From assembly GCF_003336805.1 (NCBI RefSeq), contig NZ_QFWJ01000007.1:62001-126000 (forward strand): a stretch of 64,000 bases of DNA. Reading direction: 5' to 3'. A program made the translations under genes and the position numbers. Positions within the stretch are counted from its first letter, which is position 1; every line of letters begins with the position of its first letter. Positions 1 through 64,000 of this stretch are shown in pieces. The notes beneath the pieces are model-generated. The model made no database searches. It worked only from the letters and a program-made list of their open reading frames with translations, and had not been told where the DNA came from. Source of the DNA: Marinospirillum perlucidum. Its GTDB lineage: Bacteria; Pseudomonadota; Gammaproteobacteria; Pseudomonadales; Halomonadaceae.

Positions 1-1449
1 TATCGGGCCATGCAGTTGGCACAGGAGTTCTTTCAACAGCAGCTGAATAAGCCTGAAGGCCTCGAGGGGTTGACTTATCTGAAAGAAAAGCGCGGCCTGA
101 GCGAAGCCATTCTGCAAACCTTTGGACTGGGGGTGGCTCCTGATCAATGGAGTGCACTTAAGGATCAACTGACTCAAGCGGGTATTACCGAGGCCCAGCA
201 ATTGGAATTGGGGTTGCTGGCACAGAAAGAAGAAACCGGCCGGGTTTATGACCGTTTTCGTAACCGCGTGATCTTTCCCATACGCAATGTTCACGGGCAG
301 GTGATTGGCTTTGGTGGCCGGGTGCTGGATGACAGCAAACCCAAGTATCTGAATTCACCGGAAACACCGCTTTTCCACAAGGGGCAGGAGCTCTATGGCC
401 TCTATGAAGCTCGCAAGCAGCCGGGTCGCCTGGAGAAACTGCTGGTCGTGGAAGGCTATATGGATGTGGTGGCCTTGGCCCAGCAGGGGGTGCAGGGTGC
501 GGTTGCCACTTTGGGTACAGCGACCACACCTGAGCATCTACGACGTATTTTTCGTCTGGTGAATGAGGTGGTCTTCTGTTTTGATGGCGATGCGGCGGGT
601 CAACAGGCCGCAGAAAGAGCCCTGGATAATGTTTTGCCGCAGATGGTGGATGGTCGTCAGGCGCGTTTTCTGTTTCTGCCTCAGGGTGAAGATCCGGATA
701 CCCTGGTGCGTAAAGAAGGGGCGGGGTTGTTTGAGCAACGGGTGAACCAGGCCTTGCCTCTGGCCGAGTTTTTGGTGCGACATTTAAGCACAGGGTTGGA
801 TCTTAAGCAGTTGGATGGACAAATCCGCCTGGCCGAAAGAGCACGGCCTAAACTTCAGGCTTTGCCTGGCGGTCTTTTGCAAAAACGCTTGCTAGCCAGT
901 TTAAGTCAAATGACTGGCCTGGAAGCATCCAGTCTTTTGCCCGTCAAATCCGACCCTGTCCAGGCTACAACGGCTCCGGCAAGGCATTCAGCGCCTCAGC
1001 AGGGGCGGCCTTCGGGCCAGCAGCTCACCACCCTGGTTGAAAAGCTGTTTCGCCTTTTGGCCCGCTATCCCGAGCTCATTCAGCAGGTACCCGAGGATCT
1101 GGATTTTGCTCAAATGGAGGCGGCCGATCTGGATGTATTCTTGCCGATTATTAATTATTTACGTAAAAATCCAAGCATAACGCCCCAGGTGTTGCTAGCC
1201 TATTGGACAGCCACCCGAGAAGGTGAAGCCCTGAGGGTGAGTTACCAAAGAGCGCTAGAGTTGGATAAACAAGCGGCTGCGCTGGAAGTTGAAGCCATTT
1301 GCAGTCGTCTGCGCTCTTTGACGGGTGAAAAGGACAGTCAGCAACGCTACCAGGCTTTGCTGGAAGCAGCAGCTACTCGCCTGCTTTCTGAGGAAGAAAA
1401 TCGTGAGCTGATGCAGTTAATGCAGCAGTTGCCGCCGAGTCATGGGTAA
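1..1449 (+). CDS. dnaG: DNA primase DnaG, 5'-truncated by window edge
   Basis: DnaG makes RNA primers for Okazaki fragments at the replication fork and binds the DnaB helicase through its C-terminus. The reading frame is open from base 1, so the N-terminal zinc-binding domain and the start of the RNA polymerase core lie outside the window. Visible are the end of the core, the TOPRIM motif EGYMDVVAL (about nt 448-474), the metal-binding DGDAAG (about nt 583-600) and DPDT (about nt 691-702). A low-complexity linker (about nt 950-1020) leads into the helicase-binding C-terminal domain. The gene lies 106 bp upstream of rpoD in the same direction, the tail of the classical rpsU-dnaG-rpoD macromolecular synthesis operon. 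Family assignment is secure; only completeness is lost. Confidence 0.96.
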   Translation, partial: YRAMQLAQEFFQQQLNKPEGLEGLTYLKEKRGLSEAILQTFGLGVAPDQWSALKDQLTQAGITEAQQLELGLLAQKEETGRVYDRFRNRVIFPIRNVHGQVIGFGGRVLDDSKPKYLNSPETPLFHKGQELYGLYEARKQPGRLEKLLVVEGYMDVVALAQQGVQGAVATLGTATTPEHLRRIFRLVNEVVFCFDGDAAGQQAAERALDNVLPQMVDGRQARFLFLPQGEDPDTLVRKEGAGLFEQRVNQALPLAEFLVRHLSTGLDLKQLDGQIRLAERARPKLQALPGGLLQKRLLASLSQMTGLEASSLLPVKSDPVQATTAPARHSAPQQGRPSGQQLTTLVEKLFRLLARYPELIQQVPEDLDFAQMEAADLDVFLPIINYLRKNPSITPQVLLAYWTATREGEALRVSYQRALELDKQAAALEVEAICSRLRSLTGEKDSQQRYQALLEAAATRLLSEEENRELMQLMQQLPPSHG

Positions 1450-1555
1450 ATGGACTTTATATTCTGTGCGTGTTAGTATTCCGCGCTTATCAATGGGCAG
1501 GCTAGCACGTCTGTCAACTCATCAACGTTTCTTGCATAGCTGAGATAGGGGTTCT

Positions 1556-3409
1556 ATGTCCGGGAACGCGCAGCAGCAATCTCGACTGAAAGAATTGATC
1601 GCCCGCGGTAAAGAGCAGGGTTACCTGACCTACGCGGAAGTCAATGACCATCTGCCTGAAGAGATTTCCGATCCGGATCAGGTAGAAGACATTATTCGCA
1701 TGATTAACGATATGGGCATTCCTGTCAGTGAGGAAGCCCCGGACATGGAAACCCTGCTAATGACCGACGGTGATTCCACCGACGAGGCAGTAGCAGAAGA
1801 AGCCGTGGCCGCCCTGGCAGCCGTAGAAAGTGATGCCGGTCGCACTACCGATCCTGTACGCATGTATATGCGCGAAATGGGGACGGTTGAGCTGCTGACC
1901 CGTGAAGGTGAAATCGTGATCGCCAAACGAATCGAAGAAGGGATTCGTGAGGTCATGCATGCGCTGGCATACCTGCCCGGTACCGTACAAAGCATTATTG
2001 ATTCCTATGATCAGGTGATTGAAGCCGAGACGGGTCGTTTGACGGATGTTTTTGCCGGTTTTATCGACCCGGTAGAAGAAGCGATTCCGCCAGCCAAACC
2101 GGTTGCACCACCTGCACCCAAGCCTGAAGCCAAGAAAGATGATGATGACGATGATTCGGATTCATCTGACGATGATGATGACGAGGCAGCGGTCAGCGGG
2201 CCGGATCCTGAAGAGGCTCGGATTCGCTTTACAGCCTTGCGTGAACAGTTGGATAAAACCAACAAGATCATCGAAAAGCAGGGCTTCAAGAGTGCAGAGG
2301 CGCAAAAAGAGTTGAGTCACCTGGGTGACCTCTTTGCACCTTTCAAGCTGTCCAACAAGCACTATGAGCGCCTGGTGAGCCATGTTCGTGATACGGTTGC
2401 GGATATTCGCAATCAGGAGCGCAGCATCATGAAGCTGTGTGTGGGCAAAGCCAAGATGCCCCGTGCTGACTTTATTGCCAGTTTCCCCGGTCAGGAAGCT
2501 GATCCGGCCTGGATTGAAGGCATTCTGGAAAAAGACGATACCATCGCCAAGAAACTGCGTCCTTATCGTCTGGATATTCAGCGTGCTCAAAAGCGTATTC
2601 GTTCCTACGAAGAAAGCTTTGATCTGCCGGTTTCTGATCTGAAAGAAATCAACCGTCGTCTTTCCATTGGCGAGGCCAAAAGCCGTCGAGCCAAGAAAGA
2701 AATGGTCGAGGCTAACCTGCGTCTGGTGATTTCGATTGCCAAGAAGTACACCAACCGGGGTCTGCAATTCCTGGATCTGATTCAGGAAGGCAACATCGGT
2801 TTGATGAAGGCGGTCGACAAGTTTGAATTCCGTCGCGGTTACAAATTCTCGACCTATGCTACCTGGTGGATTCGTCAGGCCATTACCCGTTCCATCGCGG
2901 ACCAGGCCAGAACCATCCGTATTCCGGTTCATATGATTGAAACGATCAACAAGATCAACCGGGTACAGCGCCAGATGCTGCAGGAAATGGGGCGCGAGCC
3001 TTCGCCTGAAGAGCTGGGTGAACGCCTGGAAATGCCGGAAGACAAGGTTCGTAAGGTACTCAAGATTGCCAAGGAACCCATCTCCATGGAAACGCCAATT
3101 GGTGATGATGAAGACTCCCATCTGGGTGACTTTATCGAAGATACCAATCTGGAGTCGCCCGTGGATTCGGCAACTGGTGAAGGTCTGGTAGAAGCGACCC
3201 GTGGTGTCCTTTCCGGTCTGACTGCCCGCGAATCCAAGGTTCTGCGCATGCGTTTTGGTATTGATATGAATACCGACCATACGCTGGAGGAAGTCGGCAA
3301 GCAGTTTGACGTAACCCGCGAGCGGATACGTCAGATTGAAGCCAAGGCCCTGCGTAAGCTGCGCCACCCTTCCCGTTGTGACTCCCTGCGTTCCTTCCTG
3401 GACGAGTAG
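1556..3409 (+). CDS. rpoD: RNA polymerase primary sigma factor RpoD (sigma70)
   Basis: This is the housekeeping sigma factor that directs RNA polymerase to -35/-10 promoters. At 617 residues it has the usual gammaproteobacterial length. Region 1.1 is at about residues 1-80, and region 1.2 contains [12 protein letters not shown] non-conserved insert carries an Asp-rich run (about 193-211) typical of proteobacterial RpoD. Region 2 contains [12 protein letters not shown] and [14 protein letters not shown], region 3 follows, and region 4 has the helix-turn-helix [20 protein letters not shown] near the end. The ATG is preceded by AGGGG five bases upstream. The gene follows dnaG and is followed by a strong hairpin and a tRNA-Ile2 gene, an order also seen in other gammaproteobacteria. 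Confidence 0.98.
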
Positions 3410-3418
3410 CAACAAGCA

Positions 3419-3452
3419 ACCAGAAAGCCTTGATCCGACAAGGCTTTCTGGT
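3419..3452 (+). terminator. Perfect hairpin downstream of rpoD
   Basis: A 14-bp perfect stem (ACCAGAAAGCCTTG and its complement) with a 6-nt loop starts 10 nt after the rpoD stop codon. A run of five T only follows at 3467-3471, so it may be a weak terminator or an mRNA 3'-end stabiliser. It overlaps a possible tRNA promoter. Confidence 0.6.
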
Positions 3453-3457
3453 ATGAT
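3430..3457 (+). promoter_or_regulatory. Possible sigma70 promoter for tRNA-Ile2
   Basis: TTGATC (3430-3435) and TATGAT (3452-3457) are separated by 16 bp and lie 27 bp before the mature tRNA 5' end. The following bases are moderately GC-rich. The -35 lies inside the rpoD terminator hairpin. This is a consensus match only, so confidence is modest. Confidence 0.35.
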
Positions 3458-3484
3458 TCTGGCTCGTTTTTAGAGTCTGTTTCG

Positions 3485-3561
3485 GGGCCCATAGCTCAGT
3501 TGGTTAGAGCAGTCGACTCATAATCGATTGGTCGCAGGTTCAAGTCCTGCTGGGCCCACCA
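3485..3561 (+). tRNA. ileX: tRNA-Ile2 (anticodon CAU, lysidine-modified)
   Basis: The sequence folds as a complete cloverleaf. The acceptor stem is GGGCCCA/TGGGCCC (3485-3491 and 3551-3557), followed by A73 and an encoded CCA (3559-3561). The D arm contains AGCTCAGTTGGTTAGAGC, the anticodon CAT is at 3519-3521, and the T arm contains GGTTCAAGTCC. A CAU anticodon fits Met or Ile2. The anticodon stem (CGACT CAT AATCG) and the following TTGGTCGC variable region match E. coli ileX rather than elongator Met, and the location just after rpoD is also that of ileX. TilS would convert C34 to lysidine so that the tRNA reads AUA. Confidence 0.9.
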
Positions 3562-3660
3562 TTTCTCTATCAATATTATCTTTTTTCGCCTTTTTGGCGT
3601 CTTCCTTCCTGTTATTCTTGTAGCCTTGGGTTGGCCTCGGGCAAAAAGAAACAGGTGTTC

Positions 3661-3690
3661 AGCATTACCTCCCTGTAATGCTTTTATCTT
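3661..3690 (+). terminator. Hairpin with T-rich tail after the tRNA
   Basis: AGCATTAC (3661-3668) and GTAATGCT (3675-3682) form an 8-bp stem with a 6-nt loop, followed by TTTATCTT on the plus strand. It lies between the tRNA and the convergent tex gene. A smaller CGCC-TTTTT-GGCG hairpin at about 3588-3600 could also contribute. Confidence 0.4.
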
Positions 3691-3698
3691 CGCGTAGC

Positions 3699-6029
3699 TC
3701 AGCTTTTTTGTTTCTTTTTCTGGGCAGCCATGAGCAGATCGCCCAGGGTGTTGCCCTGCATTTTGCCCTGGCTTTGATGGTGCTTCTGGCTGGAACGTGC
3801 TTGCCCACCGCTTTTTTTCTGACCACTAGTGCCCGTTGCTTGTTCGCCAGGTTGATCGCTCATGCGGCAGGAGAGGGCAATACGCTTGCGCTCCAGATCG
3901 ACATCCATGACCTTGACCTTGATGATGTCACCGGCTTTAACGACTTCTCTGGGGTCCTTGACGAAGGTATCAGACAAGGCCGAGATGTGAACCAGGCCAT
4001 CCTGGTGAACACCGATATCGACAAAGGCCCCGAAGTTGGCAACATTGGTGACCGCACCTTCCAGAATCATGCCGGGTTTGAGGTCTTTCATTTCTTCCAC
4101 CCCTTCCAGAAATTCGGCAGCCTTGAATTCAGGACGGGGGTCACGGCCTGGTTTATCCAGTTCCTTGATAATATCCTTGACGGTGGGCAGACCGAATTGA
4201 TCATCAGTGTAATCGGATGGATTGAGACTGTTCAAAAAGCGGCTGTCACCAATAAGACTGGCGACATCACGATCCTGGGTGCGGGCAATCTTCTCGACCA
4301 GAGGATAGGCTTCAGGGTGGACTGCAGAGGCATCTAACGGGTTTCCCCCCCCCATAATGCGCAGAAAGCCGGCACACTGTTCATAGGCCTTGGGACCCAG
4401 ACGCTTGACCTTGAGGAGTTGCTTACGCTCGGTAAACGCACCTTCGGCATCCCGCCAGGCAACAATATTTTCTGCCAAACTGGTGTTAAGGCCGGACGCA
4501 CGAGCCAGTAGCGGGGCAGAGGCCATATTGAGATCAACACCCACAGCATTAACGCAGTCTTCAACGACTGCATCCAGCGTACGGGCCAGCTGAACTTGGG
4601 AAACATCGTGCTGGTATTGGCCCACGCCGATAGATTTGGGCTCGATCTTGACCAGTTCGGCCAAAGGGTCCTGCAGGCGACGGCCAATGGAGACGGCGCT
4701 GCGGTGGGTGACATCCAGGTTGGGAAATTCCCGGGCAGCAAATTCCGAGGCGGAATAGATGGAGGCTCCGGCCTCATTGACCATCACCTTGCTGATTTTT
4801 AGCTGGGTTTCTTTGGCCAAGCCTTTAATAAGCTCACCTGCCAGTTTATCGGTTTCTCGGCTGGCAGTGCCGTTACCAACGGCAATCAGCTCTACCTGGT
4901 GTTTTTTGCAGAGTCCGGCCAGAACAGCCAGAGCCGCTGTCCATTTGTTCTGAGGTGCATGCGGATAAATGGTGTCATGATCGACCAGTTTGCCGGTAGA
5001 ATCCACCACAGCGACTTTAACGCCTGTTCTTAAGCCCGGGTCCAGGGCCAGGGTGGGGCGAGGACCTGCCGGTGCGGCCAACAGCAAATCCTTCAGGTTT
5101 TCAGCAAAAACCTTGATGGCTGCTTCCTCGGCTTGTTCGCGCAAGCGGGTCAGCAGCTCGGTTTCCAGGCGGGTATAGAGTTTGATTTTCCAGGTCCAGC
5201 GAACCACTTCGCTTAGCCACTTGTCAGCCGGACGTCCCTGATCTTGAATCTTGTACTCTTCGGCAATAACCGCTTCAGCAGGGTGGGCCTTGAGTTCTTC
5301 TTCGTTGGGCAGTTTGATATTCAAAGACAGGAAGCCTTCATTACGTCCTCTGAACATGGCCAGAGCACGGTGCGACGGCGTTTTTTTCAAGGATTCGTCA
5401 TGCTCAAAGTAGTCGCTGAACTTATTGCCTGCAGTTTCCTGTCCGGGTAAAACGCGACTGGATAGCAGGCCTTCATTCCAGAGTTGGTCACGTAGACGCC
5501 CGGAAAGCTCTGGGTTCTCCGAAAAGCCTTCCATCAGGATTTGTTTGGCACCATCCAGTACAGCTTTTTCTGTGTCAAAGCCTGCTTCGGGATTTAAATA
5601 GGTGCTGGCTTGGGCTTGTGGATCCAGGCTGGGGTCTTGTAGTAATGCCTCGGCAAGGGGCTCTAAGCCGGCTTCGCGGGCAATTTGTGCCTTGGTACGG
5701 CGCTTGGGTTTGTAGGGAAGATAGAGGTCTTCAAGGCGCTGCTTGGTCTCAGCCTGTAACAGGTCGTTTTTAAGTGCTTCGGTAAGCTTGCCTTGTTCAT
5801 CAATGGAGCTGAGAACAGCTTCACGTCTTTCTTCCAACTCTCGCAGGTAGCGCAGGCGTTCATCCAGATTACGCAGCTGGCTGTCATCCAATCCGCCGGT
5901 GACTTCTTTACGATAACGGGAAATAAAGGGAACACTAGCCCCTTCATCCAAAAGATTGACGGTTGCAGTAACCTGAGTTTCACGCACCTGGAGTTCATCA
6001 GCCAGACGCTTGGCAATAGAAGGAAGCAT
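3699..6029 (-). CDS. tex: Tex-family S1 RNA-binding transcription accessory protein
   Basis: Tex is a nucleic-acid-binding protein related to eukaryotic Spt6 and linked to transcription and RNA metabolism. Its exact bacterial role is still debated. This copy is 776 residues, the usual length. It has an N-terminal helical Tex domain (1 to about 300), a YqgF/RNase H-like fold beginning near [15 protein letters not shown] (about 328), helix-hairpin-helix repeats (about 500-560, with [17 protein letters not shown]), and an S1 RNA-binding domain (about 650-725, with [20 protein letters not shown]). A Lys/Gln/Ser-rich tail closes the protein. The ATG at 6029 has AAGGA seven bases upstream. It is monocistronic, and convergent with the tRNA. 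Confidence 0.96.
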
Positions 6030-6102
6030 GGGAATCCTTGGCTAAGAGGTTAAACGTAAAGAGGGGATTATAACAGATGCTGTATGAACAAACAGTGGTG
6101 GT

Positions 6103-6480
6103 TCAGCGTTGGAATTGACCCTTGGCCGAGCCATAGGCATTGACGGCTTTGCGATTGAGTTGATTGGCTGAGCGTTGGTTGTGAAGCTGATCGCGGAGTA
6201 TTTGGCCGAGGTCCCGCAACTGTTGATCTAGTTGTTCCAGTTGTTTAAGTTCGGTTAAGTGTTGCTGGACTTGCTTTTCTGACCAGTCTTTGGAAAAAAC
6301 CTGATAGATCAGCTGCTCACGGATGGCGGTGAGTTTCTCCAGCTTGGCTGTGTCCTGTTCTGTTTCTTCGCGGGTGATCTTGTCAAACTCAATGATCAGT
6401 CGGCGAGTGGCCTTGAGACTTTGTTTCAAGGCTTCTGCCTGGGAGAGTTCGTCAATGTTTCCTGATGAGGGTTTACTCAT
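6103..6480 (-). CDS. FliT-like flagellar export chaperone (putative)
   Basis: This is a 125-residue, charged, mostly helical protein with long coiled-coil-like segments (residues about 12-95). It ends in a basic NRKAVNAYGS-type tail that resembles the C-terminus of FliT proteins, chaperones for the filament cap protein FliD that also influence flagellar gene control. The assignment rests on size, helical character, this tail and position. The chosen ATG (6478-6480) overlaps the stop of the upstream fliS-like gene in ATGAGTAA, indicating translational coupling; a 5' extension of 19 codons to 6537 is possible but unlikely. It is the last gene of the flagellar block before tex. Confidence 0.6.
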   Translation of the reverse strand: MSKPSSGNIDELSQAEALKQSLKATRRLIIEFDKITREETEQDTAKLEKLTAIREQLIYQVFSKDWSEKQVQQHLTELKQLEQLDQQLRDLGQILRDQLHNQRSANQLNRKAVNAYGSAKGQFQR

Positions 6481-6967
6481 GGCTTCCCTGCTGGGATTTA
6501 GCAGCTTGATTCTTCTGGAATTCAGCAAGATCTTCACGGAACTTCATGGCCTCTGAATGAACCTGATCCCAGGCCTCCTGGATAGGCGTCAAGAGTTTGA
6601 CCGCCTCTTCTACAGGCTCAGGGTTGCGCGTAGCCTTGGCTTTTGCCAGCAAGCGACCACAATACTCGTAAAGACTATCAAGATTCCTCGAGATTTCGGG
6701 TTCAATATCGTGACGAAGGGTTACCCTGAGTTCATTCAGGCAACTTTGTGATTTATTCAGCCATTTCCCTGCAGAAACCTGGTCATTACGACTCAAGGCA
6801 CTAATAGAATCCTGTAGATGAGAAAGAAGCGCTTTATAAAGCATGGATGTGCGCTTATGAGCATCTGCCTCTTGCACTTCCACTTCCAGGTGGCGGTTGT
6901 TATTGACCTGATCAGCCCAGGCTTGAGCTGATTTTTTCATCTGATAGGGAGTTAAACGCCTTGCCAT
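6473..6967 (-). CDS. Second FliS-like flagellin export chaperone
   Basis: FliS binds unpolymerised flagellin in the cytoplasm and delivers it to the flagellar export gate. This 164-residue protein carries the FliS signature helices (LYKALLSHLQDSISAL, LNELRVTLRHDIEPEISRNL, LYEYCGRLLAKA) but has a longer C-terminal tail than the canonical fliS at 8074-8496. The ATG at 6967 has AAGGA nine bases upstream; the extra ten codons to 6997 are not favoured. It lies downstream of a flagellin and its terminator and overlaps the next gene by 8 nt. A plausible idea is that the two FliS proteins divide the work between the two flagellins. Confidence 0.8.
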   Translation of the reverse strand: MARRLTPYQMKKSAQAWADQVNNNRHLEVEVQEADAHKRTSMLYKALLSHLQDSISALSRNDQVSAGKWLNKSQSCLNELRVTLRHDIEPEISRNLDSLYEYCGRLLAKAKATRNPEPVEEAVKLLTPIQEAWDQVHSEAMKFREDLAEFQKNQAAKSQQGSHE

Positions 6968-7020
6968 GAGTGCTGTTCCTTGACTAATTATCAACAACAG
7001 AGTTTAGCGGAAGACCTGTA

Positions 7021-7050
7021 AAAAACAAAGCGGCCCCACAATGGAGCCGC
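7021..7050 (-). terminator. Rho-independent terminator of the sigma54-class flagellin
   Basis: On the minus strand GCGGCTCC-ATTGT-GGGGCCGC forms an 8-bp stem (one G-U pair), followed by TTTGTTTTT. It begins 20 nt after the flagellin stop codon and separates this gene from the fliS-like/fliT-like pair. Confidence 0.85.
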
Positions 7051-7069
7051 TAGGTCGTTTATTTGACGA

Positions 7070-7942
7070 TTACAGCAGGCCCAGAATTGCCTGGCTGGAT
7101 TGGTTTGCTTGGGAAAGTGAAGCAATGCCAGCTTGCTGAAGCACTTGCTGCTTAGCCAGGTTGGAAGTTTCTTCAGCGAAGTCAGCATCCTGAATGCGGC
7201 TACGTGCAGCAGTCAAATTTTCTTCGTAGATATTGTTACCAGATATTACGGCTTCAAACCGGTTCATGACAGCACCAAAGGTAGCGCGTAGTTCTGAAAT
7301 CTTATCAATTGAATCCCGCGTAGTTGTAATGGCAGCCTGTGCAGAAGCTTGAGTAGCAATACTGATGGCACCACCTGAGCCGAACCCACGATTAATGATA
7401 TTTTGAATGCCCGTGGCACCGGGGCCTGTCATACTAGCGAGGCCACCGGATAGTATTCCAGCTTCAATTTGTGAAGCAGACTCGTTTGTAAAACCTATTT
7501 GCAGGGTTAGCTGGGTTGCTGCTGAATTGAGGAGATTTTTTCCATTGAATTCGGTTGTCTCGATGATACGAGAAATCTCCATAGTTAGCTGATCCACCTC
7601 TTTCTGCAAACCATTTCTGGCTCCAGTATCATAGGTGCCGTTAGCAGATTGAATAGCTAGTTCGTTAATACGCTGCAAGTTACTGGTAATCTGATCCAGG
7701 GCACCTTCGGCTGTTTGAGCCATGGAAATGCCATCACCAGCATTGCGTGTAGCCATGGACAGACCACGGATATCCTTGGTTTGCGATTGCGCCAGATAGA
7801 GGCCAGCAGCATCATCTTTTGCAGAATTAACCCTAAGACCAGTTGATAGGCGTTGAAAGGTAGTAGCCTGTGCATCCTGAGTGCTATTAAGGTTACGAGA
7901 GGCGTTCATGGCCGCCATGTTAGTGTTAAGAACCAGACCCAT
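7070..7942 (-). CDS. Flagellin A (sigma54-controlled, lysine-poor centre)
   Basis: This is a structural subunit of the flagellar filament. At 290 residues it consists almost only of the conserved D0/D1 parts, with no D2/D3 insertion. The N-terminus contains LNTNMAAMNASRNL and LRVNSAKDDAAGLYLAQS; the C-terminus contains QQVLQQAGIASLSQANQSS and ends ILGLL, the export/assembly end. The short variable centre (about 165-230) is rich in Ser, Thr, Gly and Ala and has no lysine until just before the conserved C-terminal helix. The start is set at ATG 7942 because MGLVLNTN is the conserved flagellin N-terminus and AAGGAG precedes it; the 11-codon extension to 7975 is rejected. It has its own sigma54 promoter and terminator and is paralogous to the flagellin at 10889-11773. 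Confidence 0.96.
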   Translation of the reverse strand: MGLVLNTNMAAMNASRNLNSTQDAQATTFQRLSTGLRVNSAKDDAAGLYLAQSQTKDIRGLSMATRNAGDGISMAQTAEGALDQITSNLQRINELAIQSANGTYDTGARNGLQKEVDQLTMEISRIIETTEFNGKNLLNSAATQLTLQIGFTNESASQIEAGILSGGLASMTGPGATGIQNIINRGFGSGGAISIATQASAQAAITTTRDSIDKISELRATFGAVMNRFEAVISGNNIYEENLTAARSRIQDADFAEETSNLAKQQVLQQAGIASLSQANQSSQAILGLL

Positions 7943-7970
7943 AATCGTGCTCCTTTTCAGTAACAGTCTT

Positions 7971-8007
7971 GGCAAGAATTTGCCGTTAATTTCGGCAACT
8001 TCTTGCC
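7971..8007 (-). promoter_or_regulatory. Nested stem-loop in the flagellin A 5' leader
   Basis: GGCAAGAA (7971-7978) pairs with TTCTTGCC (8000-8007). Inside it, after a single mismatch, TTGCCG (7980-7985) pairs with CGGCAA (7993-7998) around a 7-nt A/T loop. The result is one 14-bp stem with one mismatch in the leader between the sigma54 promoter and the ribosome-binding site. It could be an mRNA stability element or a regulator site. Confidence 0.6.
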
Positions 8008-8054
8008 GTTTTGACCCCTAACTGGCTATTGCCAGGGTACTGATTATTAATAGA

Positions 8055-8069
8055 GCAAACTACATGCCA
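8055..8069 (-). promoter_or_regulatory. Sigma54 (RpoN) promoter of flagellin A
   Basis: The minus strand reads TGGCATG-TAGT-TTGC, matching the -24/-12 consensus TGGCACG-N4-TTGC with the invariant GG-N10-GC spacing. It lies just past the fliS stop codon and about 113 nt upstream of the flagellin A start. An RpoN-dependent flagellin would need an activator such as FleQ/FlrC, which is not in the window. Confidence 0.8.
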
Positions 8070-8073
8070 AACG

Positions 8074-8496
8074 TTATTTATCTACGGTTAAGATTCTTTC
8101 AGCTTCATCCTTGATGCCATCCCAGCCTTCTTTCACGGGTTTCATTAGATTAATGACTTCTTCAATCATGGCAGGATTTTCAGCAGCCATACCCTGAACC
8201 AATCGCCTGCCCATGTAATCGTAGAGGCTATTCAGAGTTATAGCGACTTCTTCGCCCTTTTCATAATCTAGAGATGTTCTTAGCTCTGTTATAATAGAAT
8301 GTGCTCGGTTGCCAGCTTGGGTCTTAGCAAGAGCATCTTTACGTTCAATTGCACCTTTGGTTGCAGCCAAACGGCCCATTAACGCTTCCATAAGAATTTG
8401 GATAAGTCGATAGGGACTAGCTTCCATAACCTCAGCTTCGCGACTGGTCCCTTGTGCATATTGGGCAGCACCACGTAGTTGCTTTTTATAGACCAT
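8074..8496 (-). CDS. fliS: Flagellin export chaperone FliS
   Basis: This is a cytoplasmic chaperone that keeps flagellin unpolymerised and presents it to the export apparatus. At 140 residues it has canonical length. Family motifs are MEASPYRLIQILMEALMGRL, ITELRTSLDYEKGEEVAITL and LYDYMGRRLVQ, the helices of the FliS bundle that bind the flagellin C-terminus. GGAG lies about ten bases before the ATG. It lies between fliD and flagellin A, the usual order for polar flagellar clusters. A terminator-like hairpin stands only 24 nt before its start codon. Confidence 0.93.
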   Translation of the reverse strand: MVYKKQLRGAAQYAQGTSREAEVMEASPYRLIQILMEALMGRLAATKGAIERKDALAKTQAGNRAHSIITELRTSLDYEKGEEVAITLNSLYDYMGRRLVQGMAAENPAMIEEVINLMKPVKEGWDGIKDEAERILTVDK

Positions 8497-8520
8497 TTGC
8501 AGTTACTCCATTGATAGGAC

Positions 8521-8549
8521 AAAAAAAGGGCATCCAAAAGGATACCCTT
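8521..8549 (-). terminator. Terminator or attenuator between fliD and fliS
   Basis: On the minus strand AAGGGTATCC-TTTT-GGATGCCCTT forms a 10-bp stem (one G-U pair) directly followed by T7. It lies 28 nt after the fliD stop and ends 24 nt before the fliS start, leaving little room for a new promoter, so partial read-through is likely. Confidence 0.8.
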
Positions 8550-8576
8550 GTACTCAAGCTTCGCCAAGTGGGAAGT

Positions 8577-10073
8577 TTAGCCATAGCCTGGAAGGCTAGC
8601 CATCTGTTGGGCGATATAGTTACCCGTGGATTGATAGTTGGCAACCATACCCTCAATAGCATTGAATTGGCTATAGAGGCGTTCTTCGAGCAGATCAAGC
8701 CGCCGATTGGTGGCTTCCATACGATCATCCAGGCGATCCACCTGACTATTTAAACCGTCTTTACGGATTTGCAATAATCCTTTATAAGCTTCGCCATCTC
8801 GGACACCGCCACTGACTAGGCGATCTGCCATATCAGCAAAACGCTGGGCATAGCCATCAGGCTGGCTGGCATCAAGATCACTGGACGCTCCAATAATACG
8901 GGCAACTTCATCAAAGTTGTTGTCCAGTGCTTCAGTCAGCTTGGCTGAATCAATTTCCAGAGTACCGTTACGTGAGTTGCCACCTTCTTCAGGATCGTAA
9001 GATTTATCAACGTAAGTCTCGATACCAATCATTGCCAGCAGATTGTCCTGAGTATCAGCAGCATCAGTACCCTCGGTCGGGGTATTCAGTACTTCGCGCA
9101 ATTCATTCTGAATGGAGCGAATGGTGCTATCTCCATAGAGAGAACCTTTTTTGGCTTCATTCAAATGGATGACAACATCATTATAGGCTTTGACAAAGGC
9201 ATCAATATTATCCTTGATAGCTTGGTCATCACGGCTAACATCCAGGGTTGAGGAGGTGTTATCCAGCGTGCTGGCACCCTGAGTCAGTTCAATATCAACC
9301 CCAGTGATAACATTAGTAAAAGTATTCGTAGAGCTGTAGGCATCGATACCATCGACCTGGATATGAGCATCAAGGTTCTTATCCGCATCGGTAAAGAGGG
9401 CGTCGTAATCAGCTCTCTGGGGAGGAGGTAAAGAATCTCTATAAGTTTGGCTGTATGATGAGAGCTCTTCGTCTCGCGCAATGTCTACACCAGAGAAATC
9501 CGCGGTAAAACGGCCATCTTCGCCAGAAATATCTGATTTAAGTACCAAGCGTGCCTGATCGTTGCCTTCATTGACGATTGTTGCAGATATCTTCCCATCA
9601 AGGCCTGCTTCATCATTAATTGCTTTACGCAATTGATCTAGAGTCATACCGGTAGCATCAAAACTAAAAGTGGTGCTATCAGCATCAGTAATCTCAAGAG
9701 TACCAGTAAAAGTTGCTGTGGTGCTTTGTGAGTCTGAGACTATTTTGTAGTTACGCGCTTCGGCCAAGACATCAATACTGTAATTACCAGAAGTGGCACC
9801 AGCCAGGTGATCAGCGGTAGCAGTAAAAAGGTCTTCTTTACTGGATTTTGCAGCCAACTGCTGGAATTTATCCAGACCGCGCAAATCGTTCATTGCATCG
9901 CTCAGACTACTGAGTCGACTGCTGATTTGCCCCAGTGCACTAATTTGAGAGCTATAGAATTCCTTATCTCGCTGCATGTATTTAAGCGGGACGGATTCAG
10001 CCTCAATCGTGGCTTCGACGATCTGCTGGACAGGAATGCCTGAGCCTAAACCGTTAAAACTAATGCCTGACAT
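8577..10073 (-). CDS. fliD: Flagellar filament cap protein FliD (HAP2)
   Basis: FliD forms the cap at the filament tip that catalyses flagellin polymerisation. At 498 residues, the N-terminal domain begins SGISFNGLGSGIPVQQIVEA, typical of FliD. The Ser/Thr/Asp-rich middle is surface-exposed. The C-terminal domain contains TLEIDSAKLTEALDNNFDEV and the coiled coil QIRKDGLNSQVDRLDDRME. GAGG precedes the ATG. It lies 23 nt downstream of flaG, so flaG and fliD should share the sigma28 promoter at 10561-10587. Confidence 0.95.
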   Translation of the reverse strand: MSGISFNGLGSGIPVQQIVEATIEAESVPLKYMQRDKEFYSSQISALGQISSRLSSLSDAMNDLRGLDKFQQLAAKSSKEDLFTATADHLAGATSGNYSIDVLAEARNYKIVSDSQSTTATFTGTLEITDADSTTFSFDATGMTLDQLRKAINDEAGLDGKISATIVNEGNDQARLVLKSDISGEDGRFTADFSGVDIARDEELSSYSQTYRDSLPPPQRADYDALFTDADKNLDAHIQVDGIDAYSSTNTFTNVITGVDIELTQGASTLDNTSSTLDVSRDDQAIKDNIDAFVKAYNDVVIHLNEAKKGSLYGDSTIRSIQNELREVLNTPTEGTDAADTQDNLLAMIGIETYVDKSYDPEEGGNSRNGTLEIDSAKLTEALDNNFDEVARIIGASSDLDASQPDGYAQRFADMADRLVSGGVRDGEAYKGLLQIRKDGLNSQVDRLDDRMEATNRRLDLLEERLYSQFNAIEGMVANYQSTGNYIAQQMASLPGYG

Positions 10074-10096
10074 AATGCTTACCTCACGTAAGAAAC

Positions 10097-10522
10097 TTAG
10101 TAAACCTGGGTTGAAAAGGACTCAGTATCGCCTTCGATTAAACGACTTCGAAGAGCCAAAATCTCTTCTGAAGGATACTGGCGGATAACCTCATCTGTTT
10201 TCGTATTGATGACTTTGACCACGAAATCTTCTGTCTCATTATGAATTTGAAACTTTAGTGATCTGTTCTGCAAATAAAATGCCAAGTTGATCTCATCAAT
10301 GAGTTGACTGAGTTCTTCAGGAGAAAGTTCATCTTCACTTTTCTGCTTTTCTTCGCTGACTGGCAGCTTGGAGTGTAAGGCAGAATTAGCCAACAAAGGC
10401 TTCTCAGCAGAATCGTGGCTCGCTAAACTGCTCACGTTTTTAGCAGACAAGTTGTCAGGGAGAAGATGATCTGAAATTGTGGCTGTGGCTGGCACGGAAT
10501 TTATCAAAACTTCTGAGGCCAT
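10097..10522 (-). CDS. flaG: FlaG-family flagellar protein
   Basis: FlaG proteins accompany flagellin and cap genes in polar flagellar systems and affect filament length or stability; the molecular role is not settled. This 141-residue copy has a disordered Ser/Ala-rich N-terminal half and a conserved C-terminal FlaG domain (LQNRSLKFQIHNETEDFVV, then VINTKTDEVIRQYPSEEIL). The ATG at 10522 is preceded by GAGGTGAG; the 8-codon extension to 10546 is less likely. It is first in the flaG-fliD(-fliS) unit behind a FliA promoter. Confidence 0.9.
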   Translation of the reverse strand: MASEVLINSVPATATISDHLLPDNLSAKNVSSLASHDSAEKPLLANSALHSKLPVSEEKQKSEDELSPEELSQLIDEINLAFYLQNRSLKFQIHNETEDFVVKVINTKTDEVIRQYPSEEILALRSRLIEGDTESFSTQVY

Positions 10523-10560
10523 AAGGCTCACCTCACCCTTGTACATTTACTTAATCTTAG

Positions 10561-10587
10561 TTATCGGCAGACTGAAGGGCAACTTTA
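10561..10587 (-). promoter_or_regulatory. Sigma28 (FliA) promoter of flaG-fliD
   Basis: The minus strand reads TAAAGTT at 10587 downward, then GCCGATAA (10568-10561), with exactly 15 bp between TAAA and GCCGATAA. This is a full match to the enterobacterial FliA consensus. Transcription would start about 30 nt before the flaG ATG. The rest of 10588-10790 is AT-rich and shows no other confident site; a TGGCTAT-N4-TCGC match to sigma54 was judged too weak. Confidence 0.85.
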
Positions 10588-10790
10588 GAAAAATTGTTAA
10601 TAAAGACTGCTAGATTTACTTTTTTCCTAAGCAGATAAGAGGTAGACGAAGAAGAAAGATTAGGGTTATTTCCCCCATTTATAACCGGGCAATTAGTAAA
10701 GTCCGCCAGGCGAAGCTATAGCCACTAGGACAACGCAGATTTTTTTCTGCAAATAGAAGCAGCCTTTTTCAGATAGAGTGCGATGAACCT

Positions 10791-10865
10791 AAAAAAAGAA
10801 CCCCAGTTAAAAATAGCTGGGGTTCGTAAGTAGTCTGAAATGCCGGGAAAAGCCCGGCATCAGAC
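10791..10865 (-). terminator. Tandem hairpins ending the second flagellin transcript
   Basis: Reading the minus strand from the flagellin stop, a first hairpin pairs ATGCCGGG with CCCGGCAT (10840-10860), extended by GTCTG/CAGAC (10833-10865). A second hairpin follows, GAACCCCAG/CTGGGGTTC (10798-10825), and runs straight into T7 (10797-10791). The second is a classical Rho-independent terminator; the first may protect the mRNA 3' end. Confidence 0.85.
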
Positions 10866-10888
10866 AAAGGTTTGCGAAAGCATATAGC

Positions 10889-11773
10889 TTACAGCAGACC
10901 CAGTACAACCTGAGTTGAGGCGTTAGCCTGACCCAGAGCGGCGACGCCTGCTTGCTGGAGTACCTGCTGTTTAGCCAGTTTAGAAGTCTCTTCAGCAAAG
11001 TCAGCATCCTGAACACGGCTACGTGCTGCCTGCAAGTTCTCAGAGTAAGTTTGGTTGCCAGAAATAACCGCTTCGAAACGATTCATAACAGCACCAAAGG
11101 TAGCGCGTTCGGCAGAGATACCATCGATTGCAGAACGAGTTTTCGCAATTGCACTCTGAGCAGCAGTTTGAGAAGAGATATCAATTGCCTTGGTGCCGTC
11201 AAGCCCTTTACCTTGGATGGCACTAAGAGCATCACCAGCATTGGCAACATCACCAGCTTTAACTGCGGCAACCAAGCCACCAGACAAACCTGCATCTACA
11301 CGATAGCCAGTACCATTTTGGTTACCAACCTGCATAGTCAGACTTTCAGCGGCAGAGCTAAGCAGCTTTTGGCCGTTAAACTCAGTAGTTTCGGTAATAC
11401 GAGCGATTTCCTGAGTAAGCTGGTCAACCTCTTTTTGAAGACCGTTACGAGCAGCTGTGTCGTAGGTACCGTTAGCTGACTGGATGGCCAGTTCGTTAAT
11501 ACGCTGTAGGTTGGTTTGAATCTGATCCAGGGCACCTTCAGCAGTTTGCGCCATCGAAATGCCATCACCAGCATTACGAGTCGCCATTTCCAGACCTCTG
11601 ATATCTTTAGTCTGGCTTTGTGCCAAATAGAGGCCTGCTGCATCATCTTTTGCGGAGTTGATGCGAAGACCAGTAGACAGACGGTTGAAAGTTTGAGCCT
11701 GAGCATCCTGAGTGTTGGACAGGTTGCGTGCGCCGTTCAAGGCTGAAATGTTGGTGTTGATTACTAGAGACAT
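10889..11773 (-). CDS. Flagellin B (sigma28-controlled, lysines in centre)
   Basis: This is a second filament subunit of 294 residues, close to flagellin A in the conserved ends (LVINTNISALNGARNL, LRINSAKDDAAGLYLAQS, QQVLQQAGVAALGQANAS, final VVLGLL). The variable centre differs: it contains four lysines (AVKAG, QGKGLDGTKA, IAKTR), potential targets of the FliB methylase encoded in the same locus, besides Ser/Thr residues that could be O-glycosylated. The ATG at 11773 has AAGGAG upstream. It has a FliA-type promoter 44 nt upstream and a strong terminator, so it is a single-gene unit. It lies next to a large glycosyltransferase gene, the usual place for flagellin glycosyltransferases. Confidence 0.96.
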   Translation of the reverse strand: MSLVINTNISALNGARNLSNTQDAQAQTFNRLSTGLRINSAKDDAAGLYLAQSQTKDIRGLEMATRNAGDGISMAQTAEGALDQIQTNLQRINELAIQSANGTYDTAARNGLQKEVDQLTQEIARITETTEFNGQKLLSSAAESLTMQVGNQNGTGYRVDAGLSGGLVAAVKAGDVANAGDALSAIQGKGLDGTKAIDISSQTAAQSAIAKTRSAIDGISAERATFGAVMNRFEAVISGNQTYSENLQAARSRVQDADFAEETSKLAKQQVLQQAGVAALGQANASTQVVLGLL

Positions 11774-11816
11774 TGTAGTACTCCTTCAGTAGGTAAAATG
11801 TCCGGGGACATTCACT

Positions 11817-11843
11817 TTATCGGTAGCATCCTTTGGAACTTTA
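11817..11843 (-). promoter_or_regulatory. Sigma28 (FliA) promoter of flagellin B
   Basis: The minus strand reads TAAAGTTC (TAAA at 11843-11840), a 15-bp spacer and ACCGATAA (11824-11817), which is 7 of 8 to the -10 consensus. The leader also has a small TGTCC-CC-GGACA hairpin at about 11799-11811. Confidence 0.8.
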
Positions 11844-11865
11844 GATTTTTTTTTGAAAAAAATCT

Positions 11866-14800
11866 TTAGCCTGAAACTGCCATTTGGCGGGGCTTTAAGC
11901 TAGAAAGCTTCAGCCAGCCCGTCGAATCGGGGTAGAGAATTTCCGGCATGACATAAAGGTTAGGAATCTCAACTTCAAAAAATTTAGCAACGGAGCTCCA
12001 ACTATCAAAAGGGGAGGCAAACAAAACTCCATCAAGATACTGAAAGCAGGAGAGCCAAGCTTTTAGATCTGCGGTGGTACGAACGGTGGCTAACTGACTA
12101 GAGGAAGAAAAATTACGCAACTGCTTAAACAAAGTCTCACCCCGTGGGTGACCAATGTAAATGATAAAATCGGGATCAATGCGACTTAAACTCAAAACGC
12201 TAGGATGCAATTCTTGTTTCTCGTCAGCGACAAAAATGGAATTGCTAGCGTACTCAATATATTCATTTTTTTGGAGATCTCTCAACCATGAAAATAAAGG
12301 GTGCTCATTGATGTGGTTGAATTCCAGAGGGTCCACACTCAAGGCAGCGCAAAAAAATCTTGGTCGTTGAGCAACATCGGGATGCCAATTGCCGGAAAAC
12401 TCGGTATCGGGTTCTGTGCCCGATGACGATAAAGACAAGTTGGGATTGAATGCTGAATCCCGTTGCATCACGTTAAGCCAACGACCATAGAGCAGATCTT
12501 CATCCTTCTCCATAAATTGGTGGTGATATGAATAACTGGCACCCCGGACAGCGATCGTAGTCTGAGATGACCACAAATGTAAGTAACCAGCCTGACGCAT
12601 GCGAAGTTGCAAATCAGTCAGCCCTAGTAAACTGGTAAAATCTTCATCTATTCCTTCCATTTCATGCCATAAATCCCTGGCCATTAGCAAAAAAGTAGGA
12701 TTAAGGGCGTTGAAATTCTGATCACACCATGCCCTTGTCATATCCTGGTTTTCCTGCTCAAGATAGAAACCCTTTAAAAAATCACCAACTGGCTGGTTTT
12801 GTAACCCGAAAATCTGACCGGCACTGAAGATTCGTCCTTTAGGTGTCACGAGTCGAGGTCCAACAATTCCAATTTCGGGGCGACTCATAGGATCAAGCAT
12901 TTTTTCTAGCCAACCTGGCTGGACAAAATGGCAATCGTAAGAGACTAAGGCAAAAAACCTAGAGGTTACTGACTCGACCATGCGATTGATAACTTGGCTT
13001 AAATTACTTCCGCACGGTATGGGATGAAAATGCAAGTTAGCTGGAAAGGTTTCACCCGGCCAAACAGAATTTAGCCAAGATCTCACCGTATCCGGATCTC
13101 GAATGAAAATGTGTAGCTGAAAAAAAGAACCTGCATCAATCCTGAAGAGTGATGTTACAGATTCATAGATCTGTTCTTCATCAAGTGCAGGAAAAAGCAT
13201 CAATAAATCGACAGATTCTTGGGATGAAAGTACAGTGTCATTGTAGCGATTGATGAACGTGGAAGAGTAGAGGCCAGGCTGAATTGCAGCATTTGGAAAA
13301 CCGCATCGGTGAAGGTGCTCAAGCCTTAATAAGGCAGAGACTTTTTCATGTTCATCATCTTGCAAAAATGAGTCTAATGCGTCAGAACGATGATTGAGAA
13401 CGAAAGGAAGATGGCCAATAAGTGGGCGGTCCATTTGTTCAGCAAGCTGAAAAGCAAATTGATCCGTTTGCTGAAAAGGAACGTTTGACAACCCTTCCAG
13501 TGCAAGGATTGCATCCCGCCTTAAGGCAGTGCTACGTCCAAGATAGGAGACGGAGCGTAAAAGATCAATATTGAAATCCGGCTTGAAGATGGGACGAATA
13601 CGTTTTAGCTCATCAAGATCCGTATCGGATGAATCGTCCTTGGAGTCTAGATGATCTTCATCACAGTACATCAACATCCAATCCGGATTTTGGTTAGAAT
13701 AATCTGCATAGTGGAACAGAGCGGTAGGGTGCAGAATATCACCAGGCTGAAACAGGATAACCCAGTCAGACTCTACATCATTAACGACTGCAGTCAATTC
13801 GTTAAAAGGATTATCTGAAACTAGCCATTGTAAGTTAAGGTTCGCAAACAGTTCTGAATCTGGGCAGTCAACAGTACTCAACACAGATACACCGAAGTTC
13901 TTATACATCTGGTGATCAAGACTTTCCAGACTTTGCGCCAAAGCAGTGAAAAGGGTTTGGTCGACACAGAAAACCAGATGGAAAGTAGGTTGTTTACGCC
14001 AACCTTGCAAGCGCTCACCCATTAACTGACCGTCTAGTTCTTTGATATGGGTTTTACGTAGCCATTTTTGATAAGCAGATTCAGATTTTTTGAAACGACT
14101 GTCAAGTTCGGAGGATAAAGAGACAAGTGCCCAATATTCTGAGAGTGGATCATCTAGGTTATCGACTGATATACGGTTATTTGCTTGAAGCCATTCTAGG
14201 TGAAGCTCAAAATCTTGTTGCAGTCTTTGTCGAGCCTCTGGTTCGTAAATTATTCTAAGGATTTCTAGGCTTGCACGAATATTAGAATACCCATCTCCAG
14301 AATGACCTACAAGATCAAAAGAATTTTCAATTTGTTGTAGAGTGAAAAGTTGAAGCTCATCAGGGTTTGATAGAAGAAAATCAAGTTTCTCTTCCATTTC
14401 TTCAGCATCAAGCAAGGGTATATGATATTCAGGATAAAGTTTTACTGGGCCTGTGGCTTCAAGAAACACTAGATGTGGCCGACCACACACCAAGGATTCA
14501 ATCGTGACTGTTGAGGCACAAGAAATTGTTATTTCAGAGTTTATTATGTAAGGTTCTGCATAATCAAACACATATCTAAATCTTGAAAAATCTACACCAA
14601 TTTTTTTAGCCAGTCGCAAGACTTCCTCTTTAATAAACTTTTCATTACTTGGTCTGTCTTTGAAAACAAAAGCTACGTCAGGATGCTTATCAAGGGTAGC
14701 TTTGGCAAACAATATCGAACGTTCAAGGCTTCTTCTGTGAATATCATCCTTTAGTTTTAAATGACTCGTGTTTGCTATAGTTGGGAAAAAAGTAACTAAT

Positions 14801-15462
14801 CTTAGTTTAGGATCGAGATTAAGAGCACTAAAAAGAACCTCACGAGCAGGTTCTTCTAGAAGTAAGCGATATTTATCAAGGTGGATAAGTCCTGTCTCTA
14901 TAGGTGTGCAGTCATCTGGATGGGTGGATGTGGCAAGGTAACTTTCCGTATCGTAAGCTGAGGCTGAGAAAAAATATTCACAATCAGTGTGCTGATAAGC
15001 ACTAACTTGTGGACTCATTAGAAACCCGTGATTAACATGAATTCCGGGGACCTTACGAGATTTTGCCCAGCCACCTAAAACACGCTCATGTATAAAAGTT
15101 TCGTTACTTGTAATGAATGCTTTAATCTCATATTTTTCTAAAGCAATATCAAGGGCATCTACTAAAGTGGCAGCAATACCTGCACGGCCTAAAAAAAGTT
15201 GTTCAACTGATTTTCGAAGATGATCAGGATAGCCATCAAGACTGATATCTCCTGGGTTGGGCATTTTATAGTCATGCTGATGGCCATCAGGTAAAAGACT
15301 TTCCAGTGTCACTATCTTATAGTTCTTTTCAACATGCGTTGGAGCGGTCATTAAAGATGTTGGGACCAGAATAGTATAGTCTGGCAAATAGCGTATTACG
15401 TTAAGTGCTGCAGTTGATTCTTTTGAAAGCGTGTTGAGCAATAGAGCCTTTGGCTTAGACAT
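11866..15462 (-). CDS. Multidomain glycosyltransferase, probable flagellin glycosyltransferase
   Basis: A 1198-residue cytoplasmic protein with three recognisable parts. Residues 1 to about 430 look like a GT-B-type polysaccharide transferase, with a nucleotide-binding-like stretch CASTVTIESLVCGRPHLVF near 316-335. Residues about 500-740 resemble a GT-A/GT2 domain with the acidic motif YCDEDHLD near 600 followed by RPIFKPDFNIDLLRS. Residues about 760-1060 form a second GT2-like domain with PGWLEKMLDPMSRPEIGIVG; its expected DxD is replaced by YDCHF, so it may be inactive. The last 130 residues are unassigned. It starts 1 nt after the stop of the preceding small gene. The location beside flagellin and at the end of two sugar pathways suggests that it loads sugar onto flagellin, by analogy with Pseudomonas FgtA-type enzymes. 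Sugar donor and acceptor sites are not known. Confidence 0.85.
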   Translation of the reverse strand: MSKPKALLLNTLSKESTAALNVIRYLPDYTILVPTSLMTAPTHVEKNYKIVTLESLLPDGHQHDYKMPNPGDISLDGYPDHLRKSVEQLFLGRAGIAATLVDALDIALEKYEIKAFITSNETFIHERVLGGWAKSRKVPGIHVNHGFLMSPQVSAYQHTDCEYFFSASAYDTESYLATSTHPDDCTPIETGLIHLDKYRLLLEEPAREVLFSALNLDPKLRLVTFFPTIANTSHLKLKDDIHRRSLERSILFAKATLDKHPDVAFVFKDRPSNEKFIKEEVLRLAKKIGVDFSRFRYVFDYAEPYIINSEITISCASTVTIESLVCGRPHLVFLEATGPVKLYPEYHIPLLDAEEMEEKLDFLLSNPDELQLFTLQQIENSFDLVGHSGDGYSNIRASLEILRIIYEPEARQRLQQDFELHLEWLQANNRISVDNLDDPLSEYWALVSLSSELDSRFKKSESAYQKWLRKTHIKELDGQLMGERLQGWRKQPTFHLVFCVDQTLFTALAQSLESLDHQMYKNFGVSVLSTVDCPDSELFANLNLQWLVSDNPFNELTAVVNDVESDWVILFQPGDILHPTALFHYADYSNQNPDWMLMYCDEDHLDSKDDSSDTDLDELKRIRPIFKPDFNIDLLRSVSYLGRSTALRRDAILALEGLSNVPFQQTDQFAFQLAEQMDRPLIGHLPFVLNHRSDALDSFLQDDEHEKVSALLRLEHLHRCGFPNAAIQPGLYSSTFINRYNDTVLSSQESVDLLMLFPALDEEQIYESVTSLFRIDAGSFFQLHIFIRDPDTVRSWLNSVWPGETFPANLHFHPIPCGSNLSQVINRMVESVTSRFFALVSYDCHFVQPGWLEKMLDPMSRPEIGIVGPRLVTPKGRIFSAGQIFGLQNQPVGDFLKGFYLEQENQDMTRAWCDQNFNALNPTFLLMARDLWHEMEGIDEDFTSLLGLTDLQLRMRQAGYLHLWSSQTTIAVRGASYSYHHQFMEKDEDLLYGRWLNVMQRDSAFNPNLSLSSSGTEPDTEFSGNWHPDVAQRPRFFCAALSVDPLEFNHINEHPLFSWLRDLQKNEYIEYASNSIFVADEKQELHPSVLSLSRIDPDFIIYIGHPRGETLFKQLRNFSSSSQLATVRTTADLKAWLSCFQYLDGVLFASPFDSWSSVAKFFEVEIPNLYVMPEILYPDSTGWLKLSSLKPRQMAVSG

Positions 15463-15463
15463 A

Positions 15464-15784
15464 CTAATCCTTTTTATTGCTTAGATAGTTAGAGAATACA
15501 TTGGCAACGCGCATATTTATGCAACAGCCTAAATTTATTCCTTTGTATTCTAGCTTTCTGGCATTTTTTTCAGACTCGAACCACTGTTTGGTCAACAAGG
15601 TTAGTTCTAGAGTTTTATTTATACCTTTGCAAACTTCTGATTCTTTTTGTTGTAGTGAATTTTTTATTTGAAATATCGCTTCAGCATGACTGCAGTTAGT
15701 ATTGTTTTTTTTATAATAATTGATCCAGGAATTTAGTCTATTTTTAACGACAATAGGGCTGTATGTGTTTGCAGGTTTTTCCAT
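15464..15784 (-). CDS. Small hypothetical protein, unrecognised
   Basis: I do not recognise this 106-residue protein. It is basic, Asn/Lys-rich, without signal peptide or membrane segment, and has four cysteines (NCSH, VCKG and adjacent CC in LGCCINMR). Its ATG (15784) has only a weak AGAGA upstream. The stop codon lies directly before the ATG of the glycosyltransferase, so translation is probably coupled. The gene is clearly more AT-rich than the flagellar genes, as is the broken radical SAM gene upstream, which points to a recently acquired segment. A role in flagellin modification is guilt by association only. Confidence 0.5.
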   Translation of the reverse strand: MEKPANTYSPIVVKNRLNSWINYYKKNNTNCSHAEAIFQIKNSLQQKESEVCKGINKTLELTLLTKQWFESEKNARKLEYKGINLGCCINMRVANVFSNYLSNKKD

Positions 15785-15825
15785 AAGTATCTCTGTTGTC
15801 TATTGCAAAATATTCAGTGTACTTC

Positions 15826-17214
15826 TCAGGTTTGTCTGAAGCCACGAAAATTCGTGTTTTTATTTCCATAAAGATCATCTAACTGATTCTGAACACTTAT
15901 CTTTTTCTTCTCGAAATATCGTTCAAGTAATTGTTTGTTGGCCCAGTGTAGTGCCTTGTAGTACTCATCATCTGATAATTCGGTAAAATTTACAGCGAGA
16001 AGATCAGAGTTTACGTGTTTTACTTCATAAAAATCTTCAACACCACCAAGTAGACCTTTTTCTATAGCATGGTAATAGAGGGGGCTTCCCGGATAAGGAG
16101 TTACAGGACGAATGGTTCTCATCTGTGAGCCATCATCTTATTTAAGCAAGAAGTCTACACCCTTTTTAAGTGTTTCAAAATTTTCTCCAATATTACCAAA
16201 AATAATATTGTATCCGGGACTTATACCTGCATCGAGTGTTGCCTCGATACCCTCAACAATTTGCTTGGTTGTAAGCCCTTTTTTCATATTTCGAAGAATT
16301 TGATTGTCAAAAGCTTCGATTCCATAATTAATGAAAACACAACCAGACATCTTCATTAATTTAAGAAGGCCAGGCTTGGCATAGTTTAATCTTCCTTGAC
16401 ATTCCCACTTAATTTTCACATTTGCCTTTATTAATGCATTGCAAATCTCTTCAGTTCTTTGTACCGATGACATCAGCAGTTCATCAGAAAAGGCAATATA
16501 GGTTATTCCGTAATTTTCTTGAAGAAAACGTATTTCTTCAATTATTGACTCAGGTGAACGTGCGCGAAAACCTTTATCCATCCGATAACAAAAATTACAC
16601 TTAAAAGGGCAACCGCGACCAGAAAGAACAGGCATAATAAAATCTGTACTGGAAGCGTGAGGCATTCGCAATGCTCTATAATGCTCAATATTAAATAGGT
16701 CATACGCAGGCATCGGTATTTTTTCGATATCCTGTATCAGCTCACGTGGCCTAGTCATGATAGTTTTATCATTTTCACGGTATGCAATTCCCGCTACATC
16801 AGAATAATTCTTGATGCCCGAAAGAACATCACACAATTCTGCCGCCGTATTTTCACCTTCACCAATTACAATAACATCAGCACCTGTTTTACGCATAAAA
16901 TAATCTGGTTCTGGTGCGGGTCCGTGAGCGCCAAGAATATATGCAGGTCTTTTTTTAGAGTTGTTGATTGCCTCTGATATCTTTAGAAGCTTATAGTATT
17001 GGTAATACCCACCAATAACACTAACGCATACTGCATCAAATTCATTATTATCCAGGTATTCTGTTAAATGTTGACCTGGATAATGGTGTACATCCTGATG
17101 ATATACCTCTACGTCTGCTCCTTTTTCACGAAAGACTGAAGCTATATAAGCAAGCCCTTGAGGAAATCAATGGATGTAGGATTCATTATCGTAGGCAACT
17201 AGAAGTATTCGCAT
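15826..17214 (-). pseudogene. B12-binding radical SAM protein, two in-frame stops
   Basis: Read through from ATG 17214 (AAGGA upstream) to 15826, this is a coherent 462-codon B12-binding radical SAM enzyme, a family often found in polysaccharide loci where it carries out methylations or rearrangements. It starts MRILLVAYDNESYIH, then hits TGA at codon 16 (17167-17169), where relatives would typically have Trp before FPQGLAYIAS. The B12 fold continues (VCVSVIGGYYQYYKLL, ILGAHGP). The radical SAM motif GRGCPFKCNFCYRM (CxxxCxxC) and IEAFDNQILRNMKKG follow. A second stop, TAA at 16138-16140, interrupts the frame before DDGSQMRTIRPVTPYPGSPL. There is no frameshift, only two nonsense codons. It is therefore probably a recently inactivated gene; open fragments are 16138-16896 and 15826-16122. 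The region is AT-rich. Confidence 0.8.
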
Positions 17215-17350
17215 TTCAAGTCCTTCAGGCTTTTTTAAATTATATTTAATTGATTGTATTGTGTGGTGATTAAAATTGATTGCTTGGTATCGTTTGCTTT
17301 CTGATGATATAGATGAACTACTTGAAATTTACTGCTGCTCTCATTTTAAA

Positions 17351-18085
17351 TTATTTGCTTGAATCTGCCTGTGTGCTTAATTTGAAGTACCTCTTCATCA
17401 AAAATTCTGCTATTTCATAGTCATATAATGTATCAATATCTATAGATCTTTCAGTAGGCATCACTAAAGCGTGAGACTTGACCATAAAAAAACCTTGATT
17501 TTTCAGCAGTAAGTTGGATTTCGCAAGATAAAATGCTCCATTAAGGCGATAGTGCTGTGGTAGATCCTGGCTACGCTTGTTCAATATATCTGGGGACAAG
17601 AATCTATCCATACTCACGCTATCATCAAGCGTATTACACCAAAGGGGAGAGTGCTCTACTGGACAAACACTAATCACACTATTGGCTTTTTTATCGCGAA
17701 ATAGATTAAAGCCTTTCTGAATATCTTGCTGGTTTCTAAGTGGTGAGGTGGGCTGAAGCAAAAGAGTTAGTTCTGGGTGAATTCCTTTATGATTTAACTC
17801 TTCGAGTGTGTGTTTAAGTACAGCAAAAGTCGTCGCTGTATCACTTGAAAGTTCCGCCGGCCTTTCTAGGCAATAGCAATCCTTTTGGTTTGAAGCTAGG
17901 TTTAGAATTTGTGGATCATCACTGGTGACTGCTACCAAGTCAATTTCCGGTGACTCTAATGCTAGGTCAAGAGTCCACTGCACCAAGGGTTTGCCTGCCA
18001 GCAACTTGGTATTCTTGCCTGGTAAACGCTTGCTACCAGCTCTTGCTGGAATTACAGCCAGGACTTTATGCGTGTACTCAATCAT
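17351..18085 (-). CDS. legF: CMP-nonulosonate synthetase, probable CMP-legionaminate synthase
   Basis: It activates a nonulosonic acid with CTP to the CMP-sugar used by glycosyltransferases. The 244-residue protein has the NeuA/LegF/PseF signature: VIPARAGSKRLPGKN at the N-terminus (CTP binding), LLLQPTSPLRNQQDI, and RSIDIDTLYDYEIAE near the C-terminus (metal-binding DIDT). I set the start at ATG 18085, which gives the typical N-terminus and overlaps the previous stop in ATGATTGA; the ORF could extend 18 codons upstream. It is assigned to legionaminic rather than pseudaminic acid because a separate PseF sits in the pse block at 36325-37014 and this one follows the Leg genes. Specificity is inferred from context. 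Confidence 0.82.
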   Translation of the reverse strand: MIEYTHKVLAVIPARAGSKRLPGKNTKLLAGKPLVQWTLDLALESPEIDLVAVTSDDPQILNLASNQKDCYCLERPAELSSDTATTFAVLKHTLEELNHKGIHPELTLLLQPTSPLRNQQDIQKGFNLFRDKKANSVISVCPVEHSPLWCNTLDDSVSMDRFLSPDILNKRSQDLPQHYRLNGAFYLAKSNLLLKNQGFFMVKSHALVMPTERSIDIDTLYDYEIAEFLMKRYFKLSTQADSSK

Positions 18086-19133
18086 TGAATAACTCGCTGG
18101 CATCAGTTTGTGCTCGATTGAAATCATCCATCCTGCCAATATCGAGCCAGTAATCAGTTAGAGTATAAAGGTTGACTACCTTGCCATTATTAATTTCCTG
18201 CTGCAGTAGTTCCGGCATATCTAGAGGGTGGTTGGCTGGCACTTGTTTAACCAATTTAGGTGATAGCAGATAGATGCCAGCATTAACATTAAAGGTTTGA
18301 GTGGGCTTCTCCTTAATGGCAAGAGCCTGATGATCTCTGGATTCAATGACGCCATAGGGTATCTGATGTTCATACTCCCTGACACAAAGGGTTGCGCTGC
18401 CCCCATGTTCCTCATGAAAACCAAGCAAAGAAAGATAGTTCAAGGTGGTCAAAAGGTCGCCATTCATCATGAATAAGGGTTGATCAATCTCATCTTTAGG
18501 AAGAAGGCCCAAGGCGCCAGCAGTTCCCAGTGGTCTATCTTCATGAATATAGGTGATACTAACGCCCCAGCGGTTGCCATCGCCAAAATGCTCACGAATT
18601 TTTTCAGGCATATAGTGGGTGGAGATATAAAAGCGATGAAAACCGGAACTGACAAAGCTTTCCAGAATCAGCTCAAGAATCGGCTTATCACCTACTTTGA
18701 GTAACGGCTTTGGACAAGTTTTGGTCAAGGGGTGCAGGCGTTTTCCAAAACCACCAGCCATTAAAAAGACGGGGTTATCCTGCCTGGGTTTTTGAAGTAA
18801 TCCATGAAGTGTCTCAAGGCCAGTTACTTGTTGATCAGTATCTACAACTGGCAATTGTAAGAGTTGCTGCTGTTCCATAAAGGACAGTAAACGAGCTTTA
18901 CTCCAGTCAGCAGTAGCGACTTTGGGCTGTTTGTTCATTATTTGAACGACGGGTGTGGCTAAATCCAGGCGCTTTAGTAGTGCTCTGCGTACATCTCCAT
19001 CTGTTACTGTACCTATAAGCTTTTTGTCTTCGTCGGTTACAAGAAGAATCTGCTGTGCTGATAAATCCAACTTCTCAATGGCTCCTTCCAGAGAAATCGT
19101 TGGTTGAACAAGAGTGTCTTGCCAATTTTTCAT
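18078..19133 (-). CDS. CBS-domain sugar-1-phosphate nucleotidyltransferase (PtmE-like)
   Basis: Residues 1 to about 115 form two CBS motifs (VTDEDKKLIGTVTDGDVRRA). The rest is a GlmU/RmlA-type nucleotidyltransferase with the signature LMAGGFGKRLHPLTKTCPKP and a conserved MMNGDLLTTL. This architecture is that of PtmE of Campylobacter, the GlcN-1-phosphate guanylyltransferase that opens the GDP-linked legionaminic acid route. If the analogy holds, the sugar-nucleotide in this pathway is GDP rather than UDP based. The start at 19133 removes an implausible 25-residue extension; it lies 7 nt after the upstream stop. It overlaps legF by 8 nt. The partner enzymes PtmA and PtmF are not in the window. 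Confidence 0.83.
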   Translation of the reverse strand: MKNWQDTLVQPTISLEGAIEKLDLSAQQILLVTDEDKKLIGTVTDGDVRRALLKRLDLATPVVQIMNKQPKVATADWSKARLLSFMEQQQLLQLPVVDTDQQVTGLETLHGLLQKPRQDNPVFLMAGGFGKRLHPLTKTCPKPLLKVGDKPILELILESFVSSGFHRFYISTHYMPEKIREHFGDGNRWGVSITYIHEDRPLGTAGALGLLPKDEIDQPLFMMNGDLLTTLNYLSLLGFHEEHGGSATLCVREYEHQIPYGVIESRDHQALAIKEKPTQTFNVNAGIYLLSPKLVKQVPANHPLDMPELLQQEINNGKVVNLYTLTDYWLDIGRMDDFNRAQTDASELFND

Positions 19134-19140
19134 CTTTAAT

Positions 19141-19791
19141 TCACTGTGAATGCTTGGTGGCTTGCTGGGGTTTAGCCGCCAAATATTTGTGGCCTTCTGG
19201 TAAGTCATAAAGCAGTGTAGAGCCAGCTCCCAGAACGGCTCCTTGTCCTAGATGACAGCCTTGGACTACACAACTTGCGGGCCCTAAATGACAATAATTC
19301 CCAACATTAACGTTGCCAGACAAGACAACGGCTGGTGCCAAGTGGCAATGTTTACCTACCTTGCAATCATGGTCCAGTTGAGTGCCTGTATTGATCAGCG
19401 TGTTTTCATCAATTAGAACATCCGTTTGCAGAATACACCCTGCCATGACTTGTACGCCTTCGGCCAGTTCAACCCCATCTGCAATGATGGCTGTAGGATG
19501 CACCAGAGTGATAAAAGTATAGCCCGATTTTTTGAACTGTTTGAAAAGGGTTTGGCGAAGGTTTTTCCCTGGCAAACTGCCTAAACCATTAGCTAGCAGG
19601 ACTTTATTGGGTGGATACTTGTACACATCTGAGTCTTCACCCAGCACGGGTAATCCTCGCCATTCTTTTATTCCTTTGTGCTTCAGCTTGGGGTCAATGA
19701 CACCTGACAGAGGAGATTTAATTAACTGCAAGAGATTCAGAACCACTTTGGCATGTCCGCCTGCACCCAGCAGAATGACTGGCAGACTCAT
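19141..19791 (-). CDS. legH: NeuD/PglD-type sugar acetyltransferase (probable LegH)
   Basis: The 216-residue protein has a small Rossmann-like N-terminal domain (VILLGAGGHAKVV) and a left-handed beta-helix of hexapeptide repeats (about 95-205). In between lies the conserved LVHPTAIIADGVEL, and it contains the catalytic-type His in THDH-like TQLDHDCKVG. PglD/LegH enzymes acetylate the 4-amino group of the UDP- or GDP-4-amino-sugar with acetyl-CoA. The gene overlaps legI by ATGA. Because the cluster has a LegC aminotransferase and no other Leg-type acetyltransferase, assignment to the LegH step is reasonable, though O-acetylation of the final sugar (NeuD function) cannot be excluded. Confidence 0.75.
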   Translation of the reverse strand: MSLPVILLGAGGHAKVVLNLLQLIKSPLSGVIDPKLKHKGIKEWRGLPVLGEDSDVYKYPPNKVLLANGLGSLPGKNLRQTLFKQFKKSGYTFITLVHPTAIIADGVELAEGVQVMAGCILQTDVLIDENTLINTGTQLDHDCKVGKHCHLAPAVVLSGNVNVGNYCHLGPASCVVQGCHLGQGAVLGAGSTLLYDLPEGHKYLAAKPQQATKHSQ

Positions 19792-20852
19792 AATGCTTCG
19801 CCAGGTTTATAGTCTTTTCTCGCAGGTGTTCCTAGATAGTCCCAGTAATAAATCGCACTGATGCCCTGGCCAGTTCTAGCTGTGGTGAGAGCTGATTTAT
19901 TCAGTGTCTTACCCTGCTGTACAGCCTGAGAAACTAACAGGTTCTGACGTGCCACTTTGCGTGTATCCCATTCGCCAGGGTGGGGAGCCTTGTGGCCTGT
20001 TCCGATAAGTTGCTCGACTGATCGCACTTGCTGAACGAGTTCCTTTAGTTCATCAGGTTCTAATGAGGCTTTATGATCGGGACCTGCTAACTCACGATCC
20101 AGGGTAAAGTGTTTCTCAATAACTTTGGCTCCACGAGCTACTGCTGCTACAGATACCAATAACCCCTGAGTATGGTCAGAGTAACCTACAGGTAACTGAA
20201 AAGCAGTTGCCAGTGTGTCCATAGCTTTTAGATTGACTTGATCCAGAGGAGTTGGATAGCAGGAGGTGCAGTGCAGCAGTGTAACCTTGTTTTTGATTGC
20301 TTCATAAGCTTGCGGTTGGCTCCAGAACTCCCAGGTTTCATTTAAGCTCTTAGGTTCCTGTTTAAAGGAGTATCCGTGCGCCAGAATTGCTAGAGCCTGT
20401 TCAACTTCACTTAGCGTTGCCATGCCTGTCGATAAGATACAGGGCTTGCCCGTAGCAGCAAAATCCCAAAGCAAGGGTGCATTAGTGATTTCACCAGAAG
20501 GGATCTTGTAAAAGGGTAAATTCAAGGTTTGCAGGAAGCTGAGGCTTTGGCGATCAAAAGCAGTCGAAATAAAGGCTATACCCTTCTGCTGAGCATGATC
20601 CTGTAAGTCTTCGTGCCAGCTTTCAGGTAGCTCCAGCTTTTTTAGCATGGCAAGCTGAGACTCAGCTTCATCCGTCGTATTTTTCTGATACTGAGCTTTT
20701 GGTGCCGTTACTGCTGCTAGGCGTTCTGCATTAAAGGTCTGAAACTTGACCGCATCAGCACCGGATTCGGCGGCAGCATCCACTAACTGAAATGCAAGAT
20801 CACGATCACCATTATGGTTGACACCAGCTTCAGCTATTATCATAACAGACAT
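19788..20852 (-). CDS. legI: N,N'-diacetyllegionaminate synthase (NeuB family)
   Basis: It condenses phosphoenolpyruvate with the 6-deoxy-mannose-type diacetamido sugar to give legionaminic acid. The 354-residue protein starts MIIAEAGVNHNGD, which is characteristic of NeuB/LegI rather than PseI, with ADAVKFQTFNAERL, PFYKIPSGEITN, CILSTGMATLSEVEQA and a conserved VIEKHFTLDRELAGPDH. The C-terminal antifreeze-like SAF domain (about 290-354) is present. A second, clearly different NeuB-type gene (pseI) is in the pse block. It starts 3 nt after the PIG-L gene and overlaps legH. Confidence 0.9.
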   Translation of the reverse strand: MSVMIIAEAGVNHNGDRDLAFQLVDAAAESGADAVKFQTFNAERLAAVTAPKAQYQKNTTDEAESQLAMLKKLELPESWHEDLQDHAQQKGIAFISTAFDRQSLSFLQTLNLPFYKIPSGEITNAPLLWDFAATGKPCILSTGMATLSEVEQALAILAHGYSFKQEPKSLNETWEFWSQPQAYEAIKNKVTLLHCTSCYPTPLDQVNLKAMDTLATAFQLPVGYSDHTQGLLVSVAAVARGAKVIEKHFTLDRELAGPDHKASLEPDELKELVQQVRSVEQLIGTGHKAPHPGEWDTRKVARQNLLVSQAVQQGKTLNKSALTTARTGQGISAIYYWDYLGTPARKDYKPGEAL

Positions 20853-20855
20853 GGC

Positions 20856-21533
20856 TTAACGTATTTCCTTGAGTATCATAAAAGCTTCAGCAGCTTGGCA
20901 ATTTGCTTGCGCGCCTCGTAGAGTTGCAAGTGCCCTAAGGCATTCCTCACTGCGAGGGAAAGGAAATTTTCCCATCTCTCCATCAAACAGGGACATTATC
21001 TCAATTTTCTTGTCCAGATAGCCGCTAATGTCTTCATAAAGATTGGGGCGAAACCCCAAATCATCTGGTCGTAAGCCGAAATCTGTTTCAGACAAAGTCT
21101 CATACGCGTATATCGCTTTCACGAACGGAGATCGAAAAGTTTTAGTGGCTGCTACTGCTGCATCAAATACAGCGGCATGATCGCTATGGGCATCATTTCT
21201 GTAAGGAATATAAACCCTCTCTGGTTTTATATTTTTAATGATATTACCCACTGCTCCGATTAGCTCACCTTTCCCAAGGGTATCCAAGGCAGCAGAGGGC
21301 AATGAACAGTGATGAACGTCATTAAACCCATAAGCCTCTTTAACTGCATCAATTTCTCTGGCACGGGCGTGCACTCGTTCCTGAGGGAAACCAGAAACGC
21401 CGTCGATGGTTGTCACAATAAGCCAGTGAACCACTGTACCCTGCGCCTTTAACTTCAAGATAGTGCCGCCACAGCCCAGGGTTTCATCGTCTGGGTGGGG
21501 GGCGATGACAAGACACCGATTTGTATTCTGCAT
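20856..21533 (-). CDS. PIG-L (LmbE) family N-deacetylase
   Basis: Zn-dependent deacetylases of this family remove acetyl groups from GlcNAc-containing substrates. Visible motifs are VIAPHPDDETLGCGG (metal-binding HPDD) and IPYRNDAHSDHAAVFDAA (HxDH). ATG 21533 is used; a TTG codon just before it (21536) has slightly better spacing from AAGGA. It sits between legG and legI, so its substrate is probably an acetamido sugar of the Leg route or the finished nonulosonate. Removing one acetyl would free an amine for another acyl group, which would fit the nearby ATP-grasp gene. This is inference. Confidence 0.85.
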   Translation of the reverse strand: MQNTNRCLVIAPHPDDETLGCGGTILKLKAQGTVVHWLIVTTIDGVSGFPQERVHARAREIDAVKEAYGFNDVHHCSLPSAALDTLGKGELIGAVGNIIKNIKPERVYIPYRNDAHSDHAAVFDAAVAATKTFRSPFVKAIYAYETLSETDFGLRPDDLGFRPNLYEDISGYLDKKIEIMSLFDGEMGKFPFPRSEECLRALATLRGAQANCQAAEAFMILKEIR

Positions 21534-21596
21534 CAATTGCTTATGTCCTTAGCAGCTCAAAGCCGAGCCGAAACTAAATGAAATTTATGGAAATCT

Positions 21597-22751
21597 TTAA
21601 TAGGTAATATCCTTGATAAGAAGCTTTTCATCAATAGGAGTGTAGGCGAGCGTATCTGCAATACGTAAAGAAGACTGCCCATCCCCGTAAGGATTGGCGC
21701 AAGCACTCACATAGGATCGGTAATCTGGGTCAAAACATGCTTTTGTGACGGCTTTTTTAATCTGATCTTTGTCATGCAGAACAAACTGAACATTCTCGGC
21801 ATGAAGTCGGCCTTTTTGCCGGTTGCCAACATTAACAACAGGTAGCTTTAATAGCGGAGCTTCTAGGATTCCAGCGCTGGAGTTACCCAAAAGGCATGCA
21901 GACTTTCGCATCAGGTTTACGAATTCCAACCGCGGAATGTTCTTGAATGCATAGATTTCAGGTAACTGTTCAAACTCCCGGATGGCTCGAATCATCTGCT
22001 GGCCACCGGCATCGGAGTTGGGGTAACTGAGGATCGTAGGCAAGCCCAGTTCCGCAACTGCTTCCAGTGTTATCCGCATCTGGCGGTAGGCATCATCAAT
22101 TTCAGTTGAGATAACGTGCTGAATGAGCATCACCATCGGTTTACCGGCGGGAACTGAAAAGCCAAGGCGATTGCCAATAGTTTCGATATCTAACTCTGGA
22201 ACTTGCAGTAGTCGGTCGAGACCAGGATTTCCCACATCGAACACACGAAATTCCTGCTCACCCAGACGCAGGATGCGACCTGTACTTTCGCGGTTAGTAG
22301 TGAAATGAATGTGAGCAAGCTTGGTTACAGCATGACGAACCTGGTCGTCAACATTACCTACAACTCTGTCACCGCCTGCCACATGGGCCACTGGAATGTT
22401 CATATAAGCTCCAACCAGAGCAGTCGCAATCGATTCCTCGCGATCACCAAGCACCAGCAACCAGTCAGGCTTAATCCGCAACACCGTCTGCACCAAGCCT
22501 TGCAGCTGTATCCCTAATCCTTTGACACGTGCCGATGCTTGATCACCATTAATTAAACTTTCGATCTCATCAACAATCTCAAAACCATCGTTGCGAATAT
22601 CCTCTAAGGTGCGTCCATAGGCGTCACTGAGGTGGGCGCCGGTCACGGCCAATTGAAGTTTAAGCTCCGGATGTTCCTTAATAGTACGGAATACTGAAGA
22701 CATGATGTCGTATTCGGACCGGATACCAGTAACACCTAAAACGGTTCTCAT
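21597..22751 (-). CDS. legG: Hydrolysing NDP-sugar 2-epimerase (LegG/NeuC family)
   Basis: It converts the NDP-linked diacetamido sugar into the free 2-epimer, the substrate of LegI. The 384-residue protein has the GT-B-like fold of UDP-GlcNAc 2-epimerases, beginning GVTGIRSEYDIM. The core motif runs VLGDREESIATALVGAYMN, then PVAHVAGGDRVVGNVDDQVR with the active-site acidic and His residues, and a C-terminal nucleotide-binding stretch GNSSAGILEAPLLKLPVVN. Its ATG overlaps the HAD stop in ATGA. Specificity for the legionaminic route is inferred from the surrounding leg genes. Confidence 0.88.
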   Translation of the reverse strand: MRTVLGVTGIRSEYDIMSSVFRTIKEHPELKLQLAVTGAHLSDAYGRTLEDIRNDGFEIVDEIESLINGDQASARVKGLGIQLQGLVQTVLRIKPDWLLVLGDREESIATALVGAYMNIPVAHVAGGDRVVGNVDDQVRHAVTKLAHIHFTTNRESTGRILRLGEQEFRVFDVGNPGLDRLLQVPELDIETIGNRLGFSVPAGKPMVMLIQHVISTEIDDAYRQMRITLEAVAELGLPTILSYPNSDAGGQQMIRAIREFEQLPEIYAFKNIPRLEFVNLMRKSACLLGNSSAGILEAPLLKLPVVNVGNRQKGRLHAENVQFVLHDKDQIKKAVTKACFDPDYRSYVSACANPYGDGQSSLRIADTLAYTPIDEKLLIKDITY

Positions 22752-23413
22752 GGAGTCAGACCTCTATTAACAGGATGCATATTCGCAACCTGGACAAACT
22801 GAAACCCGGCGTTAACTGCGAATTGGCTATCAACCCTTCGATCTCCAAAAAAAACAACTCGATTCGGCAAGTATTCCCCTTCTAACGCTCGGATATTGTT
22901 TAACATTTTTATACTTGGCTTGCAGAAATCGGCCCCATAGGAGCCAGATATCGCTACATCGGCCTCCTTAAACCATTTAGATAGTCCCAAAGAAGTATAT
23001 TTGCGTTTCTGAAGCTCTACAGAGCCATCAGTAATCATAAATAAAGGATACCGGGTATGCAGCTCATCCAGAATGGTCCGAGTGCGTGCCGAAAGCGACA
23101 GCCGCGGTTCATAGTAGCGAAAAATCTGCAAACACTGTTTAACTAGGACGTCAACTTCCTTCCCCCGAAAACCGCTATCACCGATAGCTTCGGAAAAGAT
23201 TTTCGGGTAGGAACTTCCTTTCACGAGCCAACGTTTCAACATCCAAAAATAAAGCTCTTCTGGCTTATTTCGGGTCGCTGCAGCCAGAGTCTTCGCTATC
23301 GGCAAATACACCTGCGCAATAAAGTCAGCCTCATCATATAAGGTGCCATCCATATCAAAGCCAACAAAATCCACGGAATCCCAATCAATCTGAGGATACA
23401 AAGACTTCAGCAT
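22748..23413 (-). CDS. HAD-superfamily hydrolase
   Basis: The 221-residue HAD phosphatase-like protein has motif I FDMDGTLYDE (nucleophile Asp), motif II FMITDGSVELQ, a lysine in DFCKPSIKM and motif IV VVFFGDRRVDSQFAV, so the catalytic set looks complete. A cap domain lies at about residues 30-100. It overlaps the preceding ATP-grasp gene by 29 nt and the following legG by 4 nt, indicating tight coupling. The substrate is unknown. Since the hydrolysing LegG yields a non-phosphorylated sugar, no phosphatase is obviously needed for LegI, so a role in tailoring is possible. Confidence 0.8.
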   Translation of the reverse strand: MLKSLYPQIDWDSVDFVGFDMDGTLYDEADFIAQVYLPIAKTLAAATRNKPEELYFWMLKRWLVKGSSYPKIFSEAIGDSGFRGKEVDVLVKQCLQIFRYYEPRLSLSARTRTILDELHTRYPLFMITDGSVELQKRKYTSLGLSKWFKEADVAISGSYGADFCKPSIKMLNNIRALEGEYLPNRVVFFGDRRVDSQFAVNAGFQFVQVANMHPVNRGLTP

Positions 23414-24299
23414 AGTACCTTCTCATTTGCAGGCCATCTTTGACTGGTTTGGGTGCTATAGACTCACCATTAATGATGTTGTGGACGATCAAGTTGATCC
23501 AGTTTTCTGTAGCGGCAAAACCCAATGCCATTCCTCCTGCTATACGAGGATTAATTTCAACAAATTTTATTGAGCCGTCAGGCAGCACAAAACATTGCAT
23601 GTTTACGGGGCCGATAAAATGTAAGCGCTTACAGATCATCCTCACCCACTCTTCAATACCGCTATGTTTTTCTACTACTCCTGCCGTTGACTTACCATCC
23701 CTCACAGTGATACGACGACGCGGAACAATATACTCAGGCTGTGATTCAGCACTACAGAAAACATCGATGGTATATTCTGTTCCTGACAACAATTCTTGGG
23801 AGATCATGCCGTTCATGTCTACTTTTTGCTGAGTGACCTGAACGCCAACACCACCCCGACCGACGCGAGGTTTAACCACTGGGTACTCCTGCATCAAGCT
23901 GGTTTCGGGCGATGGGATGCCATGTTCCGTAAAAAACTGAAATGTGCGCCATTTATCTTGACATATAGCAATAGCATCAGGGTCTGAAACAATAACAGCG
24001 GTCCCGCGCTGCGCATAATAGTGTTTGCGTTGAGCCCAAGCCTGAAGCGTTTCATCCAGGGAGGGAATCACTATGTCTATCGACATCTCTGTTAAAACAT
24101 TATCTATATACTGCCAAAGATCAGGATCACTGGCTGACGGCATTAACACAAAATCATCCGCCAGCACTCTTCCTACACATTTCTCATCTATGTCACTAGC
24201 GACACATTCATGCCCCCCAGCCTGAATATTACCTATCAGATAGCCAACTGTTAGACTGCCTGATGCCTCTGTCAGGATTCTATATTTTTTATCAGGCAT
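23385..24299 (-). CDS. ATP-grasp family carboxylate-amine ligase
   Basis: The 304-residue protein has an N-terminal Rossmann-like domain (LTEASGSLTVGYLI) and an ATP-grasp core with PVVKPRVGRGGVGVQV (ATP-binding loop), ISQELLSGTEYTIDVFC and the Mg-binding IKFVEINPRIAGG. This resembles carbamoyl-phosphate-synthase-like or PylC-like ligases. Such enzymes join a carboxylate to an amine using ATP. In this locus a plausible job is adding an amino acid or other acyl group to a sugar amine freed by the PIG-L deacetylase. Nothing in the sequence fixes the substrate. It overlaps the HAD gene by 29 nt. Confidence 0.82.
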   Translation of the reverse strand: MPDKKYRILTEASGSLTVGYLIGNIQAGGHECVASDIDEKCVGRVLADDFVLMPSASDPDLWQYIDNVLTEMSIDIVIPSLDETLQAWAQRKHYYAQRGTAVIVSDPDAIAICQDKWRTFQFFTEHGIPSPETSLMQEYPVVKPRVGRGGVGVQVTQQKVDMNGMISQELLSGTEYTIDVFCSAESQPEYIVPRRRITVRDGKSTAGVVEKHSGIEEWVRMICKRLHFIGPVNMQCFVLPDGSIKFVEINPRIAGGMALGFAATENWINLIVHNIINGESIAPKPVKDGLQMRRYYAEVFVSSD

Positions 24300-24327
24300 T
24301 TATTAAACTTCCTTTAATTAAATAGCA

Positions 24328-25029
24328 TTAAACTCTTCGCAGCACTAAATGATACCGAGAGATATATCCTGATTTAATAACATCTTCGCGACGAATCAAA
24401 TTACACTCAACTATCTCGAATAGATCCTGAAACAAAGACCGGATTGAGGCCCAGTTAAAATACAGCTGGACAGTGTCAGTCTCATGCGGTCCCTCAACAA
24501 TTTCCTCGCCGCTGAATTCGCGGGCATGCTGACTATCGTCCCCGGATATCAAGTCGCAGTAGAGCAAACCTCTCGGAGCCATCACTCTCGCAAGCTCAAC
24601 TGTTGTACTGCGGGCAATTTCGAACTTCATACTATCAAGTACGCCATGGCTGACAGCAAACTGAAAATAATCATCCGCCCAAGGTAGATCACGGGCGTCT
24701 CCGGCTACCACATGTGATTCTATCCCCTCGATACCTCGCATTACTGCCCATTCTTTGAAGGTAGCTATGGCGGTTTCGGACAGGTCTACACCATAGGCGT
24801 CCAGCCCCATGTCATGACAATACATCACATGGCGACCGATCCCACACCCAAGATCTAATACGCGAGCAGATTTTGCATCAGCTGCGGCATCCTTGAATTG
24901 CTCTAAGCCAACACGCTTCCGAATATATTTGGAAACAAACCTGATTATTTCCTCATGCGGATAGAAAACGAAGTTATCAGCATTGGAGTATGATCGTTCC
25001 CACTCATCCTTTAAATTATCTTCAGTCAT
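24328..25029 (-). CDS. SAM-dependent methyltransferase (class I)
   Basis: The 233-residue protein has a standard SAM-binding core: ARVLDLGCGIGRHVMYC (motif I), DAYGVDLSETAI (acidic loop), VAGDARDLPWADDYFQFAVS (motif II) and LARVMAPRGLLYCDL (motif III). It lies between a TylF-type methyltransferase and the ATP-grasp gene within the Leg module, so an O- or N-methylation of the nonulosonate or its substituent is the likely role. The acceptor cannot be deduced. Confidence 0.82.
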   Translation of the reverse strand: MTEDNLKDEWERSYSNADNFVFYPHEEIIRFVSKYIRKRVGLEQFKDAAADAKSARVLDLGCGIGRHVMYCHDMGLDAYGVDLSETAIATFKEWAVMRGIEGIESHVVAGDARDLPWADDYFQFAVSHGVLDSMKFEIARSTTVELARVMAPRGLLYCDLISGDDSQHAREFSGEEIVEGPHETDTVQLYFNWASIRSLFQDLFEIVECNLIRREDVIKSGYISRYHLVLRRV

Positions 25030-25052
25030 ATTATCGCCCTTGCAATAAAAAT

Positions 25053-25757
25053 TTACAATACAATATAGCTGATACTGGGATCAAAGCTGAATCTCTTTAT
25101 TTCTTTTTTATTTATATCAATCGATTCGAGGGCAGCTTGAGTTTCTCCCGGCCACCAAGGGTTGTTAAGCTCGTCAAAAGCAAGAACCGCACCTTTAGGC
25201 ATTCGCGGCAAAAGATTTTCCAGAGCAACCTTAGTTGGCTCATATAGATCGAAGTCTAGAAATAATAGGCTAATCAAAAGGTAAGGGTTTTCTTCTACAA
25301 AAACAGGAATAGTCTTGCACGCATCTCCCTTAACCAAAAAGATTTTCTGAAACTCATTCAAAAAACGATTTTCATCATATTCATTAATTAACGACAACAA
25401 CTCGCCGTGCACATCATAAGAAGTGCAAAGCCCACCCAGTCTGCTGTTTTTATTAACTTCACCAGTATCTTTATCACTTACAGAAGGAAACCCTTCAAAA
25501 GTATCAAACCCAAACACCCGACGATCTAACGAGTAGGGCTCAAGTGCCGACGACATTTTCGCCCACCCCATTAGACCGCCACCATGGTGTACGCCACATT
25601 CAACAATACAGCCTTTAATATTCAATTGTAATTTAAAGAGTTCATATCGAGCCATAAATCGCGATAATGCCTGCCTCGGAACGTATTTCTCGAAATTTTT
25701 TAATTTTTCCTGCGAAATTTTAAAATCATTTGGTTCGGAAAACATATTCATTTCCAT
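25053..25757 (-). CDS. TylF/MycF-type macrocin O-methyltransferase family protein
   Basis: The 234-residue protein is recognisable by GCIVECGVHHGGGLMGWAKM (SAM loop), RVFGFDTFEGFPSVSDKD, and LFLDFDLYEPTKVALENLLP followed by GAVLAFDELNNPWWPGET, which supplies the metal-binding acidic residues of the TylF group. Members methylate sugar hydroxyls in antibiotics and surface glycans. Its presence suggests an O-methylated nonulosonate or other glycan residue. It sits between legC and the class I methyltransferase. Three in-frame ATGs lie at the start (25757, 25751, 25745); the first is used. Confidence 0.82.
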   Translation of the reverse strand: MEMNMFSEPNDFKISQEKLKNFEKYVPRQALSRFMARYELFKLQLNIKGCIVECGVHHGGGLMGWAKMSSALEPYSLDRRVFGFDTFEGFPSVSDKDTGEVNKNSRLGGLCTSYDVHGELLSLINEYDENRFLNEFQKIFLVKGDACKTIPVFVEENPYLLISLLFLDFDLYEPTKVALENLLPRMPKGAVLAFDELNNPWWPGETQAALESIDINKKEIKRFSFDPSISYIVL

Positions 25758-25788
25758 TAATTAAATTAGCCCGCTTAGAGCGCTATTC

Positions 25789-26934
25789 TTATTTAAAACT
25801 ACTAGGCAAATTCACAACCCGCTCTTCCAACCACTTGGCATTAGCCAGATCACCACGGCGGCAGTTCTGGTACATAGGTAAATGATTCATCAAGGCCCAA
25901 ATGGGGCGGGTCATCACACCTCTGCTATTGGTGCTCTCCAAAAGCTCATCTCGCTGTTTTTTGTCTTCACAGATCACACCATTCAGCCAGTAGTTGGAAC
26001 GACACTCAGGTGGCTCAGTTATAAATTGCATGGAGGAGCCCTGAAAGAAGGATTTATAGTTATCAGCAAGCGCACGCTTGGCACTAATAAATGCCTCCAA
26101 CTGTTCCAGCTGCGCACAGCCCAAGGCCGCGTTCAGATTAGGCATTCGGTAGTTGTATCCCAGCTCGTCGTGAATGTACTCATAGGTATGAGCCTTTTTG
26201 GCTGTGGTAGTGAGGTGCTTGGCTCTTGCAGCCGTTGCTTCATTCGCCAGAATCATGCCGCCGCCGCCAGTGGTGATTATCTTGTTCCCGTTAAAGCTGA
26301 GCGTACCCGAGACACCAAAAGTACCTGTATGTTGACCTTTATAGAAACTGCCCAGTGACTCAGCAGCATCCTCCACCAAGGCAATGTTCCAGCGTTGGGA
26401 GACCTTACATAACCCATCAAGCTCCGCAGGGTGGCCGAAGGTATGCATAGGAACACAAGCACGTATGACCTTACCGTCTTTTTTGGTTCGACAGACGGCA
26501 TCTGCACCCAGTTTTGCATGGTTACTCAACCATTGCTCCATGGCCTGTGCTGACAATCCGAGCGTACCGAGATCGACATCCACAAAAACTGGTTCGGCTC
26601 CGCAGTAAGCAATCGCATTACAAGTCGCCACAAAGGTTAAAGGCTGGGTGATCACCAGGTCGCCTGTTTCCACGCCTGCCAGCTTCAATGCAATATGAAG
26701 CGCCGCCGTGCCGTTTACTGTTGCTACGGCTTTAGGGGAACCTGCATAGGTTGCTATGTCATCCTCAAACCGATCAACAAAGGTGCCGACACTGGAAACA
26801 AAAGTGGAGTCAATGGTCTGAGCTACGTAGTCTTGTTCCTTGCCATTGAAGACAGGTGCATGAAGAGGGATGAAATCTTTTGTGTGGTAATAATCTCGTA
26901 CCAGCTCAACAAGCTGCTGCCAGACATCAGACAT
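25789..26934 (-). CDS. legC: PLP-dependent sugar 4-aminotransferase (LegC)
   Basis: A DegT/DnrJ/EryC1-family aminotransferase that converts the 4-keto-6-deoxy sugar nucleotide to the 4-amino sugar. The 381-residue protein has LHAPVFNGKEQDYV near the N-terminus, VNGTAALHIALKLAGV, VEDAAESLGSFYKG and the PLP Schiff-base lysine in LSFNGNKIITTGGGGM. The start is set at ATG 26934, which overlaps the legB stop in ATGTCTGA, so the 25-residue N-terminal extension is rejected. The long N-terminus before the fold (residues 1-25) is typical for LegC. It directly follows legB, as in other legionaminic acid loci. Confidence 0.9.
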   Translation of the reverse strand: MSDVWQQLVELVRDYYHTKDFIPLHAPVFNGKEQDYVAQTIDSTFVSSVGTFVDRFEDDIATYAGSPKAVATVNGTAALHIALKLAGVETGDLVITQPLTFVATCNAIAYCGAEPVFVDVDLGTLGLSAQAMEQWLSNHAKLGADAVCRTKKDGKVIRACVPMHTFGHPAELDGLCKVSQRWNIALVEDAAESLGSFYKGQHTGTFGVSGTLSFNGNKIITTGGGGMILANEATAARAKHLTTTAKKAHTYEYIHDELGYNYRMPNLNAALGCAQLEQLEAFISAKRALADNYKSFFQGSSMQFITEPPECRSNYWLNGVICEDKKQRDELLESTNSRGVMTRPIWALMNHLPMYQNCRRGDLANAKWLEERVVNLPSSFK

Positions 26935-27916
26935 TATAAAGACCAGCCTTATAATGACGCAGGTTCTCTGGTTGAGTAAACCAGTCAATGGTTTTCTGCA
27001 GGCCATCACGAATACCCGTCTGTGGCTTAAAACCAGTCAGGCTTTGGAGTTTTTTGTTACAGCCCCATAGACGAAAAACCTCAGATCGATCGGGCCGTAG
27101 TCGCTGCTCATCGGTAAGAAACTCGACATCACTTCCCATTAACTCTCGAATAAGATTGAGTGTATCCCCAACAGAAATCTCATAGTTGGAAGCGATATTT
27201 ACAGTTTCACCAATCGTTGAATCACATTCAGCTAAAGCGAGAAACCCACGACAGGTGTCTTCGACATAGTTGAAATCCCGTGTCGGTGTTACATCTCCAA
27301 GTTGAATGCTTTTATGGCCGGCAGCAATTTGTGTGATGATGGTTGGAATCACTGCACGAGCAGATTGGCGGGGACCATAGGTATTGAAAGGCCGTGCAAT
27401 TGTAAGTGGCAGGTTGAAGGAGTTGAAAAAACTCATCGCCATGGCATCCGCAGCAATTTTGGAAGCACTGTAAGGAGATTGCGGCTGCAAAGGATGATTT
27501 TCATTAATGGGTACATATTGAGCAGTACCATAGACTTCACTGGTAGAGGTATGAATCACTCGCTTGATACCATTTTCCAGAGCTGCCTGACAAATATTCA
27601 AGGTACCTTTTATGTTGGTATCAACATAGCTATCCGGTGCTTGATAAGAGTAGGGGATAGCTATCAATGCAGCCAAGTGAAAGATCACATCAACACTCTT
27701 GGTGATTAACTTGCAGTAATGAGGGTCACGTATATCACCCGTTAATACCTCAACCTGTTCAAGACTTTCGAGGTTTTCAAGCCAGCCCCAAGAGTTGAAA
27801 GAGTTATATTGACAGAGAGCCTTGACATGATATCCGTTGCGAACCAATAGTTCAGTTAAGTGGGAACCAATAAAGCCATCCGCTCCGGTGATAAGTATTT
27901 TTTTTGGAGGAATCAT
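26927..27916 (-). CDS. legB: NDP-HexNAc 4,6-dehydratase (LegB)
   Basis: An extended SDR that opens the legionaminic acid route by forming the 4-keto-6-deoxy sugar with retained C5 configuration. The 329-residue protein has the NAD site ITGADGFIGSHLTELL, a typical STSEVYGTA motif and the catalytic YSASK. It also has the substrate-binding RPFNTYGPRQSARAVIPT and a C-terminal LRPDRSEVFRLWGCNKKL stretch characteristic of LegB-type enzymes. It starts 9 nt after the DUF115 gene and overlaps legC by 8 nt. Together with the PtmE-like enzyme the substrate may be GDP-GlcNAc. Confidence 0.9.
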   Translation of the reverse strand: MIPPKKILITGADGFIGSHLTELLVRNGYHVKALCQYNSFNSWGWLENLESLEQVEVLTGDIRDPHYCKLITKSVDVIFHLAALIAIPYSYQAPDSYVDTNIKGTLNICQAALENGIKRVIHTSTSEVYGTAQYVPINENHPLQPQSPYSASKIAADAMAMSFFNSFNLPLTIARPFNTYGPRQSARAVIPTIITQIAAGHKSIQLGDVTPTRDFNYVEDTCRGFLALAECDSTIGETVNIASNYEISVGDTLNLIRELMGSDVEFLTDEQRLRPDRSEVFRLWGCNKKLQSLTGFKPQTGIRDGLQKTIDWFTQPENLRHYKAGLYNV

Positions 27917-27925
27917 TTGTTTAAT

Positions 27926-28924
27926 CTATTCAATTAATTCATTTTGTGATGGCGAAACAATAATCTTAGTTCCAATATCTTCTGCTTCCTTGATAACCCT
28001 TTTTAGACCTAGGTTTGTTTCAATTTTCAATCGGTTGGAAAATTCTTTGGTTATGATCTTTGTGTTATCTTTTGCATAATCATCCGTTGCATATTTTTTT
28101 TCTTTGCTATAGTCAAGATCAATTCCGACAAGATAGATGGGATTGCACCCCATATGAACTGCAAATTGAATCATTGGTAGAGCTACAGTGTGACTTGTTT
28201 CTATACCATTATTCTCCAAATCAAAATAGGTTGAATTGCTCTTCTTTCTATAACAAGATGGATAAAGAGATAAATTAGTGTCTACTTTTTTTGTCCATTT
28301 TTTACTATCTAGGTTGGCTGGGAAATACTTTTCTGCATTGCTTGTTTTTATTTTTTTTCCCCATAATTTTGCAGCCAGGTCATCTAAAGCAAAGTAATAA
28401 TCAAACTGTATATTAGATATGTCAAATATTCCATTGCATGCAAACTTTATGATTTTTCTTTTAATTGTGTGTAAGTTGTAGTTGTTTAGAGATGGCCCGT
28501 TTCCGATGATAACTGCAGGTTCATCTTTATGCCTATTCTTTATTTTCTGAAATATATTTTCATCACATGGATCATAGGTCATACAGGTAGATAAGTATGG
28601 GTGGTTACCTATGCCAATTATTGAACCTTTGAACCCCTCAGACTCTAGGAATTTCTTTTGTCCCTCCTGGTTTGATAGAGAGCTAAGTACAATAGCATCT
28701 GCTGATTGCACCTCATCAGAAGAGGTTGAGAGAACGGGTTTACCATCAATTTCCGTTTCTTCTGGCTCGCTAACAGTAAAACCAAGACAGTTAGTAGTAT
28801 TCAATCTATTGATAATTTTGGCAGGGCACTCAGCGCCAAATACATAAAATTTACCTTTATAGCCATTTAGACTTTCTTTAACAATTTTTTCGTAAACCAG
28901 TCTACTTTGTTCAATGAAGTTCAT
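27926..28924 (-). CDS. DUF115 (Maf/MptE-like) putative nonulosonate transferase
   Basis: The 332-residue protein has the DUF115-like core from about residue 135, with AVIIGNGPSLNNYNLHTIK, FACNGIFDISNIQFDYYFAL and MGCNPIYLVGIDLDYSKEKK. The GNGPSL start and DxD-like residues are shared by the motility-associated factor (Maf) flagellin glycosyltransferases and recall GT42 sialyltransferases. It is much shorter than classical two-domain Maf proteins. Located between the Pse/acyl block and the Leg module, it is a candidate enzyme for transferring Pse or Leg to flagellin. It overlaps luxC by 14 nt. The gene is distinctly AT-rich, suggesting separate ancestry. Function is inferred. Confidence 0.7.
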   Translation of the reverse strand: MNFIEQSRLVYEKIVKESLNGYKGKFYVFGAECPAKIINRLNTTNCLGFTVSEPEETEIDGKPVLSTSSDEVQSADAIVLSSLSNQEGQKKFLESEGFKGSIIGIGNHPYLSTCMTYDPCDENIFQKIKNRHKDEPAVIIGNGPSLNNYNLHTIKRKIIKFACNGIFDISNIQFDYYFALDDLAAKLWGKKIKTSNAEKYFPANLDSKKWTKKVDTNLSLYPSCYRKKSNSTYFDLENNGIETSHTVALPMIQFAVHMGCNPIYLVGIDLDYSKEKKYATDDYAKDNTKIITKEFSNRLKIETNLGLKRVIKEAEDIGTKIIVSPSQNELIE

Positions 28925-30086
28925 TACTTTCTAACTCTCTTGATAATGCTTTAACTAGATCTACTCCATCCCAAACTGGGGTAAAATCCAATGCTTTTCC
29001 AATCTCGACAGCTCTGTCTATCCCTTGCAAAACATTTTTATTCCAATCCTTAATCTCTTGAGAGTCAAAGCCCCAATACGATAGGGTTTGATGTTGTGAT
29101 TTGAAAGGGAAAGTAAGTTCGTGTAGGCTGTTGGCATCAATTTGAAAAAATACACCACAACCTGGATGGTCTAGTTCTTGTTTACTACTAAGGGTCGAAA
29201 GATCGAGGGTAATAAGAGAATCATATAGCTTTAGATTTTTCTTTATTTCATTTTCTGATAATGTTATTTTTTGACTGAAGTTGAGCGCCTTGTAATGTTC
29301 TTCATTCTCTAAAATTCCTTTTTTTAGGTTACTGTTTACTTCATTCCAAAACACATTCTTTGCTTTAGCTATTTTACTTTTTTGTCCAATCCAAAAAATG
29401 AGTTTAGCCGAAGAACAGGCTTGCTGAGAAAAGCTAAGGTTATCTTTAATAAAGTTTTTGGCTAAAACTTTAATTTCTTCCTGATCAGTTTTAATCAAAG
29501 TCTCAGCATTTATCATGGCCATTGAGAATTTGTGTGCAAATGTAATTTCTCTTCCATGTGCAGGGAACTCTTTAGCTCGCATAGCTTGTATGCCTTCGTT
29601 AGAACCCCATAATACACGTCCATCAGCTTTGGAAATCCATTCATTCAACTTTTCATTATTATGTTCACACCTTACAAGCTGAAATCTTGCGTTGATTTCA
29701 GGGTATTCCTTTCCTATTTTTTGCAGGTGTTTTATAAATACTCTACTACTGCCACCAGCACGGTTGGATAAGCGAATCAGGTTTATATTGCCACAAATCA
29801 GACTGATTACTGCAGAATAGACAAATAAACTATCTACGTTAGCAGGAGCGGAATGAAACACATGACCCAGGGGCTTAAGTCGACAATGAGAATACCTTTT
29901 TTGAATTTTTTCGATATTCCCTTTTCTTAGCCATGCACCCAAGCCTATTAAGTCTGGAAAATTACGGCTTTCTGGATCACGAAGTATATGCGTTGACAGA
30001 GACTGACAGTACTCCAGCACATCGGGGTGGAAACAGTGCTGTAGTTGGGGGGCAGTCGAAGGAGGGTTAAGGAGTTCCCAGTTCAC
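28911..30086 (-). CDS. LuxC-type acyl-CoA/acyl-protein reductase
   Basis: A 391-residue member of the LuxC family (aldehyde-dehydrogenase fold), which reduces activated acyl groups to aldehydes with NADPH. The catalytic Cys is in SQQACSSAKLIFW near residue 223; LGHVFHSAPANVDSLF and GNINLIRLSNRAGGSS are typical of the family. The start codon is GTG (30086), 15 nt after the LuxE stop. No luciferase (luxAB) genes are present, so light production is excluded. With LuxE, an adenylating enzyme, an SDR and an ACP it forms an acyl activation/reduction cassette. Comparable LuxC/LuxE/ACP sets occur, as I recall, in flagellar glycosylation islands of other polar-flagellated gammaproteobacteria, probably for an acyl substituent on the sugar. 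Confidence 0.85.
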   Translation of the reverse strand: MNWELLNPPSTAPQLQHCFHPDVLEYCQSLSTHILRDPESRNFPDLIGLGAWLRKGNIEKIQKRYSHCRLKPLGHVFHSAPANVDSLFVYSAVISLICGNINLIRLSNRAGGSSRVFIKHLQKIGKEYPEINARFQLVRCEHNNEKLNEWISKADGRVLWGSNEGIQAMRAKEFPAHGREITFAHKFSMAMINAETLIKTDQEEIKVLAKNFIKDNLSFSQQACSSAKLIFWIGQKSKIAKAKNVFWNEVNSNLKKGILENEEHYKALNFSQKITLSENEIKKNLKLYDSLITLDLSTLSSKQELDHPGCGVFFQIDANSLHELTFPFKSQHQTLSYWGFDSQEIKDWNKNVLQGIDRAVEIGKALDFTPVWDGVDLVKALSRELESNELH

Positions 30087-30101
30087 ATTAATTCTCTTAA
30101 C

Positions 30102-31184
30102 TTATGTTGGTACATTGTAGGTATCTGAACAACCACGAACCTCAGTACGTTTCATTCGTCCTTCAACAAGAAAGTATTTGCCAGCACGACCACATGGGCA
30201 GCTATCTTCTCCTAGTATCTTTCCGAGATCCTCAGTAAGAAGTGAGTGTCCTGGATAACTTTTGGGAATGAGAGATACCAGTTGTAAGAGACCTGTTTGT
30301 CCTGTATTCAAAACTTTCCAGCTTCCGGGTTCACGTACTAGAACATCTGCATAAGCAGGTGTATGCAAATGACCCTCCTCACACTCAACAAAAATACTGC
30401 CAATCTGTTCGACCATACCGTAGAAGTTATGAACTGCATTTAATCCCAGTAACTGCTGTGCTTCTTGTTTAAAGGTAGAATTATCCACAGATTGATCTTG
30501 TAATTTCTTCCAGCCTCCACTGTGAAGTAAAAAACCCTTAGGAAAATTGAGCTTAATACCTTCTTTCTGTAAGGCTTGGAGAAAATAGACCCAAACCATA
30601 AAAGTAAACCCAAACATTAGAACGGGCTCATGACTGTGTGCTTGCTCAAACTTAATAATGGCCTCTAGATTCAAAGACATGTCTTCATGGAGGGCATAAC
30701 AATGGTTGCGGCCCATGAAGGATATGCCCTGAATTCCTGCTCCTCTGGCTGTGAAGGCTTGGCGGTCTTTTATAACTCCTGGGTGATCCAGTATTAGCAT
30801 CGGCCTTCTTGGTTTTCCTAGCCAATGCTGCATGATGCGCACCAGGGTTTTGCTTTGAAGAGCAGCAGTATCCCGATCAAGAAAAATGCGTGAAGGAGTT
30901 TGACCTGTTGTGCCAGATGAATGCAGGACTTTGAATACATCCTCTTCAGAAATACTTTTCAGCTCTAACTGCTTAAAAAGTGGCACTGTGAGGTAAGGTG
31001 TTTCAGTTACACTTTTTGTGTACCAAGGCGGTTCCATGCCTATGGCATCAAGCAAGTTACTGTATTCCGTGCAATTTTGGTGGTGCCATGCATTCAGCTC
31101 ATTCAACCCTTCAAGGAGAATGGGTTGTTTTTCTTGTTTCTGAAGGTTGTAAGGTTCACCTTGAAGAAGCTGAGTTAAAATCAT
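30102..31184 (-). CDS. LuxE-type acyl-protein synthetase
   Basis: A 360-residue member of the LuxE/acyl-protein synthetase family of adenylate-forming enzymes. It shows VLHSSGTTGQTPSRIFLDRD (ATP-binding P-loop), FYGMVEQIGSIFVECEEG (adenylate motif) and a C-terminal EDSCPCGRAGKYFLVEGRM with a CxC motif. In lux systems LuxE activates a fatty acid and passes it to LuxC; here the same relay is likely, with the acyl chain perhaps supplied on the ACP. It overlaps the AMP-ligase gene in ATGA and precedes luxC by 15 nt. Confidence 0.85.
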   Translation of the reverse strand: MILTQLLQGEPYNLQKQEKQPILLEGLNELNAWHHQNCTEYSNLLDAIGMEPPWYTKSVTETPYLTVPLFKQLELKSISEEDVFKVLHSSGTTGQTPSRIFLDRDTAALQSKTLVRIMQHWLGKPRRPMLILDHPGVIKDRQAFTARGAGIQGISFMGRNHCYALHEDMSLNLEAIIKFEQAHSHEPVLMFGFTFMVWVYFLQALQKEGIKLNFPKGFLLHSGGWKKLQDQSVDNSTFKQEAQQLLGLNAVHNFYGMVEQIGSIFVECEEGHLHTPAYADVLVREPGSWKVLNTGQTGLLQLVSLIPKSYPGHSLLTEDLGKILGEDSCPCGRAGKYFLVEGRMKRTEVRGCSDTYNVPT

Positions 31185-32590
31185 CTTTTTTCTGCCTCTT
31201 CAATTAACAACTGGTAGTTAGGCTTGCCAGTGGATAAACAGGGTAACTCTTGATGAATCAAGATTCTAAAGAGTGTTGGATGAATACTGAGCTCCCGGTG
31301 AAGGTAAGTATGCATTGCTTCCTGTTGCTCATCAGCTGCTAGTACAACCACTAGCTGATCATCCCTACCCGTTACAGCTAACAAATCAGAGAATATTTTT
31401 TTGAGTCGGAATTCCAACTGATCGAGTTGCCAGCGTTTGCCCTGTATTTTTAGCAGCCTGCTACTACGACCTGTTATTCGTACCCAGCCTTCTACTGTCC
31501 ATTCTGCCAAATCACCCGTTGCCAACTCATTCAGAAATGTATTGCTTTGAAGGTCTGCCGGCTTCTGAGCATAACCCAGCATGACATTGGGTCCTAGATA
31601 GCAGAGCTCACCTGTTTCTTCGACCGTATTAATCACGGATCTTGTTTCTAAATCACGAATTATCAAGCGTCCCCCCGGTATGGCTTTACCAATGCAGCCA
31701 ACTGCTTGCGGTAAGGCTTCTGGGGGAAGGTAGGCAATACGAGGGCTGGCTTCGGTCTGGCCGTACATAACATAAAAGCTCCAGCCTTTATCCTGGCACA
31801 GTTCCTCAAATCTAAGGATATCGTCATCGGGAAGCCGGCCTCCAGCCTGCGTCAGATAGCGTATTGAAGGCAAGTCCATTGATTCGAGGCGAAGGCGTTT
31901 GAGCATCTGATAATGGAAAGGAACCCCTGAGAGGCTGGTTACCTCATGAGCCTTAACTTCATTCCAGAAGTTTTTACTCATTAGGGGCTCTTCAGTGAGT
32001 ACGATGGCTGCCCCAGTCTGTAGTTGACTGTTTACAACTGAGAGACCATAACAGTAGTGCAATGGTAAGCTAGTAATGGCCACATCAGTTGATTGAATTT
32101 GTAAATATTCTGCTATTGATTCTGCGTTGCTGTAGATATTCTGATAACTCAACATGACGGATTTTGGAGAGCCACTGCTACCAGAAGTACTGAGAAGTAA
32201 CGCCAGATCATCACGACAGCTTGTTGACGCTACTTTCATTTTTTTGGGTGATTGATCTGCTCTCAGCAGCCAGCCAGCTCCGAGCTGCTCTATCAATGAT
32301 AGCTGGGTCTCATCAGGTATACCCGGATCCAATACCAACAGGGGAATTCCTGCTTGCAGAGCTGCCAAATAGCTGATAATGGCATCCGGGTGGGGTGTTA
32401 TATGTATAGCCGCAAGGTGATTTGAAACTAGCCCTAGTTGCTCCCAGGTACTTTTTCGATTTTGTATTCTATCATCAAGTTGTGCATAGCTGATTTTTTC
32501 GTCCCCAAAAATCAAAGCAATCTTTTCACCATGCTGAAAAATCTTATCGGCAAACCCTGCTGTATAATTTGGCTGGGGACTTGGTCTCAC
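31181..32590 (-). CDS. AMP-dependent acyl/amino-acid ligase (ANL superfamily)
   Basis: The 469-residue adenylating enzyme has core motifs A3 LLLSTSGSSGSPKSVMLSYQN (trimmed here), A5 YVMYGQTEASPRIAYLPP, and a hinge region TGDLAEWTVEGWVRITGRSS followed by a small C-terminal domain. It would activate a carboxylic acid as acyl-AMP and load it on the adjacent ACP or on CoA. The start is GTG (32590), overlapping the SDR stop as GTGA. It is somewhat short for the family (usually 500 or more residues), with a compact C-terminal domain. The substrate is not evident; the neighbouring SDR suggests a 3-hydroxyacyl or similar short chain. Confidence 0.83.
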   Translation of the reverse strand: MRPSPQPNYTAGFADKIFQHGEKIALIFGDEKISYAQLDDRIQNRKSTWEQLGLVSNHLAAIHITPHPDAIISYLAALQAGIPLLVLDPGIPDETQLSLIEQLGAGWLLRADQSPKKMKVASTSCRDDLALLLSTSGSSGSPKSVMLSYQNIYSNAESIAEYLQIQSTDVAITSLPLHYCYGLSVVNSQLQTGAAIVLTEEPLMSKNFWNEVKAHEVTSLSGVPFHYQMLKRLRLESMDLPSIRYLTQAGGRLPDDDILRFEELCQDKGWSFYVMYGQTEASPRIAYLPPEALPQAVGCIGKAIPGGRLIIRDLETRSVINTVEETGELCYLGPNVMLGYAQKPADLQSNTFLNELATGDLAEWTVEGWVRITGRSSRLLKIQGKRWQLDQLEFRLKKIFSDLLAVTGRDDQLVVVLAADEQQEAMHTYLHRELSIHPTLFRILIHQELPCLSTGKPNYQLLIEEAEKR

Positions 32591-33327
32591 AATGAAAAGC
32601 CTCCATCAACTCCTAAAATTTGACCAGTCATATAGCTTGCTGCTGGTGAACACAAGAAACCGATAATTTGTGCGACATCTTCGGGTTGACCAATTCGTTT
32701 CAAAGCAATTTTTTCGATTAATTCAGCTTTTTTCTCTTCTGAATAATGCTCAGTCAAGTTGGTTTCGATTAAACCTGGAGCAACTGCATTGACGCGAATA
32801 CCGACTGGTCCAAGTTCTTTCGCAAGTGACAGAGTGAGTCCAGTCAGAGAAGCTTTTACACTTGAATAAGCGCTCTGACCTGCTGAACCAGCTGATGCCA
32901 CTTTTGATGAAAGTAGTACAAGATTACCAAATCTCTGTCGAGTCATCAGGCGGCTGGCAAGTTGACATAGTTGGAAAGTGGCCTGCAAGTGAATAGTGTA
33001 AAGGTGCTGTAATTCTGACAGGCTTGTCATCATTAATGGCTTGTCCAGCATAAATCCAGCACAATGAACCAAGTGGTGTAAGCGCTTTTCTTTTTGCAAT
33101 TCTTGGAATAGCACTTTCAGCGACTGACTGTCAGTTAGATCCAAAGTTTTTGTCGTGACAGATGAACCGTGTTGGCGACATTCTTCAGCTTGATCCGCAA
33201 GTAAATCAGGATTTCTGGCAACCAACCAAAGATCGTATCCCTGTTTTGCAAGTTGTTTTGCAGTTGCGGCGCCAATTCCACGACTCGCACCTGTAATCAG
33301 AGCTAGCGGCTTAGTGGCAGTGGACAT
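32587..33327 (-). CDS. FabG-like short-chain dehydrogenase/reductase
   Basis: The 246-residue classical SDR has ALITGASRGIGAATAKQLAK (NADP site), VHCAGFMLDKPLM, catalytic Ser in LVLLSSKVASAG, YSSVK as the YxxxK pair, and GIRVNAVAPGLIETNLTEHY. It resembles 3-oxoacyl-ACP reductases and probably acts on an acyl chain carried by the adjacent ACP. I chose ATG 33327, two bases after the ACP stop, because SDRs normally begin 6-10 residues before the GxxxGxG motif; an earlier ATG (33348) would overlap the ACP gene by 20 nt. Confidence 0.85.
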   Translation of the reverse strand: MSTATKPLALITGASRGIGAATAKQLAKQGYDLWLVARNPDLLADQAEECRQHGSSVTTKTLDLTDSQSLKVLFQELQKEKRLHHLVHCAGFMLDKPLMMTSLSELQHLYTIHLQATFQLCQLASRLMTRQRFGNLVLLSSKVASAGSAGQSAYSSVKASLTGLTLSLAKELGPVGIRVNAVAPGLIETNLTEHYSEEKKAELIEKIALKRIGQPEDVAQIIGFLCSPAASYMTGQILGVDGGFSL

Positions 33328-33328
33328 A

Positions 33329-33571
33329 TTAGTCAAATCGGAGGTCATATTTAGCTAGAATTCGTTTACTTTCAGCAACGGAACTCATATCAATAATGTC
33401 GTCAGTATCTAAAAGAATATCAAATGTTGCTTCCAGCTCTGCAACCAGAATCATATGTGCAGTAGAATCCCATTCTTTGATGCTATTGTATGCTAACTCA
33501 TCAGTTATTCTATTAATATCAATGGCGAGGGCAGTAGCAAAGGTTTGCTGTAGTTTCTCAGTATTTGTCAC
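33329..33571 (-). CDS. Acyl carrier protein
   Basis: An 80-residue acidic four-helix ACP. The phosphopantetheine attachment serine is in SIKEWDSTAHMILVAELE (DST rather than the DSL of FabA-type AcpP), and the recognition helix is ATFDILLDTDDIIDM. This makes it a dedicated, non-housekeeping ACP. The start is GTG (33571) with AGGA seven bases upstream. It lies between pseH and the SDR, directly linking the pseudaminic acid genes with the acyl-processing cassette. Confidence 0.88.
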   Translation of the reverse strand: MTNTEKLQQTFATALAIDINRITDELAYNSIKEWDSTAHMILVAELEATFDILLDTDDIIDMSSVAESKRILAKYDLRFD

Positions 33572-33591
33572 ATTGATTCCTGTTATCTATG

Positions 33592-34158
33592 TTAACGCAA
33601 AGAAAAATTATGAAGTTTTTCAAAAGATTTTTGATGACTTTCTGGACTGAGCTGCATGGAAACCAGATTATTTGAGTTGCTGTTTTCAAAGTCAGATTTT
33701 ATATATCCCAAAGTTTCATTGAACCGGATAGCAGCACTATTATCAATCTTTACATTGGCAATTAGTTTTTTTATTTTTAATTCAGTGAAAGCATATTCAT
33801 GCATTAAAAGAGCAGGCAGAAAAGCGACAAAAGTTCCTCGGTACTTTTCTGATGCTATGTAATATCCACTTTCAGCAGTTTTTGCGTTATAGAGTTTATT
33901 GCCTGAATTTTTTAGGTTTCCTGCCCCGATTGGCTGTTCTTTGTAATATAGAACAAACTGTGCCTGCTTTTCATCATTCTTTATTTTATTGAACCAGCTA
34001 ATTTGTTCTTCTGGGCTGATTTCATGTTGATTTAGCATGAACTGTGAAATCTGCGGGCTATTACGCCAGCGCCTTACCATCTCTAAGTCCTCAATGCTGA
34101 GTGGTGAAATACGAACGTTCCCTAGAGATTTTGATTTCTGGTGCCACATGCTATTCAT
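33592..34158 (-). CDS. pseH: UDP-4-amino-sugar N-acetyltransferase PseH (GNAT)
   Basis: PseH acetylates the 4-amino group of UDP-4-amino-4,6-dideoxy-L-AltNAc with acetyl-CoA. The protein is a GNAT-fold enzyme with LVRRWRNSP-like MVRRWRNSPQISQFMLNQHE near the N-terminus. SGYYIASEKYRG and ALLMHEYAFTELKIKKL, then NSAAIRFNETLGY, are typical of PseH/RimJ-type enzymes. The start is uncertain: ATG 34158 lies one base after the pseI stop, while a TTG at 34167 lies closer to GGGAG. Given the adjacent ACP, it is open whether this enzyme could use acyl-ACP. Confidence 0.85.
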   Translation of the reverse strand: MNSMWHQKSKSLGNVRISPLSIEDLEMVRRWRNSPQISQFMLNQHEISPEEQISWFNKIKNDEKQAQFVLYYKEQPIGAGNLKNSGNKLYNAKTAESGYYIASEKYRGTFVAFLPALLMHEYAFTELKIKKLIANVKIDNSAAIRFNETLGYIKSDFENSNSNNLVSMQLSPESHQKSFEKLHNFSLR

Positions 34159-34159
34159 T

Positions 34160-35233
34160 TTATTCAAAGTGCTCCCAGCTTAAAGGCGTGCCTTTATTGA
34201 TCTTTTTCTTAATATATTTGCCTAGAAACTGCTTTAGATATTTGGGTGGGAGCCCTGACCCGGGCCGCACAGAACGAAGATTATTTTCTGTAAGTTGGTC
34301 ACCTGGTTCTAGGTCTTCTGCAATATAAAGAGAGCGACGATGTTTTCGGGAAGCAATTTCCCGTTCAGTGGGTCCGTAGTAAACTTTCCCTAATGCATCC
34401 TTGGCACGACGGCACTCTTCCACCAGTTGGCGAAGCTCATTTGGTTCCATCGAGAAATCAGCATCAACGCCCCCTTCACTACGGTCTAAAACAAAATGCT
34501 TTTCGATAACCGTTGCTCCCAAAGCAGCACCTGCGACAGCAACACCTATTCCTGTGGTGTGATCAGATAAGCCGACTTGGCAACCAAATAATTGCGCAAG
34601 ATGAGGTAATGTATTTAAATTCGCATCAACTGGGCGGGCAGGATAGTTACTAGTGCACTTAAGAAGAATCAGTTCTTCACAGCCATTTTCGCGCAGTACC
34701 TCAACAGACTCAGCTAGTTCACTCAGTGTTGCCATCCCCGTAGACATGATGACTGGCTTACCCGTTTTAGCAACCGCAGCTAGCAAAGCATGGTCCGTAT
34801 TTTCAAAGGAAGCTATTTTATAACAGGGGGAATTTAGCTCTTCCAAATAGTCTAGAGCGGTGGAGTCAAATGGAGTACTGAATGCCAGCATACCAAGCTG
34901 CTGCGCACGCTCAAAAAGAGGCTGATGCCATTCCCACGGAGTCATCGCTTTTTGATAGAGCTGATGCAGAGAATAGCCTTTCCACAAGTTGTTTGGATCG
35001 TCTATAAAAAAATCACCCTCATGAACATCAAGGGTCATGGTATTAGCTGTGTAGGTCTGCAACTTAATAGCATCCGCCCCTGCGTGGGCCGCTGCATCAA
35101 CCATTTGTAAAGCTTTATCCAGAGACTGGTCATGATTGCCGGAAAGCTCGGCAATAATAAAAGGCATGTTGTCTGAGCCAATGACTGTATTGCCCAGTTG
35201 AATCGTATTAGGTTTATCAGGACTTTGGTTCAT
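34160..35233 (-). CDS. pseI: Pseudaminic acid synthase PseI
   Basis: It condenses 6-deoxy-AltdiNAc with phosphoenolpyruvate to make pseudaminic acid. The 357-residue protein has the PseI-type start PFIIAELSGNHDQSLDKAL (ELSxNH, distinct from the EAGVNH of LegI). Further motifs are ADAIKLQTYTANTMTLD, PCYKIASFENTDHALL, PVIMSTGMATLSELAE and VIEKHFVLDRSEGGVDADFS. A C-terminal SAF domain ends the protein. It overlaps pseG by 4 nt and is followed by pseH. Presence of both PseI and LegI types indicates that two different nonulosonic acids are made. Confidence 0.94.
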   Translation of the reverse strand: MNQSPDKPNTIQLGNTVIGSDNMPFIIAELSGNHDQSLDKALQMVDAAAHAGADAIKLQTYTANTMTLDVHEGDFFIDDPNNLWKGYSLHQLYQKAMTPWEWHQPLFERAQQLGMLAFSTPFDSTALDYLEELNSPCYKIASFENTDHALLAAVAKTGKPVIMSTGMATLSELAESVEVLRENGCEELILLKCTSNYPARPVDANLNTLPHLAQLFGCQVGLSDHTTGIGVAVAGAALGATVIEKHFVLDRSEGGVDADFSMEPNELRQLVEECRRAKDALGKVYYGPTEREIASRKHRRSLYIAEDLEPGDQLTENNLRSVRPGSGLPPKYLKQFLGKYIKKKINKGTPLSWEHFE

Positions 35234-36324
35234 GCGAGATATTTCTCTAATTGAGTCTTTAGGTGTTGGACAACTGCGTGGACTCCTCCACTTCGAGGAA
35301 CAACCTGGCTTGCATTATGGCTTATCTGCCCTAACAAAAGAGGGTTGTTCAAGGTTCTACTCAAAGCCAGGGCAAGTTGTGAAGTGGTTATTTGATCAGC
35401 ATCACCAAGCCAGATACAAGCACCTTGTTCAGCGAGATATTCAGTTGTTGGGCGCTGGTTTTCTGCAACAGTTACGATTAACCCAGGTAAACCCAGAATA
35501 CAGCGCTCCCAATGAGTAGTACCGCCACCTCCCAGCATAAGTTTGGCTTTACTCATTAATTCCGCCATACGTTGAGTCTGAATATGTAATTTTGCATTGG
35601 GGAGTTTGGATATTGCCCCTACCAGTGCTGGTTTATCTGGATTGTTCTGTCCGATAACGATATCTGCGCTGGGAGAAATCTGACTATTGTGGTGTAGATC
35701 TTGTAAGGCTTTTACGGTTTTTAAAGTGAGATGCCAGGGATCGCTGCCACCAAAAAAAACTAGCAGGCGTTCTGGGCTAAGTTCTCTTTGTGTTTGGTAG
35801 AACTCTTCGCGTAATAGAGCATATTCAGGGCCAAGCAAGCATTTGCATCCCGGGTTGACGAGGCCTTGGTATCGTCTTAGAAAATTTGGTAGTAAGTTTT
35901 GATCCAGAAGCGTTTCACAATCATGGCTGCGATTTGCCAGGTCATCAATCACCATGCGATGCCGGAAAAAAGGCTTCAGCTTTTGTGTGAAAGTTCGGCC
36001 TAGTCCGTAGTGGTCAACTACCAGCAGGTCGGCTGGAATTTCATGCTGATTAAGAAGGCTTATCGTATCCGATGCATCCTGCTCTTCAGTGCAACCTAGC
36101 CACTCAGCGTATCCTTTCATTTCAGAAGTGTCTTTTAACTCTGGAAGTGGTAGAACTTTGAATCCTTGTTGCTGAATCACTTCAATCAGATTGCCGAGGT
36201 GTAGCCGACAGATAAAGCTTATGCTAGCGCCTTGTTGATGTAGGGCTCTTGCCAGAGTCAGACAGCGCATGACATGGCCAGAGCCAATCAGGGCTGAGGC
36301 ATCGGTGCGAATATATACTTTCAT
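35230..36324 (-). CDS. pseG: UDP-6-deoxy-AltdiNAc hydrolase PseG
   Basis: PseG removes UDP from UDP-2,4-diacetamido-2,4,6-trideoxy-L-altropyranose before the PseI step. The 364-residue GT-B-fold protein starts VYIRTDASALIGSGHVMRCL, the characteristic glycine-rich N-terminus with the catalytic His, and has LLVVDHYGLG, LLVFFGGSDPWHLT and MLGGGGTTHWERCILGLPGL. It starts immediately after pseF (no gap) and overlaps pseI. Confidence 0.92.
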   Translation of the reverse strand: MKVYIRTDASALIGSGHVMRCLTLARALHQQGASISFICRLHLGNLIEVIQQQGFKVLPLPELKDTSEMKGYAEWLGCTEEQDASDTISLLNQHEIPADLLVVDHYGLGRTFTQKLKPFFRHRMVIDDLANRSHDCETLLDQNLLPNFLRRYQGLVNPGCKCLLGPEYALLREEFYQTQRELSPERLLVFFGGSDPWHLTLKTVKALQDLHHNSQISPSADIVIGQNNPDKPALVGAISKLPNAKLHIQTQRMAELMSKAKLMLGGGGTTHWERCILGLPGLIVTVAENQRPTTEYLAEQGACIWLGDADQITTSQLALALSRTLNNPLLLGQISHNASQVVPRSGGVHAVVQHLKTQLEKYLA

Positions 36325-38021
<1,697 letters not shown>

Positions 38022-38040
38022 TTACCTTGGGGTCAAATAC

Positions 38041-39198
38041 TCAAACTGCACTCAGTGACTCTTCAAGTACTTGGATAACTTGTTCCACTTCATCCTCCTG
38101 TAAACCAGGATGAAGTGGAAGACTGATTGCTTGCTGGTAGTAGTGTTCAGCTTCAGGAAAGTCACCATATTTGAAGCCTAGTTGCTGATACCAAGGCTGA
38201 GTATGCACGGGAATATAGTGTAGATTCACGCCTATGTTTGCAGCTCGAAGATTTTCAAAAACTTGCCGGTGACTAATATGGTGCCTTTCGGTTTCAAGCC
38301 GAATGATGTAAAGGTGCCAGGCTGATTCTTTGCTTGGAAAGGGTAGCTTTACGGGAAAGTCTTCCAGCCTTTGGTTATAGGTTTCAGCCAGTTGTCGGCG
38401 CTTAGTAATATAGTGGTTAAGGCGATCTAGCTGCGAAACACCTAAAGCAGCTTGCAGTTCGGTCATTCTATAGTTGAACCCTAGAGCTATTTGCTGATAG
38501 TACCAAGGGCCATCAGGTGGGTGAGACATTTGCTCACTTTCGCGGGTAATACCATGGCTACGAAGTAGCTGCATTTTTTTTGCCAAGGCCGTATTTCGTG
38601 TAGTGGCCAGCCCACCTTCAGCAGTGGTAATAATTTTAACCGGATGGAAGCTGAAGACGGTGATATTACTATATTGGCAATTGCCTACCGGTTGACCAAG
38701 ATAGGTGGCGCCAATTGCATGGGAAGCATCTTCAATGATTTTGAAGCCGTAACGCTCAGATAGAGCATGTATTTTTTGCATGTCACAGGGCTGGCCAGCC
38801 AAGTGCACTGCAACAACAATCTTGGGTAACGTGCCTTTTCTTTCCGCCTGGATCAGTTTTTCTTCCAGTTTTTTGGGGCAAAGGTTGTAGCTTTTGGGGT
38901 CAATATCGACAAAGTCAACTTTAGCCCCACAATACAAACCACAATTGGCTGAAGCTACAAAGGTTATCGGGCTAGTCCAAAGCCAGTCGCCAGCTTTAAG
39001 ATCAAGGGCTAGGCATGCCAAGTGCAAGGCAGATGTGGCGCTATTGACTGCCACAGCGTGGGGTACTTTGCAGATGCTGGCTACCCGTTGTTCAAATAAG
39101 GGTACTTGCGGACCCTGTGTTAAAAAGTCTGATTTCAGCACCCCCAGCACTGCATCTAGATCTGCTGGTCGAATGTCTTGTTTACCGTAAGGTATCAT
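38041..39198 (-). CDS. pseC: UDP-4-amino-sugar aminotransferase PseC
   Basis: A PLP enzyme that transaminates the PseB product to UDP-4-amino-4,6-dideoxy-L-AltNAc. The 385-residue protein starts MIPYGKQDIRPADLDAVL, typical of PseC, with VNSATSALHLACLAL, IIEDASHAIGATYLG and the Schiff-base lysine in VFSFHPVKIITTAEGG. It is the first gene after a sigma28 promoter and probably the first cistron of the long sugar operon; the leader is about 65 nt. Confidence 0.94.
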   Translation of the reverse strand: MIPYGKQDIRPADLDAVLGVLKSDFLTQGPQVPLFEQRVASICKVPHAVAVNSATSALHLACLALDLKAGDWLWTSPITFVASANCGLYCGAKVDFVDIDPKSYNLCPKKLEEKLIQAERKGTLPKIVVAVHLAGQPCDMQKIHALSERYGFKIIEDASHAIGATYLGQPVGNCQYSNITVFSFHPVKIITTAEGGLATTRNTALAKKMQLLRSHGITRESEQMSHPPDGPWYYQQIALGFNYRMTELQAALGVSQLDRLNHYITKRRQLAETYNQRLEDFPVKLPFPSKESAWHLYIIRLETERHHISHRQVFENLRAANIGVNLHYIPVHTQPWYQQLGFKYGDFPEAEHYYQQAISLPLHPGLQEDEVEQVIQVLEESLSAV

Positions 39199-39270
39199 TT
39201 AGGCACGCTACCGCCCCAGGATCTGAGTTTATTCCTGAGGCCTCAAGAGATTGATTGTTTTCAAGAAAAG

Positions 39271-39297
39271 TTATCGACAAGTGGTCACTTTTCTTTA
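39271..39297 (-). promoter_or_regulatory. Sigma28 (FliA) promoter driving the pse operon
   Basis: The minus strand reads TAAA (39297-39294), a 15-bp spacer and GTCGATAA (39278-39271): perfect -35, exact spacing, 7 of 8 at the -10. The TAAA overlaps the fliB stop codon. With the flagellin B and flaG promoters it shares the TAAAG start. It would place nonulosonate synthesis in the same late flagellar class as flagellin. Confidence 0.72.
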
Positions 39298-40503
39298 GTT
39301 AAGGTGCAAGGCTCGCGCAAAAGCCACGTTGGATTTTAGGTCTTTCCCAGCTAATTCCAGCATTAGCTTATCCATAAGCGAACTGTGTGTCACTCCACGA
39401 CCAAAGCGATAAGTTAGGCGAATCAGATCCTGTTTTTCAAATGACTTTTGTTGCAGAGCAATGCCGGAAGATAAAGTGCGTAACAGTAAATAGCGCACAA
39501 AAATGCTGGCCCAGCCATCTTGGATATTTTGACGCTGGATAGGAAACATGTCTCGAATGAGCCAATTCACTACAAGGTTTTCCAGGGCATAACTTTGCTT
39601 TTTATAAAAGGGCTTGAGGTGCTTTTTCCACGCCTCTTTGAGCTTGTTCAGTTGCTCTTCTCCAGCAGGACGCTTTCCAGTTATTTGTAGTCCATCCAGA
39701 GCTTTCTTAAGCTCTTCCTTGAAGGCATGCTGATTAGGCTTTTCTTGGACAAGAACATTCAGGATAACAAGCCCTAAGGCTCCATCGTTAGTTTTTTGAA
39801 GTTCCCTGGCTTGTTGCTGAAAATAGCCCTGATTGGTTAGTTCAAAATAGAGGTTACAGAGGTCTTGCATACTGGTTTCATTGTCATCTCCTTCTAGCAG
39901 AGTTTGAGCTCTTTGTACTAGTAGTCCTGCAATGAATAACCGCATCTCAAGGCTTATATTGCGGTGTCGTAATAAGGTTAGCAGTGCTTGAAGCAGTTGA
40001 TAGCGGTCTGCATAGTTTTCTTGTTCTTCAATAATTGATGCATGGGGCTTTTTTGATAGCTCTAACGGGGCAAAGCTGAGTTCCATGGCCTCAGGATCAT
40101 CAATTAGTAATTTGGCAACCTCAGGACAGGATTCAGTGAGGGTGACCGTAATATCATTGCCAAGCATTTTGTAGTGCCGCGGATAGTTATCGCAGGTGGC
40201 ACAGAGGGCGTCTTCACCAAATCTCTTTTGTAGGGAGCAAAGTCCATTTTCTTCTTGTAGCGAGCATTTGCCAGTTTGAGGGTTTAATTTAATATAAGCA
40301 GGGCTAGACTCTTTGGTCTTCAAATCATAATTATCGATTAGCTTATCCTGCATCACTGCAATTAAGGCAGGGTTCGTGCGGTAGCCTCGGAGCGTTTCTG
40401 GATCGACACCTACGTTCCAGCTGTGGCAGCAATTGTCAGGGCACTTGCTGCCAGTGCATTGAAATTTTCTGACATATTTGGGTGCTAGAGCATCGTGTGA
40501 CAT
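39295..40503 (-). CDS. fliB: Flagellin lysine-N-methylase FliB
   Basis: FliB methylates the epsilon-amino groups of surface lysines on flagellin. The 402-residue protein carries a Cys-rich N-terminus, FQCTGSKCPDNCCHSWNVGV (CxxxxCxxxCC), further cysteines in GKCSLQEENGLCSLQKRFG and LCATCDNYPRHYK, then ESCPEVAKLLI. This matches the FliB family, which coordinates a metal cluster. The C-terminal half is helical. In this window the plausible substrates are the lysines in the centre of flagellin B; flagellin A has almost none there. It lies upstream of the pse operon, on the same strand. Confidence 0.88.
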   Translation of the reverse strand: MSHDALAPKYVRKFQCTGSKCPDNCCHSWNVGVDPETLRGYRTNPALIAVMQDKLIDNYDLKTKESSPAYIKLNPQTGKCSLQEENGLCSLQKRFGEDALCATCDNYPRHYKMLGNDITVTLTESCPEVAKLLIDDPEAMELSFAPLELSKKPHASIIEEQENYADRYQLLQALLTLLRHRNISLEMRLFIAGLLVQRAQTLLEGDDNETSMQDLCNLYFELTNQGYFQQQARELQKTNDGALGLVILNVLVQEKPNQHAFKEELKKALDGLQITGKRPAGEEQLNKLKEAWKKHLKPFYKKQSYALENLVVNWLIRDMFPIQRQNIQDGWASIFVRYLLLRTLSSGIALQQKSFEKQDLIRLTYRFGRGVTHSSLMDKLMLELAGKDLKSNVAFARALHLN

Positions 40504-40642
40504 CTGGGAATCCGGATAAAAAGTGATTGATTAGGTTAACTTATCACGTCCTTACTGGAGTCAACCAGACTGAATAGGGCATTACTAGATGGTTTTGATT
40601 ATAGCCACCAGGGTCAACCCTATTGTATCACGGCCGATTTCT

Positions 40643-41701
40643 CTATACCCCCTTGATTTCTTTCTTCTTTTTTCTGGAGCTAAAATGTTCTTTGCTAAGC
40701 AGGTATTCGACCCATTGGGGGTGATCCAGATACCAGTTTAGTGTTGTCCGCATTCCTGTTTCTAAGGAGGTGTCAGGGAGCCATTGAAACTCCTGAGCAA
40801 ATTTTTGAGGATCAAAAAGATAGATGGCTTCCTGTGCATCCAGAGTTGCTTCATCAAATTCGATCTGATTCAGATAGCTGGTTTCCGCAGGCTGGATTTC
40901 ATCCAGCAATCGACACAGCAGGGTTACAGCCTCCCTGGTGCTGTGGTGGCACTGGCTGCTCAGATGGTAGCTCTCTCCCGGTCTTCCCTGGGTTGCAAGC
41001 AGGAAGAGGGCTGCGGCAAGATCCTCGACAAAGAGCCAGCTTTTTTTGTGCTCGCTTCCAGGTTTGAGCTGGATGGGTTGATTAGTCAGGCAGCGAATTA
41101 AAAGCTGCGGCAGGGGTGCATCCAGCAGTTGTCGAGGGCCGTAAATATTGGAGGCATTGGCCAGAAGGCAGGGGAAACCTGTTTGGCGATGGTAGGTTCT
41201 GGCCAGTTCATCCATGGCTGCTTTACTGGCCGAGTAGAGAGATTCCGGAGCTATCTCACTGTTCTCATTCAGTGCCTGGGTGGTGAGAAAGTTGTTACCA
41301 AAGACCTGATCGTAGGACATCTGCAGGCAGCGAAAATCCTGTTGCTGTTGTAAGGGGAGTTCCTGCCAATACTGGTGGCAACTATCCAGCAGATTAAGGG
41401 TGATGCGCTGTTGATCTTCATAGCTTTGCCGTGATGTGGGTCGTGATGGCTGGTGAGCGGCTAGATGGATGACCCTGTCTGGCTGGAATTGCGATAGAGC
41501 CTGCTGGATGGGATCCTGATCACTCAAATCGGTTTTTATCAGGCGGTAGCGCTGAGTGTACTGGAAGGCTTGCAGAGATAAAGGGTTGGCGGTTGAAGTC
41601 AGTTTATCCAGGTTCAATACCTGATGTTTCGTTTTTTGCATCAGGAAATGCACGAAAGCCGAACCGATAAAACCACTGCCGCCTGTTACCAGAATTTTCA
41701 T
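40643..41701 (-). CDS. Extended SDR, dTDP-glucose dehydratase-like with altered catalytic triad
   Basis: The 352-residue NAD-dependent epimerase/dehydratase-family protein has ILVTGGSGFIGSAFVHFLM (NAD site), VIHLAAHQPSRPT, YSASKAAMDELA (YxxxK), NASNIYGPRQL and a C-terminal TGMRTTLNWYLDHPQW as in RmlB. In RmlB the active-site TDE triad sits in STDEVYG; here it reads SYDQVFG, so the catalytic Glu is Gln and Thr is Tyr. Dehydration of dTDP-glucose is therefore doubtful; epimerase or reductase activity is more likely. The C-terminus is Lys-rich. It lies on the same strand upstream of fliB, with a 139-nt gap, so membership in the flagellar locus is uncertain. Confidence 0.78.
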   Translation of the reverse strand: MKILVTGGSGFIGSAFVHFLMQKTKHQVLNLDKLTSTANPLSLQAFQYTQRYRLIKTDLSDQDPIQQALSQFQPDRVIHLAAHQPSRPTSRQSYEDQQRITLNLLDSCHQYWQELPLQQQQDFRCLQMSYDQVFGNNFLTTQALNENSEIAPESLYSASKAAMDELARTYHRQTGFPCLLANASNIYGPRQLLDAPLPQLLIRCLTNQPIQLKPGSEHKKSWLFVEDLAAALFLLATQGRPGESYHLSSQCHHSTREAVTLLCRLLDEIQPAETSYLNQIEFDEATLDAQEAIYLFDPQKFAQEFQWLPDTSLETGMRTTLNWYLDHPQWVEYLLSKEHFSSRKKKKEIKGV

Positions 41702-41778
41702 GCGGAAGACTCCTTGTCTTATTATGAAATGTCCTTTTCATCGCTGGAGTCTAGTCAAGCCGTTAAGGCTTCGCAAAT

Positions 41779-41808
41779 CCTGGACGGCCTCTTAAAGAGG
41801 CCGCCAGG
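41779..41808 (-). terminator. Hairpin after the nitroreductase gene
   Basis: CCTGG-A-CGGCCTC / GAGGCCG-CCAGG forms a 12-bp stem with one bulged base and a TTAAA loop, 7 nt beyond the nitroreductase stop codon. There is no T run after it, so it may be Rho-dependent or an mRNA 3' end structure. Confidence 0.5.
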
Positions 41809-41815
41809 TTGAGTA

Positions 41816-42454
41816 TCAAGAGGCTTCCGGTTGTTTTGGTCGAGCATCCAGGCTCAGTAGTTGTTGGACGGGCAGGCGAGGCTTTTTGGGGTGATTGCCA
41901 GCTCCTTCATAGCCTACGGTAATCAGCATCACCGGTAGGTAACGATCTTCCAGCTGAAAAGCTTTTTTGACTGCTTGTTGGTCAAATCCAATCATGGGGC
42001 CACTGACCAGGCCCATGGCTGTGGCTGCGGTCATCAGGTTCATGGCTGCCAGGCTGCCGGAGCGTAGCGCTTCATCGTGGCAGGCTTGAGTTTTTCCAGC
42101 ATAGTTGCCTTGTACCTTTTCCAGGGTGGCGGCTGCAGTTTGTTCATCGTAAAGACCGGCTTCTACTGCCTGTTGAGTCACCTCGTCGTAGTTTTCATGG
42201 GCCAGGGTATCAGCCACCAGAATAAAAGTTACTGCAGCCTGGGAGACTTTCTTCTGGCCGAACGCCAACTTCTGCAGCTGCTCCTTGGCTGCTGTATCGG
42301 TGACAGCCAGAAAGCGGGTATGCTGCAGGTTAAAAGCACTGGGTGCCTGGGATGCGTAGTACACCAGTTGCTCTATCTGCTGCTCAGTTAGAGGCTTGTT
42401 GGCATCATAGTAATTCGCCGAAAAGCGGTTTTCCAAAGCTTGAAGGGTTTGCAT
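41816..42454 (-). CDS. NAD(P)H nitroreductase family protein
   Basis: The 212-residue FMN-dependent nitroreductase-fold protein contains YASQAPSAFNLQHTRFLAV (FMN phosphate contact), SLAAMNLMTAATAMGLVSGPMIGFD and LPVMLITVGYEGAGNHPKKPRLPV. Such enzymes reduce quinones or nitro-aromatics. It starts 2 nt after the pirin gene, so both form an operon divergent from a LysR regulator. Pirin plus nitroreductase under LysR control is a recurrent arrangement associated with quinone or electrophile stress. Confidence 0.87.
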   Translation of the reverse strand: MQTLQALENRFSANYYDANKPLTEQQIEQLVYYASQAPSAFNLQHTRFLAVTDTAAKEQLQKLAFGQKKVSQAAVTFILVADTLAHENYDEVTQQAVEAGLYDEQTAAATLEKVQGNYAGKTQACHDEALRSGSLAAMNLMTAATAMGLVSGPMIGFDQQAVKKAFQLEDRYLPVMLITVGYEGAGNHPKKPRLPVQQLLSLDARPKQPEAS

Positions 42455-42456
42455 GG

Positions 42457-43305
42457 TTACTCTCCTTGTTGAAGCGGTGCTTGAACCAGTTGGCCGGTTT
42501 GATAGTCGCGAACAGCTTGATGGATTTCAGCTTCGCTATTCATGACAAAAGGGCCGTAGTGGGCGATCGGTTCCTTCAAGGCAGGCCCAGTCAGCAGTAA
42601 GAACTGGCTGTCTTCAACCGCGCTTACTGTTACCTTGCCTTGGCTGTCAGGTGTCAGAGCCGCCAAATAGCCTTCGCTGACCTTTTCTTCCAGACTACCT
42701 GAATAGACATAGATAGCCAGTTGCTGTTTTTCCGGTAAATGAATTTCCAGGGATGCACCGGCACTGAGATGAACGTCTGCCAGGGCTGCCTCTTCACCGA
42801 TTTGCTCCAGACCGCCTTTCACCTGGCCTTGTGAAGTTTTCCAGTTGCCTGCGATGGCCTTCATCTGGCCTTCATCCCAGTGAATTTGACCCATTTCCTC
42901 GTGGCGTAAATCCCGGTATTGCGGCTGATCCATCTTGCGCCTGGCGGGTAGATTGACCCAGATCTGGAAACCATGCAGGCCATCACTATCGGTCAGTGGC
43001 ATTTCCGAATGAATAACCCCATGGGCAGCACTCATCCACTGGGCATCACCCGCATGGACTTCGCCACGATTACCCATGGAGTCTTCATGGGTCAAACCGC
43101 CATGCAGAATATAGGTCAGGGTCTCAAAGCCTCGGTGAGGGTGCGGGGGGAAGCCGCCAATGTAATCCTCCTTGGCTGAAGCTTTCAGTTCATCCAGCAT
43201 CAAAAAGGGATCAAGCCCGCCCTGAAAATCGTGGATACGCTTGATTTTAACGCCGTCACCATCTTGTGCGGGCAAGGCTTTCTTGAGTAGTTTTAGAGGA
43301 CTCAT
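42457..43305 (-). CDS. Pirin family protein
   Basis: The 282-residue bicupin of the pirin/YhhW family has the conserved FPPHPHRGFETLTYILHGGLTHEDSMG (shortened: PHPHRGFETLTYIL), carrying the iron-binding His residues, then WMSAAHGVIHSEMP and GFQIWVNLPARRKM. Some family members are quercetin dioxygenases, others regulators. The start is set at ATG 43305 with GGGAG upstream; ten extra codons to 43335 are unlikely. First gene of an operon with the nitroreductase, divergent from lysR. Confidence 0.9.
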   Translation of the reverse strand: MSPLKLLKKALPAQDGDGVKIKRIHDFQGGLDPFLMLDELKASAKEDYIGGFPPHPHRGFETLTYILHGGLTHEDSMGNRGEVHAGDAQWMSAAHGVIHSEMPLTDSDGLHGFQIWVNLPARRKMDQPQYRDLRHEEMGQIHWDEGQMKAIAGNWKTSQGQVKGGLEQIGEEAALADVHLSAGASLEIHLPEKQQLAIYVYSGSLEEKVSEGYLAALTPDSQGKVTVSAVEDSQFLLLTGPALKEPIAHYGPFVMNSEAEIHQAVRDYQTGQLVQAPLQQGE

Positions 43306-43388
43306 CCTGTTTCTCCCGGATGCTTTTGCATCCACCGAGTGATTAAAAGTTTTGCAAGTAGTCCTTGCAACGGTATGGAAGCAGCTTA

Positions 43389-43403
43389 GTATTTAATAAA
43401 TAC
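43389..43403. promoter_or_regulatory. LysR-type operator (T-N11-A palindrome)
   Basis: GTATTTAATAAATAC is a near-perfect interrupted palindrome with T-N11-A spacing, in the divergent region between pirin and the LysR gene. A further AAATACT half-site lies at 43418-43424. This is the usual position for a LysR regulator controlling itself and the divergent operon. Confidence 0.55.
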
Positions 43404-43449
43404 AAATAAAATTTAAAAAATACTGACTTTTTATTTTAGGAATTCGAAC

Positions 43450-44364
43450 ATGAAAGTGACTCTGGAGCAGTGGCGCATGCTGGAAGCAGTGGTTGCAGCG
43501 GGCGGTTTTCATCAGGCCAGCGAGCGGGTGCATAAAAGCCCTTCAAGCATTCACCATGCCGTCCATAAACTGGAAGATCAGCTGGGCTTAACCCTCTTGA
43601 AGACCGAAGGGCGGCGCATTCAGCCGACTGAGGCAGCCCAGGCGCTTTTACGGCGAGCAGGCCTGCTTCTGGAAGAGGCTGTTAATCTGGAGGAAATGGC
43701 TGAACTTCTGGCTCAAGGTGTTGAACCGGAGGTGCGCCTGGCTGTTGATCAGGCTTTTCCTGCGCACTTGTTAGCCTTGGCTTTGGCCGACTTTTCATTC
43801 AACTGGCCAAAAACGCGAATCGAACTGCGGGAAACGGTTCTGTCTGGCGGCGTGGAATTGCTTTATGCCGGTGAGATCGATCTGCTTATTTCCGGTCTAC
43901 CGGTTCAGGGGTTTTTGGGAGAGCCCCTGTTAGAAGCCGATTTTGTTTGTGTCGCCCATTATCAGCATCCCCTGCATCAATACAGACGGCTATTGGCTGA
44001 TGATCTACAGCCCTATCGGCAATTGGTTATCCGCGATTCAGCAAGGGCTCATCGTTTGGATGCCGGTTGGTTGCAGGCTGAGCAGCGTTGGACGGTTAGT
44101 CATGTGGAAACATCTTTGCGAATGCTCAAGCAGGGCTTGGGTTTTGCCTGGCTGCCCCGGCATTTGATTGCTGATGAATTGAAAACTGGAGAGCTGAAAT
44201 GCTTGCCCTTGCCGTCTGAGGGGCGGCGGGTGGTTCCTTTGCAGTTAATCCTCGCAGATCCACGTGCTGCCGGTCCAGCAACCCAGGCTCTGGCAGAGCA
44301 ATTGTTGCGTGTTTCCCGCGAGTATAAAAAAAGCCCCGATATTGAATCGGGGCAAAAGGCTTAA
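43450..44364 (+). CDS. LysR-family transcriptional regulator
   Basis: The 304-residue protein has an N-terminal winged helix-turn-helix (LEAVVAAGGFHQASERVHKS followed by PSSIHHAVHKLEDQLG) and a C-terminal effector-binding domain with VRLAVDQAFPAHLLALAL. It probably controls the divergent pirin-nitroreductase operon through the palindrome at 43389-43403. The ATG is preceded by TTAGGAATTCGAAC, with AGGA nine bases upstream. Its last codons contain the terminator of the convergent porin gene, which makes the C-terminus (SPDIESGQKA) dispensable in appearance. Confidence 0.9.
   Translation: MKVTLEQWRMLEAVVAAGGFHQASERVHKSPSSIHHAVHKLEDQLGLTLLKTEGRRIQPTEAAQALLRRAGLLLEEAVNLEEMAELLAQGVEPEVRLAVDQAFPAHLLALALADFSFNWPKTRIELRETVLSGGVELLYAGEIDLLISGLPVQGFLGEPLLEADFVCVAHYQHPLHQYRRLLADDLQPYRQLVIRDSARAHRLDAGWLQAEQRWTVSHVETSLRMLKQGLGFAWLPRHLIADELKTGELKCLPLPSEGRRVVPLQLILADPRAAGPATQALAEQLLRVSREYKKSPDIESGQKA
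44325..44353 (-). terminator. Porin terminator embedded in the 3' end of lysR
   Basis: On the minus strand GCCCCGAT-TCAAT-ATCGGGGC (44353-44333) is followed by a run of eight T (44332-44325). It terminates the porin transcript but lies within the last codons of the opposite-strand lysR gene. Confidence 0.85.
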
Positions 44365-44415
44365 AACCTCAACTTGCAGGGTGTTGGCTAAGCAGCCAAG
44401 GGTGCTGAGGTTTTA
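44362..44415 (+). terminator. Composite stem-loop after lysR
   Basis: TAAAACCTCA (44362-44371, including the lysR stop) pairs with TGAGGTTTTA (44406-44415), enclosing a small TTGGCT-AAGC-AGCCAA hairpin (44384-44399). It ends in TTTTA and may terminate lysR. Confidence 0.5.
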
Positions 44416-44444
44416 CCCTTGATCCTTGAAACAGGTTGGGGGTC

Positions 44445-45398
44445 TTACCAGTCGTAACGCAGACCTACTGTGGTGATGCTCTTGTCACCGAGAGACATGG
44501 CTTCCTTATCATTACCCATGGCGAATTCAGCATAGGTACGTAGAGAACTGGAGAACTTGTAGTTGGCACCCAAAGCCAGATCCATACCGGACTCATTGCT
44601 GTCATCGACCATGGAGACAAGGCCGTAGATGTCACCCATGCCGTAGCCATAGGCCGCAGAAGCACCCAAGTGCAGGTAATCACCAGAGCTTTCAACCAGA
44701 GCAGAAGCAGTCAGGGCATCCATGGAATAGGTGGCTTGAGCGCCAATGATGGGATCGCTGTCGGCACCACCATCCAGTTCTTCAATATTCTGGTCGAATG
44801 CTAGAGCCAGGCTCAGGTTTTCACCAGCAGAAAATTGGCCATAGGCTTGCAGACCCCAGGCTTCGTCCGCTGTAGCTGTTTCAGGTGCATGCTTGGCAGA
44901 AAGACCAAACTGCATGCCACCCAGGTCCGCTGTTTCAAACGCAAGGGTGTCACCACGGGCGTTGGTGGAGCCGGAGTTGAACGCACGGTAACCAGCGTTC
45001 TCCATTACATCCAGAACGCTGGAAGTGGCCTGGTAGTAGATGGAGTCAAAGTTACCCACAGTTACTTTACCAAAGCTGCCTTCAAAGCCGGCATAGGTAT
45101 TGCGCAGGTCATCAAATACATCGTTACCCTTGCTGGGGCGTTGACGCTCATCACCATTAAAGCGGAATTCAGCGCGTGCAAAGGCTTCCAGATCTTCACT
45201 GATCTGATCGCTGGCCTTGAAGCCGATACGAGAGCCGTTGTCTTCAATGCCGTTGGTGCCATCATCGCTTTGCAGCATCAGGTTGATACGGCCATACATA
45301 TCAACCTTGGTGCTGTCGGTTTCAGCGATAGTAGCTGCTTGGGCAGAGGTTGCGCCCAGAGTAGTGATAACTGCAGCGGCGATCAGTGTTTTTTTCAT
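44445..45398 (-). CDS. Gram-negative porin 1
   Basis: An outer-membrane trimeric beta-barrel porin of 317 residues. The signal peptide MKKTLIAAAVITTLGATSAQA is cleaved before ATIAETDSTKVDMYGRINL. Alternating beta-strand pattern, DNGSRIGFKASDQI and AFARAEFRFN (the loop/strand typical of the OmpC-like porin_4 group) are present, and it ends in an aromatic residue (YDW), as expected for BamA recognition. Three consecutive ATGs (45404, 45401, 45398) follow AAGGA; the third gives optimal spacing. A 27-residue N-terminal extension is rejected. It is followed by a terminator inside lysR, and paralogous to porin 2 upstream. Confidence 0.92.
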   Translation of the reverse strand: MKKTLIAAAVITTLGATSAQAATIAETDSTKVDMYGRINLMLQSDDGTNGIEDNGSRIGFKASDQISEDLEAFARAEFRFNGDERQRPSKGNDVFDDLRNTYAGFEGSFGKVTVGNFDSIYYQATSSVLDVMENAGYRAFNSGSTNARGDTLAFETADLGGMQFGLSAKHAPETATADEAWGLQAYGQFSAGENLSLALAFDQNIEELDGGADSDPIIGAQATYSMDALTASALVESSGDYLHLGASAAYGYGMGDIYGLVSMVDDSNESGMDLALGANYKFSSSLRTYAEFAMGNDKEAMSLGDKSITTVGLRYDW

Positions 45399-45566
45399 CA
45401 TCATTTTCCTTTTTACTTGCTTAGGGGAGATCGTGAAAAAGAGTGAACGACCAAGTGTTGCACTCAACTCAGGAAGCAAATTAGCAAGGCCAGATGACAG
45501 TCAGGCTGCAGAAAAATGACGTTCGTATGAAATTGCGATCAAGGTAATCAAGGAATGGGCAGGCAA

Positions 45567-45595
45567 TAAAAAACCCCGGCCAAGGGCCGGGGTTT
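45567..45595 (-). terminator. Rho-independent terminator of porin 2
   Basis: On the minus strand AAACCCCGGCC-CTT-GGCCGGGGTTT forms an 11-bp GC-rich stem followed by more T (45570 downward). It lies 30 nt after the porin 2 stop codon and separates the two porin genes. Confidence 0.9.
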
Positions 45596-45624
45596 AAGAT
45601 CACCTTGAACTTGAAAGTTCAGGC

Positions 45625-46623
45625 TTACCAGTTGTAGTTGGCGCCTACTGTTACAGTAGAATAGTCACCAATATTGGATACTGTGTCGTTGCCTTGAGCA
45701 TACTCACCAAACAGGTAGAAGTTGTCGCTCAGGCCGTAGTTGGCACCAGCAGCCAGATCCAGGCCAGTCTCGCTGCTGTCGTCAGCGTAGGATACCAGAC
45801 CGTAGACGTCACCGGCACCATAGTTGAAACTACCGCCCAGGTTAACGATCATTGCATCTTCAACAGTTTCGACCACCGCGAAGGCGCCAACGGCATCAGC
45901 AGAGTAGTTCACGCTTGCAGCCATGATTGGATCTACAGCAAAGCCGTAAATGTCTTCATTGTTTTGGTCGAAAGCGACACCCAGAGATAGGGCATCGGAA
46001 AGTGCATAGGTAGCACCTAGTTGGACGTTCCAGAGCTCATCGCCATTATCAACTGCAGAAGGGTAAGATTTGGTTCCAGTAGTTGCATTAGTATCTTCAG
46101 CATAGTGACGCAGGCCAACAAAAGCTTTGAAGCCACTCATATCGACGGTTTCGTAAGCCAGAGAGAAGCCGCCGCCTTTGCCGAACTCTACGCTACCGGC
46201 AGAAGTAGTAATTTCACCATCAAAAGAACGGTAGCCATTCATTTCCATGATGTCGGCAGTGCCGGCTACAGTGGTGTAGTAAACAGAATCAAAGTTACCA
46301 GCGGTTACTTTACCGAAACCACCTTCAACACCTACGTAGCTGTAACGAACAGTAGGGGCAGTGGTGTTAGTGTAGCCAGCGTTAAAACGGAACTCTGCGT
46401 TAGCAAAGGCGTTAATGTCTTCGTTGATCTGGCTTTCACCACTGAAACCGAAACGGGAGCCGTTGTCCTGAATCTGGTTAACACCGTCTGCATTATGCAG
46501 TTGCAGAACTACTTTACCGTAGGTAGAGAAGCTACCAGTTTCTGTTTCGTTCAGAGTAACTGCAGCTTGAGCGGTGCCTACAGACAGGGCTGCAATTGAA
46601 GCGGCAATGAGAGTTTTTTTCAT
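45625..46623 (-). CDS. Gram-negative porin 2
   Basis: The 332-residue outer-membrane porin has signal peptide MKKTLIAASIAALSVGTAQA, then AVTLNETETGSFSTYGKVVL. Shared with porin 1 are DNGSRFGFSGESQINEDINA, KVTAGNFDSVYY and the terminal aromatic NYNW. The two genes are tandem paralogues, each with its own terminator, allowing separate control. The start at 46623 has GGAAGG upstream; the 19-codon extension is rejected. Substrate preference is not predictable from sequence. Confidence 0.93.
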   Translation of the reverse strand: MKKTLIAASIAALSVGTAQAAVTLNETETGSFSTYGKVVLQLHNADGVNQIQDNGSRFGFSGESQINEDINAFANAEFRFNAGYTNTTAPTVRYSYVGVEGGFGKVTAGNFDSVYYTTVAGTADIMEMNGYRSFDGEITTSAGSVEFGKGGGFSLAYETVDMSGFKAFVGLRHYAEDTNATTGTKSYPSAVDNGDELWNVQLGATYALSDALSLGVAFDQNNEDIYGFAVDPIMAASVNYSADAVGAFAVVETVEDAMIVNLGGSFNYGAGDVYGLVSYADDSSETGLDLAAGANYGLSDNFYLFGEYAQGNDTVSNIGDYSTVTVGANYNW

Positions 46624-46660
46624 GGATTTTCCTTCCTGTTTCATTTTGCTCAGTGGGTTG

Positions 46661-46688
46661 ATTATCTTGCCTAGTGGCAAAAATTCAA
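46661..46688 (-). promoter_or_regulatory. Probable sigma70 promoter of porin 2
   Basis: The minus strand reads TTGAAT (46688-46683), 16-bp spacer, GATAAT (46666-46661), giving a leader of about 30 nt. This is 4 of 6 and 5 of 6 to consensus. Confidence 0.45.
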
Positions 46689-47019
46689 TAAGTTCTTTTG
46701 CTGACTCGAAAATATATTGGGCTTTTTTACTGGCTACTGCAAGTGGCTTTTTTATTTGGCTATAGCTTAGCCTTATAGAAAAACTTCAAGTCGCAGCGAT
46801 TGGCAGATTTTACCCGTTTACTTATCAAGTGCAAATGATAAATGTAATCATTCTTTCTTGATATGGCTATAATATCTTCCTGTCAAAGCTCATCCAATCT
46901 ACCTGCAGGGGTCATGCCAAGTTTTCACTTTCATGCCAGCAGTATGTCACAATGGTGACGCTTACAGCTTTTTCAAGCCCTGCTGTTGTCGCTTTTTTTT
47001 CTGTTGAGGAGATAAAAAA
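46689..47019. other. AT-rich divergent regulatory region, no gene seen
   Basis: This stretch separates porin 2 (leftward) from the Rieske gene (rightward). I see no coding frame of note. It holds a GGCTA-TAGCT-TAGCC dyad (46758-46772), an AATGAT-N7-ATCATT dyad (46834-46852) with partial resemblance to a Fur box, and TATAAT at 46868-46873 without a convincing -35. It is probably control DNA for both genes. Confidence 0.4.
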
Positions 47020-47331
47020 ATGCCGTGGATTCAAGTGTGTAGAGATGATGAGCTGGATGAGGGCCAATTCCGGATTGCAGAAACTGAAGATGGTGAGGAG
47101 ATCCTGGTTGCCCGAGCAGAGGGTGAACTGCATGCCGTGATTAATGAGTGCTCTCATGATCACCGTGGCTTTGACGGGGGCTGTATTGAAGCAGACTTGC
47201 TGATTTGTCCCCGTCATGGTGCACGTTTTTGCCTGCGTAATGGTAAAGCCCTGACACCACCAGCCTATACAGATATAGAAACCTATCCGGTCAAGGTGGA
47301 AGAAGGGCTGATTTGGGTTGAGGCTGACTAA
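47020..47331 (+). CDS. Stand-alone Rieske [2Fe-2S] ferredoxin
   Basis: A 103-residue single-domain Rieske protein with the cluster ligands C44-S-H46 and C63-P-R-H66, followed by GARFCLRNGKAL. Proteins of this size act as soluble electron carriers for non-haem iron oxygenases or resemble NirD-like subunits. No oxygenase gene is near. GAGGAG lies upstream of the ATG. It is convergent with the next gene and monocistronic. Electron donor and acceptor are unknown. Confidence 0.9.
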   Translation: MPWIQVCRDDELDEGQFRIAETEDGEEILVARAEGELHAVINECSHDHRGFDGGCIEADLLICPRHGARFCLRNGKALTPPAYTDIETYPVKVEEGLIWVEAD

Positions 47332-47341
47332 TTGATAGTGT

Positions 47342-48979
47342 TCAAGTGGTGTGCAATCCCAGTTCACCGCCCAGTTTTTGCAACTGAAACTGATTGAATT
47401 CGCCCGGGGTGCTTAGAAGTTGCACCAATCTGGCGCGCTGGGTGGTTTGTGAAGAATAGATTTCCACTTTTTGCCCTTCACGAAAGGGTAAGAGAGGCGT
47501 GATGACACTGGCTGGTGTACCGAGAATTCTGAGCTCGGGGATTAAAAATCCAGGCAGGTAGCTCAAAGGTTCTCCTACCTTGATCAAGGGTTTGATCGCA
47601 CAGGGCTGCATCCTGCTGGGAAGCAGCTCGACCCCCAGCTGGTGACCTTCATCAGCTTGGCGTACCCAGCGGATAACAGCGGGTTGCCAGGGGCTTCCAG
47701 CCTTGTCCTGTAAAGCAATCATTTCACCGGTAGCCAGTTGTGCCGGGGCTTTTCCCGGCCAGTACAGGCAGTACCCGGTAGCACTGGTGTTGACCAGTTC
47801 CAGCGTATAAACGGGATAGCGCTTGTTAAATTCGTCTTCCACCGAGGTGCTGAGATTACTGGTTTCCAGTTCTACCACCTTTAGGTAGCCATAGCTTTCA
47901 TTTTCTGCTGCATCGGGAGCAACTGACCAGGGATCATCGCTGGGCGGGTTGTCCTCTTGTTTACGAGTTTTATTCCCGCCGGCTGTCCATTCTTCAAAGG
48001 GCTTACGTCCACTAAGATGAAAATGCACGCTGCGCATGCCCAGAACCAGGGAGATGTTCCCCGAAGCCTCCAGGCGTGGGGCATTGCGATCTGAACCGGT
48101 ATTAAACAGGGTTTGCAGATGCTGCAGAAGACGATTCCCCAGTGCTGCCGACTGGCTTTGTATTTGCCGGTTGAGCAGATCACTGATGGGCTGGGCGTTG
48201 AGACCGAAGTCCTGATCGCTGTTAATCTGAGCATCAGACCAGGCTGGACGGGGGCGGTAGTGTTGGCTGGCCAAAACCTGGAACTGGGCTTCAGGGGAGG
48301 TGGCTGCAGTGATTTTAAGCAGGGGAGCCCAAATAGCCAGGAGAGGGTAGAGTTGGGCCAGTTCGTCACTGCGCAGACCTTCCGCCTGAATCAGGCCCAG
48401 AAGAAGGGCGCGAAAGTAAGCTTGTTCACAGTTTCTGGGCGCCTTGTCTCGGACCGGCCGCTCCTGAAGGCGGCTTTGGCAGGCCAGGCGATATAGAAAG
48501 TAGAGTTCTTTCCAGGTTTTATCCGGTGTTGAAGTGCCCAGGCGGCAGGCTCTTAGAATCAGTTCGCTGGTCTGTTGCAGCGCCTGATAGAGAGCTTCCA
48601 GCAGACTCGGCCCGAGAATGCTGGAGGGAAGCTGTTCGCGACTTTGGAGAAGGTCATTAACACTGCGTTTATAGCCTTGCCCCAGCAGTATTTGCAGCGC
48701 CTGGGCGGCTTCTGCAGCCTGGTTCTGATGGGTGATTTCCAGTTGCTGACAGACTTTGTCGACCCAGGGGGCCAGACTTGTTAGCCATTCCAGGCGTCTG
48801 GGAGCAGACATCTTCAGGCGATTGAATTCATCCAGAAAAGTAGACAGCGATTGATAGCTGGCTTGCGGATGAGCCAGGGGGAGTTGATCCAGCCAAGTCT
48901 TTAATGCTTCCAGACGGAGTTCGCAGCAGCTGAGCTGATCGCGGCTTAGCTCAGGAAAATCCAGGGGCAGCAGACTCAT
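47342..48979 (-). CDS. Conserved hypothetical protein, possible PilZ-like C-terminus
   Basis: A 545-residue cytoplasmic protein without signal peptide or obvious membrane helices. The first 300 residues are Leu/Gln-rich and helical. The region from about 380 (YTLELVNTSATGYCLYW) to about 460 (AVIRWVRQADEGHQLGVELL) looks like a beta-barrel reminiscent of PilZ-type folds: the second motif resembles the GVEL element, but no clear RxxxR c-di-GMP motif is visible. It lies 12 nt after epmB on the same strand, so it may share the epmB transcript. I do not assign a function. Confidence 0.6.
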   Translation of the reverse strand: MSLLPLDFPELSRDQLSCCELRLEALKTWLDQLPLAHPQASYQSLSTFLDEFNRLKMSAPRRLEWLTSLAPWVDKVCQQLEITHQNQAAEAAQALQILLGQGYKRSVNDLLQSREQLPSSILGPSLLEALYQALQQTSELILRACRLGTSTPDKTWKELYFLYRLACQSRLQERPVRDKAPRNCEQAYFRALLLGLIQAEGLRSDELAQLYPLLAIWAPLLKITAATSPEAQFQVLASQHYRPRPAWSDAQINSDQDFGLNAQPISDLLNRQIQSQSAALGNRLLQHLQTLFNTGSDRNAPRLEASGNISLVLGMRSVHFHLSGRKPFEEWTAGGNKTRKQEDNPPSDDPWSVAPDAAENESYGYLKVVELETSNLSTSVEDEFNKRYPVYTLELVNTSATGYCLYWPGKAPAQLATGEMIALQDKAGSPWQPAVIRWVRQADEGHQLGVELLPSRMQPCAIKPLIKVGEPLSYLPGFLIPELRILGTPASVITPLLPFREGQKVEIYSSQTTQRARLVQLLSTPGEFNQFQLQKLGGELGLHTT

Positions 48980-48991
48980 ATTCTTCTCTTC

Positions 48992-50047
48992 TTAAAATGA
49001 CCATCCCAGGGGAGTTTTACTGGGTCGATCTGGAAACTCCCTGACCAGGCGGGGAACCAGATAGCCCGGTAAACGTGCCAGTAGTTGCTGGTAAAGCTGT
49101 TGGGCCGCAGTGTCTTCCAGGGCAAAATGTGCAGCCCCTTCAACCGGATCAAACGCATGTAAATAATAGGGTAAAACCTTCAGACTAAACAGCTTTTCAG
49201 AAAGCTCGGCCAGAATTTCCGGATCATCATTGACCCCCCGCAATAAGACACTTTGATTAAACAGGGTAACACCTATCCCCCGCAAGTCTGCCAGAGCTGC
49301 CTCTAAAGATGTATCTATTTCATTGGGATGATTGATGTGAATCACCATCACCTTGTCCAGACGCCCGCTACTCAGCCAGTCCAGCAGGCGGGTATCTACC
49401 CGTGAAGGCAGCACAACGGGCAGGCGAGTATGGATTCTCAGGCGCTTCAGGTGGGGGATGCTTTCCAGCTTTTTGACAACACTGGCCAGTCGCTTGTCTG
49501 AAGTCGCCAGAGGGTCACCACCGGAGAGGATGACTTCATTAATTCGAGAGTCCCGGTTCAGGTAGTCAAGAATCCTGTCCAGGGCTTCCTGGCCGAGGCT
49601 ATTCTCGGCATAAGGAAAATGGCGGCGAAAACAATAGCGGCAATTCACTGCACAGCTACCCGCTAGAGTCAGCAGCACTCGCGAAGAATACTTATGGATC
49701 AGACCCGGCAAGGGGTTGGCCGAGGCCTCTTCCAGAGGGTCCTGGGTGAATCCCGGCCAATGTTGGGTTTCCCGGGACTGGGGTAGGACCTGGAGCAGGA
49801 GAGGATCCTTCGGGTCTCCCTTTTGCATACGCTGGATAAAGGGGCGAGGTACCAGTGTCTGAAAAAGCTGATGGCCTGCCTGCAAGCCCTCGGCAGGGGT
49901 GTCCAGTGTCTGAGGGTCCAGGCCAACTTCCCGGCATAATTCCAGAGGATCGCGAATGGCCTGGCGCAATTCAGTCACCCACAAAGGGGGAGAAGGCGGA
50001 TTTTCCGCTAGAGCTAAGTGGTTACTGGCCTGGGTTTTGGGTATCAT
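48992..50047 (-). CDS. epmB: EF-P (R)-beta-lysine-forming 2,3-aminomutase EpmB
   Basis: A radical SAM, PLP-dependent enzyme that isomerises alpha-lysine to (R)-beta-lysine for attachment to elongation factor P. The 351-residue protein has the CxxxCxxC motif in [19 protein letters not shown] near residue 135, followed by [14 protein letters not shown] and [14 protein letters not shown] typical of the lysine 2,3-aminomutase family. It is divergent from efp, with the starts 48 bp apart, while epmA follows efp. The three genes form the complete beta-lysylation system. Confidence 0.93.
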
Positions 50048-50095
50048 TGGCGACCGGTTTTTTTAGTTTTTCGACAATTTCAGAGAAAGATAACT

Positions 50096-50662
50096 ATGGC
50101 GAACGTTGCAACCAACGAATTCAAGGGTGGCCTGAAGGTCATGCTGGATAGCGACCCCTGCTCCATGATTGATGTAGAGCATATCAAACCTGGCAAGGGC
50201 CAGGCATTTACTCGGGTTAAATATCGCAACCTGATGACGGGCCGCGTGGGTGAAAAGACCTTCAAGTCCGGTGAAAATGTGGAAGTGGCTGATGTTCTGG
50301 AAATCGACATGGAATTCCTCTACTCCGATGGCGAATTCTGGCACTTCATGAAGACTGACGGCTCCTTCGAGCAGCTGGGTGCCGATGAAAAAGCTCTGGG
50401 CGACACTCACAAGTGGCTGAAAGAGCAGGAAGTCTACACGGTGACCCTCTACAACGGCGCTCCCATCAGTGTGACCCCACCTAACTTTATCGAACTGGAA
50501 GTGACCGAAACCGATCCGGGTCTCAAGGGTGATACAGCTCAGGGTGGCTCCAAGCCGGCAACTCTTTCAACGGGTGCTGTGGTCAGGGTTCCTCTGTTTA
50601 TCAATGAAGGCGAAAAGCTGAAGATCGATACGCGTACAGGCGAATACGTCAGTCGAGCCTGA
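50096..50662 (+). CDS. efp: Translation elongation factor P
   Basis: EF-P relieves ribosome stalling at polyproline stretches. The 188-residue protein has three beta-barrel domains. The modified lysine is Lys34 in IKPGKGQAF, the lysine-type EF-P that is beta-lysylated by EpmA/EpmB rather than rhamnosylated. The start is ATG 50096 (MANVATNEF, the conserved N-terminus); the 26-codon upstream extension is rejected. The C-terminal domain ends GEYVSRA, as in E. coli-type EF-P. Confidence 0.97.
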
Positions 50663-50675
50663 GTTGAGCCCCGCG

Positions 50676-51635
50676 ATGGATTGGCAACCGGGCACGGATC
50701 TGGCCAGGCTGGAGTTACGTGCCCGCTATCTTGCCGCAACCCGCGACTTTTTCGCCAGCCGAGGGGTGATGGAAGTCACCACCCCCTTGGTCGGGCGAGC
50801 CGGAGCCACCGACCCCTGGCTGGATTCCCTGCAGTTGGAGGGTGTGGGCCCGGAAACCGGAATCCCCTTCTATCTACAGACCTCCCCTGAATTCTATATG
50901 AAACGCCTGCTAGCTGCGGGAAGTGGCCCTATTTATCAACTGGGCCCCTGTTTTCGAAAAGGTGAGGTCAGTTGGCGACATAATCCGGAATTCTGGATGC
51001 TGGAGTGGTACCGGCCAGGTTGGACTCTGGACGAACTCTGCCAGGAAACCTGCGCTCTGGTTGATCAACTCCTGGGCCCTGAGCCCTATCACACCCTCAG
51101 TTATAAACAAGCTTTTTTGGATGTTCTTGATCTGCATCCCTTTGCGGCCAGTTTGGACGAACTGCGTCAGGCCAGTCATGCCTGTTCCGGAATAGAGGCG
51201 CAAAGCCTGGATCGTGATGGTTGTCTGGATCTACTTATCAGTCATCAAGTGGAACCGGCACTCAAGGCCCGGGGGCGGGTCCTGGTTCGCGATTTTCCTG
51301 CCAGTCAGGCCGCCCTGGCTGAAGTTACCCAGGATGATGAAGGCTATCCGATAGCCCGGCGTTTTGAACTCTACGTAGAGGGCATCGAGCTGGCCAATGC
51401 TTACCAGGAACTGACTGCCCACGAGGAACAAGCGCGGCGCTTTACCGCGGATAACGAACAGCGCAGGCAACTGGGCAAGCCCCAGGTGACCGAAGACCGG
51501 CAGCTGTTGGCTGCTTTGCAAGCCGGTTTGCCCCCCACCAGCGGTATTGCACTTGGGTTTGACCGGCTGCTGATGCTGGCTGCCGGAGCCGCCAGCCTGG
51601 ATGAAGTCCAGCCGTTTAGTTATCAGCGTTGTTGA
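50676..51635 (+). CDS. epmA: EF-P--(R)-beta-lysine ligase EpmA (PoxA/GenX)
   Basis: A paralogue of the class II lysyl-tRNA synthetase catalytic core that attaches beta-lysine to Lys34 of EF-P. About 319 residues, without the tRNA anticodon-binding domain. Class II motifs are seen: LQTSPEFYMKRLLAAG (motif 2 region), GPCFRKGEVSWRHNPEF, ELYVEGIELANAYQEL and motif 3 GIALGFDRLLMLAAG. The ATG at 50676 is preferred over a TTG at 50664. It follows efp by 13 nt. Its 3' end overlaps the convergent RND pump gene by 20 nt. Confidence 0.95.
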   Translation: MDWQPGTDLARLELRARYLAATRDFFASRGVMEVTTPLVGRAGATDPWLDSLQLEGVGPETGIPFYLQTSPEFYMKRLLAAGSGPIYQLGPCFRKGEVSWRHNPEFWMLEWYRPGWTLDELCQETCALVDQLLGPEPYHTLSYKQAFLDVLDLHPFAASLDELRQASHACSGIEAQSLDRDGCLDLLISHQVEPALKARGRVLVRDFPASQAALAEVTQDDEGYPIARRFELYVEGIELANAYQELTAHEEQARRFTADNEQRRQLGKPQVTEDRQLLAALQAGLPPTSGIALGFDRLLMLAAGAASLDEVQPFSYQRC

Positions 51636-54600
51636 TAGGCTTCCCGGCAGGGTGGGGCTCTTGTTTCAGTTGTTCTTCCAAAAGTCGGCTGACCCGCTCG
51701 GGAGAGCCGGTATTTCTGGCCAGCAGATTATAGGTCAGAGGAACAACGATCAGCGTTAGTAACGTCGCCAGCGCCACCCCGGAAAAAATCACCAGACCGA
51801 TAGCCTGGCGGCTTTCAGAGCCTGCTCCCGATGCCAGTAGTAGCGGTAGACTACCGATCAGGGTAGTGAGTGAGGTCATCAGGATAGGGCGCAAACGCCT
51901 GAGAGCGGCCTCTACCAGGGCTTCTGCAAAGCCCAGTCCCTGATCGCGTAACTGATTGGCAAACTCCACGATCAAAATCCCATTTTTGGCCACCAGCCCG
52001 ATCAGCATAATCATGGCTAATTGGGTATAGAGATTCAGGGTCACTCCAGTGACGGCCAAACCCAGGATGGCACCGGCCAGTCCCAGGGGGACGGTCAGCA
52101 GAATCACCAGGGGGTGGATAAAACTTTCAAACTGGGCAGCCAGCACCAGATAAACCACCAGCAGGGCGAGTAGAAAAATAATCTCGATGGCTGTGCCGCT
52201 TTCCCGATATTCACGGGATTCCCCCTTGTAATCAATCACGGCATATTCCGGTAACAACTCGGCTGCTTTCTGATCCAGAAAGGCCAGGGCTTCGCCCAGG
52301 GAATAGTCTTCACTCAAAGAAGCCGACAGCGTAATCGCACGATGGCGATTATAGTGGGGCAGTCGTGCCGCCTCGCCTTGTTCACTAAAGGTCACCAGGT
52401 TGTCCAGGCGAATCAGCTGGTTGCGATCGGACATGATCTTTAATCTGCCCAGATCTTCGGGTGATTCCAGCTGCGAAGGCTGGCCGACCAGCCAGACATC
52501 ATATTCCCGCCCTCTTTCTTCAAAGCGCGTCAGATTGATGCCGCCCAGCATCACCTCCATCATTTCGCCCAGCGCAGCGGCAGAAACGCCCAGGTTAGCC
52601 GCTCGCTCACGATCCAGTTGGGCGATCAGCTGGGGCTGGGTTTGGGAAAAATCGATTTCGGTGCCAACCAATCCCGGATTGGCATCGGCTTCGGCTTGAA
52701 GTTGTTCAGCCCAGCCGAGTACCTCCTGGTAATCACTGCCCCCCACCACAAATTCCACCGGGGTTCCCGAACCGCCGCCCCCGAGGGCAGAGCGAACCCT
52801 TGGGAAGATGACGACATCGGGAATACCGGCCACTCGCTCGCGAATTTCCTGGAGGACGGTAAAGACCGAATCCGGGCGTTCCTCCCAGGGGTGGAGATTA
52901 AGGATCAGAAAACCCGAGTTATCCCCCTGGGTGGACCAGCCAGGGGAGCGCAGGGTGATGTTGTTCAGGTTGGGGCCTTCCAGCAGGGGTAGAAGAGCGG
53001 CCTCCACTTCAGTCATGGCGGTCTGCATGCGTTCGGCGCTGGCCCCTTCCTGACCTTTGACAAAGACAAAGACCGAGCCGGTATCCTCCTGGGGAGCAAA
53101 ACTACGTGGTAGTTGGGTAAAGCCCCAGCCGGTTATTCCTAAAGCGATCAGGAGTAGAACAGCCGCCAGATAACGGTGTTTGAGTCCCCAGAGCAATAGC
53201 TGCTGATAGCCTCCTTCAAGCCGACTCAGGCCGCGGTGAACCAGGCGTTTGTTTTCCTGGCGGGAGTGAGGCCTGAGCCATTGGGAGCAGAGCACCGGGG
53301 CCAGGGTCAGGGCAATCAGGCTGGAAAAAGCCACGGCAGCAGCCAGGGTCAGGGCATACTCACGGAAAAATTGCCCCAGCGTGCCTTCCAGAAAAACCAG
53401 GGGAATAAAGGTGGCCAAGAGCACCAGGGTGGTGGCGACCACGGCAAAGGCCACTTCCCTGATTCCCTTCCAGGCTGCCACCAGCGGAGTTTCCCCTGCA
53501 TCCAGATGGCGATGGATGTTTTCCAGCACAACCAGGGCATCATCCACTACCAGACCGATGGCCAAGACCAGAGCCATAAGTGTCATCAGGTTCAGGGTGA
53601 AGCCAAACAGGGCCAGACCAATAAAGGCCGAAATCAGGGCCACGGGTACCGTGATGGCGGGGATCAGCGTGGCCCTGGGACTGCCCAGAAAAAGGTAGAT
53701 CACCAGAATGACCAGTAGCAGGGCCACTCCCAGCGTTAGATAGACTTCTTCCAGGGCACTTTTGATAAACAGGGAGGCATCATAGGAGGTATTGAGCTGC
53801 ATGCCTTCGGGTAAAAAGGGGCGCAGTTTATCCAGCTCGGCCCTGACTGCAGCCACCACCTCCAAGGGGTTAGCGGTCGAGAGGGGTTCGATGGCCAACC
53901 CCAGCACGTTACGACCGTTAGAGCGGAACAGCTGTTGGGTTTCCTCGGCACCCGTGTCGATCCGGGCCAGATCACCCAGGCGAATCGGGCCTTCTGCTTC
54001 CTGGCGGATCACCAGGCGGCGGAAGTCTTCCGGCGTATTATAGGCTCGCGGCAGGTGAATCTGCAGCGTGCGCTGCGGGCCTTCCAGCTCCCCGGCGCGG
54101 ATTTGCAGGTTTTCCTGGCGCAGGGCCTGAGTCACCTGGCCGACGGTCACCTGCCGGGCATTGAGAGCCGCCGGGTCCAATTCAATACGCATGACATATT
54201 TTTGTTCGCCCAGTAAACGGACATTGCTGACCCCGGAAACCAGACTCAGGCGTTCCTGTAGCGTACGGCTGGCATAACCGGTTAACTCCAGGGTGGTCAT
54301 GCGATCACTGCCCAGCAGAATATACAGCAAGGCATCACCGCCCGCCCCGCGTTTACGCACCTGAGGAGTGCCTGCCGCATCGGGTAACTCCCGGCTGACC
54401 CGTGACAGGGCTTCACGAACGTCATTGGCAGCCTGATCCAGATCGCGGTTGTCGGCAAAGGTGATTTCGATACGGGAAACACCCCGGGCCGAGTTGGAAT
54501 CGATGTATTCGATGCCTTCGATTCCCGAGAGTTGGTCTTCCAGCGGATTGGTCAGCTGCAGTTCGATCACCTCGGGCGAGGCCCCGTCCATGTAGGTCAT

Positions 54601-54741
54601 GACGCTGATTTCAGGGCGATCCACCTCGGGGTACTGGCGCAGAGGTAATTGTTGCCAGGCCATAAAGCCGAAAATCAGCAGCAAAAAACTGATCACCAGG
54701 GCAAAGACCGGGCGTCTTAGGGCTGTTTCGGAAAGCTTCAC
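51616..54741 (-). CDS. RND efflux pump inner-membrane transporter
   Basis: A proton-driven tripartite efflux transporter of the AcrB/MexB superfamily with 1041 residues and 12 predicted transmembrane helices. TM1 starts ALRRPVFALVISFLLLIFG. TM4 carries the proton-relay Asp pair in GLVVDDALVVLENIHRHLD (about 397-402), and the TM10 lysine is in LIGLVAKNGILIVEFANQ (about 917). Two large periplasmic loops are present. The sequence resembles the multidrug (HAE1) type found in marine gammaproteobacteria. It overlaps the membrane fusion gene in ATGA. No outer-membrane partner gene is in the operon, so TolC or similar must be encoded elsewhere. Confidence 0.94.
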   Translation of the reverse strand: MKLSETALRRPVFALVISFLLLIFGFMAWQQLPLRQYPEVDRPEISVMTYMDGASPEVIELQLTNPLEDQLSGIEGIEYIDSNSARGVSRIEITFADNRDLDQAANDVREALSRVSRELPDAAGTPQVRKRGAGGDALLYILLGSDRMTTLELTGYASRTLQERLSLVSGVSNVRLLGEQKYVMRIELDPAALNARQVTVGQVTQALRQENLQIRAGELEGPQRTLQIHLPRAYNTPEDFRRLVIRQEAEGPIRLGDLARIDTGAEETQQLFRSNGRNVLGLAIEPLSTANPLEVVAAVRAELDKLRPFLPEGMQLNTSYDASLFIKSALEEVYLTLGVALLLVILVIYLFLGSPRATLIPAITVPVALISAFIGLALFGFTLNLMTLMALVLAIGLVVDDALVVLENIHRHLDAGETPLVAAWKGIREVAFAVVATTLVLLATFIPLVFLEGTLGQFFREYALTLAAAVAFSSLIALTLAPVLCSQWLRPHSRQENKRLVHRGLSRLEGGYQQLLLWGLKHRYLAAVLLLIALGITGWGFTQLPRSFAPQEDTGSVFVFVKGQEGASAERMQTAMTEVEAALLPLLEGPNLNNITLRSPGWSTQGDNSGFLILNLHPWEERPDSVFTVLQEIRERVAGIPDVVIFPRVRSALGGGGSGTPVEFVVGGSDYQEVLGWAEQLQAEADANPGLVGTEIDFSQTQPQLIAQLDRERAANLGVSAAALGEMMEVMLGGINLTRFEERGREYDVWLVGQPSQLESPEDLGRLKIMSDRNQLIRLDNLVTFSEQGEAARLPHYNRHRAITLSASLSEDYSLGEALAFLDQKAAELLPEYAVIDYKGESREYRESGTAIEIIFLLALLVVYLVLAAQFESFIHPLVILLTVPLGLAGAILGLAVTGVTLNLYTQLAMIMLIGLVAKNGILIVEFANQLRDQGLGFAEALVEAALRRLRPILMTSLTTLIGSLPLLLASGAGSESRQAIGLVIFSGVALATLLTLIVVPLTYNLLARNTGSPERVSRLLEEQLKQEPHPAGKPINNADN

Positions 54742-55775
54742 TGCGCGGCCTCTTCTGTCTCCTGCGGGACTAAGCGGACACCTTCACGCACCTTGACCAC
54801 CCCCTGATCGACAATCCATTGACCGGCTTCCAGACCGGCTGTGATTTCCAATTGTTCCGAGCGGATCAGGCCCGTCTCCACCGTCTGGCGTCTGGCCAGA
54901 CCTTCATCGTCACGCAGGTAAACGGCCTTTTCATCAGCACTGTAGGTCAGACTACGCGCGGGAATCATCAAGGCCTGGCGAGGCTGGGTGGCCAGGGTGA
55001 GATTAGCCAGCATCCCGGGTCTGAGGCGCTGCTCGGGGTTATTGATGCGGGCACGAACGGCCAGTTGACGGGTTTGTGGATCCAGGCGGGTGGCCACGGA
55101 TATCACCTGCCCTGCAAATTCCTCTTCCGGCCAGGCGGGAACCCGCGCGGTGATCGTTTGGCCGGGGGCAACCTGAGCCAGATGCTTTTCCGCCAGAGCA
55201 AAATCCACCTGCATGGAGCTGAGATCATCCAGGGTGGTGAGTTCCTGGCCGGCATCTATCAGCATGCCGGATGTCCAGTCAAACTGGCCTAGAAAACCGC
55301 TGAAAGGTGCCCGGATCTGATAATCTTCCAGTTGGGTTGCTGCTGCCTGAAAGCGAGCTTTGGCAATGGCCACGGCCGCTATCTGGCTATCCAGTTGATC
55401 CTGTGACAGCGACTGGCTGGCATGCAGGCGTTGGTAGCGTTGCAGCAATCGTTGATCTTCCTGCAGTTGCACCCGCGCCTCTTCATGGTTGGCACGGGCC
55501 AGACGATCATCCAGTTGGATCAGCAGGGCACCTGCTTCAATGAAGTCCCCGGATTGGTGGGTAATGCGAGTGATACGTCCACTGGCTTGACTACGCAGTT
55601 GCTGGGATTGTCCGGCTTCGAGTCCGGCAGTGGCATAGAGCTGTTCACTGATCACCTGGCGGGTCACCTGGGTCAGGGTCACAGAGACTTCGCGGCCACT
55701 CGCCTGAAGTCCCTGGCTGGCGAGCAGCAGGATCAACAAGGCAAGGTATCCGGCGGAAACAGGTTTGCGGTTCAC
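54738..55775 (-). CDS. RND efflux periplasmic adaptor (membrane fusion protein)
   Basis: The 345-residue adaptor has an N-terminal signal sequence (YLALLILLLASQGLQA) without a lipobox cysteine. A biotinyl-lipoyl-like domain is split by an alpha-hairpin (EARVQLQEDQRLLQRYQRLH), with IRAPFSGFLGQFDWTSGMLI, then beta-barrel and membrane-proximal domains. The start is GTG (55775), with AAGGA upstream. It links the RND transporter to an outer-membrane channel. The ribosome-binding site borders the inverted-repeat element at 55786-55932. Confidence 0.92.
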   Translation of the reverse strand: MNRKPVSAGYLALLILLLASQGLQASGREVSVTLTQVTRQVISEQLYATAGLEAGQSQQLRSQASGRITRITHQSGDFIEAGALLIQLDDRLARANHEEARVQLQEDQRLLQRYQRLHASQSLSQDQLDSQIAAVAIAKARFQAAATQLEDYQIRAPFSGFLGQFDWTSGMLIDAGQELTTLDDLSSMQVDFALAEKHLAQVAPGQTITARVPAWPEEEFAGQVISVATRLDPQTRQLAVRARINNPEQRLRPGMLANLTLATQPRQALMIPARSLTYSADEKAVYLRDDEGLARRQTVETGLIRSEQLEITAGLEAGQWIVDQGVVKVREGVRLVPQETEEAAQ

Positions 55776-55785
55776 TTTTTTTTCC

Positions 55786-55932
55786 TTAGGGAGCCTCTGA
55801 TAAACGTAATGAGCGCAGTTTAGACAAGGCGAAATTGAACGAGAAAGCGGAGTTTACAAGTAGTAAATGAGCATTTCGAGGCCAATTTCAACGCAGGATA
55901 AACAAGCGCAATAGTTAATAGAGGTTTCCTTA
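55786..55932. mobile_element. Miniature inverted-repeat (MITE-like) element, about 141 bp
   Basis: The ends are imperfect inverted repeats: GGGAGCCTCTGATAAAC (from 55789) against GGAAACCTCTATTAAC (complement of the right end at 55929). They are flanked by a 3-bp direct repeat TTA (55786-55788 and 55930-55932), or 8-bp TTTCCTTA if the boundary is read differently. The interior is also largely self-complementary (GAAATTG/CAATTTC, GTTTAC/GTAAA, GTTTA/TAAAC), so the whole unit can fold into one long hairpin. There is no coding capacity. It fills the gap between the flavoprotein stop codon and the adaptor ribosome-binding site. TTA target repeats fit an IS5-group-derived MITE, but this is inference. 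Confidence 0.7.
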
Positions 55933-57267
55933 GCGTAGTGTAAATATTTCCTGGTGATAGGCATCACCAGCCAACCCCTGGTGGATAAAATCTCTGCGCA
56001 GCTGTTTGCTGAACTCTGCCGGACCACAATACCAGATACTGGCTGCTTTCCATTCGGGTTGTGCCTGGCGGATTTTTTCCGGTGTTAGGCGATCTTCCTG
56101 TGATGTCCTCGTCAGGTGTAACTGAACACCGGCCGCTTCAGCCTTGGTAACTAATTCCCGCAGAGATTCTGGATCTTCGTCACGGGTGACATAAAAAAGA
56201 TCCACTGCCTGTTGTCGGTTGGGCTGTTTTGCCAGTTGCTGCAGACGTGCAAGAAAAGGAGTAATGCCGATACCTGCAGCGATCCAGATTTGCCGGGATG
56301 CCCGATCTTCAAAATCAAAACAGCCATAGGGGCCTTCCACGGTTACCGGCATGCCTTCATGCAACCAGGCTGGCAGTTGACGCGTCCAGTCACCTCTTTC
56401 CTTGACCCTAAAGGTCAGCTCAGGTTCCCCGGGATTCCAGGCTGAAGCTAGAGTGTAGGGGTGGGCGCCTTCGTTGGTATTCGAGGTAACAAAAGCAAAT
56501 TGTCCGGCTTGGTGGCCCGGCCACTGATCCTGAATCCGGATTGTGGCTTCCAGTACCGCCGTTTCCTGAAAAAGACGCAGCCCGATGATTTCACCTTTAA
56601 ATTGACGTTTGCGCCCGACTCGACCGAAGAGCACCCAGAGAGCACTGAAGCTACCGACCAGGAGCAAGGCAGCCAGCACCCAGCCGATTGGTTGCAGCCA
56701 ATAGTCGGTCTGGGTCAGTATCAGGCTGTGATAGACAAAAACCAGATACAGCCCGGCTAGCAGTTTGTGGGTCTTGCGAAAAAGGCGATAGGGAAACAGC
56801 TGAATCAAGGCCAGCAGTAGCAGAACCGCCAAGGTATAGAAGGCGACTTCGCCCAGTGATTCTGCCAGACCGCGCTGACTATTGAGCCATTCGACCAGAG
56901 GCGCCGGATCGGCTTCCCTGGGCGGGCGGCGCTCAGGTCGCTCCAGCCAGCCCCAACCGACCATCCATTTGCTGCCCAGGGCCCACCACCAGTGGGCCAC
57001 AACCAGAATCAGACCACCAATACCCAGCCATTTATGCAGACGGTACATCTTGTCGAGTCCGCCCAGGGGTTTCTCCACCCAGGCTGGCCGGATCGCCAGA
57101 AACATGCCCAGGGACATCATGCCCATCCCCAGGATGCCGGAATACTGCACGAAAACGTGTCGGAAAGAAAAATAGGTCAAGGGCTGGGGAAGAAATGTAT
57201 CAGCCAGGAGCCACAGACCGGTCAGGGTCACCAGAAAAGCAATAAACGTCCATTGAATTTTCTTCAC
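55930..57267 (-). CDS. Ferric reductase-like transmembrane flavoprotein oxidoreductase
   Basis: A 445-residue membrane protein. The N-terminal half has about six helices of the ferric reductase-like type, with paired His in HKWLGIGGLILVVAHWWW and HKLLAGLYLVFVYHSLIL that can bind haem. The C-terminal half is a ferredoxin-NADP reductase module (FAD region HPYTLAS, NAD region IAAGIGITPFLARLQQLA, and YCGPAEFSKQL). It likely moves electrons from NAD(P)H across the inner membrane. The start is GTG 57267 with AAGGAG seven bases upstream; the TTG at 57300 lies inside an upstream palindrome. Physiological acceptor unknown. Confidence 0.85.
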   Translation of the reverse strand: MKKIQWTFIAFLVTLTGLWLLADTFLPQPLTYFSFRHVFVQYSGILGMGMMSLGMFLAIRPAWVEKPLGGLDKMYRLHKWLGIGGLILVVAHWWWALGSKWMVGWGWLERPERRPPREADPAPLVEWLNSQRGLAESLGEVAFYTLAVLLLLALIQLFPYRLFRKTHKLLAGLYLVFVYHSLILTQTDYWLQPIGWVLAALLLVGSFSALWVLFGRVGRKRQFKGEIIGLRLFQETAVLEATIRIQDQWPGHQAGQFAFVTSNTNEGAHPYTLASAWNPGEPELTFRVKERGDWTRQLPAWLHEGMPVTVEGPYGCFDFEDRASRQIWIAAGIGITPFLARLQQLAKQPNRQQAVDLFYVTRDEDPESLRELVTKAEAAGVQLHLTRTSQEDRLTPEKIRQAQPEWKAASIWYCGPAEFSKQLRRDFIHQGLAGDAYHQEIFTLR

Positions 57268-57293
57268 AGGTCTTCTCCTTGTGGGTTTTTGGA

Positions 57294-57310
57294 CTAACAA
57301 GTCTTGTTAG
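57294..57310. promoter_or_regulatory. Perfect 17-bp operator-like palindrome
   Basis: CTAACAAG-T-CTTGTTAG is an exact dyad with one central base, 27 bp upstream of the flavoprotein start codon and just downstream of a TTGATA -35-like hexamer (57331-57326 on the minus strand). It has no T tail, so it is more like a repressor site (for example TetR type) than a terminator. Confidence 0.5.
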
Positions 57311-57338
57311 CCTAATCCCGACCTGTATCAAAACAATG

Positions 57339-60197
57339 TCAGACCTGTAAGAAGAGTTTTGAGCTGGGCTGGGGGCGACCATGCAGATAGCCCTGAACAC
57401 TGTCACAGCCATGCTGGATCAGGAAGTTCTGTTGCTTGAAGGTTTCCACACCTTCGGCCAGCACCTCGATTTCTAGACTTTTGCCCAGACCGATAATCGC
57501 CAGAATGATGGCTTCATCCTTGGGGTTTTTATCAATATCGCGCACAAAGCTGCGGTCGATTTTCAAGCGATCCAGCGGCATATATTTGAGGCGATCAAAG
57601 GAAGAGTAGCCGGTACCAAAATCATCCAAAGCCAGACGATAGCCAGCCAGGCGCAGGGATTTCAGCTGCTTGAATGCAAAATCCGGGTCCTGGTGCAAAA
57701 GGGTCTCGGTGATTTCCAGTTCCAGGTATTTGCGGCTCAGATCATAGGCATCAACAATGGTATTGAGCTGATCGATAAAGTCCGATTGTAAAAGTTGCTG
57801 CGGCGAAATATTAATCGCCACACAGGGCACCTGGATTCCGTCTTCCAGCCAGAGCGCGATCTGCTGGCAAGCCATGTCAATTACCTGCCAGCCCAGGGGA
57901 ACAATCAATTGGGTCTCTTCGGCCAGGGCAATGAATTGATCCGGTGGAATCAGGCCCTGGGTGGGGTGTTGCCAGCGAACCAGGGCTTCAAAACCGCAAA
58001 GGCTCAGGTCATCAAGACGATGCTGGGGCTGGTAAAAGAGGGTCAGTTGTCGAGTGTTCAGCGCCTGACGCAAATCCTGCTCCAGCTCAAAGTACTGCTG
58101 GGCCAGTTCGGTCTGGCTGGATTGATAGACCTGGTAGCGGTTTTTACCGGTCGCCTTGGCCTGGTGCAGAGCGGTATCCGCATTGCGAATCAGGGTGTTG
58201 GCATCGCGTGAATTGACCGAACTGAACGCAATACCGACGCTGGCAGTAATCTGCAATTGCATGCCCGCAGCCTGAATCGGTTCTGCCGTGATTTTAAGCA
58301 GACGCTCGGCCAGAGCCAAGCTGGAGGTTTTATTCTCCTGCTCGGTCAAGTGGTGCAGCAGAATAAATTCATCGCCGCCCATGCGGTAGAGTTCGGCAGA
58401 ACTGGCAAACTCCTGCATCCAGCGCGCAGCCAGCTCGATTAACAGGCTGTCGCCGGTTAAATGGCCGAGACTGTCATTGATCATCTTGAAGCGATCCAGA
58501 CCGATAAACATCAAAGCCAGACGTGATTGGTCCTGGTGAAAGGAAAGATCCAATTCCTGCTCCAGACGTAGTCGATTGGGCAGGCCGGTCAGGGGATCAT
58601 GTTCCGCCTGAAAGGCCAGATTGCGGGTCTGTTCGCGAACCCGGTAGGCCAGGCTGGTTTCGCGGTTATGCATCCCCAGAATGACAGTGGAAATCAGGGC
58701 ACTTACCAGAACCAGCAGACTTTGGAATTGCAGTAGATTGACGCCCGGATTAAGGGCCTTGTAGGTTTGGCCGCCGGTGACCTCCAAATACCATTCCTGT
58801 TGGGCAAAAGTAAAGCTGAATCCGGATTGATAGAGCGGGGTCAGGCGCTGCTGACTGGATTGATAAAAAGCCTCTTCACTACCGGACTCCCAGATTTTGA
58901 CCTGGACACCGTGCAAATCACTCAGGCGTAAAGCACTTTCAAGCATTTGATTAACCGTAAAGACCCCGACCATAAAACCGGCCAACTGCTTCTGACTGGT
59001 TAATACACTGGAGGAGGTCGATTCGGCATTGAGAAAGACGGGCTGCAAAATCAGTAATCCCGGTTCATCGGGTGCCTGGGTTAGATTCAGTATCTCGGTG
59101 GCCAGGGCGCGACCGGTTTCTCTGGCTTGAAGTACCCAGCGGCGTCGGTCTTCCAGGGAGAGAAGGTTGAACCCCAGTGCCGCCTGATTGCTTTCCAGGG
59201 GCTCGACAAATTGCACGGGAATCAAAGGATCTTCGGGTTGCAGGGATTCGCCATAGACGGCGTAGCTTGGATAATCCAACAATTCACGCGTCAGGGTTTC
59301 GAAATGCTCGCGGTTTTCCTGGTCGATGACCGGATCCCAAGAGTAGGCCCGGACAGAGGCATTACGGGCAAAAATCTCCTGGGTCACCTGGTGGAAATTG
59401 CCTGGTGATAAACCGCGGTTCTGGATGAACAGACTTTCCAGACTACGCAGATCGGCAAGATTTTGCTGGTAGATTCTATTCAGGTTGGCATGAAAGATAT
59501 CCAGATCACGGGAAAAGTTGCTCTGTAATTGCTTGTCGACCTGAAGCAGATAAATGTGATTAGCCGTCAGAATGGAAAAAAGAGCGCCAGCAAAAAGAAG
59601 AATGACCCGGCGATAGAGGCGGGTCGTGGTTTTTTCGTGGCGTGGAGTAAGGATGGCCAGAATCATGGGCGTGACCAGAAGAACACCGAAACTATCCCCG
59701 AGCCACCAGGTTAGCCAGTCCGTTAGCAGACCGGCGCTGCCTTCCTGGGGTGAGAGCCAGTAGACTGCTGGAGCTCCCAGGCAGGCATTGATTAAGGAAA
59801 CACCAAAGCCGACGACGACGATAAATTTGAGAACCTGGTTTTCGCCTTTCAAAGCCAGGGGGTTGCCAACCTTATTGATCACCAGCCAGGTGCCAACTCC
59901 AGCCTGAAGGGTGACCCCCACAGCAACAATAAATGCGGTCAGAAAAAGTTCGGGGGTCAGGGCATCCAGTTGCCAGCCGGTCGGATGCAGAAGATTGAAA
60001 AGCAGACTTCCCAAGCCTGCACCGGGGAGATAGCGGTAGCCCAGCTGGATACCCGCAGCCAAAGCAATACCCGCTGGTATCCAGAACGGAAGTATTTGCG
60101 AGTGGATACCTGAGCCGCTGACACTGATGCCGGCCAGTAAATAGGTCAGTGCCAGAAGCAGAATGCCAGTGGAAAGCTGCAGCGTCCGTTTAGCCAA
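57339..60197 (-). CDS. MASE1-GGDEF-EAL c-di-GMP turnover protein
   Basis: A membrane-bound bifunctional cyclic-di-GMP enzyme. An N-terminal MASE1-type sensor with about eight helices (LPFWIPAGIALAAGIQLGYR, GSLLFNLLHPTGWQLD) is followed by a periplasmic CHASE-like domain (about 240-510). A GGDEF domain follows with intact MGGDEF (about residue 626 counting from 60254), and then an EAL domain with FEALVRW, NISPQQL, EITETLL, DDFGTGYSS, LKIDRSF, EGVET and VQGY all conserved. Both cyclase and phosphodiesterase sites look active. The frame is open to a GTG at 60254, but TTG 60197 has AAGGA nine bases upstream and is preferred. A link to flagellar motility control is possible. Confidence 0.92.
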   Translation of the reverse strand: MAKRTLQLSTGILLLALTYLLAGISVSGSGIHSQILPFWIPAGIALAAGIQLGYRYLPGAGLGSLLFNLLHPTGWQLDALTPELFLTAFIVAVGVTLQAGVGTWLVINKVGNPLALKGENQVLKFIVVVGFGVSLINACLGAPAVYWLSPQEGSAGLLTDWLTWWLGDSFGVLLVTPMILAILTPRHEKTTTRLYRRVILLFAGALFSILTANHIYLLQVDKQLQSNFSRDLDIFHANLNRIYQQNLADLRSLESLFIQNRGLSPGNFHQVTQEIFARNASVRAYSWDPVIDQENREHFETLTRELLDYPSYAVYGESLQPEDPLIPVQFVEPLESNQAALGFNLLSLEDRRRWVLQARETGRALATEILNLTQAPDEPGLLILQPVFLNAESTSSSVLTSQKQLAGFMVGVFTVNQMLESALRLSDLHGVQVKIWESGSEEAFYQSSQQRLTPLYQSGFSFTFAQQEWYLEVTGGQTYKALNPGVNLLQFQSLLVLVSALISTVILGMHNRETSLAYRVREQTRNLAFQAEHDPLTGLPNRLRLEQELDLSFHQDQSRLALMFIGLDRFKMINDSLGHLTGDSLLIELAARWMQEFASSAELYRMGGDEFILLHHLTEQENKTSSLALAERLLKITAEPIQAAGMQLQITASVGIAFSSVNSRDANTLIRNADTALHQAKATGKNRYQVYQSSQTELAQQYFELEQDLRQALNTRQLTLFYQPQHRLDDLSLCGFEALVRWQHPTQGLIPPDQFIALAEETQLIVPLGWQVIDMACQQIALWLEDGIQVPCVAINISPQQLLQSDFIDQLNTIVDAYDLSRKYLELEITETLLHQDPDFAFKQLKSLRLAGYRLALDDFGTGYSSFDRLKYMPLDRLKIDRSFVRDIDKNPKDEAIILAIIGLGKSLEIEVLAEGVETFKQQNFLIQHGCDSVQGYLHGRPQPSSKLFLQV

Positions 60198-60254
60198 GCT
60201 GTTTCTTCCTTTTACCTTCAAAGATACTGGTCTGTAAAAAAATATTTCTGTCAC

Positions 60255-60477
60255 GAGACTAACGGTTTCCGCAGGCGAATTCCAGTGGCTCCTGTTTGGC
60301 CGAGTAAAGATAATTTATAAATCTGCTAGCCGGGAATCTGGGGGCATGCTAAAATAACTGTTCAACTTCCAACATACCCCTTGCCGGTGTGTTCCCTGCA
60401 TCAGGCTGACGTTGCCCTTTCTTGATTGTGTATCGGGCCCGCGCCCGCCTCTGCGTTTATCTGTAACTTAGGTATAA
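60255..60477. other. Long leader region upstream of deaD, no gene seen
   Basis: The 220-bp divergent region between the c-di-GMP gene and deaD contains no ORF of note. A GC-rich hairpin-prone stretch (CGGGCCCGCGCCCG, about 60434-60447) lies shortly before the deaD start. Cold-shock helicase genes often have long structured leaders, which may apply here. No convincing promoter was identified. Confidence 0.35.
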
Positions 60478-62172
60478 TTGATGTCTAATGACGCGCTGCC
60501 CGGTTTTAACGAACTGGGTCTTCCTGATTTTTTGCTGTCTTCCATTGAATACTCCACACCTTCCCCCATTCAGGCACAGACGATTCCTCTGCTGCTGGAA
60601 GGTCATGATCTTCTGGGTCAGGCCCAGACAGGTACCGGAAAAACAGCAGCTTTTGCCTTGCCTCTGCTGGCACGCCTGGAACTGAAGAGCAAACTGCCTC
60701 AGGTTCTGGTTCTGGCTCCCACCCGTGAACTGGCCATGCAGGTGGCCGAATCTGTCGAAAAATACGGTGCCCATCTCAAGGGCGTCAAGGTCGCCAACCT
60801 CTACGGTGGTGCCGAATATCGCGACCAGATGCGCGCACTGCGTTCTGGCGCTCAAATTGTTGTGGGCACACCCGGCCGGGTGATGGACCACATGCGTCGC
60901 GGCAGCCTGGATCTGTCCGAACTCCAGACCCTGGTTCTGGATGAAGCCGATGAAATGCTGCGCATGGGCTTTATCGATGACGTGGAATGGATTCTGGAAC
61001 AGACGCCAGCCGAGCGTCAGGTGGTTCTCTTCTCGGCTACCATGCCGGATGCCATCCGTCGTATTGCCAAGCGTCACCTGAAAGAACCCAAGGAAGTGCG
61101 CATTGCTGCCAAGGCAAGAACTGCCGACACCATCACCCAGCGTGTCTGGATGGCTAATGGTCTGCCCAAGCAGGAAGCCCTGAGCCGTATTCTTGAAGCC
61201 GAGGATGCTGATGGTGTGATTATCTTTACCCGCACCAAGGCAGGCTGTGGTGACCTGGCTGATTTCCTCAATAGCCGTGGTTTCCGCGCTTCTGCCCTGC
61301 ATGGCGATATGGCCCAGGCCCAGCGTGAGCAGGCGGTGGAAAAACTCAAACGCAGCCAGCTGGATATCCTGGTGGCAACCGATGTCGCGGCCCGTGGTCT
61401 GGATGTAGAACGCATTAGCCACGTTATCAACTATGATCCACCCCATGACAGTGAATCCTATGTTCACCGTATTGGTCGTACCGGCCGTGCCGGTCGTAGT
61501 GGTACCGCCATCCTCTTTGTCACGCCGCGTGAAAAGCGTCTGCTGTTCAATCTGGAGCGCAGCACCGGCCAGAAAATCCAGCCCATGGAACTGCCCAAGG
61601 CTGCGGTGATCAATGCCAAGCGTAGTGATCGCTTCAAAGAGCAGGTAGTGCATGCCATGCAGGCCAAGAATCTGGAAGACTTCCAGAAGCTGGTGGGTGA
61701 AATTCATGCCGAAACCGATGCCGATCCCCTGCAGATAGCAGCGGCTCTGGCCAAGATGGTTCAAGGCAACACACCGCTGTGGGTAGAAGACATCAAACCC
61801 CGTCCGATGCGTGAACGCACGCGTCGTGATGAAGGGCCCAAAGGCCGCCGTGGTGGACGTTCACGCGATCCTGAAGCAGGCATGAAGCGTTACCGCATGC
61901 CGATTGGCCGCAATCATGGCGTTAAACCCGCCAATATCGTGGGTGCGATTGCCAATGAAGCCAATATCTCCAGCCGTAATATCGGCCGTATCGATATTCA
62001 GCAGGACTTCAGCACCGTGGATCTGCCCGAAGGCATGCCCAAGGCTGTTTTCCAGGCTTTGTCCCGTGTGCGCGTTTGCGGCGTACCTCTGAACCTGACC
62101 AGTCGTGAAGGTTTTTCAGGCAAGGCCGGCAATGACGATGGCAACCGGGCTATTCGTCGCCGTTCAGCCTGA
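60478..62172 (+). CDS. deaD: DEAD-box ATP-dependent RNA helicase DeaD/CsdA
   Basis: A cold-shock-type RNA helicase involved in ribosome assembly and mRNA turnover. The 564-residue protein has a Q motif, Walker A LGQAQTGTGKTAAFALP, PTRELAMQV, VLDEADEML (DEAD, about residue 155), SATMPD, FTRTKAG, VATDVAARGLDVE and HRIGRTGRAGRSG. A C-terminal DbpA-like RRM (about 475-545, with GVKPANIVGAIANEANISS and VDLPEGMPK) follows, as in DeaD. The ribosome-binding site before the ATG is weak. It is followed by a strong bidirectional terminator. Confidence 0.95.
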   Translation: MMSNDALPGFNELGLPDFLLSSIEYSTPSPIQAQTIPLLLEGHDLLGQAQTGTGKTAAFALPLLARLELKSKLPQVLVLAPTRELAMQVAESVEKYGAHLKGVKVANLYGGAEYRDQMRALRSGAQIVVGTPGRVMDHMRRGSLDLSELQTLVLDEADEMLRMGFIDDVEWILEQTPAERQVVLFSATMPDAIRRIAKRHLKEPKEVRIAAKARTADTITQRVWMANGLPKQEALSRILEAEDADGVIIFTRTKAGCGDLADFLNSRGFRASALHGDMAQAQREQAVEKLKRSQLDILVATDVAARGLDVERISHVINYDPPHDSESYVHRIGRTGRAGRSGTAILFVTPREKRLLFNLERSTGQKIQPMELPKAAVINAKRSDRFKEQVVHAMQAKNLEDFQKLVGEIHAETDADPLQIAAALAKMVQGNTPLWVEDIKPRPMRERTRRDEGPKGRRGGRSRDPEAGMKRYRMPIGRNHGVKPANIVGAIANEANISSRNIGRIDIQQDFSTVDLPEGMPKAVFQALSRVRVCGVPLNLTSREGFSGKAGNDDGNRAIRRRSA

Positions 62173-62188
62173 TCCCTAAGCGCTGAAT

Positions 62189-62224
62189 AAAAAAAGCCCG
62201 GAGCTAACTGCTCCGGGCTTTTTT
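62189..62224. terminator. Bidirectional terminator between deaD and pyrD
   Basis: GCCCGGAGC-TAACT-GCTCCGGGC forms a 9-bp perfect stem flanked by A7 on the left and T6 on the right, so it can terminate both the rightward deaD and the leftward pyrD transcripts. Confidence 0.92.
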
Positions 62225-62239
62225 GTGGCTAGCTGAAAA

Positions 62240-63262
62240 TCAGGAGCGAATCGCCGCTACCGCTTCGGCACACTCGTGAATCAAACCGGGTCCACGGTAG
62301 ATAAAACCGGAATAGAGCTGCACCAGGCTGGCACCGGCCTGGATACGCTCAACCGCATCCTCACCGCTGAAAATACCACCCACGCCGATAATCGGCAGTT
62401 CACCTTCCAGAGCCTCGTTCAGCTTGCGTGTCAGCAGGTTGGCTTTTTCCGTCAGGGGTTTCCCGGAAAGACCACCTTCTTCCTGACCGTGCTTCAGACC
62501 TTCCACCGCCGTTTTATCCAGGGTGGTGTTGGTGGCAATAACGCCATCCAGTTGCAATTCGCGCAGGGTCGTCGCCAGGCTTTGCATTTCTGCATCCTCC
62601 ATGTCAGGAGCCACCTTCACCACCAGCGGCACATAACGCTGCTGCTCATCCGCCAGGCGCTTCTGGGCTTCCTTCAGAGGTTGCAGCAGGTCCTTCAGGG
62701 CTTCGCCATACTGAAGGCTGCGCAGGCCCGGTGTATTGGGGGAGGAGATATTCACCGTGACATAGTCGGCATCGGCATAAACCCCTTCCAGACCCAGCAG
62801 GTAATCATCCACGGCCTTCTCCACCGGAGTGGTCAGATTCTTGCCCAGGTTGATACCCAGCAGTCCACCATAGCTGCGTTTGCGAACCTGCTGCAGCAGA
62901 TGATCCAGCCCTTTGTTGTTAAAGCCCATGCGATTGATGATGGCTTCCTGTTCCGGGATTCGGAAGAGGCGCGGCTTGGGATTGCCGGGCTGGGGACGGG
63001 GCGTCACCGTGCCCACTTCAATAAACCCGAAACCCAGGCTACCCAGGCTATTGATATGATCGGCATTCTTGTCCAGACCGGCAGCCAGCCCCACGGCATT
63101 GGGGAAAGTCAGTCCCATTACCTCTACCGGGGCGTCCAGCGCTGGGGCAACAAAAGGGCGGGTCAGGCGCAGGCGGTAGGCTGCATCCAGGCCCTCCAGA
63201 GCCAGCTGGTGAGCCGCCTCACCGGATAAGGAAAACAAGACTTTGCGTGCCAGTGAATACAT
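62240..63262 (-). CDS. pyrD: Dihydroorotate dehydrogenase, class 2 (quinone)
   Basis: A membrane-associated FMN enzyme that oxidises dihydroorotate to orotate with quinone in pyrimidine synthesis. The 340-residue protein has the N-terminal helical membrane-binding extension of class 2, starting MYSLARKVLFSLSGEAAHQ. Further motifs are AVGLAAGLDKNADHINSLG, INRMGFNNKGLDHLL, the catalytic Ser in NISSPNTPGLRSLQYGE and IGVGGIFSGEDAVERIQAGA. ATG 63262 is chosen to give this N-terminus with AGGGG eight bases upstream; the 18-codon extension is rejected. Confidence 0.96.
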   Translation of the reverse strand: MYSLARKVLFSLSGEAAHQLALEGLDAAYRLRLTRPFVAPALDAPVEVMGLTFPNAVGLAAGLDKNADHINSLGSLGFGFIEVGTVTPRPQPGNPKPRLFRIPEQEAIINRMGFNNKGLDHLLQQVRKRSYGGLLGINLGKNLTTPVEKAVDDYLLGLEGVYADADYVTVNISSPNTPGLRSLQYGEALKDLLQPLKEAQKRLADEQQRYVPLVVKVAPDMEDAEMQSLATTLRELQLDGVIATNTTLDKTAVEGLKHGQEEGGLSGKPLTEKANLLTRKLNEALEGELPIIGVGGIFSGEDAVERIQAGASLVQLYSGFIYRGPGLIHECAEAVAAIRS

Positions 63263-63384
63263 GAAAAGACCCCTAGAAAGATGATTTGCCGCCATTATAG
63301 CAGTGACAGGAGGCAAGCGGGCAGGGCAGGATGGGGTTCCTCGGGGGTGGAATTAAAAAGCTTAAAAATCATTATCTTGCCTAC

Positions 63385-63412
63385 AAAACCAGGACTTAAG
63401 TCCTGGTTTTTT
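63385..63412. terminator. Perfect palindrome with T tail in a divergent intergenic region
   Basis: AAAACCAGGACTT-AAGTCCTGGTTTT is an exact 26-bp palindrome followed by two more T on the plus strand. It looks like a bidirectional terminator, but neither flanking gene ends here: pyrD and the aldehyde dehydrogenase diverge. It may end a small RNA or be an operator. The rest of 63263-63527 shows no other clear feature. Confidence 0.5.
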
Positions 63413-63527
63413 CAGTGCCAAAGCACAAGAGTCAGCTGCCAGAGGAGCGACTAGGATGTTTTTAGCCCGGTTTTTTGGGATCGGGCCAAGACAGCAAAGC
63501 TAAAGATAATAACAAGAGGCACAAAAA

Positions 63528-64000
63528 ATGATCTACGCACAACCCGGTCAACCCGAAGCAGTCGTCTCCTTCAAACCCCGTTACGAAAACTTTATTGGCG
63601 GCCAGTGGGTTGCCCCAGTCAAGGGCGCCTACTTCGAGAATATCTCACCCGTCACCGGCAAGGCCTTCTGTGAGATTCCCCGCTCCACGGCGGAAGACAT
63701 TGAACTGGCCCTGGATGCCGCTCACCAGGCCAAAGCCGCCTGGGGAAAAACCTCGGTGACCGAACGTTCCAACCTGCTACTGAAAATTGCCGATCGCCTG
63801 GAGCAGAATCTGGAAGCCATTGCCGTTGCCGAAACCTGGGATAATGGCAAGGCCGTGCGTGAAACCCTGAATGCTGATGTTCCTCTGGCTGTGGATCATT
63901 TCCGCTATTTTGCCGGTGCCATCCGCGCCCAGGAAGGCTCGATCGGGGAAATTGATAACAATACCGTGGCCTATCATTTCCATGAGCCGCTGGGTGTTGT
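63528..64000 (+). CDS. exaC: NAD-dependent acetaldehyde dehydrogenase ExaC, 3'-truncated
   Basis: Only the first 157 codons are in the window. The start [18 protein letters not shown], then [20 protein letters not shown] and [20 protein letters not shown], closely follow Pseudomonas ExaC, the aldehyde dehydrogenase that oxidises acetaldehyde to acetate in ethanol oxidation. The catalytic Cys and Glu lie beyond the edge. AAGAGG is upstream of the ATG. It was identified by direct translation of 63528 onward. It diverges from pyrD. Confidence 0.92.

Follow-up and report, generated by a model that had tools for sequence, protein, structure and literature searches.

The Marinospirillum perlucidum locus analysed here is best read as an island for flagellin modification that produces two tailored nonulosonic acids, an acyl-tailored pseudaminic acid (Pse) and an aminoacylated, methylated legionaminic acid (Leg). 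We give this reading a probability of about 0.6. As judged from sequence comparisons, the middle of the Leg half has been swapped for a foreign set of genes that probably attaches an amino acid to the sugar.

Organization of the locus

Within the window, that is, the whole stretch of 64,000 nt that was analysed, the locus occupies a single strand and comprises fliB, a Pse set, a Leg set, the gene of a 1198-residue glycosyltransferase and flagellin (Table 1). The genes, strand and coordinates given in the preliminary description were borne out, and most core enzymes exceed curated family cut-offs. From pseC to legF, 24 genes follow one another with no gap longer than 60 bp (-29 to +60 bp, shorter starts being assumed for legC, ptmE and legF). 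Sigma-28-like sites were found three times in the window, compared to 0.23 expected, before flaG, flagellin 2 and pseC. The genome has two NeuB-family genes, both in this locus, on one strand, 14 kb apart and with flagellin adjoining; two flagellin genes lie within the window. The tight run, the flagellin neighbours and the three sigma-28-like sites support what had been proposed earlier, namely one probable transcription unit with a flagellar role. Two nonulosonates in one flagellar locus are, however, already known from Campylobacter jejuni and predicted in Clostridium butyricum. FliB would, from the role of its family, methylate flagellin lysines.

Table 1. Features of the locus, with the profile or structure matches on which they were named
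Feature	Coordinates	Strand	Evidence
fliB, flagellin lysine-N-methylase	39295..40503	-	NF038110 234 bits, cut-off 85
sigma-28-like promoter	39271..39297	-	before pseC, overlaps fliB 3' end; 1 mismatch
pseC	38041..39198	-	TIGR03588 560 bits, cut-off 423.5
pseB	37011..38015	-	TIGR03589 566 bits, cut-off 407.75
pseF	36325..37014	-	TIGR03584 331 bits, cut-off 205.7
pseG	35230..36324	-	TIGR03590 291 bits, cut-off 153.55
pseI	34160..35233	-	TIGR03586 495 bits, cut-off 340.25
pseH-like GNAT N-acyltransferase	33592..34167	-	TIGR03585 91.5 bits, slightly below cut-off 93.1
acyl carrier protein, 80 aa	33329..33571	-	PF00550 E 0.0038, 17.9 bits, below cut-off 20.8; WDST motif by eye
FabG-like reductase	32587..33348	-	TIGR01830 223 bits, cut-off 297.75 not reached; PF13561
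AMP-forming acyl ligase	31181..32590	-	PF00501
LuxE-like acyl-protein synthetase	30102..31184	-	PF04443 167 bits; C-terminal GCS aligns with solved LuxE 7xc6_E
LuxC-like acyl-CoA reductase	28911..30086	-	PF05893 91 bits
Maf/PseD-like flagellin glycosyltransferase core, 332 aa	27926..28924	-	PF01973 64 bits, cut-off 34.6
legB	26927..27916	-	TIGR04180 513 bits, cut-off 475; 88% to congener G001
legC	25789..27009, probable start nearer 26934	-	TIGR04181 542 bits, cut-off 420
TylF-type methyltransferase, swapped block	25053..25757	-	PF05711; CalS11 sugar O-methyltransferase E 2e-36
class I SAM methyltransferase, swapped block	24328..25029	-	PF08241
ATP-grasp ligase, swapped block	23385..24299	-	PF15632/PF02655
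HAD hydrolase, swapped block	22748..23413	-	PF00702
variant legG, swapped block	21597..22751	-	NeuC-type TIGR03568 387 bits, cut-off 236; GDREE signature, tree
PIG-L N-deacetylase, swapped block	20856..21536	-	PF02585 92 bits
legI	19788..20852	-	NeuB-type, TIGR03569 470 bits, cut-off 399.65; sister to congener G001
NeuD-like N-acetyltransferase (LegH role)	19141..19791	-	TIGR03570 192 bits, cut-off 160.8
ptmE-like CBS plus nucleotidyltransferase	18078..19208	-	PF00483, PF00571
legF-like CMP transferase	17351..18139	-	PF02348; PseF model 159 bits, below cut-off 206
broken B12-type radical SAM gene	15826..17214	-	between legF and glycosyltransferase
1198-residue multi-domain glycosyltransferase	11866..15462	-	weak GT2 match under cut-off; flagellin adjoining
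flagellin 2	10889..11773	-	PF00669/PF00700
flagellin 1	7070..7975	-	PF00669 match at C22:69520-69927

The CMP-Pse set (PseB, C, H, G, I and F) is complete, with five enzymes above NCBIfam equivalog cut-offs and PseH marginal, and these enzymes would make CMP-Pse. The best reading of the genes that follow pseH is that Pse bears a non-acetyl acyl group: the acyl carrier protein, the FabG-like reductase, the AMP-forming ligase, LuxE and LuxC would supply or reshape it, and PseH or a neighbour would place it on Pse instead of acetyl. Among 22 LuxE-bearing genomes, eight, M. perlucidum included, have LuxE at most 8 kb from a listed NeuB gene. LuxC, for which no solved relative was found at E 0.001, forms an aldehyde, and our explanation gives no reason for needing one, which we count against it.

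For Leg, the gene content of the GDP route to CMP-Leg is likewise complete (PtmE, LegB, LegC, N-acetyltransferase, LegG, LegI and LegF). LegB, LegC, LegG, LegI and NeuD exceed their cut-offs, while PtmE, the one pointer to a possible use of GDP-linked sugars, was recognized by its Pfam domains and LegF scored only under the PseF cut-off.

Two candidate glycosyltransferases were identified. The Maf-like protein, the single PF01973 match in the genome, is an MptE-like core (the PseD model NF050051 gives 32 bits, far under the cut-off of 670), and because it has 332 aa it represents the core only; it would transfer Pse to flagellin. The 1198-residue protein is the likely Leg transferase. Congeners have relatives of it in the equivalent position, some of which show weak GT1/GT2 matches, and no solved relative was found at E 0.01 with either the sequence or a profile of six. 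Congener G001 has a large glycosyltransferase (31% alike) in the same position beside Leg genes, and Maf-like and Pse genes were unmatched in the 40 kb read. On account of this pairing, two sugars attached by two enzymes appear at least as likely as a mixed glycan.

In the broken radical SAM gene, the frame carries an in-frame TGA near its start and a TAA ahead of its last part. Selenocysteine or other recoding of the TGA was ruled out, as the TAA also interrupts the frame, and for the same reason a radical SAM step in a live pathway was discarded. No relatives were found at E 1e-25 in 80 other genomes of the family.

An exchanged block in the legionaminic acid half

DNA homology to congener G001 covers positions 17483-20842 and 25799-27889, with none between, and the gap corresponds to the genes from pigL to TylF. 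The interval between legI and legC holds pigL, a variant legG, HAD, ATP-grasp and two methyltransferases where the congener has its legG. Marinobacter persicus DNA matches most of this gap at 77-83%. A foreign block has taken the position of the congener-type legG. LegI groups with that of G001 (support 100/99), unlike LegG, and the exchange is therefore confined to the middle of the Leg half. Tailoring genes had been overlooked in the preliminary description, including this block, which is the real peculiarity of the locus.

The variant LegG is closely linked with ATP-grasp. In a tree of 36 LegG proteins, 14 of the 15 that are ATP-grasp-linked fall on one side of a branch with 100/99 support, and the motif GDRE[ED] is present in 14 of these 15, compared to none of the 21 others. 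The M. perlucidum locus itself has this module: its variant LegG carries GDRE[ED] and has ATP-grasp and pigL as neighbours. Of 16 ATP-grasp matches, two were repeats of genomes already included (L040, L041), three contributed a LegG to the tree (L042, L043, L050; some partial), and the other 11, whose ATP-grasps are 31-36% alike, had no LegG within 3-4 kb and were not counted. Of 14 LegG places, L056 and L057 were excluded as duplicates of L008 and L010; the other 12 covered about 4 kb only, so that an ATP-grasp farther off would be missed. One ATP-grasp-linked LegG, that of L050 (ATP-grasp 33% alike), groups with the ordinary ones; those of L014, L015, L039 and L042 lack the HV motif and stand apart on a long branch of their own. 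Two simpler markers were rejected: PIG-L alone does not mark a changed sugar, as it adjoins an ordinary legG in G005 and L067, and GGD does not mark the variant LegG, as L058 and L061 carry it without ATP-grasp.

HAD and the second methyltransferase are not essential, because M. persicus has ATP-grasp and the variant legG without either. Congener G005 carries PIG-L and a formyltransferase in the corresponding slot, which fits deacetylation followed by a different re-acylation and was counted in favour of our explanation.

Proposed products and alternative explanations

PtmE, LegB, LegC and NeuD would make the diacetamido nucleotide sugar. PIG-L, whose solved relatives include diacetylchitobiose deacetylases and a GlcNAc-malate deacetylase, would strip off one of the acetyl groups, probably the one at C2, which becomes C5 of Leg. 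An amino acid would then be ligated to the exposed amine by the ATP-grasp enzyme and methylated by the methyltransferases. The variant LegG would then hydrolyse and epimerise the altered sugar, and LegI and LegF would complete the CMP-Leg, with a product something like Leg5GluNMe7Ac. Residue masses were computed as 316.13 for the plain sugar, 417.17 for Leg bearing N-methyl-glutamyl, and 360.15 or 376.15 for Pse bearing hydroxy- or dihydroxybutyryl; methyl-lysine would add 14. The structure model of the ATP-grasp enzyme (pLDDT 82.8) has 2pn1 as its best fold match and PylC as the second. PylC is an amide-forming amino-acid ligase and counts in favour of amino-acid ligation; no function is stated for 2pn1, and many further matches are to PurK and biotin carboxylases rather than to amide ligases, which counts against it. 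The TylF-type enzyme is nearest a sugar O-methyltransferase, not a known N-methyltransferase, and this goes against N-methylation. A literature search for solved NeuC-type structures yielded nothing useful. LegI is unchanged alongside the block though it must likewise accept the altered sugar, a further point against.

The leading alternative is ordinary dual glycosylation of flagellin with Pse5Ac7Ac and Leg5Ac7Ac, as in C. jejuni, where the extra enzymes would decorate the finished sugar or the later glycan and leave the Leg N-acetyl untouched. Both pathways have their core enzymes, and a flagellin with both sugars is known (PMC13317340). This leaves unexplained, however, why the exchange that brought in pigL and ATP-grasp also took in legG, which acts early in the pathway, but left legI, neuD and ptmE congener-like, and we regard it as unlikely. 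Decay or partial silencing of the island, with a single sugar still made, is suggested by the two stops in the radical SAM frame. Against this, the rest of the run consists of open genes whose family matches span most of their length, and we regard such decay as improbable. Even less probable is that Leg is destined for lipopolysaccharide or capsule and flagellin receives Pse only. One island is known to serve both O-antigen and flagellin in Aeromonas caviae (PMC7874193), but in three congeners Leg genes adjoin flagellins at the corresponding position, in 6 of 10 loci with ATP-grasp they have flagellins nearby, and the placement of the sigma-28-like sites also argues for the flagellum.

A broader proposal can be considered, to which we would give about even odds: that a mobile kit of pigL, variant legG and ATP-grasp, optionally accompanied by HAD and methyltransferases, crosses phyla and replaces the resident legG, so that plain Leg becomes an aminoacylated, methylated flagellar Leg. 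The change from GDR-F/Y to GDR-E in LegG would be the matching specificity switch, and the slot would take other kits as well. ATP-grasp enzymes have been reported for other glycans; in the open-licence literature searched, neither ATP-grasp nor PIG-L was found tied to legionaminic acid. If this reading of the locus is right, the enzymes placing an amino acid on legionaminic acid, for which that literature yielded no assignment, would be named, a one-residue sequence marker would predict aminoacylated Leg sugars from genomes, and flagellar surface sugars would change by cassette swap within an existing pathway.

Comparison with known systems

The Campylobacter jejuni/C. coli locus is alike in having both pathways beside flagellin genes and tailored derivatives of both sugars; C. 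jejuni flagellins bear up to seven Pse- and Leg-based moieties (PMC13317340). M. perlucidum differs by one Maf-like protein plus the 1198-residue glycosyltransferase, the LuxC/LuxE cassette and the PIG-L/ATP-grasp block, and no acetamidino synthase was found among the matches listed for its locus. The Category 4 flagellar island of C. butyricum CDC_51208, which is predicted to make Leg and Pse, shares both sugars and methyltransferases, and fliB occurs in other C. butyricum islands; ATP-grasp, deacetylase and carbamoyl are unmentioned in the main text of that paper (PMC13317340).

The Pse half resembles the polar flagellin island of Aeromonas Group II, in which pseH is followed by genes for an acyl carrier protein, a 3-oxoacyl-ACP reductase and an AMP synthetase, then by luxE and luxC. 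There, luxC is followed by the 327-residue GT2 Fgi-1, whereas in M. perlucidum the Maf/MptE-like gene comes next; the word legionaminic is absent from that report (PMC7874193).

The Leg half resembles flagellar loci of Bacillota (L008, L010, L012 and L016, from Paenibacillus, Bacillus methanolicus and Tumebacillus), which share the Leg module with flagellins nearby, in the same order as M. perlucidum: legB, legC, methyltransferase(s), ATP-grasp, HAD, variant legG, pigL, legI, ptmE and legF. They differ in that a second full-length NeuB is absent from the region in the eight genomes searched, and Pse and Lux genes are unmatched in these four stretches. Finally, the flagellin of C. botulinum Langeland carries Leg5GluNMe7Ac, with an N-methyl-glutamyl group at N5 (PMC5207245). 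This product is the point of comparison, as one of the kind that the swapped block would explain.

Gene content of the locus and paired nonulosonate synthases

All the genes of interest are on the minus strand. In the order of transcription, fliB is followed by pseC, pseB, pseF, pseG, pseI, pseH, ACP, a FabG-like reductase, an AMP-ligase, LuxE, LuxC and a Maf-like gene, then by legB, legC, a TylF-type and a second methyltransferase, ATP-grasp, HAD, legG and PIG-L, and finally by legI, neuD, ptmE, legF, a broken radical SAM gene, a 106-residue ORF, a 1198-residue glycosyltransferase and flagellin. Intergenic distances from pseC to legF range from -29 to +60 bp (shorter starts being assumed for legC, ptmE and legF), and GC content per gene in the run is 34 to 50%, compared to 54% across the last 19 kb of the window. 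The preliminary description, in which the pseudaminic (Pse) and legionaminic acid (Leg) sets lay tightly spaced on one strand with fliB, flagellin and a glycosyltransferase, was borne out on this point. The genome's only two NeuB-family genes and its single match to PF01973 (Maf/MptE-like) all belong to the locus. The radical SAM gene carries two stops in one frame, a TGA close to the beginning and a TAA ahead of the final part, and had no relative at E 1e-25 among 80 other genomes of the family.

Coordinates of the features discussed
Feature	Sequence	Coordinates	Strand
fliB to flagellin	window	40503 to 10889	-
dTDP-glucose dehydratase relative upstream of fliB (under NCBIfam cut-offs)	window	40643-41701	
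B12-type radical SAM gene	window	15826-17214	-
DNA similarity to congener G001 (about 75%)	window	17483-20842; 25799-27889	
DNA similarity to Marinobacter persicus (77-83%)	window	20098-22785; 23363-24301; 25051-26897	
PIG-L and formyltransferase (PF00551, PF02911)	congener G005, joined loci L020/L021	19118-20679	
PEP mutase/cytidylyltransferase fusion, TPP enzyme, iron alcohol dehydrogenase, sulfotransferase-like gene (Pfam)	G001, flagellar Leg locus L019	3565-8045	
ORFs of similar size and order to those of L019	G005, L021	about 5549-10098	
ATP-grasp relative (53.5%; no annotated gene under the match)	Ensifer adhaerens plasmid NZ_CP101518.1	1484454-1485344	

Two flagellin genes are among the neighbours, and nearby ORFs were tentatively assigned by eye as FlaG, FliD and FliS-like. 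Using a sigma-28 consensus similar to one printed in PMC3765264, three sites with at most one mismatch were found in the window, compared to 0.23 expected from shuffles (0 of 100 shuffles reached three). All three one-mismatch sites are on the coding strand; the genes they precede are flaG, flagellin 2 and pseC. Sites with two mismatches numbered 12, compared to 4.8 expected, and several fall within genes.

The making of two nonulosonates had also been put forward as unusual. It was already known from Campylobacter jejuni, which makes both Pse and Leg for flagellin, and has been predicted in Clostridium butyricum CDC_51208 (PMC13317340). NeuB is present in 50 of 117 genomes (own included), among which two strong matches at most 30 kb apart also occur in G061, G109 and G016; one of the two copies in G016 contains stops, and the stretch examined in G061 matched Pse genes and no Leg genes. 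The congener G005 carries its Leg locus and, on a different contig of 11 kb, Pse genes together with a portion of fliB. Among 398 sampled Pseudomonadota genomes, NeuB was matched at E 1e-40 in 148; at least seven (own included, among the matches listed) have pairs within 30 kb, counted by NeuB alone whatever the Pse or Leg type.

The Maf-like core adjoins the Pse/Lux part, and the Leg loci examined in congeners gave no match to it. Relatives of the 1198-residue protein (30 to 35%) are encoded next to flagellin and Leg genes in G001, G005, G006 and G028. From these neighbours we infer that the Maf-like protein transfers Pse and the 1198-residue protein Leg. The gene set of L019 resembles that of a phosphonate pathway serving a flagellar sugar; in G005, only the sulfotransferase-like ORF was compared with it, by eye.

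Exchange of legG for an ATP-grasp-bearing block

What is new in the locus is the exchange of legG for an ATP-grasp-bearing block at the same place. The block (PIG-L, variant legG, HAD, ATP-grasp and two methyltransferases) lies between legI and legC. In G001, the same flagellar neighbourhood reads legF, ptmE, neuD, legI, legG, legC, legB, and none of the window's Pse, Lux, Maf-like or ATP-grasp genes had a match in the 40 kb examined. DNA similarity with G001 is found on both sides of the interval from PIG-L to TylF, and none within it. Similarity with M. persicus extends beyond the block into legI and legC, its counterpart being devoid of HAD and of the second methyltransferase.

Searches for the ATP-grasp gene gave no match in 90 other family genomes and a single one among the 397 remaining genomes of the phylum sample. 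Ten loci in named genomes, retrieved by the ATP-grasp itself and including several metagenome drafts, all have Leg genes (M. persicus, seven Bacillota, one Spirochaetota and one Myxococcota); six have a flagellin match within the stretch examined.

More distant ATP-grasp and HAD pairs (29-33% and 25-31%, respectively, by tblastn) occur in ten Bacillota stretches, L044-L052 and L055. Since nine of these have a pse-, leg- or NeuB-like match within the 3-4 kb examined, the two genes may form a tailoring unit of general use. In the Pseudomonadota draft G181, three contigs (C297, C17 and C217) separately carry the ATP-grasp, a LuxE relative and NeuB; this genome may be another one with both tailoring kits.

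Possible role of the block

On the tree of 36 LegG proteins, a branch supported at 100/99 places 14 of the 15 with an adjoining ATP-grasp gene on the same side, most ATP-grasp rows having been obtained, non-randomly, via the ATP-grasp itself. The exception, from locus L050, has a distant ATP-grasp. A GDRE[ED] motif is present in 14 of these 15 proteins, compared to none of the 21 others. The 14 split into ten window-like proteins and a long branch of four (L014, L015, L039, L042). Variant and ordinary types both occur inside one Bacillota family (104 genomes), which counts against mere taxonomy. The window LegI pairs as sister with the LegI of G001 (support 100/99), and ATP-grasp-linked rows are scattered on the LegI tree (five changes, 20 sequences). 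The simplest reading of these sequences would be that a substituent is already present when LegG acts, so LegG would have to fit it, and that LegI would tolerate it.

Solved relatives of PIG-L are enzymes that remove acetyl from glucosamine-type amines. In G005, PIG-L and a formyltransferase lie between legI and an ordinary legG; this arrangement fits a remove-and-replace logic and suggests that the G005 product is N-formyl legionaminic acid. The predicted ATP-grasp model (mean pLDDT 82.8) has 2pn1, function not stated, as its nearest fold, then PylC, an amino-acid amide ligase, followed by many PurK and biotin carboxylases. Flagellin of C. botulinum is described as carrying Leg with N-methyl-glutamyl at N5 (PMC5207245), for which participation of a PtmH-like enzyme has been suggested (PMC13317340). 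According to PMC5207246, the peptidylamido sugar of Clostridioides difficile type B flagellin requires an ATP-grasp gene, and the Shewanella oneidensis flagellin modification operon is described as including the ATP-grasp protein SfmE (PMC3765264). The window block may be related in function to these three cases.

The Pse half and its Aeromonas counterpart

Of the 398 Pseudomonadota genomes sampled, 22 (own included) have a LuxE relative, and at least eight of them, among the NeuB matches listed, have a NeuB gene no more than 8 kb away. The C-terminal GCS of the window LuxE aligns with that of solved LuxE, the cysteine of which we take to be the acyl carrier residue. Replacing one acetyl of Pse by dihydroxybutyryl would give a computed mass of 376.15, an arithmetical fit only to the 376 Da Pse derivative reported for Aeromonas AH-3. 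The order from ACP to LuxC after pseH is the same in the window as in Aeromonas Group II, which comprises 98 strains and for which a lipid-like component was proposed (PMC7874193).
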